Shown here piece by piece: positions 1 through 64,000 of a stretch of 64,000 nt of DNA. Both the position numbers and the translations under genes were made by a program. The notes below the pieces were generated by a model. The model was not told the DNA's origin, did no database searches, and worked only from the letters and a program-made list of their open reading frames with translations. The stretch is from Fistulifera solaris (Eukaryota; Bacillariophyta; Bacillariophyceae; Naviculales; Stauroneidaceae): the NCBI GenBank assembly GCA_030295235.1, contig AP026152.1, positions 124,001 through 188,000 of the forward strand, read 5' to 3'. Each line of letters opens with the position of its first letter. Position 1 is the first letter of the stretch.

Positions 1-53
1 ATAGATTAGTAGCCTATACTTAGCTCATCAAACATATCTATGATTACAAATCT

Positions 54-1953
54 CTATGGCCCCCAATAGCTTCGATACTTCCATTCAAAACCTTCATTGA
101 GACTCATGTCGTTGTTGGCACACTCCGCGTCCGCACAAAGCACACAACACGAACATTCCTCGGCATTGCTCACCAGTACGGAGGAAGCCGCATTCTGGCA
201 CATGAACTGCCAATTCCCAGCAATCCCCGTCTCTATGAAAAAGGCTTGCTTGAGATTCGACAATGATTGAAACGATTCCGGAAGTGGCCCCGTGATTTGT
301 GCGTTGTGACTCAAGAAGAGATATTCGAGTTGGGGCAGTTCACCCCATGACTCGGGTATTCCGCCCGTGAAATTGTTGCGACTCATGTCTAACAGCTCCA
401 TTCGAGTCCAATTTTGTCCCAACCAGGCCGGCAAGTCCCCCGTTCGGTCACTACCACCGATATGAAACGCGACCATGTTACTCATGGCAGCCCAGTCGTC
501 GGGAATGGGTCCAGCCGTAAAAGGATTATCATTGAGAAACAGCGATTGCAGATTCGTGGACAACGTCAGTGGCAACGGCCCCGTCAAATGATTGTGATGC
601 CCAATGAGATGTGTCAAGGCCGTCAAATTCGCCAAAGAGGGAGGAAGAATTCCTTCAATATCATTGTTATGAATCGACAAGAACCGCAATTTGTCGTTGT
701 ACGGAATAGTCCACGTCAATTTTCCCGCAATCGCATTGTCCCCCAACGACAGCACCTCCAAGTTGGGAGCGTTGTACAACAACTTGTGCGGAAACGCTCC
801 ACGGAGTTGTTGATTCCCCATGACATCCAACAAGACCAACTGTTCCGCGAGATGATCAAACGCCAATTCAATATCTCCGTAGAATTGATTTTCTCGGGCC
901 GACAGAATTTTCAAATACGGCATTGCCGCCACGAACGACGGTAAATCTTGCGCAAAATCATTCATATTGAGATACAATTCCGTGAGATTCGCTAGCACAG
1001 GTAATGCTCCCGTCATTTGATTGAAATTGAGATTGAGAATTTGGAGTTCGGACAAGGAAGAAAAACACGACGGCACCGTTCCGTTGATTTGATTTGAATG
1101 CACGTTAAAAAATTGAAGTTTGGTCAGTTGACACAACTCGGTGGGCAAGGAACCCTGTAAGGCATTTTGACCCAACGAGACATGTTGCAGCGTTGTCAGT
1201 CGACCCAGTGCGGTCGGCAGTTGTCCCGCTAATCCCAAGTTGTCTGTAGATGCAATAAATGAGTACTTGTGTCTTGACAGAAAACTTGTTTGTCATTCTT
1301 GTACGTACCGAAGTGCAGAGCGATCGGAATGTTTTGGGCATCGCATTCGACGCCGGGTTGGCCGTCTTTCGAAAACCAGTCACACACGGACGAATCAAAC
1401 GCAAAGAGAGGTCCTCCGAGGGTGAAAAAGGTCAACACGAGAACATAACGGACCAAAAGGGATAGGCACCGACTTTTGTTCCTCCCGGATGCACCGCCAT
1501 CCAGTGTACTGCCTCGTACTGCGGAGAACCGGCTTGTTGTAAAGCAGTCGATGACGATATTTGATTCTCAATCAAGTATTGATAGATCGCTTGTACTTCC
1601 GCCTCGTAGGCATTCATTGTCGGCTCATCCGCTTTCTCTTCCGGTGGAGGCATCACGACGAGACTCACGACAAGAACTGTCATGAGAATCATTCCGATCC
1701 ACAGCCCACAAAACGGGTTCGGACACGCGGTCCGCTTTCGTCGTAAAGCATCGAGTCGCACAATTCCATCGAGTCCTTGATTGAGATGCAATTCCCCGAA
1801 TTCGTCGGGAATCGCTTCTTCGTCTTCGTGCAATCGCCGTTTCACGGTCCAGACATTGCCGTGCGCGTGCTCCAATTCGCACGTATCTTCCGCAAAGGCC
1901 GTGGAAGAGAAATTAATGTCTTCGAATGCAGGAGGTGGGGATTCCGGAATCAT
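54..1953 (-). CDS. Membrane-anchored leucine-rich-repeat protein
   Basis: The protein starts at the ATG at 1953. An acidic N-terminal part of about 75 residues is followed by one membrane segment (residues about 80-102, around GLWIGMILMTVLVVSLVV), then a capping region with YPF and CDWF motifs, then at least ten plant-type LRRs with the LxxNxLxGxxP pattern, and a cysteine-rich end. This is the layout of the large stramenopile LRR receptor-like family, which lacks a kinase. An intron of 65 bp (1244-1308, GTACGT..CTACAG) joins IALHF to DNLGLAG in frame. One T is missing from a T4 run (A4 at 1455-1458 on the plus strand), so TATCCCTTT leads into the wrong frame; adding one T gives YPFLVRYVLV. 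That is probably a consensus error. Ligand and partners are unknown. A surface or endomembrane location is inferred. Confidence 0.8.
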
Positions 1954-2994
1954 ATTGCTGTTGTAAAGAAAGAGTGCTGCGGCTCATTTTGCCAATGTAG
2001 ACCCGTATGCCTCGGTTGCATCGTTTCGCGTCGATTATTTATTATATATTTGCATCTGTGTTTCTTTTTTTCGAAACGGCGGAGAGAGTGCTGCGGACGA
2101 ATGTGTGTCGGTTTCGCATTTAGGATGCTGGCACGCCGGCAGGGCTACTGGAGAATTTAATACTGTATAACAAAAAGTAGGAGAAATGGAGGTGCTCCTA
2201 AATACAAATTCAGAAATAAATGAGGCAAAAACTGCCTCCAAGATCCAACTCCGAATGCCAGTACACTCTAACGGAGTCTAATTTATTGGAGGGATCTTTT
2301 CAGTCCCGAATGGAAAGATACGGCACACTCCCGATCGTCCTTGACAACGCAAAGAAAGCGGCGTCGGATGCACCATGAAAGCCATTCATTCAGCGCTTCA
2401 ACTGAACATTTAAGCCGTATTACAAATCATCATGAAAAGACAATTAACATCGGAGAACGGGCAAACGCTAAATAACGATAAGGTATAATAAGCAGAGGAA
2501 TGGCGGCCGCGGTTGCGGTTGCAGTGGATAGACCGTGAATTTTTGACAAGCTGCTTTTTTTAAAAGAGGTCTTTATTATCGAGCGCTCGAGAAGTCATCG
2601 AGCGTCAACAAAAACGAGATTTGAAACCATGTAAGATGTGGGAGATTTGATTGCCGACGAAAAGACGCTAGTGCGCTCAATAAAAGGAACGTTCGCTGAA
2701 AAGCGATTGAGAGGTACCGGTAATTCCGAATCCTTCGCTAGTGTATTGCGGAATCTTTCACAAATTCAGGAACAAATCAAATTTAGAGCGATAAAAGGAT
2801 GCTTCGCAAGTAGAGAACTTCCTTGATCATTTCGAGTCTTGCGAGGGCTGGAGGCTGTCCAGATGATTTCGAAGAATTTTACCGTCCGATCAGAGATCGC
2901 ACGAAGAGAACATTGAAAAAGCATCGCATTTTCCTCGCATACATCGATTTACCTCGGTTTCGGTAGCCAATTCAACAGATCTGTTCAATCAATC
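1954..2994. other. Intergenic, between the LRR gene and the BTB cluster
   Basis: Divergent promoter region for the LRR gene (minus) and the first BTB gene (plus). A short open frame (2638-2826, GTG start, 62 residues) has no recognisable relatives and no ATG; I do not call it. A GC-rich patch with NotI-like GCGGCCGC lies at 2504-2511. Nothing else is recognised. Confidence 0.4.
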
Positions 2995-3767
2995 ATGACG
3001 ACAAACGACAAAATTGTTCACTTGGATGTCGGAGGTACACTCTATAAAGTCTCCCGCGATACGCTCGAAGTTGCGAAGGCTCCATGCTAGCGAGTTTGAT
3101 CTCGGATCAATGGAAAGAAGGCAATTCGCATGAACCCATCTTCATCGATCGCAACGGTCGTTTGTTTGAGTACGTTCTCGATTATTTGCGAACGAACGAA
3201 GTATACTTACCATCCACGGTCAACGTTGCTGCTGTGCACAAAGACTTTGAGTACTACGGCCTCAATGTGGATATGAACCAAGTACAGGTAACGAATGACG
3301 ATAAAAAGCTTCATGAGCTCCAAACAAAGGTGCTTACACTGTTGGAGACCATCACACCCAAAAATGTTGCGAGCAACGACATCGTCCATTTCAATGTCGG
3401 AGGTACTCAGTATGACGCATCTCCGAATCTGTTCGGATATCATTGCGGAAGCCACGTGCTGGCGAGCTTGGTGAGGAACTCAAACGTTTCCGAGAAACAA
3501 TCCATTTTCATTGATCGCAACGGCCATTTATTTGCCTATGTCCTGGAATATTTGCGAACCGGCAAATGCAATTTGCCTATATCAGTGAGTCGTGACGCTG
3601 TTCGAGAGGAATTTGAATACTACGGTATACGTTTTGTGCCGCAGTATGACCAGGCATGTTTTGACGGCATTGCAAAGAAGCTTAACCAATTACTTCGCGA
3701 CCAAATTTGGAGCGACTCCATCGAGAAATCTAATCGGACGGTGATGTCCCATTGGCGGACGTCATGA
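2995..3767 (+). CDS. Double-BTB (T1/KCTD-type) protein, one frameshift
   Basis: Starts at ATG 2995 with IVHLDVGGTLYKVSRDTLE, the first strand and helix of a T1-type BTB fold. About one base is lost near 3069-3072 (paralogues read CTCGAACGTTGCG, here CTCGAAGTTGCG); the frame then continues MLASLISDQWKEGNS..FIDRNGRLFEYVLDYLR. After a short linker a second BTB domain begins near 3378 (IVHFNVGGTQYDAS, FIDRNGHLFAYVLEYLR). The second domain is shorter and followed by a brief, poorly conserved tail, so the C-terminal module of the other paralogues is mostly missing. KCTD-type BTB domains usually oligomerise, and many act as Cullin-3 adaptors; that role here is inference. No intron and no membrane segment. 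The single indel is not in a homopolymer, so it may be real. Confidence 0.7.
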
Positions 3768-4056
3768 CTATTTTTCGAATTGATAGTGAGAAGACCCTTG
3801 CGTACGTGATTTGAAGAGACAGGAAGATATCGAATTTTCGCATAACCTTACACTGCCGAGACTTTTGGACTTGGTATTATTTTCTATAGTGTGGTATTAG
3901 CAACGATCCAGCAAGTTTCAATGACAGTCGGCATAAGAAATACTTCGCTGTTATTTCCAGTTCAGCGGCCGGTGATAAGGGTTTTGCGCGTCAAACAGTT
4001 TTCTCAACAAAGTCAACAAAACTCTCAACGCCGATCGTAGAGTGACGAAAGACACC

Positions 4057-4733
4057 ATGTCCAAGATTGTCCAGTTGGATGTCGGAGGAACGCTTTACAA
4101 GGTCTCACGCGACACGCTCGAACGATGCGAGGGCTCCATGTTGGCCAGTTTGATATCGGAAGATTGGAGGGAAGGAAATTCGGATGAGCCGATCTTTATT
4201 GATCGTAACGGTCGACTCTTTGAGTATGTGCTGGACTACTTGCGGAACAACGAGATCCATGTGCCACCTTCTGTAAGTATTGCTGTCTCAAGAAAGAGTT
4301 TGAGTATTTCGGACTCTTGGAAAGCATTGTGGCAGAGGAAGTCCCAGCCGTCGTTGAGTTGGACGTCGGAGGCATGCTTTATAAAGTTTCACGCCAGGTC
4401 TTGGAGCGCTATAAGGATTCCAAGCTTTGGAAAATCGTATCAAGCCACTTTCAAACAGGTGTATTCGACAGCAATGGTCCCGTCTTCATTGACCGCAACG
4501 GTCGCTTGTTTGAGTATGTTTTGGAGCACGTGCGCACCGACGCATTGAGACTTCCCCCCTCAGTGAGTAACATTGCTGTTAACAAAGAATTGAGATATTA
4601 TGGAGTTGCACCCTATCAGATAATACAGTATGACACACGGTTCGACGAACTGGCGGAACAGATTCTATACGAGCTACTGGCAGTTACAGATTTGGGAAAC
4701 GAAATGGTTCACGAATTGCGATTCAATCGGTAG
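4057..4733 (+). CDS. Double-BTB (T1/KCTD-type) protein, one frameshift
   Basis: Starts at ATG 4057 (MSKIVQLDVGGTLYKVSRD). The first BTB domain runs to PPSVSIA near 4285, where the frame slips. Beyond the slip the expected LKKEFEYFG continues, followed directly by a second BTB domain (VVELDVGGMLYKVSRQVLE, then FIDRNGRLFEYVLEHVR) ending in a short tail. The arrangement is the same as in the gene at 2995, so this pair probably arose by tandem duplication of a two-domain ancestor. Frame change lies near 4280-4295 and is not in a long homopolymer. The usual C-terminal module (ExLRxCLxxxGLxV) is absent. Confidence 0.65.
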
Positions 4734-5011
4734 TTTATGTACGAGCGGATCCTGCTGAACTTTTGCTTTAACCTTGGCACGTCTTTTTCGTGGTCTCATC
4801 ATCAGTGTCACGAAATTCACTAGCATAGCTGTTGAGATTTTTTAGTGAAAACAACGATGCTTCGTCAACATTTTCCTCTAAAGCAAATGTTCCATTCTAT
4901 GCTACTAATAACAATCTACAATATATTTGAGGTCTTTGTCGTTGGATTTTCGTGATGGTAACCTTGCACGTGAAGTTTTTGATGGGTCATCATTCTGGTT
5001 TGTGCGAGTCC
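4734..5011. other. Intergenic, AT-rich
   Basis: No feature recognised apart from AT-rich stretches. Confidence 0.4.
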
Positions 5012-5329
5012 CTAGACATTATTTAGAATCTCAAGGGACTTGAGGACGCATGCTTGAAAGGTGGGGTCGAGGTTATGCCAGTCCGCATTCACGAAAAGCT
5101 CCGCCGCGCTAGACCTCGAGTGAGCGCCCGTGATCCTCTCCAATTCACAAATCTTATGCATCATGTTCTTACGGTCTAGTATGGATCGTGCAATACACAT
5201 CACGTCAAACCAGCCGCATGTTTCTAGCGTCGACGCAAATTGAGCCGCATTGTCGTTGCCGCTACATCGTTTCAAATACGGCAGCTTGCGAGGAATTTGT
5301 CTCATAAATCTGGGCGACCTTACAATCAT
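5012..5329 (-). CDS. Small hypothetical protein, divergent from a BTB gene
   Basis: An uninterrupted 105-residue frame from ATG 5329 to a stop at 5012. Composition looks protein-like (LKRCSGNDNAAQFASTLE, CGWFDVMCIARSILDRK, ELERITGAHSRSSAAELF, ADWHNLDPTF), with regular hydrophobic spacing that suggests a helical bundle. Its start is 6 bp from the start of the BTB gene at 5335 on the other strand, so the two would share a promoter. I do not recognise the family. It may be a remnant of a longer gene. Confidence is limited because no second copy is seen in the window. Confidence 0.4.
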   Translation of the reverse strand: MIVRSPRFMRQIPRKLPYLKRCSGNDNAAQFASTLETCGWFDVMCIARSILDRKNMMHKICELERITGAHSRSSAAELFVNADWHNLDPTFQACVLKSLEILNNV

Positions 5330-5334
5330 ACACG

Positions 5335-5975
5335 ATGAGGAACGATTGTGAGAAACTGGTGCGATTCAACGTAGGAGGTACACACTATGATGTGTCGTAT
5401 GACACTCTGAAGCGCTGCAAAGACTTCGTCTATCCTTCTCAAGCTGGCGAGCTTAGTATCCGGCAAATGGGAAGAAGGCAATGGTAACAAGAAATCCACC
5501 TTCATTGACTGTGACAAGCAACCTTTTTCGATTGAGCGTGACGGAGTATTGTTTCAGTACGCGCTCGAGTATTTGCGAACGGGTCAGCTTTGCTTGCCGC
5601 CGTCCGTGAGCCGTGCTGCAATGAAGGAAGAGTTTGAATATTACGACATTGATGTTGATATGACGAGAGTCAAAGAGAGAAACGATGATGTTCATCTCGG
5701 CGATTCGATTATCAAGGACCTCAGCATGATTCTTGCCGAAAAACTGGCATTGCAGGTTGCGGCATACGTCGAGTATGATTTCATTCGAAGAAATTTACCT
5801 TCGACGGGCGGTGAAAGTGATTCTTCCTACTTACGATTACTCTCATTTAAAGACCCACGAAGACTTGTTGAGCGAGCGTTTACTTGCCAGAGGATTGGAA
5901 TACGTATCGAGCGAGTTCGATGGTACGCGAATTGGGTTACCGCCAAGAAGGCGGAAGACAACAGCAAATCGTTGA
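5335..5975 (+). pseudogene. BTB (T1-type) gene with C-terminal module, two frameshifts
   Basis: ATG 5335 opens with KLVRFNVGGTHYDVSYDTLKRC. A short slip near 5425-5440 inserts material before KLASLVSGKWEEGNGN, after which one frame runs through FIDC, an 8-residue insertion not seen in paralogues (DKQPFSIE), RDGVLFQYALEYLRTG and EEFEYYDIDVDM. A second slip near 5820-5830 is needed to reach ILPTYDYSHLKTHEDLLSE and RLLARGLEYVSS, the C-terminal module shared by the cluster. Its closest relative in the window is the relic at 9215-9487 (NDYSHLEQHLDLL). Two indels and the insertion suggest decay, though one or both indels could be consensus errors. Confidence 0.6.
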
Positions 5976-7082
5976 GAAAGTAGATATTCGTATGCGTTTA
6001 CGGCGAGCGTTCACGATGTTTCGAAAGTCCACCACCTAGCTAAGTTATCTGATAGCTGCGCGTGGATCTCTGCTTCAGATGAATTAGATAGATAACCTTA
6101 GCCTCGTTCTTCTTTCTTCAGTATGTGAGTGGCGAATGGCGATGACGTCAAACTGAATTTAGGAACCCCTTACTTTCTGCCAAACGGAAATGTCGCGTTG
6201 TTGACGCGTAATTTTGTACGAGGCTTAGCTATTTACCACGTGTTCACGGAAAAGCCACGCCTTCGATGCGGAAAGCCGGCGCTTGCGCACGTATTTTGTG
6301 CGTGGATTACTTGTGGTTCAAGAAAGGCCACGCGTTTTAAAGTGGTGGTGTGAAACGTGACATCGCGTAGACAGAGGTTAACCGGTACTGGATACGTGTA
6401 CATTCCTTTATAGTAGAAATAAGACTATCGGGTTAAATGTATGCTTAGGAAGAAAGGCTGCGTATCATCAATCATCAACGTGTTTTGTGAAAGTCTTTCT
6501 CGATTGTGACGTTGGGGGAGAAACGCCACGCAGACGTTGCGAGAAAGTCTCCCAAAATGACTCTTGAATGACAGAAACTCTCCCGAAATGACGCTCGAAA
6601 GGAGAAACGATGGTGGCACACGACAAAAGCGCCACGCGGACTTTCCTTATACTTAGAGAGAGGATGCGGCCGAGCCGCAGTGGGTGGGCATGCATGAATG
6701 AGCGAGCATTTTCACGTTTATCTTTCGCGAAGAGGCCGAGCATTACTAATGTTTGAAGGCTATGTGGTGAGCATCTGCCACTCTAGACGCAAATTTAGCA
6801 ACTTTGCAAAGACGAAAAGCCAAGATGAAAACCGGATCGGTCGGACTTTTCCGTCCACATGAATTCGCGGCGTTACTTTCTGTCCGTTTTCGTAGTTTCT
6901 CGCAATCGTGCGACCGTTGTCGAAAACCATCCCCGACGAAGTTGGCTTTCCAGCACCAGTTCGCTGCTCAAAAGAATTCACTATTTTGGAAGAGTCCTAG
7001 TTATCGACTCTTTTAAAGCTTGGCTTTTGAACGATGACGAACGATGTCTCATCTCGAAGCCATGGCCAAACATTAAACACCG
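5976..7082. other. Intergenic with promoter-like repeat
   Basis: Contains repeat module copy 1 (listed separately) and several short frames without family resemblance. GCCACG and TGACG motifs are frequent. The stretch after 6760 is probably the upstream region of the intact BTB gene at 7083. Confidence 0.4.
6375..6655 (+). repeat. Promoter-like repeat module, copy 1
   Basis: Shares ACCGGTACT, GCTGCGTATCATCAA, CAACGTGTTTT, GAAACGCCACG and GAAACTCTCCCGAAATGACG in the same order with the copy at 7995. Looser versions of the order (GCGT, CCACG, TCTCCC, TGACG, GCCACGCG) occur at 22171 and 25574. Lies about 430 bp upstream of the intact BTB gene at 7083, in the same orientation. Confidence 0.55.
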
Positions 7083-7751
7083 ATGCGCCGAAGGAAGCCG
7101 ATGAGTTTTCTTTATCAATATCAACGAGTCCACGAGTCAAAGCGAGATGACGTCGTTCACTTGAATGTAGGAGGTACACGCTATGAAGTAGCCCGGAGCA
7201 CGTTGATGCGCTACGAAGGTTCCATGCTGGCCAGTCTTGTTTCCGGCAAATGGAAAGAAGGAAATGGAGAAGAAGAGATCTTTATTGATCACAATGGCCG
7301 TCGCTTTGAATGGGTATTGGACTATTTGCGATCGGATCGAGCGTATGTTCCCGATCTATCGGATCAATCGGCACTCCAAGAGGAGCTGGACTATTTTGGT
7401 ATCGCTACCGATATGAGCAAAGTTTACTTGAAGGATGACTTTCTGACAATCAACGAGCTTAGTAAGGAGATCAAGGAGCTTAAAGCGACTATTGCGCAGA
7501 AAGAAAAGCGAATAGCCGCCATCAAAGAGTCGTATCGCTTGGCCGGTGTGTTCGCTAGCTATTCCGAAAGTGACGAGCTCCTATTTCGTATGAGTGTTGA
7601 CAAGAATGTCGACAAAGAGATGCTTCGCAGCTGCTTGTTATCTCGCGGACTCCACATTGTTCGATCCGGCAGTAAGAAATCCGGCGAAACGACAGTAACT
7701 GTATGTGCCTTTGGACAGAAGGAGAAATTTACGGCCAAGACGAAAAAGTAG
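7083..7751 (+). CDS. BTB (T1/KCTD-type) protein with C-terminal module, intact
   Basis: 222 residues from ATG 7083, no intron. BTB domain at residues about 20-112: VVHLNVGGTRYEVARSTLMR, GSMLASLVSGKWKEGNGEEE, FIDHNGRRFEWVLDYLR, ELDYFGIATDM. Then a DDFLTINELSKEIKELK helix with a probable short coiled coil to residue about 155 (IAQKEKRIAAIKESYRLAG), and the shared C-terminal module (DKEMLRSCLLSRGLHIV), ending in a basic tail. No membrane segment, so it is not a channel. T1-type BTB domains form pentamers or tetramers and often recruit Cullin-3; the C-terminal module would then be the substrate- or partner-binding part (inference). Belongs to the same subtype as the genes at 18883, 20118, 22718 and 23976. 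Confidence 0.85.
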   Translation: MRRRKPMSFLYQYQRVHESKRDDVVHLNVGGTRYEVARSTLMRYEGSMLASLVSGKWKEGNGEEEIFIDHNGRRFEWVLDYLRSDRAYVPDLSDQSALQEELDYFGIATDMSKVYLKDDFLTINELSKEIKELKATIAQKEKRIAAIKESYRLAGVFASYSESDELLFRMSVDKNVDKEMLRSCLLSRGLHIVRSGSKKSGETTVTVCAFGQKEKFTAKTKK

Positions 7752-8307
7752 AAAGAAACTGGTTGGACGCCGAATGTATCTTGAATTATTCACCTGCCTA
7801 TTTCAGTTTTATGCTTGTGTCAGTGCAGCTTTTATAATCGATGGCGTGTGATTTTTCTTTTAAGATTATCTTGTATTTTCTCTGCGTCTCTATCGATTGT
7901 AGTTTTATCTAAATGTAGGACCTTTAGTGATGATTGATGATGATTCGTGAAACAGCCGTTAATGTGACTCACGCATGAGATCTCACGAACAAAGTCAACC
8001 GGTACTCGCTGGTCAAGTAGTACTTCAAAAATCGTTTTTCGGTATGACGATTTTTGTACCGAAACGAAGAAACGCTGCGTATCATCAACGTGTTTTCTCG
8101 GAAACTTTCGCATTTTCGACGTTTTCGAGGAAACGCCACGTAAAGTGGGACGAAACTCTCCCGAAATGACGGAAAACAAAACGAGAACTCGGACACCATG
8201 AGAAAATGCCACGCGAAGCTATTATCCGCATGTGACGATGAGCCTGTCGTGCGACAGCAGCACCACATTACGTCTTCACTTAGACTAGTTGGTCTTCCTA
8301 ATAGATA
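7752..8307. other. Intergenic with promoter-like repeat
   Basis: Holds repeat module copy 2 (listed separately) and AT-rich sequence downstream of the BTB gene. No gene recognised. Confidence 0.4.
7995..8215 (+). repeat. Promoter-like repeat module, copy 2
   Basis: Closest match to copy 1: ACCGGTACT, AACGCTGCGTATCATCAA, GAAACGCCACG and ACTCTCCCGAAATGACG in the same order and orientation. Includes a short inverted repeat around ATCGTTTTTCGGTATGACGATTTTT (8031-8055). Ends about 90 bp before the unrecognised frame at 8308. Confidence 0.55.
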
Positions 8308-8935
8308 ATGAATGAATGTTCATTGATTAATCGGCGAGATGGGCGAACTAATTTAGAAGCGCAGGGCGAAATATTCAGCGACCAATTAAATGAAGGCAAG
8401 ATAGTGACGACGAGTTCGCAAGAAGCGACAACCTTCCGGCTTCGTCTAGATTGCAAGAAAGAGCTTCCATTTTATTACGACGACAGGAATTGCAGCATGA
8501 TGAGCAACGACCAAGGCAATGACGAACGCATGATTGTTGGGTTCGATATGAGGAGAGCGATAGCCAAAGAAATGAGCGGCACGCATACTCAAGGGATAGC
8601 ATCCATGTCGACGGTTCATTCTCCTATCGATATCAATGAAGAAGAGAATTCGATCGTGACGAAAAATTTTTTATCATACAAGACGATCAGCAACCTCTCG
8701 GCGCCGACGGGAAAGAGGATTTTCCTCCACGCATGCTCCAACACTCGCCTCTAAGTGATCGAGCCGCGATTTATAAACAGGCTGGATACCATGATATGGA
8801 TGCAGTTTGGAATCATAGAGGGAGAGAGATGGTCGTGTCGTACAACCCGTCGACCACAGGAAACCAGAGTTCAGCAATTATCGAGAGCTCTTCGTCTACA
8901 AACAGGCTTGCAGAGATTGGTAACGAACGAACCTG
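8308..8935 (+). CDS. Unrecognised, probably broken gene
   Basis: An ATG-started frame of 148 residues (8308-8754) rich in polar residues. A second frame (about 8648-8935) looks more protein-like (FFIIQDDQQPLGADGKEDF, DRAAIYKQAGYHDMDAVWN). The two could join across A5/T6 runs near 8662-8672 to give one disordered protein. I see no BTB core here and recognise no domain. It sits directly behind promoter-like repeat copy 2 and in front of two BTB C-terminal scraps, so it may be a chimeric remnant. Confidence 0.3.
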
Positions 8936-9062
8936 GTTGAGTCGATTATCGACTTCTTGCCATCGATCAGCAATCCTACGCATCGTGAAATTCGTTTGGA
9001 TCGGCTACGCCAGCTTGTATATGCCACAGGTTTGGTATACGTCGCAAATGATTTGGCGGTTT
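8936..9062 (+). pseudogene. Relic of a BTB-family C-terminal module
   Basis: The frame reads ESIIDFLPSISNPTHREIRL then DRLRQLVYATGLVYVAND and stops. Spacing matches the end of intact paralogues (LP..I.IP....FD.ETLR.C..L.GL.V). No BTB domain precedes it, so this is a 3' remnant only. Confidence 0.45.
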
Positions 9063-9214
9063 GAATTTGGGCCGATGACGAGAACGCACGCGACAAACGA
9101 AAACGATCATGCAAGTGATGATATCGGGGAATGCAGGACGGATTGTTGCAATAAAATTGCTCCGTCGACTGCTGCTAAAAGGTGCCAAAGGAAGGAGACA
9201 ACTCATTGTCGAGA

Positions 9215-9487
9215 GGCGCCTCTCGCGGCAGGATCTTAGTGCGTCCGTTGCGGAAAAACTTGCAGCACAGGTATCTGCCGTTGTCGAATCACGATTTCAT
9301 ACGGAAGAATTTGCCGCATGCAGGTGTCAAGACCATCCTACCGACCAATGATTACTCTCATCTAGAACAACATCTGGATTTGTTGCGCGATCGATTACTT
9401 TCGAGAGGACTGGAGTATATTTCAAGTGATGTTGTGTCGAGTCGATCGTGGGTCTCCGTTCAGAACGCTGAAAATTGTTACTGGTAA
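9215..9487 (+). pseudogene. Second BTB-family C-terminal relic
   Basis: Two frames together match the end of the gene at 5335: LSASVAEKLAAQVSAVVES aligns with LSMILAEKLALQVAAYVEY, and then DFIRKNLPHAGVKTILPTND, YSHLEQHLDLLRDRLLSRGL, EYISSD. One indel lies near 9297. The BTB domain is missing. Confidence 0.55.
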
Positions 9488-9562
9488 GCAAGATGAGCGG
9501 ACAGCATTCAACGAGAAGTTTCCGACTGCAAACCATGGATGTTGATCCGTGTACACAGGTAG

Positions 9563-9658
9563 ATTGAAGCGCTTCTGAGACCAATGAACGATCCGACTCC
9601 CGCTGACGGTGCCGTCTTGGAAAGCAGCTACCAGTACGATTCGGATTCTGATGATTAA
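9563..9658 (+). pseudogene. Relic of the ankyrin-gene C-terminus
   Basis: Reads IEALLRPMNDPTPADGAVLE then an acidic tail (SDSDD) and a stop. This matches the last 30 or so residues of the two ankyrin genes that follow (IEALLRPVNGPTPEDDAQL, IEALLRPADGPTPADGY). It shows that a third ankyrin copy once stood here, fused behind BTB relics. Confidence 0.6.
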
Positions 9659-9920
9659 GACGCTGAACTTGAATATTCATTGTTTGTTGATAACTCATAC
9701 TTTGTAACTTGAATGAATCAAAAGGCTTTGTAAAGCTGTTGATGTTATTTTTTTATAAAATGTGCTTTCGCCCGCGACTTGTTTCCAGTCATGAGATGAT
9801 ACTCAACGGACGCTGTGCACGAAAGCAAGATATAATGCGACGAGATGTATTTTATATTTCAAAGCAAAATACATGGTACGATCGTTTTTTTCACTATTCG
9901 ACACTACCTTAATACAATAC

Positions 9921-11832
9921 AATGAAGAGAAGTATTGAAGACCTGTCTCCGACGATTCGAGAAAACGCGATGCTGTTGTCTCTTGACGACGACGCTCATG
10001 GCAGTGTTGCTGCGTACGCGAGCCAGCGATCATCCGAGTATGAGACTTTCTTGTAAGCGCATTCGCGACATGATCGACTCGTTTCAATACCGAAAAGAAC
10101 GCAGCGTGCAAGGTTTTGCGGAAGTGAATGTCGATCTGCTCTCTGGTTTCGAGCAGTATCAGCTGTCAAAGAAATCGATGGGGAAGATCCTCCCAGTGAG
10201 GAAGATGATTACTTCGATGAAAATTACGATACATTTGGATACATTCATGAATACGGCGACCACTCATTTGAAAGAGATTGTTTTCGCGTGTTTGTAGACG
10301 GCCGTCCGCTGCACAAGCTTCGCAAAAGGGAAGAATTTAATTTGCATGTACGGCTTTTGCCACTCTGTGCCCCATTTTGGGATCTATGTGATTGCTACAA
10401 CCAAACCCTCTGCGATCTGGGAACTTCTTTATTTATCGATAAAGGCAAGCCCAAGGTCGCGTCGATCAAAAACGCAGTTGCTTGTAATGACGATTTCCCT
10501 TTACCAAGTCTGTTGTATATTCAAGACTTTGTCCTTCCTTTTGAACACCGATTTATTGGAGTCAACCGTTGGGCCGTTGCTCATCAAGGAAGTCCTGAAG
10601 CTCTTACTAGGAATGTACTCAATATCCATGTACGTCCCGTATAGAGAAACACAATTTACCAAAGAGGAAGCCGATGCTGAGAGAAACACACGCTTTCGTT
10701 TTGACGAAGAAAAGACGGATGAAGATATCTAAGCCGAAGAAGAGCGGCAAATTCGTTATGAAGCTTACAAGCACCAAGACATGCGACAGTTCTTTAGGGC
10801 TGGGTTTCAGCAAGTAAATGACCGATCAGTCGTAGAGAAGTCTGACTACAGCTATGTTTTCGCCTCTCCTGAAGACGCAAACGAGTCGATTTTAACGCTG
10901 GAAGAAACATTGAAAATACCTATCGCACGCAAAACGCCCACGCGACCGGAACCGAGGGGTTTAGCAAGGGAATTTTGGCTTCTCGTCAGAAAACAAATTT
11001 GCGAATGGGATGTCATGACCGAAGAGTTGAATAATCTACGCATACCTCCCCTCGAGAAGCCTTTGTTCAGCCCAAATGATTGAGGACTTTAACGGCAATG
11101 TGCAGCAATTAAGAGATCAAGAGGACGTGCTCAATACATCAATACAGGAGCGTGCACTGATGGCTCAAGACGTTAGCGCATTGGAGGAATCCAGAGAGAC
11201 TGTGCGCGATCTCGTCGTGACCTAGAAGAGAAGATCGACAAGTTGTGCAGTACATTGCAAACCGGATTTGCTGAAGCGGTAATTTGAAAGGAGGCAGAAA
11301 TGAAAACTTGGCAGGATGAAGCTCGAAACGAAGTAAAGACTATTATTGAGAAGGCGGAAAATATCCTGCAGCTGTTCTATGAATCGGATGTGATTCACGT
11401 TGCTGCAGCTGGGAAGAATTTGGATCAACTTTTGATGCTGCTTGATTTCGTGCCAGACTCCGACAAGCCAAAGGCTGTGAACGCACTTGATCGCTTAGGG
11501 CTAACACCTCTTATGGTATTGGCGAGCATCGCGCCTAGTGCTGGTTGACCAAATGTCGACAAACAATGGAGGCTCTAATCAAAATGGGCGCTGATACTGG
11601 TATCGTTCATGCTTCTAACGGTTTATCAGCTTTTGGACACTTTCGCGACAGTCACAAGCAAGAAGAAATGCCCGAATCATGTTTCGCTTACCAGAGCCAT
11701 CCGGCTGAAGTTAAAGCAGAAGTTTTATGAATTGAAGCGCTTCTACGCCCTGCCGATGGCCCAACCCCTGCCGACGGCTATATAGAAACAAAGAAAGAGT
11801 CAAATTCGGATGACGACGAATCTGATTATTGA
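9921..11832 (+). pseudogene. Ankyrin-repeat gene, broken (copy 1)
   Basis: Tandem paralogue of the gene at 12083. Order of parts: a short N-terminus (MKRSIEDLS), a leucine-rich stretch that could be an F-box-like helix (MAVLLRTRASDHP, RLSCKRIRDMIDSF), a middle domain (RVFVDGRPLHKL, CDCYNQTLCDLGTSLF, SLLYIQDFVLP), a charged linker, a helical segment and ankyrin repeats (SDVIHVAAAGKNLDQLL, DRLGLTPLMVLASIAPSAG, ALIKMGADTGIVHASNGLSA). It needs at least four frame changes and has several in-frame stops (for example ATC TAA at about 10727 where the sister has ATC CAA, and TTA TGA at 11725 where the sister has TCG CGG). The comparison of silent sites with copy 2 shows which frame was once coding. 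Function unknown. Confidence 0.65.
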
Positions 11833-12082
11833 AAAGAGTATTTTGACTTCGGTTTAAATTTGCTCTTATATTTTATACGGAGTAAACCCTTTTTTCACCG
11901 TAGCCGCTGACACGACAGGTTTTAGTCACGAGAAAAATTCAGTGCCGCAAAAGATCTCCTCCGCCGCCTTCAGCGTTCGCGAAAATCGCGTCGCAGGCAA
12001 CAAATATAAACGATTAAGCATTCCGAATTTTGATCAAAACAAAAAGAGTGTGTGTTAGATTTTATGTTATTACTTCAGCAAT

Positions 12083-13981
12083 ATGCAGCAAAGTAAGGAA
12101 GATCTGGCTCTTCGTCGGCGAACGGCACTACTTTGCTCTCCCTTGATGACGACGCTCATGGCAGTGTTGCTGCGGACTCGAGCCAGCGATCATCCGAGTT
12201 TGCGACTCTCTTGTAAGCGCATCCGTGATATTATCGACTCGTTTCAATTTCGGAAAGAGAGAAGTGTGCAAGGTTCCGCGGAAGTGAATGTCGAACTGTT
12301 ATCGCCCGTTTGAGCAGTATAAGAAAACATCATCGTTCAGGGAAGATCCTCCCTCGGAAGACGACGATTACTTCCGTGATCACTACGATGAACTGGGGTT
12401 TATTTATGAATACGAAGACTATTATTTTGAAACATTTTGCTTTCGAGTGTTTGTGGACGGTCGTCCGTTGCACAAGCTCAAGACCGACGACTTCCAGTTG
12501 CAAGTCCGGATCCTGCCGCTTCAGTCTCCCTTCTGGAGCGCGTGTGATTGCTACAGTCAAGAACTCTGCGATCTTGGAACATCCTTGTTTACGAATAGTG
12601 GTGAGCCAAAGGTAGAATCGCTCAAAGGTCTCATTGATCCTGACTTTGGGCCTTATTACTTGCTCTATATTCAAGAGTTTATGTTGCCGTATGAATATCG
12701 ATCTCTCGGAGTCCACCGTCGGGCCAAATCTCATCAAGAGCATGCTGTGGACTTTTGGTGGATGGTACTCAATTGCTCTCTACATCCCTTATAAAGATAC
12801 ACAGTTTACAATGGAAGAGGCTGACGCTAGGAGATATAGAGAAAAGTTCACTTTTCGGCGATGAAGATGAAAGAACCGATGAAGAAATCCAAGCGGAGGA
12901 AGAACAACAGAAACGGCATGAAGTTTTGAGAGAGCAAGATATGCGTCAATTTTTCAAAGCTGGATTTCATCAAGTCAATGACCGGTCTATTATCGAGACC
13001 TCGGAGTACAGCTACGTTTTTACAACCCCTAAAGATGCCGAGAAGCCGATTCTATCCGTGGAAGACGCATTGAACAAGCCTATTGCACGCAAGACACCCA
13101 CAAAGCCGGAAGCGACAGGTCTAGCACGGGAACTTCAGCTTTTCGTCAAAAAGAAAGCTATCGAATGGAATGGCATGGTGGAAGAGCTAAAACGATTACG
13201 GGACCCCTCTTGGGGGTTCTAGTATCGCCAGTGAGTTTGACGCTTTTCTGGCCAATTGCAGCAGCTACGAAATCAGGAAGACATGCTCACCAATGCTATG
13301 CACCAGCGTACACTGATGGGCATGGATAACCGTGAGCCGGAGGAAGAGACGTAGTTCGCTCGGCGCGAGTCGCGATAGAACAGAAAATTGATCAAATGCG
13401 CAATCTATTGCAAACAGGGTTCGCTGAAGCATCACAGCGCAAAGAGGTTGAGTTCGAGGCTTTAAAAGCAAGCACTCGCGGAGAAATAAAGTCAATTGTT
13501 GACAAGTCGGAGAGCTCCTTGCAGCTTTTTCTGGATTCTGATGTGATCCACTTTGCGGCAGCGGGGAATACTATGGATTTGCTGGAGATGCTGCTGGAGT
13601 TATTGCCCGCTTCAGAAAGGTCAAAGGCGTTGAACGGGTTCGATCGCTTAGGACTCCACGCCTCTCATGGTTGTAGCAAGCATAACTCCCAGCGCAGGTA
13701 TATCCACTGGTCGTCGTATTATGGAGACTTTAATCAACATGGGAGCAGACAAGAACATCGTTCATGCTTCTCAGGGTCTCTCCGCATTGGGACAATTCCG
13801 AAGTCACTACAAGGCCGCACAGTTACCTCGTATACTTTTTGGCTTGCAACAGCCGTCTTCCGAGGTCCAAGATGAAGTGTCGCGGATTGAAGCGCTTTTG
13901 AGGCCTGTCAATGGCCCCACTCCTGAGGACGATGCTCAGTTAAACAAAAAGTCCGAGGCAGATTCAGATGGCGATTTTTGA
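12083..13981 (+). pseudogene. Ankyrin-repeat gene, broken (copy 2)
   Basis: Better preserved sister of the gene at 9921. Parts: MQQSKEDLALRR, MAVLLRTRASDHPSLRLSC, KRIRDIIDSFQFRKERSVQG, then from about 12305 FEQYKKTSSFREDPP, FRVFVDGRPLHKL, CDCYSQELCDLGTSLF, LLYIQEFMLP, then in another frame NIDLSESTVGPNLIKS and YIPYKDTQFTMEEAD, then DMRQFFKAGFHQVNDRSI, a stop-containing linker, and ankyrin repeats (SDVIHFAAAGNTMDLLEML, ETLINMGADKNIVHASQGL) to a stop at 13981. At least five frame changes. The change near 12692 is at the same place as in copy 1 (near 10545), so it predates the duplication or is built into the gene. Others are private to this copy. Confidence 0.65.
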
Positions 13982-14500
13982 AACGACCGATAGCGAGTAC
14001 ATCGAAATGTCGTCCCCAATGGCTTACTGCTATCCTTGAAAAAGTGCTCTCAACGGCTCAAAAAATAGCCAAATAGCCCGAGAACGGTTCACAACAGCCA
14101 TCCCCAAAATTTGTTTCGTTGAAATGCATTGCTAAAAAAGCATAAAGCCACGCGGTAACTTTTGACATTGCTCTTGACGTCTGAGTATCCCGGAACAAAA
14201 GAACTTATCAGCAGGCAAGTATGCTCTCGCAAAAAAGACCGCCGTGTCCGCTTTAGAATGCATTTTCTCACAACTTAGATTTAGATCGCGAAGCCGGATC
14301 CGTGACTTGAGAACATGTCCCCTACCACTTCAATCTACACAGGAAAATTTCGACGTCCAATCATAATTCATGAAATTGAATACGGGTCTTCACTTTTTTT
14401 ATAAAAAAATATCTAGCCAGGACCGTTCCTTCAAGTCATGTTCGAAATCCTCGAGCTGCTCTTCTGTTGACACAATTTTTCATCAAATTCACACCCCAAC
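13982..14500. other. Intergenic
   Basis: No gene recognised. TATAAAAAAAT at 14399-14409 lies about 100 bp upstream of the next start and may be a TATA-like element. Confidence 0.35.
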
Positions 14501-15642
14501 ATGAGGTGGATAAAACCGAAGCCCGAGATCGTCTCGCTGGATGTGGGAGGTGTGGAGTATAAAGTATCGATCGATACGCTGAAGCGCTCCAACTGTTACT
14601 GCTTGCTCAATCTAGTTCGAACATATCGGAGTGATGTTGATGGGCCTATCCACATTGACCGCAATGGTCGTTTGTTTGGTTATGTTCTCGATTATCTGCG
14701 GACCGGTAAGCTGCTATTGCCTTCTAATGTTAGTGAAAAAGATGTCGAGGAAGAGCTTGACTACTGTTACTTTGGCAATGGCAATGATGATAGCCCTAAG
14801 AGCCCCATATATTGGTACGGCGAAGAAGCTATCGAGATGTACTCCTCTTATGAAGAAAAACCAAAATATGGATTGGAATATCTCAAAGAGCTTGAAGAGA
14901 GAGTCCTTGTATTGGAACACAGCCTGGCACAATGGAAGGAAAGGGTGCGGTCGGTGGAAGCTACCATGCGTCATGACTTCTCGTCGGAAAAGCCAAAAAC
15001 CACTGTCCGGTTGGATGTCGGGGGTGTCTTGTATAAGGCCTCTTATCATACAGTGATGCACTCGCGAAGTCTCCTTGTTAGCCAGCTTGGTATCAGAACA
15101 CTTGAAAGGAGAAGATTCAGACAAACCAATCTTCATTGACCGCAACGGCCGTTTGTTCGAGTATGTCCTTCATTACTTGGAAACGAGTGATTTGAATGTA
15201 CCTTCTTGGGTTAGCCGCAAAGCCGTTCAAGAAGAGCTCAAGTTCTATGACATTGATAAGGATATGATGATGACCACGGAAAAGTGATGATCACGGGAAC
15301 ATGTGGATTGAAGTATCTCAGAGAGCTCAACAATAATGTTGGTAAACTGGAAAAGAATTTGGACTTGTGGAAGATGAAAGCTCGAGCTGTTGAAGCTGCA
15401 ATCTCACGTCGATCTTGAGTCTTCCCGGGTGGACCTACCGGCGTATCCGAATCACTGATGCCTATCTGCCCTCGGATATGGAAACACTTCGATCTTGTTT
15501 ACAACTGAACGGGTTGGTGGTCACTTTTCCCTGTTATGCGACGCGTTACCGTCGGCCGACGAAGATGGTTGACGAGTCCGATTGGCAATTAAAACCTCAG
15601 CGTTCGTGCCGAATGAGACTGAAACTGTCAAGGATAAATTGA
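14501..15642 (+). pseudogene. Double-BTB protein with C-terminal module, about four frameshifts
   Basis: ATG 14501 opens IVSLDVGGVEYKVSIDTLKR; BTB 1 includes HIDRNGRLFGYVLDYLRTG. A linker with a coiled coil (YGLEYLKELEERVLVLEHSL) leads to BTB 2 (TVRLDVGGVLYKASYHTV). After a slip near 15068-15072 it continues LLASLVSEHLKGEDSDKP and FIDRNGRLFEYVLHYLE. Further slips near 15282 and 15400-15440 are needed to reach the linker's sister sequence (CGLKYLRELNNNVGKLEKN) and the C-terminal module (RRIRITDAYLPSDMETLRSC, LQLNGLVVTF). Both BTB domains have matching linkers, so the gene arose by internal duplication of BTB plus linker. Several slips are in short homopolymers and may be consensus errors, but four in one gene is many. 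Confidence 0.6.
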
Positions 15643-16014
15643 TGTTAATCTTATAACTAGCTCATTTGATTACCTGGTAGTTTGTAGTCCATGAACTTGA
15701 TTTTGTCAGTTTTCGTAGATCTTATAGCTCCTTCATAGAACCACTCGGCACTCGCAAAAAATCAGTCACGAAAACAGCCTTAACCCTATACGGGTGCGCC
15801 GACCTATAGCAACTCCGCCTTCAAAAAACTTCGCGACAGCATTTGCAATAAAAAACGAAAAGGAATTATCATTATTGTTCATTTGATAGCTCTTAAGGCA
15901 CGATGAGTACTTCTCATGACGAAATACTGCTAGAGGATCAAGGGGGCAGCCGCGAAAAGAGCAGCCAACGGCAACACAAAAGTAGATTACTCTTCTTCTC
16001 CTTTATCGGCTCGC
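15643..16014. other. Intergenic
   Basis: AT-rich. Contains TCAGTCACGA (15768-15777), a motif similar to others in the window. No gene recognised. Confidence 0.35.
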
Positions 16015-16681
16015 ATGGAATCAAAAGGCAGCGCAAGAAGCGAAATTATTCGACTGAACGTCGGAGGTACACATTATGAAGTATCTCTTGACACGCTGGA
16101 ACGTTGTAAGGGCTCCATGCTAGCGAAATTGGTGTCGGGGCAGTGGAAAGAAGGCAGTTCGGAAGAGCCCATCTTTATTGACCGCAACGGTTTATTGTTT
16201 CAGTATGTGCTCGAAAATTTACGCACCACCAAGTTCCATTTGCCTGATTCGGTGAGTCCAGGCGCTGTTCAAGAAGAACTCGAGTATTTTGGAATAGATG
16301 CCGATATGGGCCTTGAGTCCGGGAGATACAACAACCATTATTTCCTCGAAAAGGCAAAAGATATCATCGACAGCATGCAAGGGCAAGCGGCGTACCGAGC
16401 TGCCGAGGAAAGCTCTCGAGTGACGGAAAAAAATCATAGAAAAGCAAGAACTCGTGTTTTTTGTCATGATTGAATATTACAAGATAAATCCATCCCCTGG
16501 AGCTGAACTTCTGCTCAAAATACCTTTGAAGTATCGCCGAATTTGTGATTCCTCTTGGGTTAAAGAAGATTTGCGAAGACGAGGATTCGAAATCTTGGCG
16601 ATAGGCGAATCGTCTGAAACCATGCGGATCCGAAAGATAACGCAAGCAAACGAAGGTATGAAAAAACGACGAATTTCTTAA
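16015..16681 (+). CDS. BTB (T1/KCTD-type) protein, third C-terminal subtype
   Basis: ATG 16015 (MESKGSARSEIIRLNVGG). BTB at residues about 10-100: THYEVSLDTLERCKGSMLAK, FIDRNGLLFQYVLENLR, ELEYFGIDADM. The frame slips at an A7 run (16427-16433); with one A fewer it continues EKIIEKQELVFFVMIEYYKI, NPSPGAELLLKIPLKYRR to a stop at 16681. This C-terminus differs from the GL-V module of most paralogues and is matched by two scraps downstream (25005-25091 and 26090-26281), so it defines a separate subtype. The +1 homopolymer change is probably a consensus error. Confidence 0.65.
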
Positions 16682-17423
16682 GAATGTCTGATGTAATTTG
16701 GACGCGGCAATGAACGACTCGCTCTCTCCTGACAAGAAAACTGCTTTATTTTAAGTGAATTGACAATAAATACATCACATTGTTAGGTTTTCATAGTAAG
16801 TAGAGGATCATTTCCTTTGCCCATTTCGGTTGGGTGTCGACGAGAGACAAGTTAGGTAATCGAGGGACTTCACTCGCTACGGCACTCCAAACGATAGATT
16901 GCTAGCAATAACCATGAACGTTTACGAATCCTTTATTGCCGGAAAAACGACTGCTTTCACTGTGAAAATAGTCTTAAGATGTACAAAGACCGGCAATGTT
17001 TCGAAACGAACAGGAAAGTGCAAGTCGCCAAGCAATAGTAACGTCAAATGATTTGTAAAAGTCCTGTCGCTTCTCTACATTCTTCCAAACTTTGTAGCAA
17101 CCATGCAGAAATACTGCAAAGATGCAGTTATGAGTGAAATTCATGATTTTGCCTGAAAATGCTGTCCTTTGCAATAAGCGGCCTCTCTGTCATGACGTAC
17201 AGGAAGAAGGTAAGCTCTTCTTCATCATCGTGTTGCAACAACTAAATGAACGGAGCGCGGTATCCATTTCTATTCTGGAAATACCGAGTTGTTTCACGCC
17301 CGCTCTGCATAGCATACCTTGTTCGTATCCTCTCTTTTCCAAACGTGCTGCCCAGCAAAGGGCTACACTGAAACTCCCAGAGCTCGTGATCTGATCTGAA
17401 CCTCATCGCCGTCTACCTGCATC
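16682..17423. other. Intergenic
   Basis: Short frames only; none resembles a known protein. Probably the 3' flank of the BTB gene and of the small minus-strand gene that follows. Confidence 0.35.
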
Positions 17424-17610
17424 TCATCCCGAAGGCATTAAAGCTCTTCTTTTGATGATTCATGGTAAGCATCGTCCCAAGTCGCTTTCCATTTCGATAA
17501 CAAAGTTTGGTTGGAAATGATACGGAGTAATTCTTTTTTTGTTCAACGGTCCAAGGCCCAAGATACTTTTTCCAACGCAACCGGCACCCACTCGTACTTT
17601 CAGTACTCAT
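17424..17610 (-). CDS. Small hypothetical protein or exon
   Basis: From ATG 17610: MSTESTSGCRLRWKKYLGPW, then TVEQKK, where the frame slips at a T7 run (17534-17540 on the plus strand). With one base more it continues ELLRIISNQTLLSKWKATWD, DAYHESSKEELLMPSG and stops at 17424. About 61 residues. The helical, tryptophan-containing second half looks protein-like in one frame only. Family not recognised; it could be a remnant of a larger gene. Confidence 0.35.
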
Positions 17611-17758
17611 TTTATTATTGAGCGATCCGTGCTCTTCACATGAAATTCACAAAGCTACCAAAGTTCCCAACGGAACTTAAGGAAAGGAAAAAACACGTTG
17701 ACGACGATATCATAATAAACATTCATGTTTATGCACTTGATATCGTTATTCCAACAAA

Positions 17759-18460
17759 ATGCCTGTAATTTCGCAAGAGGATGCTTCTGTTAGCGATTAT
17801 CACCGATCCGGCAAAAGGGATGCGGAGGGTAATGCTAAAAAAGATTATGATGATTCTTCTGCTTCCTCAAATGGCAGGCCCGATCGACAACGAAGGCATA
17901 AGATTGTTCAGCTAAACGTGGGAGGGAAGCATTACGAAGTTTCAAGGGACACCCTTGAACGCTGCAAGGGTTCCATGCTGGCGAGCTTGATTTCCAGCAA
18001 CTGGAGAGAAGGAAACTCGGACGATAGCGAACCGATCTTCATTGACCGCAACGGTCGCCTTTTTGAGTACGTACTCGACTACTTACGAACCAACAAAGTA
18101 CACGTGCCGCTTTCGGTAAGCCGATCGGCCTTACAAGAGGAGCTAGAATACTTCGGTGTCGACGCAGACATGAGTCAAGTGATTGACATGTATAGCGTGC
18201 GTTATCTTCGGGTGATTGAAGAAAAACAACAATTCCACGAAGCGAGATCATTGCATTATCTGAGAGAAGCTAATGCAATAAAGGCATCCGTGCATCTTGA
18301 GAACAAAGCGGTCATCCATAGACTACCACCAAGGATTAGCATACCTGAAGAGTATCGGCCATTCGACTTGGAGACATTAGAAAAATGCTCGGAGCTACGC
18401 GGACTAAGAGTGTCCCTCCCTGCTGGCAACACGAATACTGTCGAAGTAGCTCTTAATTGA
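17759..18460 (+). CDS. BTB (T1/KCTD-type) protein with C-terminal module, intact
   Basis: 233 residues from ATG 17759, no intron. A disordered N-terminus of about 45 residues contains KRDAEGNAKK, similar to KRNADG in two sisters. BTB at residues about 48-140: KIVQLNVGGKHYEVSRDTLE, GSMLASLISSNWREGNSD, FIDRNGRLFEYVLDYLRTN, ELEYFGVDADM. A linker helix (YLRVIEEKQQFHEARSLHYL) is followed by the C-terminal module with the features ENKAVIHRLP, RISIPEEYRPFDLETLEKCS, ELRGLRVSLP. The subtype is the same as the gene at 26591. Adaptor function is inferred from the family; substrate unknown. Confidence 0.85.
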   Translation: MPVISQEDASVSDYHRSGKRDAEGNAKKDYDDSSASSNGRPDRQRRHKIVQLNVGGKHYEVSRDTLERCKGSMLASLISSNWREGNSDDSEPIFIDRNGRLFEYVLDYLRTNKVHVPLSVSRSALQEELEYFGVDADMSQVIDMYSVRYLRVIEEKQQFHEARSLHYLREANAIKASVHLENKAVIHRLPPRISIPEEYRPFDLETLEKCSELRGLRVSLPAGNTNTVEVALN

Positions 18461-18882
18461 TTATGTCGAGCTAAATCTGGCATTGGTTAACCTATGCGTC
18501 GACTGCTCGCTGGTATCTTATTTCAGACGTTTTATCTCTTACTTTCGTAAAGTTTTATGTGTATTTATTTCTCTCATCTTAGCGCAAAATAGCAAGTACA
18601 TACGATTAATCTATCGGTGGATTTCTTCGTCTTTTTCAAACAAGATATGAACCTCTTGGATGCGCAATCACTAATCACTTATTATTTGTGCTTTAACTTT
18701 AGCCTCCGGTCATAATCATAACTCGAAGCCCTATTTATTCCCGAACTCTACTTTTTATCCCATACATAGAGACACCTTTCATCTCGCATCGAGAAACACA
18801 CATTAGTCGGATCTCATTCTATTTTCTGTTGCCATTTAAACATCGATCTTGTTGTTGAACACTCTCATCAAATTCATCAGCA
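18461..18882. other. Intergenic
   Basis: Promoter region of the next BTB gene. ACACTCTCATCAAATTCATC just before ATG 18883 resembles TTTTTCATCAAATTCACA before ATG 14501, perhaps a shared 5' leader. Confidence 0.35.
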
Positions 18883-19587
18883 ATGAAAGTATCTCAATCA
18901 CCCACAACTGAACAAAACAGAGTCGCAAAGAGAAACGCAGATGGTAGCTTAAAGTTCGATGTTGAACCATCGACGACAGTTGGCTCTCCAGCTAAAACGA
19001 ATATCGATATCGTACGTTTGAATGTCGGAGGCATCCGCTATGAAGCATCCCGTGATACTTTGACAAGATACAAGGAATCCATGTTAGCAAAACTCGTATC
19101 CGGTACATGGAAAGAAGGCGACGGCGCAAACGAGATCTTTATTGATCGCGATGGCGAGCGTTTCAAATACATTTTGGACTATCTACGCAACGATCGTGTC
19201 CATTTGCCCGACATTCCTAGCCAGAAAGCTCTCGAAGCTGACTTTGATTACTTTGGTATTGATGCCGACATGAGTAAGATTTCCGTGATGGACGACTTTT
19301 CCGCCATCGAGGAACTCAACTTGCAAATCTTGGAGCATATAAAAGACATTAAGGAGAAAAAGATGAGGGTCGCTGCCATTCGAGAATCGTATCGCTTGGC
19401 TAACAAATTTTCTCGCTTCGCTGAAGGGGGGTCACGCCAGGCTTCTTATCGAGGAAGATATTAACAAGAAGATACTCAGTAGTTGTTTGCTAGCACGCGG
19501 ACTGCACGTTATTCGTTTCGATATGAAAAGGAGTCGGGCACACATGTGCTTTTATGCATTCCCAGCATGAAGAGTACGTGGGTGTAG
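18883..19587 (+). CDS. BTB (T1/KCTD-type) protein with C-terminal module, two homopolymer slips
   Basis: ATG 18883; N-terminus contains RVAKRNADGSLKFD. BTB at residues about 45-135: IVRLNVGGIRYEASRDTLTR, ESMLAKLVSGTWKEGDGANE, FIDRDGERFKYILDYLRND, DFDYFGIDADM, then DDFSAIEELN and a coiled-coil helix to RVAAIRESYRLANKFSRFAE. A G6 run (19426-19431) carries one G too many; beyond it comes HARLLIEEDINKKILSSCLL, ARGLHVIRFDM. An A4 run (19526-19529) has one A too few; beyond it KESGTHVLLCIPSMKSTWV ends at 19587, matching KDK/VSMKDKI ends of sisters. Both slips look like consensus errors, so I call this a gene rather than a pseudogene. Confidence 0.65.
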
Positions 19588-20117
19588 TCGATTTGACAGA
19601 GAAAGAAGGAAAAAAGCGGCTGCTTTTTGTCGCGAATTCAGATCCGGGACAAAGCGATGAGAATCGAACTTAACGTAGGCATAACTTCACAGCTTTCTGG
19701 ATTGCATGCTGTAACATTTCAACTTGTTAATTGAGATCGCACCGTATCATTCGACTGTCAAAGCTTGCACTACACCTTGTAGCTAGAACGTTTCACAGCC
19801 CTTGTACCTAAAACGTCCAAGTCCAACGGCGTCACTCGGCAAAATCAACCCTTAGCCATAAGCGGCCCGCAACAGCATGAGCAAAAGATACGTTTTTCCT
19901 TCCTTTTTCACGATAAAATCTTACGAGGTCGCAGAATTCGTGTGGCATTCTACGAAGATAGACGTAAAGGCTCATCGTCACACCAGAATTTAACGCCAAA
20001 TGCCGGCCGTCTACTCCCGCTGGTCAACAGCAACACGACACTCTTCGACGCAACAACTCTTTGCATTCGAGCGTCTTGACATTCACACATCTCATCTTTC
20101 ATCATTAGTCAAATAAA
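19588..20117. other. Intergenic
   Basis: A frame directly downstream (VGVVDLTEKEGKKRLLFVAN, ending NRT at about 19672) looks partly protein-like but has no start and no family. The rest is the promoter region of the gene at 20118. Confidence 0.3.
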
Positions 20118-20858
20118 ATGCCCAATACTCGACGCGAATTACTTCGTGCAAATAATCTGCGCCGATCGAAGCGAAATGCGGACGGTCAACCCAAGCAAGA
20201 TGATGCTTCGTCTCGCGCAAACACCATTTCACCGACAAATGATCAATTGCCGGCCACCGTTCGTTTAAATGTCGGGGGTACGCATTATCAGGTAGCGCGC
20301 GACACGTTGATGCGCTATGAAGGATCGATGCTGGCGACGCTGGTATCGGGCAACTGGCGCGAAGGGGACGGGCGAGAAGAGATCTTTGTGGACCGCGATG
20401 GAAAACTTTTCGGATTAGTCTTGACCTATCTCCGATGCTTTCGAGTCTACGTATCCGATTTCGCCGAACAAGCAGCTCTGAAAGCTGAACTGGATTACTT
20501 TGGAATCGATGTGGATCTGAGCAAAGTTATGGTGAAGGATGACTTTGCGACTATTCACGAACTTAGTAACGAAAACAAGAACTACGAGCGACTCATCGAA
20601 GCAAACAAGAAGAAAATTGCAGCCATTCAAGAGTCGTATCGCATTGCGGGGAGTTTTTCGAGATTGATCGAGAAGCATGATCGGCTTTACGTGCGTCACT
20701 GTCTTACCAACGGTATTGATCGAGAGTTGCTACGTAACTGCTTGCTATCTCGTGGATTGTATGTTGTTGCTTTCAGCCAAAGAGAGTCGGGCCAGGACGC
20801 AGCCGACATTTGTGTGGTAAGCATGAAAGATAAAATCCGCCCGGCTTCAGCAAATTAG
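20118..20858 (+). CDS. BTB (T1/KCTD-type) protein with C-terminal module, intact
   Basis: 246 residues from ATG 20118, no intron. N-terminal basic motif NLRRSKRNADGQPKQDD, conserved with the gene at 18883. BTB at residues about 53-145: TVRLNVGGTHYQVARDTLMR, GSMLATLVSGNWREGDGREE, FVDRDGKLFGLVLTYLRCF, ELDYFGIDVDL. Next a DDFATIHELSNENKNYERLI helix and IAAIQESYRIAGSFSRLIEK, then the C-terminal module IDRELLRNCLLSRGLYVVAF and a variable end. LVLTYLRCF departs from the usual YVLDYLRSD, so the last BTB helix may bind differently. The codon use is as in the sisters. Role as an oligomeric adaptor is inference. Confidence 0.85.
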   Translation: MPNTRRELLRANNLRRSKRNADGQPKQDDASSRANTISPTNDQLPATVRLNVGGTHYQVARDTLMRYEGSMLATLVSGNWREGDGREEIFVDRDGKLFGLVLTYLRCFRVYVSDFAEQAALKAELDYFGIDVDLSKVMVKDDFATIHELSNENKNYERLIEANKKKIAAIQESYRIAGSFSRLIEKHDRLYVRHCLTNGIDRELLRNCLLSRGLYVVAFSQRESGQDAADICVVSMKDKIRPASAN

Positions 20859-21135
20859 GTCCGGCAGTGTTGGTGCTTGAAAGTACAACTTGCTCGAAAT
20901 ATTCCGTGATCTGTAGCCTCGACACCTAAACTGCATGTAGAACCGTTTATTTCATTTGTACTCCTAGATAGCAATTCCCATCACATTTCACAACAGCAAA
21001 CAAGAAAAGGCGAAAGCTTAAATGTTCGATTTGCTTGAACGCGCGAGTTCTTTGTTCGCGAAATGAAGAAACCATGACGCTGCGGCAATGATCTTTAAAG
21101 AGCGAGGTCAAAAAAGCCGACAACTGTAAAAATAA
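20859..21135. other. Intergenic
   Basis: 3' flank of the BTB gene. TAA at 21133-21135 is the left copy of the target-site duplication of the transposon that follows. Confidence 0.4.
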
Positions 21136-22167
21136 GGCATTGGCCATTGGTGACGCAAAAAAAGAGAAAAAGTAGAAAAAAGAAACCGGTTCTCAATGCA
21201 AAACGTACGCTCGGACAGACGAATTTTTCAGCATCGGCCATTGGTAAAACGCTCAAAAAACAAAAAGGACGAAAAATAAAAAACTAGTGATTCAATCTTA
21301 TGAGTCTTATAAACTTAAGGCACTACAATAAAGGTGAATAACCGCATCAAAAGGCGTCTTCTGATAATAAAAACTCGCCTACAAATTTATTCTTGGTCAA
21401 AATAAAAGGTTTGAGAGAAATAGCATCGAGAAAAGGCTTATTGGATGAGTTTTATGTCGCTGAAGTATCAGAGGGCGACCGAAAACAACAGCACGACCTT
21501 CTGTTAGCCTGGAACGAAAGATAAAACCAAATTGCGTGCGTTCTCTCCCTCTCTTTCGTAAATTTATATTAAATTGAAGTGATAGTGAGAAGAACTGGTC
21601 TTGAGAGATTGATTTTTACAAATAATCAGGCCTTCAACAACTGGTCGACGACAGTGCTTGGGAGGGGTCCTTTTGCCCGCTTCAAACGAGACGAAGATGA
21701 TATCTGACCTTTCAAGTATTGATTTCGATTTCAAATAGTGATAGACGTCAAATCACTAGGAAACCATGTCGATTGGATGAGTTTCAAAGAAATTAAACAT
21801 CAAAAACATTATCCTTTCGGGCTGTTTTACTGCTAGCGAACTTTAACGCCTTGCAGTAAACGATCTACACCCTTTGAGCAAAATAAAAGGTATCATGAGG
21901 TCCGCTATATAATGATTTATGAAATACAATGAAGAAGTGTGCCAATCGGATGAAATTTGATAAAGTTATTGCACAACAAGGGTCATCTTTCTTTTTGTTG
22001 CAACTTGATTTTTTCAACTTGATATTTTTCGTCGCTCCCACTCAACATTTTTGACCGGGAGGTCCCAACTCAAAAAAAAGGACTTTGCTGACGTGGATGA
22101 CCAGAAAAAACTTTTTTAGCTTCCTTTTTCACTGAAAAATTTTTTTCGGTCACCAATGGCCAATGCC
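21136..22167. mobile_element. Harbinger-like non-autonomous DNA transposon (MITE-like)
   Basis: Perfect 19-bp terminal inverted repeats: GGCATTGGCCATTGGTGAC at 21136-21154 and its reverse complement at 22149-22167. The similarity continues more loosely into A-rich sequence. It is flanked by a direct TAA on both sides (21133-21135 and 22168-22170), a 3-bp target duplication of the TWA type typical of PIF/Harbinger elements. The 1032-bp body is AT-rich and has no long frame, so no transposase is encoded. A further near-copy of the terminus, GCATCGGCCATTGGT, lies inside at about 21232-21246 in direct orientation. The element has landed at the edge of repeat module copy 3. Confidence 0.7.
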
Positions 22168-22170
22168 TAA

Positions 22171-22480
22171 GTGCGTGCGTTTTTTGCGCGAAATTTCAAA
22201 CGACACAAACAAGGTGCAGCGGCACTCAGTCGGTACTATGATAGGCTAAGTACACAACGCCTTCGCTTCAATGTATAGTAGTTAGAGTAGACAGAAGAGG
22301 AAAGCCCGCGTTTCTTAACGTCACCTTGCGCGAGGCTTTCTCGCTTTGAACTTTGAACAGGAAATGCCACGTCGTTTTCGAGAAAGCATCTCCCAAACTG
22401 ACGTGACGGATACGACAAAGCGGACACTTTTGTCAAACGCCACGCGTGCGCCTTGTCCGCGTGTAGTGACAACATTGTTG
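22171..22480 (+). repeat. Promoter-like repeat module, copy 3
   Basis: Aligns in order with copy 4: GCGTGCGTTTTTT, GCGCGAA, TTCAAACG, CGGTACT, CTAAG, ACACAACGCCT, GGAAAGCC, GTCA, GAAATGCCACGTC, TCTCCC, CTGACGTGACGGATA, AAACGCCACG. Its left edge abuts the transposon. The next gene (22718) starts about 240 bp downstream. Confidence 0.6.
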
Positions 22481-22717
22481 TCATAATTACGCATGCACAT
22501 GAAACCAAACAATTATCAGAGGCAAACGCACCTCGTGCTCTTCGCTCCAAAGAATGAGTTGCACCGTGGTACTCAATTTACTGTGAGGGAGCATTACAAG
22601 AGGATGATGAACGACATTGTTAGGCCTGCAGCGCTATTTCTCTCCCAACCGTCACGGGCGAGTTTGATTTCGTTCCTTTCATTTCTCGCATAATTTTTCC
22701 CGGTTCATCGCATTCCT

Positions 22718-23518
22718 ATGTTATCTCCGAGCAATAAAACTTCTGCGAAAATGGGTTCCTTTGTTGAAGACTTGTTTTATTCCCTGGTCGCCGCTTTTGC
22801 TTGGTTGCGAGTACCCATAATGAACTTTCTAGTCAAGGCCTCTGGCGCCGACGATATCAAATTCCTGTCAAAGGGCGAAGCACACAACAAATTGGATGGT
22901 TTTTTGTCGTCAGGTGTGTCTTGTATTCAAGCACGGAACGAGACTATTCGATTGAATGTCGGAGGCCTACGCTACGAGGTATCCCGTGATACTTTGACTA
23001 GATACAAGAAATTCCATGTTAGCAAGTCTTATTTCAGGGAAATGGAAAGAAGGCGATGGTGAAAGCGAAATCTTTATAGATCGTGATGGTGGGCGTTTCA
23101 AGTACGTGCTGGACTACCTTCGCTCGGATCGAGTTTCGGTGATCGATCGACTGGACCGCGCTGCGCTTCAAGAGGAGTTCGATTATTTCGGTATCGATGC
23201 CGATACGAGCAAAATCTTCATGATGGATGATTTTCTGTCAATCGACGCACTCGCGAAAGAGATCAAGGCTTATGAAGCGGTTATCGAGGAGAAAAAGAAG
23301 ACAATTGCTGTCATTCAGGAATCGTATCGCTTTGCTGGAAAGTTTGCAACCGCTGTTGATCTCAATGGGACTTGTCTGAAATTTGAATTGGAGAAAGACG
23401 TTGATAAAGAGCTTATTCGTGGTTGTTTGCTGTCGCGTGGGCTGTCCGTCGTTTCTTACGGCATCAAAAGCAAGATGTATTTACTGTGAATCTACGTCCC
23501 GCCGGCGAGAAGGCTTAA
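22718..23518 (+). CDS. BTB (T1/KCTD-type) protein with hydrophobic N-terminal extension, two slips
   Basis: Starts at ATG 22718 or 22751. Unlike its sisters, it has a hydrophobic N-terminal segment (FVEDLFYSLVAAFAWLRVPI) that could be a signal anchor or amphipathic helix. BTB: TIRLNVGGLRYEVSRDTLTR, then one T too many near 23011-23012, then SMLASLISGKWKEGDGESE, FIDRDGGRFKYVLDYLRSD, EFDYFGIDADT. Next DDFLSIDALAKEIKAYEAVI, IAVIQESYRFAGKFATAVDL and the C-terminal module DKELIRGCLLSRGLSVVSYG. A missing A near 23474 separates the last residues (DVFTVNLRPAGEKA, stop at 23518). Both slips are one-base length changes and may be consensus errors. Confidence 0.65.
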
Positions 23519-23975
23519 CAATAAGGTCATACCCAAAGTAGGCAAGGTTTGCTTATTTACATTTGCTCGACGTGTCATTCAGCACAAGAGCTTCGTTCCG
23601 GTCAATACGGATTTCGTAAAGCGAAGATCTCAACTCCATCCACTTTTAGGACTAAGAGCGCTAGGTCCAAACAAGAATAAGCAGCTCATCGTTCGCTTTT
23701 CCTCGGTATTGGAAGAAATAAATTGGTGAAGTTTGCTCAAACTCAATCATCCGTAATAGAGTCACGAGTGCTGGCGACTGAACATATTAGTACCGCTCAG
23801 CTGAGTAGACGTTCTGTATAAAAGGCCCGAAAAATCATGCCAACAATAAACAAAATGCAAAACCGTGTCCGTTTGTTCGTTGACGAAGATACGAGTTTGC
23901 GGGAAACGAACACATATGTTCACAACAAGTATTCATTCTCTTTCATTTCTTTTACCTTACAAAAATCGAGTAACC
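23519..23975. other. Intergenic, promoter of the next BTB gene
   Basis: Contains a good TATA-like element, TATAAAAGG at 23817-23825, about 150 bp upstream of the next ATG. No gene recognised. Confidence 0.45.
23817..23825 (+). promoter_or_regulatory. TATA-like element
   Basis: TATAAAAGG in the upstream region of the intact BTB gene that starts at 23976. The spacing allows a 5' leader of roughly 120 bases. Confidence 0.4.
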
Positions 23976-24701
23976 ATGTCAAGTTTTCAAGACGAAACCT
24001 CTCCGATGAAACGCCACAAAACCGCGAAAAGCGATGCGGGAGGTACGAAGACAAGCAATGCTTCTCCTCGGTCGTACATCGCCAATGCCACTTCACCAGA
24101 CAGCAAATTGGCTCCAATCGTTCAGCTGAATGTAGGAGGCACACTTTACAAAGTATCCCGCGACACGCTGATGCGCTATGAGGACTCGATGCTAGCAAAT
24201 CTCGTTTCGGGCAAGTGGAAAGAAGGTGAAGGCGACGACGAAATCTTTATAGATCGCAACGGACGACGTTTCGAATGGGTAGTTGACTACTTGCGCTCGG
24301 ATCGTGTGTATGTACCATCTTTATCGGATCAATCGGCACTAAAAGATGAATTTGACTTTTTTTGTATTGATGCCGAGATGAGCAAAGTATCGGTCGTGGA
24401 CGACTTTATGTCAATTGAACAACTTACGAAAGAGATCAAGGCGCACAAAGGGATCATTGAGCATAAAAAGAAGAAGATAGCTGCCATGAAAGAGTCGTAT
24501 AAGCTGGCGGGAAGATTTGCGAATGCTGTCGATCGTCATGGGACGTTTATGGAGATGACAATCGAAAAGGACGTCGATCAAGATCTGCTCAGCAAATGCT
24601 TGCTATCGCGCGGACTGCACCTTGTTTCCTACGCCAGCAACGAGACGGGTGCACCTGTGGTAAACGTCTGCCCTATCGGAGAGAAACATCATTTTCTTTA
24701 G
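23976..24701 (+). CDS. BTB (T1/KCTD-type) protein with C-terminal module, intact
   Basis: 241 residues from ATG 23976 (MSSFQDETSPMKRHKTAKSD). The frame is open further upstream, but the ATG at 23976 follows the TATA-like element and gives an N-terminus like those of the sisters. BTB at residues about 48-140: IVQLNVGGTLYKVSRDTLMR, DSMLANLVSGKWKEGEGDDE, FIDRNGRRFEWVVDYLRSD, EFDFFCIDAEM. Then DDFMSIEQLTKEIKAHKGII, a coiled-coil helix (EHKKKKIAAMKESYKLAG), and the C-terminal module DQDLLSKCLLSRGLHLVSYA, ending in VVNVCPIGEK. No membrane segment. Confidence 0.85.
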   Translation: MSSFQDETSPMKRHKTAKSDAGGTKTSNASPRSYIANATSPDSKLAPIVQLNVGGTLYKVSRDTLMRYEDSMLANLVSGKWKEGEGDDEIFIDRNGRRFEWVVDYLRSDRVYVPSLSDQSALKDEFDFFCIDAEMSKVSVVDDFMSIEQLTKEIKAHKGIIEHKKKKIAAMKESYKLAGRFANAVDRHGTFMEMTIEKDVDQDLLSKCLLSRGLHLVSYASNETGAPVVNVCPIGEKHHFL

Positions 24702-25004
24702 ATTTTCCCAGAGCGTCGGATGGCTGAGACGATCTCTGTGTTCGAATTGACCCCAAATGACAATGCGATTCGTTGGTGTGATTGCTTGTCGGGTTGATCA
24801 TTTTTCATAACAGCGAAATAGAAAACCATAATTGATGTACGCGTTCGAGGTGCCAGCTAGTCGTTTAGCTTTGAAGTAGGCTTTCACCACGAGGTCGAGC
24901 AGTATGCGACCAAGACTTCATTCAATTAGGAAAAGAATTGGAAATGATAATTGACAGCGCGCCGCAATGAATGCGGCGAAGAATAGTGCCCAGGCAGAGC
25001 CGCA
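24702..25004. other. Intergenic
   Basis: No gene. A perfect 7-bp stem (CGCCGCA / TGCGGCG) surrounds ATGAA at 24960-24978. Confidence 0.35.
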
Positions 25005-25091
25005 ATCGAGTATTACATGGTCAACCCCGCACCTGGGCTTGGCGTAGATTTCCGGAAAAGTATTGCAGACACACCTTTGGGTGAAAAATGA
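25005..25091 (+). pseudogene. Relic of the third BTB C-terminal subtype
   Basis: Reads IEYYMVNPAPGLGVDFRKSI ADTPLGEK and stops at 25091. This matches MIEYYKINPSPGAELLLKIP in the gene at 16015. No BTB domain precedes it. Confidence 0.5.
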
Positions 25092-26089
25092 TTAAAGAAC
25101 TAGCTGCGTCATTGTTCCTCTTCGCTATGACCGTATCACTTCCATCGTCCGAAGAGCAGCAAGAAGAAGATAGGTGTATGAAATCTTAACACCATGGTGG
25201 GTTGAATTCTCTGTTCATCTGCATACTAACCGTACTAATGTGGCATGTGGCATGCAGATCTCTCAGAAGCCGCACCACACAGTTGACCTTACTCAGGAAT
25301 TTGTATTTCATTGTGATATGCCACGAGCGCCATAGTTCTCAGAGCTTGCGTATCCGTCGGTAGTTAAAACTGAAAAAATTCGATTGCGATCTTGTTCGGT
25401 GGTCACATATCTTCGCGACAAAGATATTGATGCATCGTTTTACGTTCTCCGCCGATCGATGATCATCGTCAAAGGAGCTCATCATCGTTACCAGGTAATC
25501 CATCGCTCATCGTTCAATAAATCATTGTCACCGCGTTCATCGTTCGCATTCATTCATCGTCACGATCTCGGAAAATTGCGTGCGTTTTTTTTTTTGCGCG
25601 AAGCTTCAAACGTCACAAAAAAAGTCACAAAAAAGAAGCGGTACTCATACGGTACTAGTTCGCTAAGAACACAACGCCTCCGCACTATGTATCGTATAGA
25701 GAGTAGCCTGGTGAGGAAAGCCTGCGTATTTTGACGTCACGCTGCACGAGGTTTTCTCGTTTTCACGGAAATGCCACGTCCCGTTCAAGAAAGGGTCTCC
25801 CCCTGACGTGACGGATAGCAAATTTCGGACACGTTTGACAAACGCCACGTGCGCCTGTCCGTTAATTGCAATGAAAGACAAAGGTGCCGCAATCGCAATT
25901 TCTATTTAATAGAATCTGATTCTTCGAGACGACCTAATCTGACACCTCTGGTCGATTGTCGTCGGGGGGAAGCGTGAAACGTCGTGATCATTCTTTCGTA
26001 GCCGTGGAGAGTGTTTTGACACCGAAAATGAATCCTTTGCTTCAAGCATACCTCTTGCTCGAACGGTAAAATCTTAAAAAAAAAACAAA
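25092..26089. other. Intergenic with promoter-like repeat
   Basis: Holds a run of CATCGT-type motifs (about 25424-25565) and repeat module copy 4 (25574-25862), then a stretch ending in an A11 run just before 26085. No gene recognised. Confidence 0.4.
25574..25862 (+). repeat. Promoter-like repeat module, copy 4
   Basis: Partner of copy 3. Shared blocks in order: TTGCGTGCGTTTTTT, TTGCGCGAA, TTCAAACG, GCGGTACTCA, CGGTACTA, CTAAGAACACAACGCCTC, GAGGAAAGCC, GACGTCAC, GAAATGCCACGTC, TCTCCC, CTGACGTGACGGATA, AAACGCCACG. It contains TGACGT/ACGTCA, the core of bZIP sites. Confidence 0.6.
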
Positions 26090-26281
26090 ATGGTCTTTTT
26101 CTCAATGATCGAGTATTACAAGGTCATTCCCTCCCTTGGAACTCCCATGTCAATTATTATTCCGGAAAAGTACTGCGGAAGAAATGTTCAATGGTTTTTC
26201 GCGAATAATCAAGGAAGAGTTTGGGAAAACGAGGACTTGAAAGTCGACAATAGGCGTTACGAAAACACCAATATCATATAA
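26090..26281 (+). pseudogene. Relic of the third BTB C-terminal subtype
   Basis: MVFFSMIEYYKVIPSLGTPM SIIIPEKY aligns with the end of the gene at 16015 (VFFVMIEYYKINPSPGAE, LLKIPLKY). It ends after about 63 residues and no BTB core precedes it. Confidence 0.5.
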
Positions 26282-26590
26282 AGAGCAATCCTTTCCCGCT
26301 GGTGATAAGTCACCCTTTGATATCGAGCGTGGCTTTATTTTGCGAAGATTCAAAGCATGTGTGTGTTAAGCAGGGTATTTCTTCTGAATTCACTATGTTT
26401 CAATATCAAGGGACGGTCAACTATGTGTAAAACACGGACACGACGACGTATACATTCAGCGAGGGATGAATATTCGCCGACCCTGTTCAAAACGGATCCA
26501 ACTTTCATGCAACACATTGATAGAAAGCATTGCCTCCCTTCACAATTTTGAGCCTTACGAAGGAGGGATTGATAAACCAAACGTTCCGAC
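26282..26590. other. Intergenic
   Basis: Short upstream region of the intact BTB gene at 26591; TATAAAGAG at 26277-26285 may be a TATA-like element. Confidence 0.3.
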
Positions 26591-27199
26591 ATGACGACGA
26601 AAGACACGAAAACGAACCGACAAAAGGTTCGTTTCAACGTCGGTGGTACGCATTACGACGTATCTCGCGATACGGTCGAGCGTTGCGAAGGCTCCATGCG
26701 GGCGAGTCTAATATCGGATCGTTGGAAGGAAGGGAGCACAAAGAGTGACGATCCCATCTTCATTGACCGCAATGGGTTGCTGTTTCAGTATGTCCTGGAT
26801 TACTTGCGCAACGACAAGCTGCTGCTCCCTAGCTCAGTGAGCCGAGCTGCCGTCGCACAAGAGTTCGAGTACTACGGAATCGACGCGGATGTCGCGAAAG
26901 TGAGTGAGAAATACGGACCTATGTATCTTAGAGAGCTCAAAGAAAGGATTTGCGAGCAGAAAATTTACTTGGAATTGCTGGAAAATGAAGCTCGTGCAAT
27001 TCAGGCGTCCACATTCGTTGAAAACGAGTCGTTTAAGCATCAATTACCAGTCGATATTCGCATACCGACTGAATTTGTGCCTTTTGATGCGGAAACGCTT
27101 CGTGAATGCTCGGATCTCAAGGGGCTGATTGTGACCCTTGTACAATCCTCTGGTTCATCTAGCAGTACATCTGTTACTGTCAAAGAGAAGTCCCGCTAG
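26591..27199 (+). CDS. BTB (T1/KCTD-type) protein with C-terminal module, intact
   Basis: 202 residues from ATG 26591, no intron, with almost no N-terminal extension (MTTKDTKTNRQ). BTB at residues about 11-105: KVRFNVGGTHYDVSRDTVER, GSMRASLISDRWKEGSTKSD, FIDRNGLLFQYVLDYLRND, EFEYYGIDADV. The linker (YLRELKERICEQKIYLELLE) probably forms a helix. C-terminal module: ARAIQASTFVENESFKHQLP, DIRIPTEFVPFDAETLRECS, DLKGLIVTLV. It belongs to the subtype of the gene at 17759. The serine-rich tail is variable. Adaptor role inferred from the BTB family; the partner of the C-terminal module is unknown. Confidence 0.85.
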   Translation: MTTKDTKTNRQKVRFNVGGTHYDVSRDTVERCEGSMRASLISDRWKEGSTKSDDPIFIDRNGLLFQYVLDYLRNDKLLLPSSVSRAAVAQEFEYYGIDADVAKVSEKYGPMYLRELKERICEQKIYLELLENEARAIQASTFVENESFKHQLPVDIRIPTEFVPFDAETLRECSDLKGLIVTLVQSSGSSSSTSVTVKEKSR

Positions 27200-27784
27200 T
27201 GGTGTCCTACTCAATCGATCAGGCGTAAAAGTTGATGGTGTGTCTTTTATCCTTTACCGTTCTCGATTGCCGGTGCTTTAGTCTTCATGAATTGTAGTTG
27301 GATTGCAATAACTGTAGTATAATGTAATCGATGACTATGACAAATTTGTAACAGACTTAAGCATCCCTTCGCACCTCATCACTGAACGCGAGGGTCCTGC
27401 AAGGCCTTGCAGCAAAGGTGCTCGATGTGAGGTACTGTCGTTAATGTTGATCGGTGAGTCGCCCTAGGTGTTAGAATTAATTATCTCTCTTAATATTATG
27501 GTTTTGTTCGCCGTCGTTCGTACCGACTGAGCAGACTAAGGGATCGGTGACTCGCTTCTTGAGGAGTCCTTTTTAGTTTTCTGTCAACAACTTTTTCAAA
27601 GCCGGAACCCTATTGAAAGGGGGGTTCCTGGTAAAAATAAGCGACAAAATAATAAAATACACGATGGTCTTTTGGACAAAGAGTTTCATTGAACCAATAC
27701 AGTGACAAAATTGTTTCCAATACTGTAATTAGGCTGTTAAGATGATGATCGGAAACAGCATTAGTTTACCCTCTCGATTCTGTA
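27200..27784. other. Intergenic
   Basis: No gene. A hairpin with 7-bp arms (GGAACCC 27604-27610 and GGGTTCC 27622-27628) is the only structure noticed. Confidence 0.35.
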
Positions 27785-27845
27785 TTGACTTACGACGGTT
27801 TCTTCTGTCCGTTTCTTTCTCAATCATCGTCGAAAACAATCATCA

Positions 27846-28316
27846 ACGAAGAAACATCGTTTCAAGAAAACCTTCGGCTCCGTGGAAGAAACGAAATTTG
27901 TATTGATCGCAATGGACGACGTTTCGAGTGGATCTTGGACTATCTTCGCTCGGATCGAGTCTACTTGCCTGACCTCTCGTGTCAAGCAGCTCCGAAGGAT
28001 GGATTTGACTATTTCAACAGACGACTTCGTTGCCATTGATGAACTCGCCGAGGATCAAAGTGCATGAAGCGATCATTGATCGAAAAAGAAGAAAATAGCC
28101 GCCATCAAGAAATCGCATCGCGTGGCGTCCGAGTTCTCGAATGTTGTTGAAAAGTACGGGCTGTATTTGCAATTTTACAAGATCGGTGAAGATATCGACC
28201 AGGAGGTGCTCCGGAGCTGCTTTCTGGCTTGGGGACTGCACGTTCTTTGTGACGGCAGCAAACAGGGTAGTGGTATTACTGTCAATATATGTCTCCCTTC
28301 AAGGAAAGACGAATAG
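27846..28316 (+). pseudogene. Truncated BTB gene remnant
   Basis: The first half of the BTB domain (VGGT, SMLASL) is missing. What is left is NEICIDRNGRRFEWILDYLR, SDRVYLPDLS, a broken DYFN, then in other frames DDFVAIDELAEDQS, IAAIKKSHRVASEFSNVVE and the C-terminal module DQEVLRSCFLAWGLHVLCDG. At least three frame changes and an N-terminal deletion make this a true relic, nearest to the subtype at 7083 and 23976. It marks the right edge of the cluster. Confidence 0.65.
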
Positions 28317-28413
28317 TACGCTGGTGGCATATTATTCTCATTAGACCCATAACAGCTTTCCATGAACTCGGTTTTTCATTTACTGTTGCCCCGAACCCCA
28401 TAGGGCTCCTGTA

Positions 28414-29809
28414 TTAACTGATAACCTTTTTGCCAAACGCGGTACAATACCCGTAGAAATGATCTTCGTCAAACGATCCTGATCCTCTCCCACTTCGTCC
28501 CCACGACTCTTCCATCAAACTCCGTTCTCGAAACCACGCGCGATGAAATTGACGACACAGGCGATTTTCGAGGGCATCCGCGGCGTGCCGCATACACAAC
28601 CACGGTTTCTGACATACCGTATAATGAACCAACGTGACACTGGAAATATCCCGTGCTCGACAATCTTCACAATCATCGGTTCCCGTATAACATGCACCGT
28701 GCGGCTGGTCGTTCACAATCCCATCATTCCGTGATGGCGATCCCATGTTGTTGAAGGTACACCAATTCAACGCAATCGACTGTTCTGGATGCAGGATGTG
28801 ATAATAGTACGGCATGATCCCCTGAAAGGTTTGACCGCCCCAGAATTTGCCCGTTTGTCCGCCCCAACCTCCGTGGTCTCGGAAATCGCCTTCCTTGACG
28901 ATTTGAACAAATTCATCGTACACCGCTCGGTTCGGTCTCAAAATAACGAATCCTCCTTGAAAGGGTTTAATCTTTCGTGATGGTGGGACCATGGCATAAT
29001 CCATTGTATGCATGACTTGTAGATTGCCGCTTTTCAAAAGCTTTCGTGTTTGATCTTCCTCCTGTTCGTCGTGAACCATGAACATGTGCTTTAGTTGTTC
29101 CGTGGAGAACGTCGCGTCCGTTCTCTGTAACAAAATATCAAACAGTGGATCCAGCGGTTGCAGCAGCAAAGTATCCAAATCGAGCAATACCACAATGTCA
29201 TGTTGTGTCAATGTATACGCTTCCAATTTCAACAATTCCTTTTCCCCACAACACCCATTTTTTCTGAATGTGCGTTCGCAGAAATTCTCCCTGAATATCT
29301 TCGACCGCGACCAAGACGTTTCGTTCCAGCAATTCATATCCCAACGGTTGCAAGGTTTGCGCACAGGCGTGGGCAGCGGGATGATACAAGGCGTACATTT
29401 GATATCTCGAAAGAGAATGTCGCTGAATGGAATGTTGCAAGACGGCGGCGCCTTCGGCAATCGGAAAGGGTTCTTCGTCGCGCATCGGTGTCCCACAACC
29501 GGTAATGGTGACAACGTAGGCAACCGTAATGGTGTTTTGTGATGACATTTGGGTTGTATTCGTTGTCATGATGGGGAAGTTCCGTGAGGATGCTGATTGG
29601 TGATTAGTTGATAATGAAGACGATGTGTTGTGATGATTCGACGAAACGGAATGCCACGTTTGTGTGTAGAAGAACACGAAGAGAGTAAGAACCGACACTA
29701 AAAAAACGACTTTCGGTGAACGCGATGCCGGTCGTTTCCGTTTCGAAGGCATTGCTGTGACGAGTGCGTTAAAATCATCCTCGCGCGTCGGTCGCACTCG
29801 TTGTTGCAT
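28414..29809 (-). CDS. GT8-like (glycogenin-type) type II membrane glycosyltransferase, one slip
   Basis: Starts at ATG 29809 (MQQRVRPTREDD). A single membrane segment at residues about 33-50 (VVFLVSVLTLFVFFYT) and a serine/asparagine-rich stem give the type II topology of Golgi transferases. The catalytic part has TVAYVVTITGCG, EGAAVLQHSIQRHS, GCCGEKELLKLEAYTL, and the DxD motif in VVLLDLDTLLLQPLDPLFD, followed by QGGFVILRPNRAVYDEFV. These features resemble glycogenin-like GT8 enzymes, which transfer sugar from a nucleotide donor with a metal bound by DxD. A T6 run (29258-29263) has one base too many; correcting it gives THIQKNGCCGEKE, as in the paralogue at 30833. Donor and acceptor unknown. 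Confidence 0.75.
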
Positions 29810-30832
29810 CTTTTGCACGTTCTACTGCAAGCCGATGCGTCACACTTTTCAAAGCAGATGCACCGGAAAATGAAGAAGCCGATCAAATAAAAGGCATTGC
29901 GCGATGTTGAATGAATAAGAATGACGACAACACATACAACTTCGCGTCATTGTCATTCTTATCAGTGCCTCTTCCGTCGATAATCTTCTATACAACCTAA
30001 ATGTACCGGGACGACAGGTTTTCAGTCATGAATAGTCAACCTTGAGGTCCAGCTTGATGTTGTCGCAAGGTCATCCATGCCCCGGAACCAAAATACGGTT
30101 CATTTCAATCCCCCCTTTTGGATTGAATGTTCTGGACCATTTCGTGCAAGGCACCTATGGCGAAAGTTCCTATCAAATCGTGCCTGTTAGTTTTTACTAT
30201 CCTTCAAAGTGTCGGCGACATTTTGTCGTGACTGGTTCTTCAAAAGCGAGTCACGCGGTCGTCTATTCTTCGGCACATTGGCTTCTGCAAGCAACTGAAT
30301 TTCCAAATCTTATACTGCATGCATTTTTACCATGAACCCCTTGTTTTAAAATCTGCCCAAGAGGAAATTGGTCTGCCCTTCTTAACCGACTATAGCCCCA
30401 GAGACTTATCACTCTTTGCCCCAGAGTGCTGTCCGTTTTTGGTCACGACTGCAGTTCAGTCATGAGTCAATATAGTTCAATTATTTGCGTTTGCAGCGTT
30501 CACGTAATGCTTCTTGCAACAGTCAAAATTTAATGGGTATTTTACTTTGTGTGTAAATAGAGTTGCTATGAGTATGAATCTCTTTGTCAGACGATCATCT
30601 ATTTTAAAGATTGAAGCAACCATTATTTATTTCATCGGATTTTGTTGGCAAAATCTTGTACCGGTAGGAGTGGAAGTGAAAAACTATAGCTCGCAGTCAT
30701 TGCTACGCGACGCGGTCACAAAATTTCGCATTCCGATGAAAACAAAAACGAACATCAAACTTGTCGGCCAAAATATTTGATGTAATACAGTCCATTGTAT
30801 CCGTAGCAACACAAACAGCACACACAACTAAA
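29810..30832. other. Bidirectional promoter region of two glycosyltransferase genes
   Basis: About 1 kb between divergently transcribed paralogues. It has two CAGTCATGA motifs (30022-30030 and 30453-30461). A short frame at 30042-30335 has no ATG context or relatives and is not called. Confidence 0.4.
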
Positions 30833-32164
30833 ATGGTACACGTCCGCTCCACTCAACAACGGAGACGACAAGCCGCATCAAAAGGAATCGTCTTAATGGG
30901 TGTGTGCGTCGTCACCGTTCTCGTCTTTTCCTTTGTGACTATTACGCTTTTGAATATTTTGCATTTTTATCACTTTGTGACCTTTGATAATGATTCCATA
31001 CTCGAGACTTCTTCGAATGGATTACGGAACAAGCCACGACCGTCTTTCAACGGCAACACAGTATTACGCGTTCCACCGAGAACGAATGTGACCATCGCGT
31101 ATGCCGTCACCGTCACGGGCTGTGGGAAAGATCCATTAATTGAAGGAGCAGCGGTTTTGCAACATTCGATAAAGACCCGAGCCAGTCGTCGTTATGGTGC
31201 TCATTTTGTCGTCTTTTATCCACCGGAAGCGGCAACGTGTGCCGAACCGTTGCAAGCGCTCGGTTTCGAATTGATGCCCCGACACGTGTTTGTGAATGTC
31301 TCGGACATTGAGGGTGATTTCTTGCGGACACAAATTATCAGTAATGGGTGTTGTGGGGAAAAGGAATTGTTGAAATTGGAAGCCTATACGTTGGTGCAAT
31401 ATCCGATCGTCGTGCATTTGGATTTGGATGTATTGATCTTGCAATCGATGGATGCGTTGTTTGATGCCATGTTGTTGCAACAACCGATACCCTCTACCAT
31501 TTTGCAACAACCATCCCAGTCCATACCCAACTTGGTGAATGCTTTCTTTACGTACGATTACAATATGGTGCAACCACATGTACAATACAAACCGGTGCAA
31601 GGAGGATTTCTGGTATTGCGTCCGAGTTTACAAGTCTATCAAGAATACAAAGACATTGTTTTGAAGGGAGACTTTCGACAAAACAAAGGATGGGGTGGAT
31701 TGGTCGGTCCGTTTTACGGGAGTATGACGTTTCAAGGCATTGTTCCGTATTATTACAATGTCTTGAAAGAGGGCAAGCAATCCGTCGAATTGAACCGTTG
31801 CATTTACAATCAAATGGCCGACAATCCACGCACGGGTAAAACGGTCAATGATCAAGTCAGTGGGAAGTGTCGGACGAATACCGAAGTGTGTGAAGATTGT
31901 CGGGAACGGTCGATCCAGGATATTGTTACGACGCATTATACGTTGTGTCAAAAACCGTGGTGGTGTGTCCCCCATAACGCCAACAATTTGCAACATCGTT
32001 TGTGTCGTCAATTGACGCACGTGTGGTATCAAGTACGGAGTGAATTGGAACAATCGTGGGGACGGCCCGGACAAGGTCCGGGAACGTATGATGTGGAACA
32101 ATTTTATGGCTTTTGTACCAAACCAGGGAAAGAAGGATATGTTCCCATGGTGCTGCCAGAATGA
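30833..32164 (+). CDS. GT8-like (glycogenin-type) type II membrane glycosyltransferase, intact
   Basis: 443 residues from ATG 30833 (MVHVRSTQQRRRQAA). Basic start, one membrane segment at residues about 19-45 (VLMGVCVVTVLVFSFVTITL), then a stem. Catalytic region: TIAYAVTVTGCG, EGAAVLQHSIKTRA, SNGCCGEKELLKLEAYTLVQ, DxD in HLDLDVLILQSMDALFD at residues about 195-211, QGGFLVLRPSLQVYQEY. Several conserved cysteines in the second half (CRTNTEVCEDC, CQKPWWCVPH) probably form disulphides, as expected in the Golgi lumen. A head-to-head paralogue lies on the other strand (28414-29809). The donor is probably a nucleotide sugar; the specificity cannot be read from the sequence. Confidence 0.8.
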   Translation: MVHVRSTQQRRRQAASKGIVLMGVCVVTVLVFSFVTITLLNILHFYHFVTFDNDSILETSSNGLRNKPRPSFNGNTVLRVPPRTNVTIAYAVTVTGCGKDPLIEGAAVLQHSIKTRASRRYGAHFVVFYPPEAATCAEPLQALGFELMPRHVFVNVSDIEGDFLRTQIISNGCCGEKELLKLEAYTLVQYPIVVHLDLDVLILQSMDALFDAMLLQQPIPSTILQQPSQSIPNLVNAFFTYDYNMVQPHVQYKPVQGGFLVLRPSLQVYQEYKDIVLKGDFRQNKGWGGLVGPFYGSMTFQGIVPYYYNVLKEGKQSVELNRCIYNQMADNPRTGKTVNDQVSGKCRTNTEVCEDCRERSIQDIVTTHYTLCQKPWWCVPHNANNLQHRLCRQLTHVWYQVRSELEQSWGRPGQGPGTYDVEQFYGFCTKPGKEGYVPMVLPE

Positions 32165-32389
32165 GAACAAAACAACGACTAGCTACCAAAACATACTCAT
32201 AAGCTTATTTGTTATCGTGTAGTTAGTTAGAGTGGGAGAGAAAATACTGCAGGATCGTCTATGGTTCACGTATTCATCTCTTGTGTCTTTTTTACTAAAA
32301 AGGAATGAGTGTGGTCGTTCCTCCTATGATGTGTTTGTCGTTTCCACGAATGGAGCATGCGTGATGGTGAAAGAAAAAGAGCGCGACGT

Positions 32390-34229
32390 TTATTCTACAC
32401 GACAAGTACCATCCCAGCACGACGGACCCGCGGCCGGTACAATGCGAATAATGTTGGCAGCACCGGGTGTACCGAACGGCAAACCCGCCGTCACCACCAA
32501 CAAATCGTCCGGGTCACTCACCAATCCCTTTTTTAGGGCGGCACGGCACGCATTGCGCAAGACCAAATCAAAATCATCGGTCGACTGTTCTTGCAAGGCA
32601 CTGTCGTACGTCATGGCATTCTCGTCTTGCACAATGTATCCGTACGAACCGGCCGTGGGCAGATCTGGGTACACACCCCAGCTGAGGGCCAACTGACGAC
32701 TGGTTTCTTTGAAGGGACACAATGCCATGATGGGGACGGCCGGTCGAGCCTTACTGGCACGCAGCACGGTCGAACCGCGGAGCGAAAAAGCACACAATAC
32801 TCTTGGCCTTGATGGTTTGACTGATTTGGTACGCCGCATGAATGACCGCATCTGTGGGAGTATTCTCGGGCGCAGGGGCGTTTTGTGCCAAGTACGAGCG
32901 GTAATGACTATCACTTTCGACGCGATTGATGATGCGCTGTTGCATCGTGACACTTTCTTCCGGATACTTGCCCGCCGCCGACTCGGCCGACAACATGATG
33001 GCATCGGCTCCATCGTAAATCGCCGTCGCGACATCACTGGCTTCGGCGCGGGTGGGCGTCGGCGCTTCAATCATACTTTCCAACATTTGCGTCGCCACAA
33101 TCACCGGTCGACCCTTTTGACGACACGTATCAATGATTTGTTTCTGCAACAAGGGCACATCCTCGGGAGGACATTCGACACCCAAATCACCACGTGCCAC
33201 CATGATGCCGTTGCACAATTCGACGATGCGTTCCAAATTGTCGCCAATGAAACAACTGGGTTTTTCAATTTTGGCCATGACGGCGGGTTTGAAAGCTCCC
33301 TGCGGCAATTTCGCATCAATGAGGGCATTGATTTCGACAATATCCGCGGGTGTTTGTACAAACGACAAGGCGACCCAATCCACACCAATCGATAACATGT
33401 AATCCAAATCACTGCGATCTTTGGGAGTGAGGGCACTGATCGCCAAGACACTGTCTGGGGTATTGACACCCTTGCGGTCCTTGACACGGCCTTCGACATC
33501 GACGCGGCAATCAAGGTAACCGGGGCCTTTGCCAATGACCGTGAATTTGACTTTCCCGTCATCAATCAAAAGATTGTGTCCGACTTCACTGGCTTCAATG
33601 ATTTCGGGATGGGGCAATTGACAACGTGTGTTATCACCCTTGGTCGGATCCAAATCGAGACGAAAGGTTTGACCCGCCTGCAACACATAACCATCCGGAT
33701 GACTGAATTCACCCAACTGTTTTGGAGAAAGAAGAAGAAGAATGTTAGAAGATCGAAAAGAAGGAAAGAAAGGAACGATGCATAATCCTTCACTTACGCG
33801 CAACTTCGGGCCTTGCAAATCCCCCCAAAATGGCAATCGGATGGCTGTATTTCTCTTCGACACTGCGAATCATATCGAGCAATTCTTTCTTTTGTTCTTG
33901 AGATCCGTGACTGAAATTGAGACGAAAGACATCGGCACCGGCGAGGAACAATTTTTCAATCATTTCAAGGTTCGACGACGCCGGACCCAATGTGACGACT
34001 TGTTTCGTCGATTTGCGCCAACGTTGAGCTACTTTGGGAGCGACGGCGACATTGGAAATGGCGGGGGCACTGTTGGAGGCGCCGCCGCCGTACGTATAAC
34101 CCATATTGCCGTTCACCGGGGGCGGCATCGTCGCAAAGAGTGCCTTGGCGGTCGCCGGAGAGGACGGCGTCAAAAGGCCGAAGCCGTCGACACGCAGGCG
34201 ACAAATACGATAGACGAAGAAAATTTCAT
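32390..34229 (-). CDS. PK: Pyruvate kinase, plastid-targeted
   Basis: Catalyses phosphoenolpyruvate + ADP to pyruvate + ATP. From ATG 34229 the protein starts MKFSSSIVFVACVSTASAF, a signal peptide with the ASAF plastid motif, followed (after one missing T, A4 at 34172-34175 on the plus strand) by LTPSSPATAKALFATM. Family motifs: TLGPASSN, GADVFRLNFSHGS, GDLQGPKLR, DWVALSFVQ, MAKIEKPS, GIMVARGDLGVECP, ATQMLESMIEAPTPTRAE, DGADAIMLSAESAAGKYPEE. An 81-bp intron (33717-33797, GTAAGT..AACAG) interrupts GPKLR. Two further homopolymer changes (C6 at 33821-33826 and A5 at 32785-32789) each have one base too many; correcting them restores GDLQGPK and CFSLRGSTVLRASKARP. All three are probably consensus errors in a working gene. 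The C-terminal domain ends AANIIRIV..GTCRVE. Confidence 0.9.
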
Positions 34230-35008
34230 TCTAGAAGAGGGAGTAGTAGAGATAGAATGAATAGCAAGAGACGAGAAACAAACGATCTCTCGAATTTCTA
34301 ATGATGAATAAAAGGTGATCGACGTCAACAAACGACAGAACAAACAAAATCTTGCATGTGTCGATGGCGCGAGTTTCGTATGTCACTCTTTCGTCTCGGA
34401 CATTGTTTTCTACTATCTGCAGTCACGAAACGACACAAACATCGAAACGGATCTACAACGTCACTCTGTCTCTCGTCCCGAAATGCGGTACGTCGTTGAA
34501 ATACACAGTGACGTTGGCTTGCCTCTGTGTCGTAGTAGGCATGTTTCTGCTTTCTGTCGCAGTGTTTTGTCCGGATACATAAACTACGATACTACAACAT
34601 AAAATGACGTCACTTTCTCTTGGAGGGAGATAACGAAGTGTTTCCGGACTGGCGACGGACGGAGAGCGCCTAGTCAGTCATGAGGCGTGAGGTTTATTCC
34701 CGAATGTTTTGCTACGGATCGCCATTTTCATCGTCTTATCTCCGACCTTGCAACGTATGATCTGAACCTTACCTTCGAGAACTATGAGAATTCACTTCCA
34801 GGTACGTATCTTGGTATTGACTAAAGAATGAATGCAGAAATTGATCATACAAATTATGGATGAATACATTGATTTACATGGATCATGAAAAATTAATGAC
34901 ACTGGTTCTAGACTCACTCGTGCGATTTCATCCTGATATGCGACAGGGCTTCCAATCACACGTTTTCTCTCACGTCCTTTGTTTGAGCCCTCTGAGTATG
35001 ACCCCTTT
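34230..35008. other. Intergenic, promoter of pyruvate kinase
   Basis: No gene recognised. Contains TCAGTCATGAGGCG at 34673-34686. A short plus-strand frame (34315-34602) has no relatives. Confidence 0.35.
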
Positions 35009-35546
35009 TTACACGTTCGTAAAGGAACTCGCCTTAATTTCCATACCGGCTTCTTTCGCATCGGCCACAATCTTTTCAACAAATCTTCACTGGATTGCAG
35101 CGCTGCCTCGATGTTTTTGGTCAGTTGATCCAGTTCTGCATCGTGAGGAATCTCTTTTCGAGGACCTTTTTCCAACTGCTCGGAATGGATTCGAGTAGTA
35201 ATTCGGGTGACTTGGATGAATCATTCTCTGTCTCTGGTAACTTTATTCGGGGTTCAGAAGAGGAGGATTGGGAATTGTCCGTCACAACAGCCGTCGTATG
35301 ATTCGTGTTGGATGAAAGCCATATTCCGCAAACCAAAATGATTGCCAACAGGATAAGCTTTCGAAAGATCGACAAGACTTCTTCTTTTTCGTCTCGATAA
35401 TCCGTAAGCCGACTTGCATTCGCGGGTAACACCCACGTGGATTCTTGGGAAATAGGATCATAGTAATATTCGCGTTGTTTCGCTTTGCTATAATAAACAC
35501 GCCATTCTCGAGGGGATGCGTGACTGTTGTTAATTTGCTCGGTCAT
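35009..35546 (-). CDS. WW-domain protein with one membrane segment
   Basis: Starts at ATG 35546 (MTEQINNSHASPREW). A WW domain at residues about 10-37: EWRVYYSKAKQREYYYDPIS, QESTWVLP, with the two signature aromatic positions. WW domains bind proline-rich peptides. A membrane segment follows at about residues 55-73 (LILLAIILVCGIWL). The rest is polar and helical. Two homopolymers appear to be one base short (T5 at 35167-35171 and T4 at 35073-35076 on the plus strand); with both restored the protein runs EIPHDAELDQLTKNIEAALQ, SSEDLLKKIVADAKEAGMEI, KASSFTNV to a stop at 35009. Without restoration it would end at 35121. The restored end is more protein-like, so I prefer it. Confidence 0.6.
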
Positions 35547-36134
35547 TCTTCGTCTATTGGGGATACGCGTGCAACAAAAGGAGCCAATGAGACAGAAAGG
35601 ACGGCAAGTTCTTATTATAGGAAGGGAGAGAAACAAATAAATATCTCTTCTTGAATGAATAAATAATATGATAGACTTGTTCGGCCCGTTCTCAACAGCG
35701 CTATGTGCAAAAGCCTTCTTGCTCCTCTTGTGCGGATAATGTCCCCCCAAAAGATCCAATCACGAATTTGGAGCGACCCATTATTTACTCTACTTCTAAC
35801 AGTACGATAATCGCGGTCGAATGTCAGCTCGGAGCAGAAAAAGACTGTTTAAGTAATAGTACCCTGGGTCCCTAAGTATGCAAATCTATTTTCCTAGTAT
35901 CAAACTTGGATACTACTGTGATTCTCTCTTAGCGCAAGCGCGCAGTACCTATGTTGATTTTTCTATAGTGAATGAAAAAACTTTTTTTGTAAATAGATCA
36001 CTGAGTATCGGTTTCGAAGAACACCAAGCGCGTAGGCCCGCAATCCATCGCCGCTCGCCACTTTCTGCGAAACGATCACAAAAGTGAAAGCCAGTCTTCT
36101 TGCAGATCATCCATTCGCACCATCGAAGAAAAGA
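35547..36134. other. Intergenic, divergent promoter region
   Basis: Lies between divergent genes. No other gene recognised. Confidence 0.35.
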
Positions 36135-37958
36135 ATGAGTGAGAGATCCACTCCCGTCACCATGAGGAAGGGCATTAGCCCGCTGCGTGAAAGTCCGTCC
36201 AACTACAATGAGTCGCCGCTGCAGCAAGTGCCGCCGCTCTACCCTCTCCGAATGGTAGATTCGGAATTGTCCCACACCAAGATCTGCGGCAAAGGAATGA
36301 TCGACAAGATCTTGGGAAAACAAGAGAACAGTCGACAAGTTGTTCTTCCATTTGGAGGCTATCATCCTTTCGATGGAGTGGAAGTCCCTGATTCTCCCAT
36401 CACATTGTATTCTTCGTACGACGGCAAGGGAGCGATCGGCGATGCCACGCCGGAAACACCTACCGACGAAAACGCACCCCAGTTTAGTCCGGCACAAATT
36501 CGCTTGTCGGCCGATAAGCATGGTGTGGAAGCGCAGCATACGCCGATCCGATCAAATGGCTCCATCGCTTCGCCCATTCATTCGAATGGAGACCACGGGA
36601 GTTACTCGACACCATCGTCTCGTAAAAGTACCAAATCGGTGGGGTCGGCCAAATCGTCGGAGAAACGTAGAATCTCGTCATTGTTTCGTCGCAAACCACC
36701 CACGCCGTACCCAAAATCGGGGCCGTTGCCGGTGGTGGTGGAAGTGCCTTCCAACGATGCTAGTGATTCGAACCCAGATAACAACCACTTGGAGCTAAAG
36801 AGTAATAGCGACATGGCTCCATCGACGGCATCGACGCATCCTGTGAATTCATCCGGCTCCTCCATTTCGTCGGAAACCGACGCAGTGTTGCAAGCGATGC
36901 GCGATCTCGTGTTGAGGCAACAGGAGGCACTCCAGGCGTTGGCGGAAGAGAAGGCACAGTATGCCAAGGAACTGGAACTACAACGAGCTTCGGTAACGAC
37001 GTTACAAACGGTGAATCAAGAACAATCGGAAAAAATCAATTTGCTTGCCAGCACGAATCAACAGGTGCAATCCGAGTCGGAGTGGTTGCGCGAACAAATA
37101 CAGGCAATACGCCAAGAAGTGATGTCGCTTCATAAGAGCTCGTCCCAGCAGGATACACTAGACGGGAACCAGTCGCCCTCCACTCACCACGGTGATACTG
37201 TGGCCGACAAAGTCTCCGTGACAGTGAGCGGGGATAGTCGCGAAGCTAGAAAGAGCGGTGACTTTGACAATGCTAAAGCTGACAATCACCTTGGCATTTC
37301 ATCAAAAGACAAATTCAGCTATACCACAGATAGTGATTCCTTGACGAATGAAAGTGGCGCTGGCCCCTTTCCCATGTGGACAAACGTGGGAGGCATTAAG
37401 GATCTTTATCACAGCGAAAAGATGAACAACACCACTTCCAACCAATCACTATCGATGCAGCCAGCTACTTCGACAACAGTAAGTCGTCCAGCCAAAAATA
37501 GGGACGAGGCGCGATTGGCTTGGGATGATTCAGAGTCAATGTTCGCTTCAATCAACGACCAGAGTCAACACAGCGGCTTCAGTGCGGCGTCGACCCAATT
37601 GTGTTATGTGTTCCAATCCAACCAAGGCCATACTACCACCACGAAAAAACTCAAACCCGCTTTGAGAGCAGCGAAAGTTACGGTCTCCACGGTAGAACCT
37701 TCATTTCAACGCTCTGTCACATTTAACAGTCCACTAAGTGAAACTAACATGATCTCGCGTTTCGGTGACGAAAACTTCGGGGACAAGTCCTCGTCTAACA
37801 AGTCTTCTTCTCGCGAAGAAATTGGGGCGTACCGAAATCGGCTGGAAGCACTTCAAGAGCGTAGAGAGCAGCGAAAGACGCGACAAACGACGATACGTTG
37901 GGATGAAAAGTTTCTCAAAGAGTCAAAGGAAGACCAGCATAGATTCGGATACTGTTAG
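36135..37958 (+). CDS. Large, mostly disordered coiled-coil protein
   Basis: 607 residues from ATG 36135 (MSERSTPVTMRKGISPLRE); an upstream GTG in frame is not needed. Low-complexity serine, proline and threonine-rich sequence surrounds one clear coiled coil at residues about 250-335 (LQAMRDLVLRQQEALQALAE, VNQEQSEKINLLASTNQQVQ, EWLREQIQAIRQEVMSLHKS). Basic patches (KSVGSAKSSEKRRISSLFRR) and a charged C-terminus (RLEALQERREQRKTRQTT). No enzyme domain. It is probably a scaffold or cytoskeletal linker; that is inference from composition only. The frame is uninterrupted. Confidence 0.65.
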   Translation: MSERSTPVTMRKGISPLRESPSNYNESPLQQVPPLYPLRMVDSELSHTKICGKGMIDKILGKQENSRQVVLPFGGYHPFDGVEVPDSPITLYSSYDGKGAIGDATPETPTDENAPQFSPAQIRLSADKHGVEAQHTPIRSNGSIASPIHSNGDHGSYSTPSSRKSTKSVGSAKSSEKRRISSLFRRKPPTPYPKSGPLPVVVEVPSNDASDSNPDNNHLELKSNSDMAPSTASTHPVNSSGSSISSETDAVLQAMRDLVLRQQEALQALAEEKAQYAKELELQRASVTTLQTVNQEQSEKINLLASTNQQVQSESEWLREQIQAIRQEVMSLHKSSSQQDTLDGNQSPSTHHGDTVADKVSVTVSGDSREARKSGDFDNAKADNHLGISSKDKFSYTTDSDSLTNESGAGPFPMWTNVGGIKDLYHSEKMNNTTSNQSLSMQPATSTTVSRPAKNRDEARLAWDDSESMFASINDQSQHSGFSAASTQLCYVFQSNQGHTTTTKKLKPALRAAKVTVSTVEPSFQRSVTFNSPLSETNMISRFGDENFGDKSSSNKSSSREEIGAYRNRLEALQERREQRKTRQTTIRWDEKFLKESKEDQHRFGYC

Positions 37959-38258
37959 TTTGATAGGTTAAAAATGTAGAGATCGTGTGAACACATTAAC
38001 TCTCGTTTGGACAAAAGAAGTGCTATCGATAGCTAGACGACAATGTTGCTTGCGCTAATTCTTTAGAAAGTGTTCGATTTGGCATAACACATCCTTGTAT
38101 TCCCGCCTTTCCGATTAAAGAAGCTACAGCAATGAAGTGATTGAGTAGCTCTAAACTTAGAACTGCGTAGAGATGCAACCTTTCTGGTAAAAACTGGATT
38201 ATTACGAAAATATTATACAACATCAATTCTTATGAACCACTGCTCCGAATTATACACA
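37959..38258. other. Intergenic between converging genes
   Basis: 3' flanks of two genes that face each other. Nothing recognised. Confidence 0.4.
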
Positions 38259-38927
38259 TCATTGGCGTTGAGGTGAGAGAATACTTCTCAGTCTGTTCGT
38301 AAATGACAAAGCAGGTTTCGTGGGTGACAAAAGGGCCGGATCGTCGTTTGCTTTCGACTCGGCGAGAAGGCGTTCCGCAAGCTTTTCTCGACGGATCGGA
38401 CTCATCAAAAGGTCTTTCCCGTGACGTCGTTTGGTGCGAATCGATTCAAAATCGTCTACCGTCAAGGGAGGATGCTCAATGTGCTTCCAATCCATTGTAA
38501 TGCTGGGTCCGCCCGAAGGGTGCACTGTTGCACCCAAAATTCGGGGGTATTCTCGAACGACAACTTGGTCAAACATTACAGAGAGCTTTCCAGCGTGTTG
38601 CACGGCAGGATGGAGAGAATCTCTCTTGGCTGTGACATCAGAGGAGGAGGATTTAAACGTCTTTCTGGTTGACTTCTTCTTTGCTGAGCTTCGCTTTGCG
38701 CATAGAGGGTCGCTTTCGATTGCCTGTAGAAGGTTTTCGGCTTCGTGAACGATATCGAGAACGCCAAGGCGTGGTATTTCCGAGAGATTGGGATTCACCT
38801 TCACAGATCCCACTATGTTCTCTGACAATCGATACGACAGTCGATCAATTTCAATGGCAGCAAAGCCATCGACCACGTTCGAATCCTTGGAGAAAGAGCT
38901 GCGTTGCTCGGCGACAAAATGAATCAT
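38259..38927 (-). CDS. Protein with the diatom VREY-R-LG motif
   Basis: 222 residues from ATG 38927. The recognisable part is residues about 118-150: VMFDQVVVREYPRILGATVH PSGGPSITMDWKH. A VxVREYxRxLGDNPxxxxGPPxxxxW motif is common in many diatom proteins of unknown function. Here the usual GDNP is GATVHP, a variant. Around it the protein is basic and serine-rich (KRSSAKKKSTRKTFKSSSSD) and ends in arginine-rich helices (RREKLAERLLAESK, FTNRLRSILSPQRQ). I have no function for it. Confidence 0.65.
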   Translation of the reverse strand: MIHFVAEQRSSFSKDSNVVDGFAAIEIDRLSYRLSENIVGSVKVNPNLSEIPRLGVLDIVHEAENLLQAIESDPLCAKRSSAKKKSTRKTFKSSSSDVTAKRDSLHPAVQHAGKLSVMFDQVVVREYPRILGATVHPSGGPSITMDWKHIEHPPLTVDDFESIRTKRRHGKDLLMSPIRREKLAERLLAESKANDDPALLSPTKPALSFTNRLRSILSPQRQ

Positions 38928-40165
38928 TCCTGTGTTTTATAAGAAAGAAATGGAGAGAAATTCAAAGTCAAAGCGACTATTTGCTCCTGTAGATCAGTTT
39001 CGAAGCGAAGATTTGTGTGGGAAGTGGGGAAAGAATCGAAAAGAAAGAGAAAACAAAGACCAGCAAAGAGTGTAATAAAGTTCGTTTTCTCCTTTCTCCT
39101 CCTCGCAAAAAAATGGAAAAAGGCGTGGCGCGTTGGTGGCATTGATGGCACGTGGCAGGCTCGCCTGCTCGCCTTCTTTCTTCCGCTTTGAGAAACGGAA
39201 ATTGAAGGTCTTGGCATCGTTTCGCAGGTCTTAAAGTCACATGACGCTACTTTATCAATGACTCAAAACTTCAATCGTAAAAAGTTCGGTCTTTATTTGC
39301 ACTATGGAAAATTGAGGGACTTCAGTAGTTCATTCGGGTTTATTCGTTTATTCATCAAATGACTTAATATCGGACATAGACACAAGTACAAGTACTGTAG
39401 ATCGTGATTTTGTCTTCGTTCGGATAGTGGAGAGTAGGAAGCTGTGTCCGAAGGAAGAAGGGTTTTCCGATCGTCGTTTGCCCACTAAATAGCTTACAGT
39501 CACAGATTGTATCGGAAAGAAAGAAGAATTCACTCTTGAAACTTGAAATAATCCGTAATAAGGATTTGTTTTTTGGTTTTGGTTTTTATGGTGCAAAAAG
39601 TAAGGAGGCTTTTGTCTTCTTCGACATCACGTATTTCTAAAACGTAACGAAGTACATTTCCTTGACGACTCCCAGCTCCCAGACGTCCCAGACCCCAGAC
39701 TCACAGAAACCGAGGCGCTATCCCAGGATCTAAGTTGTCTAAGGATCTAAGTTGTCTAAGGCGTAAGGCGTAAGGCCAACTCTTGACTCCTCCTCTAGAC
39801 TCAGAGAGATAGCTGGCTAGAGGCTGAACCGGGGCCAATAACCCATGGCCACTGCCCATGGTTGTTTCTAGACAGCAAAGAAGAAATACTGGTCTTGCAG
39901 CCTTGTAACGACGAAGTGAATCATCAATCGGCCCGGCAACGAAATAGACAGTCTTGGATCTTGGCATTTTTAGGTTTGGGATGCTGTGCTCTGAAATGAT
40001 TACGATCAAATCTGCCCTTGATGAATGAAATTTTCGCTTATGATCAAATTCTAGGAAATGCAAGTAATCAATTATTCTACAGCTTTCTATGTGTTCAATT
40101 GCGTTCGCCCCCCTGCTATCATGACTTTGCTTTTTTAAATTGTAGTCATTGATCTCACAAAACTT
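38928..40165. other. Intergenic with a short tandem duplication
   Basis: Only low-confidence short frames. Contains AGGATCTAAGTTGTCTA twice in tandem (39725-39741, 39742-39758) followed by AGGCGTA twice (39759-39772). Confidence 0.4.
39725..39772. repeat. Short tandem repeats, 17 bp x2 and 7 bp x2
   Basis: Two identical 17-bp units directly followed by two 7-bp units; replication slippage is the likely origin. No coding role seen. Confidence 0.8.
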
Positions 40166-43100
40166 CTATTTGTAAGGAAATGTCCCGCGGGGGAAGTGCT
40201 TTTTTCTCCATCGACTTCGCCTCAACGAACTTGTCAAGTCGGGGGTCACGAGGGTAATCTTTTCGCCTATTTTCAGTTTCATGTTGCGTATTCTTCCGCA
40301 CTGGGGTGCTTTGTCAAACAACGATTCACTGTCGGATTCTTCGTCGGGTAAGACGTCACCTAGCTCGAAAGCAGTAGGCTCTACAGATCCGCTCAAGTTG
40401 CTCTGAATCCGCGCAAGACTTTTCTTAGTGTACCACTCTTGTGTCCATTCCCCAGCTACAGGCATTGGAAAGGAATCAGGTCGGCAAATGGGCTGTGGGA
40501 TATCATGATTGCTATGCACTGGCACCAAAATTCCAAACCAGTTTTTGCAGAAGGAGACACTTTGCTCGTGTAGAAATCGTTGCTTCACGGGACGACTCTC
40601 CCAAGGAAGAGAATCGCGAGGATCACGTTCATTGCGACAAGAGGTGGATACGTAGAGTGAGTTTATGTGGACATCAAGGTATCCGGGATGCGCCATCGTC
40701 CTATCGGCATAAATCTCTTTCCATACGCTTGTTAAAGGATCGATTTTCGAGCGCTTGAGAAACGATCCACGATGAAAAAACTTGGCTGTGGTGTGAACGG
40801 CATCGATTTCTTTCGGTGGATGGACGTCCGCTATAATGAACCTTTGTGACTCGGTCCACACCATGTTCTGCTTGTTTCCATACATCGCCATGCTTCTTCG
40901 AATAATCCAAGCGTCCTCCATCATATCGAAACTGGAAGCATGTGACGCCGTCACAAACGATAGAGTGTCATTATCATCGTGTGAATACGATTCGGCGATT
41001 GAGCGGACTGTTTTGCTGGGGTAACCAAAACGCTTTTTCTTTTGCATTTGCTGCTCCTTCCAAAATTTCATTATGTGTTTGTCGAACGTAGCCTCTGTGT
41101 GATAAGAAACATTTTCGCTTATGTCTCCAAGTCCCCCTTTCAGATTTTTGTTGAGGGTTTGATCTCTCTGCAGTTGGCGGGTCAAGATGTTCGGAATGGG
41201 TCCGGCTTGGTGGCTTATCAGCGTATTCAGAGGATGTTGAACTGAAATTATCCAGATCATTGACACTGCCGGACATCAAAAGATTCGTCGCGAAATTATG
41301 CCACCGATTCTGATCGTTGCGCCGATAGTCTGACGTGAGAGCTCCGCAAAGCAGATCTACCTCGATTGCATCTATTCCATCTTCGCCTCCACTTCCTGAA
41401 TTCACAAGAATGTCGACGTAAGCCTGGTTGTCGTCAATACCGTCATTACCATCATGTTCCTCCACGCGTGACATAAACATAGAACTTCTTGTTGCAGCCT
41501 CTACCAGACGCGAAACAAAAACTTGAAATCCGCGAAGAACAGAGCCAGAAATTGGCATGGATCCTTGCGATGGCACGCGAGGCGAACCTGCTTCATCGGA
41601 GGGTACGGCTTCTATTTCTATATTTTGACGGCGCTCCTCCAGTAACAACTGTGCTAAGTTGAGAAACCTGTCCGCGGCATCAAGAGGCAGTCCTAGTTCA
41701 TCGGCTTTGCACATGATATTGGACACAGAGGTAGCTCGGGGCTCTTTATCGGCGACTAATGGATAGCAGAATTGTGCAAAAGCTTTTACAGTGGCTTCGT
41801 CATCCAAAGTAGACTGTTGCAATGATGTGACCAACATAGTCAGGGTTCGGACATCGTTTTTGAATTTTTCCTCCAATTCGCCTGGATTAGTCGTTTCTGG
41901 CTCGGGATCGATCAGTATAGGAGATTCGAATGTGCTCGCTGTTACGTTTGTTAGGTCATGAACTTCGTATGATTGCTCATGGGATTCAAATGTCTGTGAC
42001 TCTTCTTGCAATGTTTTATCGTGCTTTTCCTTGGTATAGTTTTTATTTTCTGGTATTGGTGGAAGCTTTTTGACAAGCCTAAGAGGCATCCGTTATCTTC
42101 TTTCTGAGATTTATCAATAATAGATTCCTCTGCAATGGCTCCGTCGCTACTTTCTTCACTGCCGAACTGGTGCATAATCTTTCCTATGCGGTTGCTCTTC
42201 ACTAGCATCTCAGGGCCGCCCATCCTGTCGCGCGCTCGTCCCTGAATGGTTGCCGTTTCGATCTCAACTTGTTCAATCATTTGTAAATTCTCCTTAGAAT
42301 CGCTGTCGAGTTCCATCTGCCTGGCTTTCTCACCAGTGGTGTCAAAGACGAGATCCGCGGACACCTCTGGGTCACGACTCGGTTTCATACCTAAGTTCAG
42401 GGAGCGCTCTTGATCATAGCGTAATATTGATCTCTGATTCATAGCTTTCTTTTCGTTCTCTCCCCTATCTTCGTCAACCGTTTGTAACGATTGCTGCGTG
42501 GACGATTCCGGATCTTGGCGCTTCTTTGGGTGATTTTCCGACGAAAAGTCGTTCTCGTCGTCGTCGGACCTTACCGAAAGGAAAGTAGCTGGAGGGTCCG
42601 CGGGTGAGGCATATCTCGGTTGGTATTTTGTGCTTTCCTTATCATGAAGTAAGTACGAAGGAAGCGTTTCGAGGTCAGATTCAACGCAGTTGTGTCGTTT
42701 TGCGCTCATTTCACTGCTTAGTTCCCGAGAGCCTTGCTGTTGATTGTCATAAACGGTTTGTAAATTGTCGGGTACCTCCTTTACCGCATTCATACCGTTG
42801 GTCTTGGCCAATTGGTCGATATAGGCCTCCAAGGACGCCAGCAATCCTGGACTGGCATTCAACGCCAAACTGGCGTCTTCCGACAATTGCGTCAAAATAT
42901 CCTCGTCGATCGTACTCGCACCTATGGAATTCGCTCCTTCTTCCACGTCTAACGCATTCGATGCCAAAGCCTTTTTGTTGCGTTTCGCGACCAAGTCAAT
43001 GAAGGCACCAATTTGGGACAATGTTTCCGGACTGATGTGTGCCGTCAAATCGTCCGAGAAAACGGTATCGTTCCTCTCGATAGTTTCCGTTTCGTCATCA

Positions 43101-43627
43101 TTTTGGAACTCGGCGATTTGCGAGGACGTTTCGGTATCCATGTCGCTCTCACATGCTTCCCTACGTGCCTCCAAAACCTTTCGCTTTTCCATTCCGCTGG
43201 GATCTTTGTTCGCTAGTGTGTAATCAATGTAATTCGAGATGGATTTGAGCATATCCGGGTGTTCATTTTCCAGTATAACAGTGCCGGGTAGAGTGCTACC
43301 ATCATCCTCTTCTTCGTCATGGCTAAGATAATTATTTGTTTTCGCATGAATGTATTTTCCGAGAGACGAGAGTGTTTCTTGCCGCCATTGGGCATGTACC
43401 ATCCCATCTTCCAATTCCTGCGCCAACGGTTCGTCTTCTTTTGAAAGTACCCGAATCAGTTTCTCCATACTTTGAACGGTTTCAATATCAATTTTGCCTA
43501 AACTAATCAAATCATCATTCGAATCCGTTAATTCGAACGTTCGTTTCGAGTACAGCTCGTCGACGTAACGCGACAATCGATCGAGCGATTCTGCGTCCAG
43601 CGGAACGTTCTCTTCCGCGTAATCCAT
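40166..43627 (-). CDS. Large acidic protein of unknown function, at least two slips
   Basis: From ATG 43627 (MDYAEENVPLDAESLDRLSR) one frame runs to about 42090, a second from there to about 41150, and a third to the stop at 40166; the three overlap end to end on one strand, so they are most simply one gene of about 1150 residues. The first part repeats a loose pattern of LSRYVDELYSKR, LSSLGKYIHAK, LKSISNYIDYTLA, LSQIGAFIDLVAKR and LLASLEAYIDQLAK at intervals of about 60-90 residues, each in an acidic context. The middle is acidic and disordered; the end is basic (SSLRRSRWRKKHF). No enzyme motif. Frame changes are near 42085-42095 and 41130-41200. Confidence 0.6.
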
Positions 43628-44070
43628 CTTTCTGTTCCAGTGAATGTTACGTTCCAGCTAATTGATTTGAATGATAGACTGTGTATTCAATTCTTACGAC
43701 AAGAAGATGATGAACCAGCGTTTATCATTCGACCACGCAGTTTTCTGTGTGTCTCTTGAAGGGCAACAAAGGGAATTTGACGGTCCGTAAATACGCATCG
43801 CGCGGCCGTAAGTGTTGATCTTCGCCGATTTTATTTGTCTAAAAACACATCGTGTCAGCCAAAATGATCCTAAGTAAGACGTCTGTTGGTTATCCGTTGT
43901 TATGATCTCTGCTTTAAGTATTCGTAAAGATATTTTCGAAATAATGCAATCAGTACCGGTCTCGTACACATGGCGCAAAACCTCACCCACTTCACAATTC
44001 TTTCACCATGTAACACACACAAGAGTTAGTTAACCTAAAACTGTTTTATAAAGTATACTGTAAACGTATG
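43628..44070. other. Intergenic
   Basis: Upstream of the preceding minus-strand gene and downstream of the next one. A minus-strand frame at 43694-43990 has no relatives and is not called. Confidence 0.35.
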
Positions 44071-45578
44071 CTATCTACTACGTTTCTTGGACGGAATAAA
44101 GAGTCCACTCGATTCCTGCACCACCATTTCATCTGACAAGTCCTCCAAGTCCTCATCTTTCTTGAGTGCATCCAAACCCGCCAGGTCCCCCAGTTCATTC
44201 ATGTCGTCATCGTCCAATGCGAACGTAAAGACTTGTCGCAGTTGCCGTTCCCGCGGTGTACGGACGCGGCCGTCGTCGGGATAGACCAATTGGCATGTGA
44301 CAATCGTTCCAGATACCTTGTCGAGTTGTAACATCCATCGGAGTACGATACTCGATATCGAAACCGAGTGCTTACGCGCAATCCGATGCAAAGCCGACAG
44401 TACCTGAGTTTGATACATTTCCCACAATTTGCGCTTGTCCAAGTTGTTGACAATGGCATCCTCTAGGTCTACGGATGGGACACCTGTTCGCGTGGGCGTG
44501 CCTTTCACCGCCCTTTGCTGAGCCCACGTTGCGTACACTGTATTCCAGTAGTATCGTTCCCTGTACCGGAATTCCCACGATGGCATCACGTTGCGTTGTC
44601 CAAAATATCGTTCCGTCAGTAATCCACCCGCCAACGGTGATGCCACAATCAAAGGATGGTCCAATTTCGTCTGTTGCAAGTGATCAACTTGGTCTTGATA
44701 CTGCGACAGATCAAACAGATTGGCGTCGCAGTGCATGGTATCCAACAAAAACCCATATTCGTGAGCCAACATCTGTTGCACCGAGGATAATTGATGTGCA
44801 TCGATGGCAGCCAAATAGCCTTCACGTTGCAGATCTTGCAAAGTGTCCAAAATGTAAACAAATAAGGTGATGACACTCCTCTCAGCTGCAAACAATCAAT
44901 AACTTCAGCTCCGGTCCGGTCTAGAATTTCGGAGATGGATTGTCGTATGATACGACTATGACTGCGTGGTCCAGAAGTCATCAGTTCTTGTACGATGGTC
45001 GCCATTGGATAAGGAATGGTAAAATGACACTGGTTGTGACAAAAGGATGGTGTTTCGCGGTAAAATTTCCCCACAATGTTACTTTCCGCCCATTGCTGCT
45101 GTTCCACGGATTGACTCCGCAGATGGAAGGTCGGAAAGCCCGACTCTACATAATTCTGCAGAGCTTTGACGACACTGTCGTTCTCAATTCGTTCTTCCTT
45201 GAGATTGACCCATAAGGACGGAATATCGAGTGCCACACCAATCCTACAGCGTTGTAAATTGTGCAAGGATGAAAAATACGCACCCTCGGGCAAAGGTCCG
45301 TTGTGATCCAATGTGGGGACACTGGGAAGCTTCGATTTAAGCTTTTCCTGAGTCACCGTGCCCCAGAAATTTGTCGACAACACTTCGGGACGATCCGACG
45401 ACTCTGCTCGGGGTGAATGGCGATTGAATGCATCCGGTGCTCGATGTCGCGAAAAGAAAGGACGATTCTGCCAACATAGTTGCTTCTGTCGTGAATGGGT
45501 GCCATCCTGCACGTGTAGGAAAGCATCGCTAAGAAACAACAATATTTCGAATAGTAAGAGCCGTACGGGTCGAACCAT
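44071..45578 (-). CDS. Aldo-keto-reductase-like protein, plastid-targeted, catalytic residues not visible
   Basis: From ATG 45578: MVRPVRLLLFEILLFLSDAF, a signal peptide with the motif SDAF, then a transit-like region rich in basic and hydroxylated residues. The AKR-like barrel begins near residue 110 (RIGVALDIPSLWVNL). Family landmarks by position: AESNIVGKFYRETP (normally SExxLGxxL), VIDCLQLR (normally IDxxxxH), LQDLQREGYLAAIDAHQLSS (normally LvxxGKIRxIGVSN), LIVASPLAGGLLTERYF (as AxSPLxxGxLTG), and ISSIVLRWMLQ (as VAxxWxLQ). The catalytic DTAxxYG and Lys are not seen, and the usual His is Arg. An A4 run (44849-44852 on the plus strand) has one base too few; with it the frame runs LFTFLDTLQDLQ. 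May be a non-catalytic member. NADPH binding is uncertain. Confidence 0.65.
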
Positions 45579-46342
45579 GTTTCCGCTTGTCTAGAAAGGG
45601 CATTATGAGATCAGAACATGGGGATTTTTGTTCAAATTACAAAAAAGAAGTAAAGCAGAGAAAGGCCATGGTCGACGCGAAAAAGCAAAAACATCATCCT
45701 GTCGAATTCTCGGCAGTTCTTCGTACAACGGACGAACGCTACACAATGACGTAGGTGTCGTGACTCATATTAAGCTAAGGTTAGTATGTACTACGTACGG
45801 AGTACGTAGTCTACGTCTACCAGCTACCAGGTCTTGTGTTTTGCGGTTTCAATTCGTGACTCGTGACAGTTGGTACTGTGTTTCGGGTTTTGGGTTTTGG
45901 AGTTAAGGTAAAAAGAAAAAAATTATAATTGACACTTCCTACCTGGTACAGTCACGCATACGGAAAAGATTTTGCCATCTGCCCAACGGTAAACCACGTT
46001 GCCTCCAAACGTGCAGCCTGGAAACTCCCAGTCTCTTTCGAACTAATAACCAGTCAATGATTTATGGCATCCCTTTTTCCTCGTATTCTCCACTTACGAG
46101 TTATGCCGGCCGGCGACCCGCAGTGATGTTATGTCTCAACGAGAAGTAGAGTTAAATCCTACTCAATTTTGCTTCTTTTGAAATCACAAACCAGAGACTC
46201 CCTCCATTGTTTTATTCGTTTGTTTTTGAATATCACAAAAACGGCGCATGAAATTGTTGCATTGCAAGAATAATTGCATGTTACACAAACAACGAATACT
46301 TCTTATCCTAAGCTCATTCTTCAATGACTTTACGCTGTTGTC
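45579..46342. other. Intergenic, divergent promoter region
   Basis: Contains a perfect 9-bp inverted repeat, ACTACGTAC (45790-45798) and GTACGTAGT (45802-45810), with ACGT cores. No gene recognised. Confidence 0.4.
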
Positions 46343-48147
46343 ATGAAAGGACATCATTCAAAACAACCGACTGTAGAAGGGCCCCGAGTGCAAAATAATG
46401 ATGATGATTCTTCTTCCAACTCCGCGTATCGCGTGCACTTTTCCTGCGAAAACACGGGCCGCTACATTCGCAAATCGAAGCGACGAATACGATGGTGAGT
46501 TCCTTGCCTGCTGAAGTATTGCTGGTCGACAAGTGTCATTATCATCGTTTGCTTCCGAGTTTTCCGGCGGGAGGTTATTCACGTCTTGCAACGAAGTCAA
46601 TCGATTTCTTTTGAAATGCGTTTGGGTTTTACTTATGACTTTGATGGGAGCGGCCCGCGTAGCTGTTTTCTACTTAGTGTGTGCATCTGGATGTGTGATC
46701 TTTAAAGTAGTCTGGAGTATACCTTTTGCGTCACACTCGAGTCTCGCATGCATCATCGGATCCCGATCATCGCGTGCGAAAATAATGTTCTTTTATTTGT
46801 TGCTCTCGAAGTGTTGTTGTTATGCTGGCAACCGAAATCAGCCTTTTCGCAAAGCATCAATTTCTCTTCTGATATTGCTTTATTGACAGGGTATTCGGCT
46901 TTAGTCGAGAACACACCGCCAAAGAAGAACACGACATTGAGCTCATTTGGAGTTTCAAAAGTGGCAAAACACGGATCTTTTGGAACAAATGTAATATTTC
47001 GAGCATCATTCGAGAAGGTGGTGAAGCGGAGGTTGTCGAATTCACCTGGAAAACTAATGCCGGTGACACTCTCAAAGTGATTGCTCACGCTTCTCCCGGA
47101 GCCGTTCGGCAATATGATTTACTGGTGAATGGCGTTAGCTTCTTTGACCTCTCAACGCTCTCGGAGCTTGTTCGAAAGAGAAACGAAGAGGTCAAGGCAG
47201 CAATAGAAACAAGATGCGATAAGAATCCCGTGAGGCGCGTCGATTCATGTGGTTCCCTCGATAGCATCCTGTCGCTGGAATATCCGAACGAGATTCCGCC
47301 GTCTTCTAGCTTTCGATTGGCCATGGTAGGACTGCATTCCGGGGACATTGACGACGAACTACGATCCGAGTTGTATTCTTCATCACTCGATGAAGTTCGA
47401 TTGTCGGTTACCAGCTTTCTTCCGCAAACAGAGGATATGATATCCAGAGCAATTATGGAAGCATTTATCGGCGACGATGATACCGGTCATTCCTCGTCAT
47501 CATCGTTTCTATGTGTCCCCCGAGACGAAGATTGTTTTCCACTCGAAGTCAATGCTTTACATGAGACACTTGAATGGGTTCGCGCATTGAATAGAAAGGA
47601 TTTTAGGTGTCCGGAGGACCGCGAAGAAACGATATTGGCATTCTTGCAAAAGCAAATCACGAACACGATTCGCCAGATCCGCAATGAACAAACTACGTGT
47701 CATACTGCCATTCGTATCATTGTGGGAGTGGCGGCATTGCTGGATATTCCATTTGTCCGGCCGATGGTCCAAGATACAGTCATTTTGGAAGGAGACGTTC
47801 AACAAAGTGGTGAAGTACGAAAATTCCTATCACGTTTCGGCACTGTCGAACGCTTTTTCTTTTCCAGAAAAACTCCTGACGTAGCATGCTGTCGATTTGT
47901 GAATGAACTGTCGGTTGCGGCTCTTCTGCAGACAGCGCGTAACAAACAGTTACCCGAGGTCTTTTCTCGCATACGGTTCATAACGCTTTCTCAGTGTGCG
48001 ATATCCGAAAACGACGATAGTTCCTCCAATGACGATTCCGAAGTGATGATCAAACCGCATTTGCTATCACACGATCAACAAACAGCCTCCTCCACTTGTG
48101 CGTCGCCGCTCTCTCAATGCTCCCTTTATACCCTTCTCGAAGGATGA
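46343..48147 (+). CDS. FAIM-like beta-domain protein with RRM-like end
   Basis: Two exons: 46343-46494 and 46890-48147, with a 393-bp intron (GTGAGT..TGACAG) splitting the Trp codon in RIRW. The N-terminal domain aligns with the paralogue at 51240: RIRWVFGFSREHTAKEEHDI, ELIWSFKSGKTRIFWNKCNI, TLKVIAHASPGAVRQYDLLV, NGVSFFDLSTLSELV. The pattern (TSGKR/V-x-x-DGKE in the paralogue, then a G-x-x-Y-x-L-x-x-x-G-x-S strand) resembles the FAIM1 beta-sandwich. A long acidic middle region follows. Near residues 345-405 DTVILEGDVQQSGEVRKFLS, RFGTVERFFF, ACCRFVNELSVAALLQTA look like an RRM. The function is unknown; RNA binding is an inference from the RRM-like part. Confidence 0.6.
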
Positions 48148-48465
48148 CCTTTTCTACATATCTACATATTTCACAATTTTCTATAAGTTGTTTCTATAAG
48201 AAATTCATTGTATAAACTAAAACTAATTTTGCGGAATAAAATGATTTGTCAAATGAAATCATAGTTTCGTCCTAGCTAAAAACAGGTTCAGTCGTACCGT
48301 TAGTGGAAAGACTACGTAATTCAGTGCCGGTTTGAGAAGGCGCTCTCGCATATTTTTCGCGTCTCGCATTCATTTTCATGTTTTCTCAAAAATGCTTTCA
48401 AACAATATGAAGAAAGAATAAAGGCAACGCGTTATGACACACCTTCTTCGTAAATGTAAAGTATC
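48148..48465. other. Intergenic
   Basis: Nothing recognised beyond AT-rich 3' and 5' flanks. Confidence 0.35.
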
Positions 48466-49492
48466 ATGACGCAACATCAAACAAGAACGAAGGAATTCGA
48501 TTCACAGACCATTGAAATGTACGACAACTGTGATCCGTGGCTCAGCCGAGCGGCCCGCAAAATTCTTCGCCAGCATTTATCGCATTATCTGTCAGGCTCC
48601 GGTGACCATCAAGACACACCAGTATGGGATTATATCACTCAAATGACAGGGAACCACAATTTCAATGCTACACAAGATTGTCCTCTTCGTGGTGTAGATG
48701 TACTTCGACAACACGAAGAACAGTCTCGATCCATTCCTTCTCGTAAATTACCATCGGCTTATGCGTCGTCATATAGGATGAAAAAGAAACATTACTCGAA
48801 AGAAGGTGCTTCATGGTATCAATGTGGTCTGTGTCAAAAGCAGTTCTTGACGCGGTATTATTTGGATCGTCACCTGGAGGGGGAAGCATCGGGAAGAATT
48901 GTTACCACCCGAGACTGAATCATCACGACTCATCTGCCCGGCACAACATTGGTGTGAGTTCCTGGTCGACTGCTATGATGTAGCCGTCGACCGAGAACCG
49001 TATTATAGTGCCGGAAGTGGTGGTTGGAGTGACTACCATCGGCATTCTGTGGCTTCTTCAGTGCGGCAACGCATACCGCCCTGTCACGAGGAACGTTTAC
49101 AACAGCAACTGCGAGCTTGTCGCTCGATGGTCGATTCTTGTTTCTCGCACGATGTAGGATTACAAGAATATTTGCGGAGACTATTGTGTGCACCACAGAC
49201 GTGTCAAGATCGTTTGCATCGTATCCTTGTTCAATCTTCTCGGTCATCGTTTTTTGTGTTTCCTTGGCCGTCGCTGGACCATTGGAATAAGTATGGAATG
49301 TTCTACAGCCTGATTGTTGCACTTGCATTGCTTCTGGGGTCTGTTGTGGTGTATGGTGGCTTTTTCCGTCGTCGGTACGATCGACCACGGAGCCGTCTTC
49401 TGCACAAGGCAAGCCACCGAAAGAGTACGACGCGCACAAGCTATTTATTCGTTGATAAGAACGACAAACAAAGTAAACCGAAATCATCGTGA
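48466..49492 (+). CDS. C2H2 zinc-finger protein with C-terminal membrane segment, one slip
   Basis: From ATG 48466. The zinc finger is at residues about 123-146: YQCGLCQKQFLTRYYLDRHL, and then EGKH, which supplies the last His (C-x2-C-x12-H-x4-H). That His only appears after one G is removed from a G5 run (48879-48883); without the correction the protein ends 10 residues later. This strongly suggests a consensus error. The frame then continues ELLPPETESSRLICPAQHWC, a cysteine-containing middle domain, and one membrane segment near the C-terminus (MFYSLIVALALLLGSVVVYG), followed by a basic tail (FFRRRYDRPRSRLL). A single finger plus membrane anchor is unusual for a DNA-binding factor, so a role in an endomembrane is possible. 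Confidence 0.7.
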
Positions 49493-49609
49493 TGCACTCG
49501 CTAAATAGTACACAAATGGGCCCACTGTCGAGCGAATGTCATATCTTTTCGTAGAAGACAAAGTTTCTATTAATGCATACATATTGTTGATGAGTAGAAG
49601 TGAATAGTT

Positions 49610-50819
49610 CTATCGAGTCGCCGGTGACAGACCGATCCGTCTTCGACCAAAGTAAGCCAGGACCAGAACCGCCCAAACGCCTTGCAGTTTACGTGCACGT
49701 TCGGACTGAACCAAAGACTTCACGAGACTCTTCATCCCTTGACCGGAATTTCGAAAGTTTTCCAGACAAAAGAAGGAATGTCTTGAAAAGTACGAGTCGA
49801 CCGGAGATGATGGTCTCGCGTCCTGTAGTTGATGTCGCAACCATACAGCCAACAACGAACCGGTCAGGAAGGCCGTACCCGTCATGGAGAACGATGCATG
49901 AACGACGGTCCAGACAATGTCTCGTGCTCGTTTACTATACCGCAGTTGCGCCCACAGGAGTGCCGCCGCCGCCACACTCGTCATTTCCAAGCTCCGACTG
50001 GGGAAACGGTTGAGTAGGTCTTGTAACTGACGAGTCGCCACATCGCCTATAATTGATCCCAACAATTCCATGGGTGTCAAAGAAGATTGTGTTGTCGATG
50101 GATGCACGGGTGAGTTGCATTCTTCTGACACGACACTACTGTCATCGTCTTCATGTTCGCTGTGAAAATCCGAGAGCAACGTTACATTGACACTTTCGGG
50201 TTCGCTTTGCGACGATAGGACCGGGGAAAGGTCGGTTGGAATGATGTTGCGAAGCTTCTCAGGATCCTGTTTGTTATTCTTACGATTTCCGGAAAAATTA
50301 TCTTCCGCTAGCCATGCCTGAACACTGTGGGGAAGTAATTCTGTGAAACCACCGGGAGCTGTCAAAATTCGTTCCGCTACGTCCGGACTTTCATCCAACG
50401 CATACTCCCACAGTTGCACGCGTTGTTCGGACGTCGTCGGTAAGGCATACATGGCAAAATTGCCCAAACAAGCAGTCGCGCTGACGGCCAAGAGACCGTG
50501 TTGCGGATGAAACAAGGCCCTCAAAATGTCCTCCAAAACAATCTTTTGCAAATTTTGTTTCCAAAGAATGACGGGAAGACTGAATTATCCAGTGTTTGAA
50601 ATCATGAACCATGATAGCGCCAGCGAGACACAGGAGCAGTAGTTGAGTCGTCGTAAGGAGAGACAATTGTTGCAGATACGGGCCGAGCATGACCGCCACC
50701 ATCAACGCTACCGCCGCGGGTCCTCGCAACGGAATCGCCGATGATTGTGGTTTGATTCCTTTTTCATTGTAATATTTCGTCAAGTGAGAAAATAAAAAAG
50801 GAAATGAAATATATAACAA
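49610..50819 (-). CDS. Membrane protein of unknown function, N-terminus unresolved
   Basis: The readable protein starts around GIKPQSSAIPLRGPAAVALM, where two adjacent hydrophobic segments follow (VALMVAVMLGPYLQQL, LLTTTQLLLLCLAGAIMVHD). A G3 run (50573-50575 on the plus strand) has one base too many; with it corrected the frame reads IIQSSVILWKQNLQKIVLED then ILRALFHPQHGLLAVSATAC and continues to the stop at 49610. The middle is acidic (SEHEDDDSSVVSEECN) and the end contains further hydrophobic segments (MTSVAAAALLWAQLRYS, GTAFLTGSLLAVWLRH). No ATG lies in frame upstream, so a 5' exon is needed; the frame at 50921-51172 is one candidate. Family not recognised. Confidence 0.55.
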
Positions 50820-50920
50820 AGATAAAGAAGATCTTATTGTGTTGCGTTATTTGAGTTTTGACATGCATTCGCATCATGGTGACGCGTTCAAAGGAGAGCG
50901 TCGCGAAAGGAACAACAGCA

Positions 50921-51172
50921 TTAGAGGTGGGGGTAAGCCTCGTTGAGTCCCGAACATATTTTGAGTCCTGTGAAGTACAGTTCGTTCGATAGTACGACGG
51001 AGTCGTGTAAACGGATGAGGCCAATCCCCTTATTAGTAGTAGTGCGACATCGAGTATTGAGCAAAATGTAGGCAGATTTTTTTGCGCCGAAACGGATCTC
51101 GCGTAAAAAAGCTTCGCTCGTTGTTGCCACGCTCCCATCGTGCGCACACGCCTCGGCAGCAATCCTTTGCAT
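50921..51172 (-). CDS. Candidate 5' exon or small protein
   Basis: From ATG 51172: MQRIAAEACAHDGSVATTSE, AFLREIRFGAKKSAYILLNT, RCRTTTNKGIGLIRLHDSVV. The start lies 68 bp from the divergent start of the gene at 51240. It could be the first exon of the membrane protein at 49610-50819, or a separate small gene. I could not find a convincing splice pair. Confidence 0.3.
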   Translation of the reverse strand: MQRIAAEACAHDGSVATTSEAFLREIRFGAKKSAYILLNTRCRTTTNKGIGLIRLHDSVVLSNELYFTGLKICSGLNEAYPHL

Positions 51173-51239
51173 TCTTGCATCGGTTGTTGTTTGTTATTGA
51201 TTGTTGGCTATCGTTAATTCATTGCTTCATTCAATCAAG

Positions 51240-53017
51240 ATGTCACTTCCCGTGTATCAGATTGATTTTACCGCCGCTGCTGCGGGGAAGCGTGTGGCGG
51301 CAACGAAACGTCGTGTGCGTTGGTACGTACGTTGGGGGGAGATGCATCGTATAAAGACGGAAGCGGCGGCTCTTTCTCGGTCGTTTTATCTATAGTTTCT
51401 TTCATAAATGTTTTTCATGTTTTCATTCATTCTTTCTGACTCATTCAATCCCTCGAATGGACACACAGGCGCTTCGGATTCCCCAACAAACAAGCTCTCG
51501 CGCAGGGACTCTCGGGCACGGACTGTCGCGGAGAAGAGCACGAGATTGTGGTCGTGTGGTCCGTGACCAGCGGAAAACGACAAATCATGTACGATGGCAA
51601 GGAAATTCATTATTCGGCGACTCGTACCAGTGTCATTGATCACACTTGGTCCGGAAAAGGCAATCACGTCATGAAAGTCGTGTGTCATGCCGCTCCCCCC
51701 ATGTCGGCCAATCCAGGCTTTCGTCAGTACGACATGTTCATTGATGGGCAGAGTTTCTTCTCCATGCCCAAAGTGTACGAGTTGGGTATCAAAGGAGGCA
51801 CTGCCGCTACGTCGTCGACAGCGGTGAGGGGGATATTCGTTGCCGCCGGCGATTCATGCTCCGCAAACTCCCGATGAGGAAGAGGCCGAGTTGCAGCGGG
51901 CCATTACGGCTTCGTTGCAAGAAACGAAACAGCATTTGAATCGGGCGGCTCCCGCTTCACCACCGGAAGTGGACTTGTTGGGAGGAAGCGGAGGCAACGA
52001 CTTTTTGCGGCTCCGCCAGCGGCGTCTCAGCCACCTGCACTGCCACACAGTGATGCTTCCGTCATGTCCTACACGTCGGCACCCACTCTGTACGCCCCGG
52101 CGCCGTATCCCGGAGCTCCTCCGCAGCAGCCACCGGCGTATCCCGGTGCACCCCCGCCGCCGCAGCCGTACAATCAGCCGTACACTTCGGCGCCGGTGCC
52201 GGGCCTGTTGGCGTTGCCCTCGACGCAACCGGGCAGTAGTTATCCTCCTCCTCCCAGTCCAGCGGTATCGGCTTACACGGCTCCGACGTACTTTGCTCCG
52301 GCTCCCGCACCCGTGTATGCGAGTAACGATTTCGCTCCCGTCTTGAATGGAGGAGCGGATGATCCGTTTGCGCCCAAGCCTCCCAGTCGCAATGACCTGG
52401 CGAGTGAAATTCTCAAGGGTTACAACGGTATGCCGCCCGCGAGTCCGGCAGGAATGTATCCTCCGGCGTCTCCGTATTCAAACGGTGGACCGCCGCCGGA
52501 ACCGGCAGCGGTAGAGACGCCGACCTTGTCGATGAACGGCTTGATTACGGCGGAAGACGACGATGCGAATCTTTCGGAATTAGAAAAGGCCATGCGAAAT
52601 TTAGTCAATGTCGATCGCATTGATGAACCGGCCGAACAAAAAATGAAACTGACCATGAAGCGTCAAGAGGAAGAAAAATCGAAGAAGAAGAGCAACAAGA
52701 GCGAGCCGTTGCCGCCAGCGGCACACCGCTTGGTGGGATCCCATGCCACGTTGGGACAAATCAGTACCGTCAAGCCAAAGAAGGAAATCAAGGAGGGTAT
52801 TATGAGCACTCCGCCGTGGGATCCGGCGGCCGCGCAAGCGGGCATGTTGGTGTTGCACGGACAATCCAACCAGGGCGGTCCCCCTCCTTTGGCTCCGCGT
52901 GGTTTTGGAGTCGTTCACGGACAGCAGCCGTACACGTATGGACAAATGGCCCCGCCTCCGCCTCAGCAACAACAACAACAATATTATGGAGGATACCAGC
53001 AGCCTCAGTATCGTTGA
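51240..53017 (+). CDS. FAIM-like beta-domain protein with proline-rich middle
   Basis: Exon 1 51240-51322 ([28 protein letters not shown]), intron 51323-51468 (GTACGT..ACACAG) splitting the Trp codon exactly as in the paralogue at 46343, exon 2 from 51469: [74 protein letters not shown]. TSGKRxxxxDGKE followed by a W and a Y/G/S strand is the FAIM1 pattern. After it comes [20 protein letters not shown] (a UIM-like helix), then a proline/alanine-rich stretch ([19 protein letters not shown]), an acidic helix, a basic coiled region and a Q-rich end. G5 (51828-51832) has one base too many and T5 (52002-52006) one too few; correcting both gives one protein of about 538 residues. It is likely a scaffold or ubiquitin-linked adaptor (inference). 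Confidence 0.65.
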
Positions 53018-53457
53018 AGGGACGAATGAAACATTTTAGGAAAATGAGTCGTCAGACGAGATATGTTATTGTTTGCTGTAGTGTAGACATTCTGTGGCAG
53101 ATTTCACAAACTTCTTATCAACGGAAAAGTAGCAGTCTTCTCTTGTTTGCTTTGTTTTGCTCTGCTTTCAAACCACTTATTCGTGGTGTTCTAGTCTCGC
53201 AATACCAGTACCTTAGCTCCATTTCCCATTATTTTCCCATTGATTGGGTACCGGTACGACTATGTTTTGCTCAAGTCTTTAATATTACTTGTCCGTTGAA
53301 AGCGCCGGGCTACATTCATCCGGTCCGTTCGCTCAACGTCCACAATGTCTCTTTTTCTTCTTATTATTGTAGTGCAATTGATTGCGATCATCTCTTCTTC
53401 GGATCGTTATTTGCAACCAATATTTTCTATTTTATTCATTCATTCCTCAGAAATAGC
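53018..53457. other. Intergenic or 5' leader of GOT1
   Basis: No conserved protein. TTCCTCAG at 53443-53450, eight bases before the GOT1 ATG, could be a splice acceptor of a 5' UTR intron. Confidence 0.4.
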
Positions 53458-53877
53458 ATGTTCAGTGACAACACCAAAATCGGGACAGGCCTGCTCTTTA
53501 TGGGATGTTTGTTTCTGTTCTTGGGGTGTCTCTTTTTGTTTGATTCCGCAATGCTCGCGCTTGGAGACATTCTCTTCTTGACGGGTCTCACTTTAACGAT
53601 TGGAGTGTCACGGACGATTCGGTTCTTCAGTCGACCCGATCGGATGCAAGGCATTGTGGCATTCTTTGGTGGCGTCTTTTTAGTTCTAATGAGATGGCCT
53701 ATTTTCGGAATGATTTTGCAGTTCTATGGATTGGTGTATTTGTTTGGGCAGTTCTTTCCGATTGCGGCGCAATCGATGCGAGATACTCCGGTGATTGGGG
53801 AAATCTTCAAAATACCAGCCATTGAACGATTTTTTGCTTCCTTTGGTGGTTCGCAAAGTCGTAGAGCGCCGGTGTAA
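53458..53877 (+). CDS. GOT1: Golgi transport protein GOT1
   Basis: 139 residues from ATG 53458, the normal length for Got1/Sft2-like proteins. The order of conserved blocks is exact: [109 protein letters not shown]. Four membrane segments with short loops are predicted. GOT1 helps vesicle traffic between ER and Golgi and fusion at the Golgi. The open frame continues upstream, but this ATG gives the family's N-terminus. A splice-like CAG sits just before it. No frameshift. Confidence 0.92.
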
Positions 53878-53912
53878 TATTGTGAGTGTGGGTTCAAGCA
53901 TAGAAAAAAACA

Positions 53913-55741
53913 TTAGTTACTCTGTATTAATCTATCAATCAAATCCGTTTTCGTTCCGGAAAGTTTCAAGCCGCGTTCTCGAAGCATTTCTTTCAAAACT
54001 GGCACAGTGCATTTGGAAAGGCTGTCCGAGTTCAGCGGAGTGGTTCGTGTCGTGGATGTAGACGTGGCAGGCGGTATTTCATCAAACACAGTCCCGGCCT
54101 TTTTCGGTCGTTCGTTCGAGAGCTCCGATTCCAACTGCGAGAAAAATTGAGACGAATCATCGTTGCTTCCGTCCAATTCCGCTTCCAAGGCCGCAAAAAG
54201 TCGTCGTCACCGTCTCGATTCTTCGTCTCATCGAATGTGGTATCCAAATCGTCCAACAACGAATCAAAAAAGAGACTATCTTCCGGTGATTCAATTGGTG
54301 TGGATCGCGCCCGCTTGTTGTTTAGAGACTTTTCTTCCTGCTGTTCGAGCAACGAATCGAAGAAACTACTGTCTTCCGTTGCATCTTGTGATACCTTGTC
54401 GGCATTTTTTAAATCCTTTTCAAATCATTCATTAAGGAAGCAAAAAGTCGTCTTCCTCTTTTCCGAAGCTGGGCTGGTGGCAGATGAAACAAAGGCACTC
54501 CAGTCCTCGTCCGCCTTTCGATTGTTACGTTCATTGCGGCGCTGTTGCCGTTGTGGTGGTTGCCGGCCCCATTGGCTGTCGACATCACCCATAGCCCATT
54601 CGGATGAATCGGATGATGATACGCCGGAACCCGCCGTCCAAGCCTGTTTCGAACCAGATGATTTTTGTTGTTGTTCTTGATACCAGTTCCAGTTACGATC
54701 GTTCGCTTGCTGTTCCGAAAGACTGCCACCGTCCCGGAACCGATCGGCGGTGCGGTCCTGACGTCGATTTCGTTGTTGTTGCGGACGGAGTTGTTGTCGC
54801 TGAAAATCGGGATTGCTGGCCGCATCAAACGAATCGCGGCCCCGTACCGGACCGTCCAAGTCGCGCTGCGTAATGGGCTGTGTGGGTCCCGACAAACCAC
54901 GCAGGGCCTCCAATTCGGTCAATTTGCGGACATCGGATGGATCCAGCCACTCTTCAAACATGGTACCGTACGTTAAAAAGCGAACCATAATTTTTCCATC
55001 TTTGAGTCGGCGGATCACGCCGTCTTCATTGAAGAATTTGTTCCGAGCCGTGACTTTCACCATGTCATTGACTTTGAGTCCAAGAAACGACTTGATGGCT
55101 TCCGTGTCGACTTGGGGAATGGATGGATCGTCCTCTCCATTGTCCAAAATCGCATCGTCAGTTTCGCCCACTCCTCCCAAACTATCTTCTTCGTCGACCC
55201 ATTCTTCAAGTCCAAAACTAGCAATCTCGTCATCATTCAACGCCAATGGCGACGGTGGAAGTTTTCGATATCCTTTATGATTCACGGTCCCCATCCACGA
55301 TCGACACAGATCCAGTGATTGAATGCGTTCGTACGTTTCTTTGCAGAGACGCAATTTGGCAAACACATAACCCAGATACTTGACCTTGTGCTCGGTCACC
55401 ATGCGTTTGGCCCCGTGCGATCGGGTCTTTTTCACGGTGGGTACAATGAACTTGACCACATCTTCCATGTTTCCGCACACTTCTCGACACTGATACAATA
55501 ATTCCATTTCCGATCCGGCCACACAATTCAGTAGATACCACATCGGTTCTTCATCTTCTTCAATTTCGAGACGTTCCCACAATCGATCACGTAGTTGTGT
55601 GTCGTGCATGCGGGGAGAGTTTGTTGTTGCTTTCGGCAGTTGTACGGATAGCGTCCTCGATAGAGGGCAAAAGGCGGAACTGAACGAGTGAAAGCATAGT
55701 AGGAGTGCCGTCGAACTGAAAAACCAAATCGGTCGTCTCAT
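53913..55741 (-). CDS. Plastid NusG-like (NGN/KOW) protein with FF repeats and SAP domain
   Basis: From ATG 55741: MRRPIWFFSSTALLLCFHSF SSAF, a signal peptide plus SSAF plastid motif. NGN domain at about residues 66-150: MWYLLNCVAGSEMELLYQCR, EDVVKFIVPTVKK, HKVKYLGYVFAKLRL. A KOW domain follows at about 225-275 (GLKVNDMVKVTARNKFFNED, GVIRRLKDGKIMVRFL). Such proteins tie transcription to translation in bacteria and plastids. A glutamine/arginine-rich linker leads to five acidic FF repeats and, at the end, a SAP motif (LSKCTVPVLKEMLRERGLKL, SGTKTDLIDRL), a nucleic-acid-binding helix pair. Four homopolymers are one base short (T4 54459-54462, A5 54442-54446, T4 54417-54420, A5 54195-54199); with these restored the whole gene is one frame of about 610 residues. 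Binding to plastid RNA polymerase or DNA is inferred. Confidence 0.7.
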
Positions 55742-56152
55742 TTTTGCGCTTCGTTTCGAGCGAAACTAACAACTACAGCAACGGCTAAGTAGCGAGTGTA
55801 TCGTTTGTGGGAGTCCTTTCTCGTTTTAGAATGATTCGTAGTTGTGATTCGATTATGACAACAACATGGTGAAGGTCAGCTTTTTGTTGATTGATGGCAA
55901 AACGCCGAAAGAAATTTCGTCAGTGGAGAGGAGCAGCGTCTGTCTGTCGATCCTGTAGTTACTGACAAACGGATAGTAAAAGGCCCTCTAATTATACAAG
56001 CGTTGTATACCAGTTTGTGTCCCGGTCCGACCAGCGCGCCAGGCGGTCTTCTCAGCGATCGTCGCCAAAAAGTCACGCGCGACACGACGATGTAAGATGT
56101 TATACAACAACAACAAGAATGTCGTCGTTTTAAGAGAGAAACAGCAACGACC
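55742..56152. other. Intergenic, divergent promoter region
   Basis: Shared upstream region of the NusG-like gene (minus) and the giant repeat gene (plus). No gene recognised. Confidence 0.4.
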
Positions 56153-59100
56153 ATGAGGAGAACAAGACCCGAAGCACCACTGTCCGTGACGGGACGCATA
56201 CGGGGTATGGCGAATCAAAAGAGCCACGAGCCGTCGAAGAGAAGGGGGATTTTCGGTATTCCATTGCGAAAACCAAGAAAGTCATCGTCGTCCTCGGTAT
56301 CCAGTCACTCGATAATGAAGGCAACCAAAGACAACAGGGCTGTGACGTTTGCGGTGACAGAAGAAAAGGAAAATCCTGTCGATCGAATTTCTCAACAATC
56401 TGCGTCGCAACCTTCCGAGGAAAGTGCCAGGAGTGATGTCAGTACCAGTTCCGACGCATTGATTCACATTGATCAAAAAAATCAACAAACTGATGAATCA
56501 TTTGTACCGGCTTGAACCACCCGAGGGGGCCTCGAGCTTTGAGACACAAGAATTTCAACAACTCATGGGGATTGCTTCGTCGGCGTATTCGTATTCGGTG
56601 GCGCGTAAGAAGGAGCGGCCATCGTATTCGGGGATTATTGGGGCGCGGAGACGCATCGATGATGAACGGGGAATGGATACCCGATCGTCGTTAGGGAACA
56701 CGACGATCACGACGCTCGAGCCGATTGCATCGCAGCAGCCAGGATACAACACTCACGAATTCACCTACGAGACGGAGGATGACGCAACATCGATTGGGTC
56801 CAGGTCCGTCGGGAGTCGGAGAAGGATGCATTGGGGAGATGCGAGCGAAGAGGGCGACGAAGCTAGTTTATTCGATGTTGCAACAGATCGATCTGTCGCG
56901 GACTCGCTAGATGACTATTCGAAGTCCTCTAGTAAACAAAAAATTCCACAGAAGAAGGTTCCAAGTATTGCTCGAAGTAAAAAAGACACTGCGCCACGAT
57001 TTGCGTACAATGCCAAAGTAAGGAAGCATGAGAGGGGACGTGAATCCCGAGATGACAGTGTCGCGACAGATAGATCCGTTGCAGACTCTCTCGGTCACTC
57101 TTCAATCCAGTCCGATAAGAAGAGGTTGTTACCACAGAAAAAGGTCCCGGGCATTAACCGAAGTAAGGAGGAGTCTGTGCCACGATCTACCTACAATGCC
57201 ACATTGTCGGACGATATTTGGGGGGAAGCATGTAATGATAGCGCGATGGATAGATCGTTAGCAGACTCTCGAAATCAAGATTGGAATCACTCTTTTCAAG
57301 AACAGCTGCAAGGGACGAAGGTTCCAAGTACTGTCCACAGCAAGAAGGACACAGTACCCCGTTTCGCTTACAATGGCAGACTATTGGAGGGTAAAAATGA
57401 AGAAAGCAGAGATGAGACGACAGGTGGTGAATCATTCTCAGACTCCCAAAAAGGCAACTATTCGAATCCTTCCAATAATCTACCGTTTTCACAGAAAAAG
57501 ATTCTCTCCCCGGGTATACCACCGAGTAAAAAAGATACTGCACCTAGTTTCGTGTATCACGGTATACTATCGAGGAGCCAAAGCGAAGAAGAAAACAAAG
57601 ATGAAGTGGCGGCTGCCGATTCAAACTCAGACACTCAAAGTCATTATTCAAATCCTTCCTTTGATCGACCAAATTCACAAGAAAACCTTTTCTCGCCCAA
57701 TGATGCACAGAGTAAGGAAGACACTACGTCCCACTTCGCGTATAATGCCAGACTATTGGAGAGCGATAACGAACAAGATAGCAAAATTGATGTCATGACA
57801 AATCAAGGCGCGATCGCGGCCTCTCGAAGTTATAGTTCAAATTCTTTCCATCAGCAATCGCTCCCTCAGCAAAAGGTTCTTTTCCAGGTATTGCACAGAG
57901 TAAGAAAGATACTGCGCCTCGTTTCGCACTGAATACTAAAGTGTCAGGTGCAGAGTCGCAACAGGCAAGCTTTCGATCGGAATCCAAGGTTTTCGGCAAA
58001 ACAAGCACTGCCGAACCATCAGATTGTAACGCGCATCGTTCCATAACATTGACGAAGGATAACAGAAGCAGCGTGGCAAAATTCGAAGAAAGTTTACTAG
58101 GTACCACAAATATGTTTCATCAAGCATCAGTCCGTTTGCGACCAGAGGTTCGGCCAAGGATGGTTGAAGTCAATACGTGTACCGGAAACAGATCGCATCA
58201 GCTATTTGTTTCTCAACAAACGGATCTGAACCCTAAAAGCTTCTGCAATGAAAAGATGACGATCCCTCTTTAGCGTACCAAGCCAGAATACCGAAGGATA
58301 CAAAAACACAGCGTGGACGAATTCTTAGATCACACTCTGATATATCAAGCGCTGCGTTTAGTGCCAAAGCTTCAGACATTAGCTTTGGTTTCGTCATTCC
58401 GAAATCACCAACGTACGATGTTGCAATCGGTCGGAGAAACGACGGGTTTGACTCTGAACGTCGTGATGTGTCTGGTGAGCAAAGACAATCACGAGTTACG
58501 GCTTTGAGTTTCGGTATCGCACGAGGTGGTGAAGATACTTCTTCCAGTTTCAGATACGCGACAAAATTAAACGAAAAAAGAAATCTGCCACAACGACGCA
58601 TTGTTCGGTCACGATCGGATGTGTCAAACGCAACATCGTCTGCAAACTATTCCGATGGTTCTATGATGAGTGAAGTAATTCCCCGATCGTCAACGTATGA
58701 TAATGCAGCCAATCTACATCAACGGATTCCCAGTCAAACACTCAAGGACAAGTTTTCGCCTCTAAGCCCCGAAGAGATGGCACGATCTCAAGTGACGTAT
58801 GTTAAGAATATCTTGCGCACTATGAACACCTTAGAATCTCGGGAGGAGCCGAGAAGGGTAACGGGCCAATCTTCGGTAATGACGGTTGGAAAGAAGCCTC
58901 AATCCAGACAAGGCCAAGCAATGCCACCCGAAGAACTGTTTTCAGAAATGGAATTGAAACGCTTGAAAAGACTCTGGGTTCAAAGCCGACGACGCGCATC
59001 GGATCAAGCAGTAAGCGATGCAGACAACTTGCTTAATTCGGCATGTCAAGGCACGTCTCCTGCGCAAACATTGAAAGAAAAACAGTTGCCCCATCCAAGC

Positions 59101-61579
59101 AGCCAAGACGCACCTGCTCAGGATGTTAATGTAGCAGGAAATGATCGAACCATTAGCAAGGAAAAAGTTGCAGGAGATTGCCACGACAGTTCGCTAGCTA
59201 CCGGATCGGGGTCGTCCATAGATGTTTCCGATTACATGAACGGATTATGGGAACAGACACTGTCCGCTTCGGAAACAGGTGGTTCTCATTATAGTAAAGA
59301 CTCGCTCTCAACCCATGATTTTGATATGGGCCAATCCACAGAATCAACGGAAGAATTTCGAAGGACGCTGAATGATTTACTTTTACAATTTGCCAACGAA
59401 AACAAGTATGTGTCTTGGCCGAATAACAGCAAAGGAGAGGAGATGCAATGGTGTCATGAAAAACGGACATTTGTACCCTCTATAGGCCTTCGAAAGGGAA
59501 GTGGTCTTCCGCTTAAAGAGAACGTGAGTGCTTCAAATGAAGAACGGACTAGTCTGGACAACATTACCACGTCTTCAGTAGTGGAAGAGAAGGCGGAAAC
59601 AAAGCCTCGCATGGACGCTTCTACTTTGGCATTTCTTGAGTTCGCCGAAGCCTGGCGGCACACACGAACACCTCTAGCCAACCAGATTTCCACGGGAATT
59701 CCTTCGCTGATCGACGGGGATACCGAGAGTCAAAGTGAAGCTAATGAATTCCCTTGGAAGCGAGAAGGACGTCAAAAACGTCGGCGTCTTCAAATGCTAG
59801 CGAACTAAGCGACTTTCGCAGTGACACTTTTTTCGAAGCGTTGACGAAAGAGGCTTTGGCAGACGCAAATGCATCAAGGGCTGTTGTTGAAGACGTTCTC
59901 AAAGCGGAGAACGATTGCGACAGTAGGTATTCATTTGAGCAAGCAGAGACGGTTATGAGCGATTATATTGAAGGGCTTGGTTTGGAGATAAAGCTACCTT
60001 CTGAAAGCTTCAACGCGGGAAATCCACAGGGAGACCAAGGCCAGCAGTTAACCGAAAGCAATGTACTTTCATTCGACATCAGCGATGCTGGGCCGTTGCG
60101 TATTTCACACGTCAACCCAGCCAATTACTTTCCAGGCTCGTTGATCACCAAAAACATTTTTCGAAGTGGTGGCTGTGGCTCTTCATTTTTTACGTGTGAC
60201 GACCACATAGAGCCTTCTCAGCGGATCCAAACGTCTCTGGATAGTAGTTCTAACGCTCTGCCTTCTACGGTGAACGAGGTGATTGTGCCCAATAGTCTCG
60301 AGTGTGTTAGCACTAACGCGAGCGTCGTATCTTCTATGAAATCGGACAAGGCGCGCCGAAGCGGAGATTTTTCGATTGGCTCAAGTATCGATTCGGAGCC
60401 GACGCCTGGAGAGCTCACTTCCCAGGAATTGCAAAATGGGTCTTTGCACAACAATATACGCGAAGTTACGATTTCCTCTCCTATCAAGCAATCTCCTTGG
60501 CAGCCAAAGCAACCCCTTAGCAAGCCGTCTAGTTCGTATTGGAAGAACCTTCCACAAATGAGTAAACTCGGCTCGTTCGACAGTACTCTCGTAAACGAAG
60601 AAATCAATACGGATGGACGACAGAATCCTTATGTTTTTCGTGACAGAGTGATTGAGGATTTTAGCTCCGCAAAAGAATTTCATCTCCCGATGATGCTTTC
60701 TTTACGCCTTATCAACCGGCGTTCCAGGCCGAGCAAGAAACACGTAACCCACAACCGACGTATCAACCTGTGCAACAACTATCTCCGGTACAATTACCAC
60801 CTTTCCCGTATCATTCGTCGCCAACCCCGCCAGCGAAAGAAACGCTTCATCAACGCCCGACATCTCATCCTACACAACAACCAGTAAAGTTTCCGCCGAT
60901 CCAGTATCCGTCACCAACACCGCCAATGCAACACGAGCGGCCTGTGGCCCAGTACCAGTCGCCATTTCAGCCATATCAGCAACATGCTTACCCTTCCCAA
61001 CAACATCAGCAACAGATTGCGCAGCAACCTTCGCCATTTCTGCCACACGAACAGTACGTGCATCCGAACCCACCCGAATACTATGCACCTCCGCAACAAC
61101 AGCAGACACAGATTTTGCACCAACAACAGCCTTTGCCACATGTGCAACACGAGCCACCTGTCCATCCAAGCCCATCGCGAGTGCCACAGGCACAGCCACA
61201 GTCACCTCCGGCACCGACAACGAATCAGCAACCGCAGCAATCTACGACTAATCCAAGTGTGGCTCCGCTAAGGACGGATCCGGTGGCAACCACGGTCGAG
61301 GCACCGCTGACGACGGCAACAACCGCAACGACCCCCATTTACCACAAGGCTTCAACAAAGAAAAGTCGTCGTAACGTCTCCTCCAACAAGTCCTTAATGG
61401 ATGAAGATGAATCATCTTTGGAGGAGTCATCCCATCGTCATACGATTTCGTTTCGCACCGAAGCGACCGATGAAGATGAGACCTTTTTGACGGAAGACGA
61501 CCGTGCCAAGTCGTCGCAGTGGTGGTGCAGCGATTTCCATCTCGCGGATTGGCTTCCCACGTTTTGTTCTCATTCTTGA
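56153..61579 (+). CDS. Giant disordered protein with internal repeats, several slips
   Basis: Overlapping frames from ATG 56153 to the stop at 61579 join into one protein of about 1800 residues if five short homopolymers are corrected: A7 56475-56481 (one too many), and one too few near 57880-57885, at A4 58251-58254, A5 59774-59778 and T3 60678-60680. From about 56930 to 57990 a unit of about 60-70 residues recurs six times; its core is KVPxIxxSKKDTAPRFAYNA. Two units of a second type follow (RGRILRSHSDISSAAFSA and RRIVRSRSDVSNATSSA, each leading to IPKSPTYD/IPRSSTYD). The C-terminal third is rich in proline and glutamine (QQHQQQIAQQPSPFLP) and ends DETFLTEDDRAKSSQWWC. No enzyme domain. A scaffold or matrix-type role is possible. 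Confidence 0.55.
56937..58000 (+). repeat. Six-unit protein-coding tandem repeat
   Basis: Units start at the peptides KVPSIARSKKDTAPRFAYNA, KVPGINRSKEESVPRSTYNA, KVPSTVHSKKDTVPRFAYNG, ILSPGIPPSKKDTAPSFVYHG, LFSPNDAQSKEDTTSHFAYNA and FPGIAQSKKDTAPRFALNTK. Between cores the sequence is polar, with repeated D-R-S-V-A-D-S and SNPS elements. The divergence between units shows that the array is old and not an assembly artefact. Confidence 0.75.
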
Positions 61580-63314
<1,735 letters not shown>

Positions 63315-63573
63315 GAGTAGAAACAAAAAAGAATACTTGAACCTTAGCTTCTTTCTCGATGCTCGATTACGGTTGTGTCCGTCAGTCGTCAGTCTTCAGT
63401 CGTCTGTCCTTGACTACGCACCGTGCGTCTTCCACCGTCCAAAAAATAAACCAACGGCATCATCGGCAGACACGCGAAGAAGCGCTCTTCGTTTGCTTCT
63501 TTACTTTTGCAACGGATCGAAAAAGACACAAACGACCAACGAACGTCTCTTTGTTGTTCTTGTGTCGTTCATC
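63315..63573. other. Intergenic
   Basis: Promoter region of the next gene; nothing else recognised. Confidence 0.4.
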
Positions 63574-64000
63574 ATGAAGTTTAGTGCATCCGCTGTAGCC
63601 ACTGCCCTTATATTTGGTGCTACTTCTTCCTTTGCTTTTACACCGATTGCGAATTCGCTGCAATCACGCAGCGCCGTCGTTGTCAACTCATCTTCCTTCA
63701 CTCCCTCTAGCCAGAACAATAACAAAATGCCCATTCGTGCTCCTCCGGCTTTACAAATGTCGTATACGGTCGGTATTGTCGGTGCCACGGGTGCTGTCGG
63801 AAAAGAAATCAAGGATTGTTTGGAGAAACGAAATTTTCCCGTTTCGCAATTGCGCATCTTTGGGAGTGCCCGATCGGCCGGCACGACCGTCCAAACCGAA
63901 AAATATGGCAGTGTGACGGTCGAATTGTTCGATCGGGCCGCGGCCCGTGAATGCGATGTCGTCTTTTTGGCCGTCAGTGGTGATTTTGCCTTGGAACACG
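63574..64000 (+). CDS. Aspartate-semialdehyde dehydrogenase, plastid-targeted (partial, cut by window end)
   Basis: From ATG 63574: MKFSASAVATALIFGATSSF AFTP, a signal peptide with the plastid motif SFAF. A transit-like serine/asparagine-rich region runs to about residue 62, then YTVGIVGATGAVGKEIKDCL, the NADP-binding GxxGxxG loop, followed by RNFPVSQLRIFGSARSAGTT and CDVVFLAVSGDFALEH at the window end. The reaction is L-aspartyl phosphate to L-aspartate semialdehyde with NADPH, the branch point to lysine, threonine and methionine, which in plants and algae happens in the plastid. The catalytic Cys lies beyond the window. No frame errors in the part seen. Confidence 0.92.
   Translation, partial: MKFSASAVATALIFGATSSFAFTPIANSLQSRSAVVVNSSSFTPSSQNNNKMPIRAPPALQMSYTVGIVGATGAVGKEIKDCLEKRNFPVSQLRIFGSARSAGTTVQTEKYGSVTVELFDRAAARECDVVFLAVSGDFALEH

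What the first reader, a model, noticed from the sequence alone, without database searches (positions are those of the whole stretch)
2995..28316. A 25 kb birth-and-death cluster of KCTD-type BTB genes
At least eleven BTB genes and several 3' relics lie on the same strand. Five are intact, and the rest range from one indel to bare C-terminal scraps. Subtypes are interleaved rather than grouped, two-domain and one-domain forms coexist, and the nearby genes outside the cluster are ordinary single copies apart from one glycosyltransferase pair. Such clusters often serve recognition or substrate choice (for example Cullin-3 adaptors). Established: T1-type BTB domains oligomerise and many KCTD proteins bind Cullin-3. 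Inference: the variable part selects substrates or ligands.
Basis: partly seen in the sequence, partly recalled or inferred. Interest (0 to 1): 0.75.

Follow-up and report, generated by a model that had tools for sequence, protein, structure and literature searches.

The report
Old tandem array of BTB genes
A probably algal genome carries a row of thirteen related genes for small protein-assembling (KCTD-like BTB) proteins, five intact and several decayed; this is an ordinary kind of gene array whose members are old and conserved, with a tail domain of unknown kind that may choose the binding partner.

Summary
The array is real. Thirteen loci with 16 T1/KCTD-type BTB domains lie on the + strand from 3007 to 28313, plus one C-terminal scrap at 9229-9475; a profile search found none elsewhere in the 64 kb. 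Ordinary neighbours (pyruvate kinase, a glycosyltransferase) are frame-broken too, so I tested whether the broken copies are assembly errors. Neighbour breaks mostly lie near homopolymers (10 of 12), BTB breaks mostly do not (4 of 14). Most BTB decay therefore looks genuine, but copies with one or two breaks, c8 above all, cannot safely be called dead. The array is old: synonymous distance is undefined (saturated) in 6 of 10 pairs of intact copies and 1.15-2.17 in the rest; BTB dN/dS is 0.12-0.21. I saw no sign of recent birth or diversifying selection. Subtype order is indistinguishable from random. The five intact proteins look soluble: BTB, a helix of about 40 residues, a small beta-alpha-beta-beta tail for which no convincing relative was listed. 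Cullin-3 binding could not be tested. An ankyrin-like tandem pair and a four-copy noncoding element lie inside the array. Verdict: a new member of a known kind, of modest interest.

The parts
3007..3764 (+). c1, two BTB domains (3007-3284; 3375-3644), one frame break near 3069, no C-terminal domain found
4042..4733 (+). c2, two BTB domains (4060-4314; 4344-4619), one frame break near 4284, no C-terminal domain found
5350..5933 (+). c3, BTB with a frame break near 5447; a tail-like stretch lies in another frame at 5769-5933 (weak profile score, domain E 4.7; recognised by eye)
7083..7751 (+). c4, intact subtype A: BTB, long helix, tail (a break was called near 7134 in its poorly conserved N-terminal part)
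9229..9475 (+). C-terminal scrap of a lost copy, most like the tail part of c3
   Evidence: tblastn E 2e-4 to 9417; weak profile hit to 9475, domain E 2
14501..15528 (+). c5, two BTB domains (14522-14797; 14996-15275) plus tail; four frame breaks and two adjacent stops: pseudogene
16015..16470 (+). c6, open frame with full BTB; no helix and tail found
17759..18460 (+). c7, intact subtype B; model ma690822e208a
18883..19563 (+). c8, subtype A, two frame breaks in the tail part (near 19418 and 19522), both close to runs of 4-6 equal bases
20118..20858 (+). c9, intact subtype A
22937..23512 (+). c10, subtype A, two frame breaks (near 23010 and 23462)
23976..24701 (+). c11, intact subtype A; model m5f65780c8cab (model and alignments began at 23979)
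26591..27199 (+). c12, intact subtype B
27815..28313 (+). c13, subtype A remnant without a recognisable first part of the BTB, three frame breaks
22169..22478 (+). noncoding repeat e1, upstream of c10
25574..25890 (+). noncoding repeat e2, 73% identical to e1 over 305 columns, upstream of c12
8041..8250 (+). noncoding repeat e3, between c4 and the 9229 scrap
6426..6600 (+). noncoding repeat e4, upstream of c4
9979..13974 (+). tandem pair of another gene, ankyrin-like, not BTB (9979-11816 and 12139-13974)

Best explanation
An old tandem array of soluble KCTD-like BTB genes in a eukaryote, probably a diatom. Shown: 13 same-strand loci, five with open full-length frames coding for BTB, a predicted helix of about 40 residues and a small tail domain; strong constraint on the BTB, weaker on the tail; several decayed members. 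Inferred: the BTB makes the proteins assemble into homo- or hetero-oligomers, the helix extends the stalk, and the tail binds the partner. Some members may use the BTB to recruit Cullin-3; that step is possible but untested. Members were duplicated long ago, diverged into two subtypes (A and B), and some have since been lost.
For: BTB profile and Pfam; PDB profile search with KCTD16 first; the c7 model matches KCTD16 BTB at TM 0.75 (normalised to the target), rmsd 2.8, 38% identity; helix and beta-alpha-beta-beta tail predicted in both models; no transmembrane-like stretch in 5 of 5 intact proteins; BTB dN/dS 0.12-0.21 in the 4 of 10 intact pairs with defined dS; BTB breaks mostly away from homopolymers, neighbours' breaks mostly near them; more breaks per base than in six other genes, 14 in 8,687 nt against 3 in 7,898 nt, p=0.011, and 10 against 0 away from homopolymers, p=0.0016.
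Against: Oligomer state, Cul3 binding and expression are untested. The c11 (subtype A) model has a poor BTB (10-residue blocks down to pLDDT 41) and its fold matches are weak (TM to target up to 0.42 in the listed rows). For c7 the best fold match by E-value is the Kv3.1 channel, over a loose alignment (rmsd 20.9). No branch of the tree has full support; subtype A holds at 75/82. Break positions came from different methods for BTB and other genes, the more sensitive one in the array; in three of six settings the homopolymer contrast is not significant (p=0.11, 0.065, 0.09). One of five intact copies also drew a break call.
Confidence: 0.62

Rival explanations
1. The broken copies are functional genes and the breaks are uncorrected indels of a long-read assembly.
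For: Pyruvate kinase, whose barrel and C-terminal domains lie in different frames that meet within a few residues, one glycosyltransferase and ten further places that I took outside the array look frame-broken, mostly near homopolymers. Both c8 breaks lie near homopolymers. In the BTB tree the first domains of c1 and c2 and the domains of c8 and c10 have end branches (0.09-0.25) within the range of the intact copies (0.07-0.36).
Against: 10 of 14 BTB breaks have no run of four equal bases within 15 nt; c5 has four breaks and two stops, c13 lacks part of its BTB and has three breaks, c6 lacks a tail.
Confidence: 0.2
2. A fast-turning recognition locus under diversifying selection, comparable to immune or mating clusters.
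For: Weaker constraint on the tail; the highest tail dN/dS of any pair, 0.78, is c12 with the broken c10; decayed copies; in Seminavis robusta BTB/POZ proteins are among the annotated families strongly expressed in sexual stages, and some genes with polymorphism suggesting positive selection belong to such families (PMC7335047, passages).
Against: All intact paralogues are deeply diverged; where defined, dN/dS between intact copies is 0.12-0.35, tail included. The Seminavis list of main tandem-duplicated families seen does not name BTB.
Confidence: 0.1
3. Mostly neutral drift of a dispensable old array: tandem copies accumulate and are lost without a special role.
For: Subtype order indistinguishable from random and a spread of states from intact to scrap.
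Against: Five copies keep strongly constrained BTB domains.
Confidence: 0.25

Closest known systems
Animal KCTD proteins (KCTD16, KCTD7, KCTD1, KCTD5)
   Same: T1-type BTB, soluble, separate C-terminal domain; best PDB relatives by profile; KCTD16 BTB is a close fold match
   Different: long helix and beta-alpha-beta-beta tail without a convincing match in the rows listed; tandem array; oligomer state and Cul3 binding unknown
Kv channel T1 domains (Kv4.3, Kv3.1)
   Same: same BTB subfamily; Kv4.3 is the best single-sequence hit of c7 and Kv3.1 its best fold hit by E-value
   Different: no transmembrane-like stretch; lower profile score than KCTD16 and KCTD7
BTB/POZ families of the pennate diatom Seminavis robusta
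   Same: BTB/POZ gene families in a diatom rich in tandem duplicates (PMC7335047, passages)
   Different: the passages do not say whether those families are KCTD-type or tandem; no sequence could be compared
BTB-box families of Parachlamydiaceae
   Same: tandem arrays of BTB genes with pseudogenes, described as birth and death (PMC4209131, passages)
   Different: bacterial, BTB joined to leucine-rich repeats
BTB/POZ KCTD-like proteins of giant viruses
   Same: fold matches in BFVD, such as Clandestinovirus, TM 0.59 to target
   Different: overall alignments are loose in most rows; no relative confirmed in viral contigs

Membership tests
KCTD-like (T1-type BTB, non-channel) | PF02214 BTB domain | tested here: met
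   10 of 11 submitted loci above the Pfam cut-off
KCTD-like (T1-type BTB, non-channel) | soluble, no transmembrane segment | tested here: met
   maximum 19-residue hydropathy 0.38-1.14 in five of five intact proteins; the usual threshold of about 1.6 is recalled
KCTD-like (T1-type BTB, non-channel) | BTB fold of KCTD type | tested here: met
   c7 model to KCTD16 BTB, TM 0.75 to target; Kv3.1 ranks first by E-value over a loose alignment; the c11 model was too poor to judge
KCTD-like (T1-type BTB, non-channel) | C-terminal domain homologous to an animal KCTD tail | tested here: inconclusive
   profile stretches end by position 112 of 213 except KCTD5 (up to 150) in 46 sequences; KCTD5 and KCTD1 fold alignments over the whole model are loose (rmsd about 14-18); the tail was not searched alone
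KCTD-like (T1-type BTB, non-channel) | pentamer or other oligomer | not testable with these tools
   only single-chain models were made
Cullin-3 adaptor | binds Cullin-3 | not testable with these tools
   aromatic residues are present at the DYFGI/EYYGI stretch, but such residues occur in binders and non-binders alike (PMC4431850, passages)
Kv channel | T1 joined to a channel | tested here: not met
   the five intact ORFs end after a small soluble tail
Birth-and-death gene family | pseudogenes among tandem copies | tested here: met
   c5, c13 and the 9229 scrap; read support not available
Birth-and-death gene family | species- or strain-specific gains and losses | not testable with these tools
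   no genome held and no related eukaryote sequence

The most novel reading that the evidence does not exclude
A stramenopile-specific KCTD subclass (BTB, long helix, beta-alpha-beta-beta tail) in which an array of paralogues assembles into mixed oligomers, each tail adding a different partner specificity, so that gain and loss of members re-sets what one complex recognises, for instance in sexual stages.
Probability: 0.07. Interest if true: 0.65.

Novelty: new member of a known kind. Interest (0 to 1): 0.3.

Why it matters
It gives five intact, soluble-looking KCTD-like paralogues from a probable alga with a tail domain of unknown kind, in an array where old divergence, constraint and decay can be compared side by side. 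It is also a caution: frame breaks in this sequence also hit housekeeping genes, so pseudogene counts from such windows need a neighbour control, and the homopolymer contrast used here is a cheap one.

Tried and rejected
Whole-genome search for other BTB_2 copies: no genome is held. Relatives in viral contigs: 44 pattern matches, none confirmed. Relatives in prokaryote genomes: 39 pattern matches, one confirmed locus, L001, matching residues 162-212 (helix and start of the tail) at 33% identity; taken as chance. Rfam (gathering threshold) and tRNA searches of the window: nothing. An intron instead of a frame break in c2: a GTAAGT stretch is present at the break, but the two frames meet without a gap; rejected by inspection. 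A different tail type in c3: by eye its tail looks like subtype B with an insertion; not tested. A promoter role for the noncoding element: it lies upstream of c4, c10 and c12 and before the 9229 scrap, but a 9-mer scan of 900 nt upstream of 14 starts (the scrap's start was assumed) found the AACGCCACG word at those four only; left open. YN00 failed for most pairs, so NG86 and codon-position differences are used. Papers: searches on diatom or algal BTB were 4 papers, all listed; 320 papers, 20 listed; 9, all listed; 6,252, 20 listed. In what I saw of them (listings, and passages of PMC13149256, PMC7335047, PMC12803021 and PMC6742357) no KCTD-type array in a diatom is described; PMC12803021 holds no BTB, POZ or KCTD.
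Full report
Observation. A profile made from window BTB domains finds 16 domains in 13 loci, all on the + strand between 3007 and about 28030, and nothing elsewhere in the six frames of the 64 kb. Pfam names the domain BTB_2 (PF02214); 10 of 11 submitted loci pass the cut-off (c3's piece missed at 20.1 against 21.4; c10 and c13 were not submitted). tblastn extends c13 to 28313 and adds a tail scrap at 9229-9417; a tail profile carries the scrap to 9475 and shows a tail-like stretch of c3 in another frame, both with weak scores. Five loci are open from start to stop through BTB, helix and tail: c4, c7, c9, c11 and c12. Three loci hold two BTB domains (c1, c2, c5).

Host. No tool named the organism, and no genome is held. 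The NusG-like protein at 54425-55741 (Pfam below cut-off) begins with a signal-like stretch and SSAFCP; I recall a similar ASAF motif from plastid targeting in diatoms and their kin, so a diatom is my inference.

Are the broken copies broken? Ordinary neighbours look frame-broken too. Pyruvate kinase has its barrel in one frame and its C-terminal domain in another, the halves meeting within a few residues of PDB relatives. The glycosyltransferase at 28426-29743 has one break against its paralogue. A codon-usage path through the window with a frameshift state called nine breaks outside the array. I took these nine and three more that I set at segment ends by eye (42070, 44856, 54460; the aldo/keto reductase break among them rests on a Pfam match for one half only); wider gaps between segments, such as 57836-58615, were left out as possible introns or spacers. 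Against these 12 stand 14 BTB breaks from frameshift-tolerant alignment; the c3 tail break was dropped before the count because it is not localised, and c5's two stops were not counted. A run of four or more equal bases lies within 15 nt of 10 of 12 neighbour breaks (30% expected) and 4 of 14 BTB breaks (24% expected), Fisher p=0.0079. All six settings point the same way; the p values are 0.11, 0.0079 and 0.0079 for runs of four within 10, 15 and 20 nt, and 0.065, 0.09 and 0.014 for runs of five. Per base, BTB loci have 14 breaks in 8,687 nt against 3 in 7,898 nt of six other genes (p=0.011), and 10 against 0 away from homopolymers (p=0.0016). Against all 22 coding segments outside the array (23,910 nt) it is 14 against 12 (p=0.003) and 10 against 2 (p=0.00007) (one search had used 19 of the 22). 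Detection is more sensitive in the BTB loci, because homology was used there, which favours this contrast. As a control, one of five intact copies (c4) also drew a break call, near 7134 in its poorly conserved N-terminal part. My reading: two kinds of break, assembly indels near homopolymers in the neighbours and mostly true decay in the array. c5, c13 and the scrap are dead; c1, c2, c3 and c10 probably; c8 may be whole. c6 is open but no tail was found.

Age and selection. Among the 10 pairs of intact copies, NG86 gives a defined BTB dS in 4 (1.15-2.17) with dN/dS 0.12-0.21; 6 are undefined, that is saturated. For the tail 4 of 10 are defined, dN/dS 0.26-0.35; the highest tail value of any pair is 0.78, c12 with the broken c10. 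Differences at codon positions 1/2/3 are 0.274/0.230/0.605 for the BTB (880 comparisons), 0.538/0.437/0.663 for helix and tail (987) and 0.631/0.607/0.664 for the N-terminal part (244). So the BTB is strongly kept, the tail less, and the N-terminal part hardly. These are old duplicates, not assembly copies and not a recent burst. In the tree, subtype A is one clade at 75/82 and no branch is fully supported; the second domains of c1 and c2 and both domains of c5 have long end branches (0.69-0.94), the first domains of c1 and c2 and the domains of c8 and c10 have 0.09-0.25, and c3, c6 and c13 have 0.22-0.36, against 0.07-0.36 for the intact copies. Order along the array is not related to kinship by Mantel tests (p=0.30 and 0.12) or runs (P(<=6)=0.29).

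Proteins. Models from 7 and 9 window sequences give BTB, a helix of 38-45 residues and a beta-alpha-beta-beta tail. The c7 model matches KCTD16 BTB at TM 0.75 normalised to the target, rmsd 2.8, 38% identity; by E-value Kv3.1 comes first over a loose alignment (rmsd 20.9). The c11 model has a weak BTB and weak matches. A profile of nine window ORFs ranks KCTD16 (2e-16) and KCTD7 (2.3e-15) before Kv4.3 (1.3e-11), although c7 alone ranks Kv4.3 first. None of the five intact proteins has a transmembrane-like stretch. For the tail no convincing relative stood in the 50 rows listed of each fold search or in the 46 profile hits; it was not searched alone, and a planned second structural comparison was not available. 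Held papers say that KCTD BTBs form varied oligomers, prevalently pentamers, and that Cul3 binding depends much on a variable loop and is not universal (PMC5664961, PMC4431850, PMC10856315; passages). Cul3 use here stays open.

Context. In Seminavis robusta, BTB/POZ proteins are among the annotated families strongly expressed in sexual stages, and some genes with polymorphism suggesting positive selection belong to such families; the main tandem families it lists do not name BTB (PMC7335047, passages). In an Antarctic Nitzschia, KCTD-annotated BTB/POZ families are reported as contracted (PMC13149256, passages). In a kelp, a KCTD9-annotated gene is female-biased (PMC6742357, passages). These make a sexual-stage role a fair guess and no more.

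Inside the array there are also an ankyrin-like tandem pair (9979-11816 and 12139-13974, 68% over 1.88 kb; ankyrin hits below cut-off in 1 of 5 pieces submitted) whose frames are not continuous in either copy, introns and indels not told apart, and a noncoding element in four + strand copies with no further match outside the array at E up to 1. Two of these copies are 73% identical over 305 columns, although the genes after them (c10, subtype A; c12, subtype B) are far more diverged; a younger spread or constraint would explain it, and I could not decide.

Verdict.

Noticed in passing
9979-11816 and 12139-13974: A tandem pair of another gene inside the BTB array, ankyrin-like (Ank_5 E 0.0024, below cut-off), 68% identical, frames not continuous in either copy; a 51-nt stretch at 9562-9612 also matches both units (63% and 75%).
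   Followed up: partly
6426-6600, 8041-8250, 22273-22478, 25689-25880: A noncoding element of about 210 nt in four + strand copies, all inside the array and all with AAACGCCACG, which occurs nowhere else in the window; a weak partial copy may lie at 6186-6262 (E 1e-4).
   Followed up: partly
32390-33863 (-): Pyruvate kinase is split between two frames beside a run of five equal bases, as if by an assembly indel.
   Followed up: yes
   Followed up: yes
51998, 54193, 54440: CGACTTTTTGC occurs three times in the window, once on + and twice on -, each within about 20 nt of one of the frame breaks that I took outside the array; a context-bound assembly error or a slippery site would both fit.
   Followed up: partly
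54425-55741 (-): NusG-like protein (Pfam below cut-off) with a signal-like start and SSAFCP, which I recall as resembling plastid-targeting motifs of diatoms.
   Followed up: no
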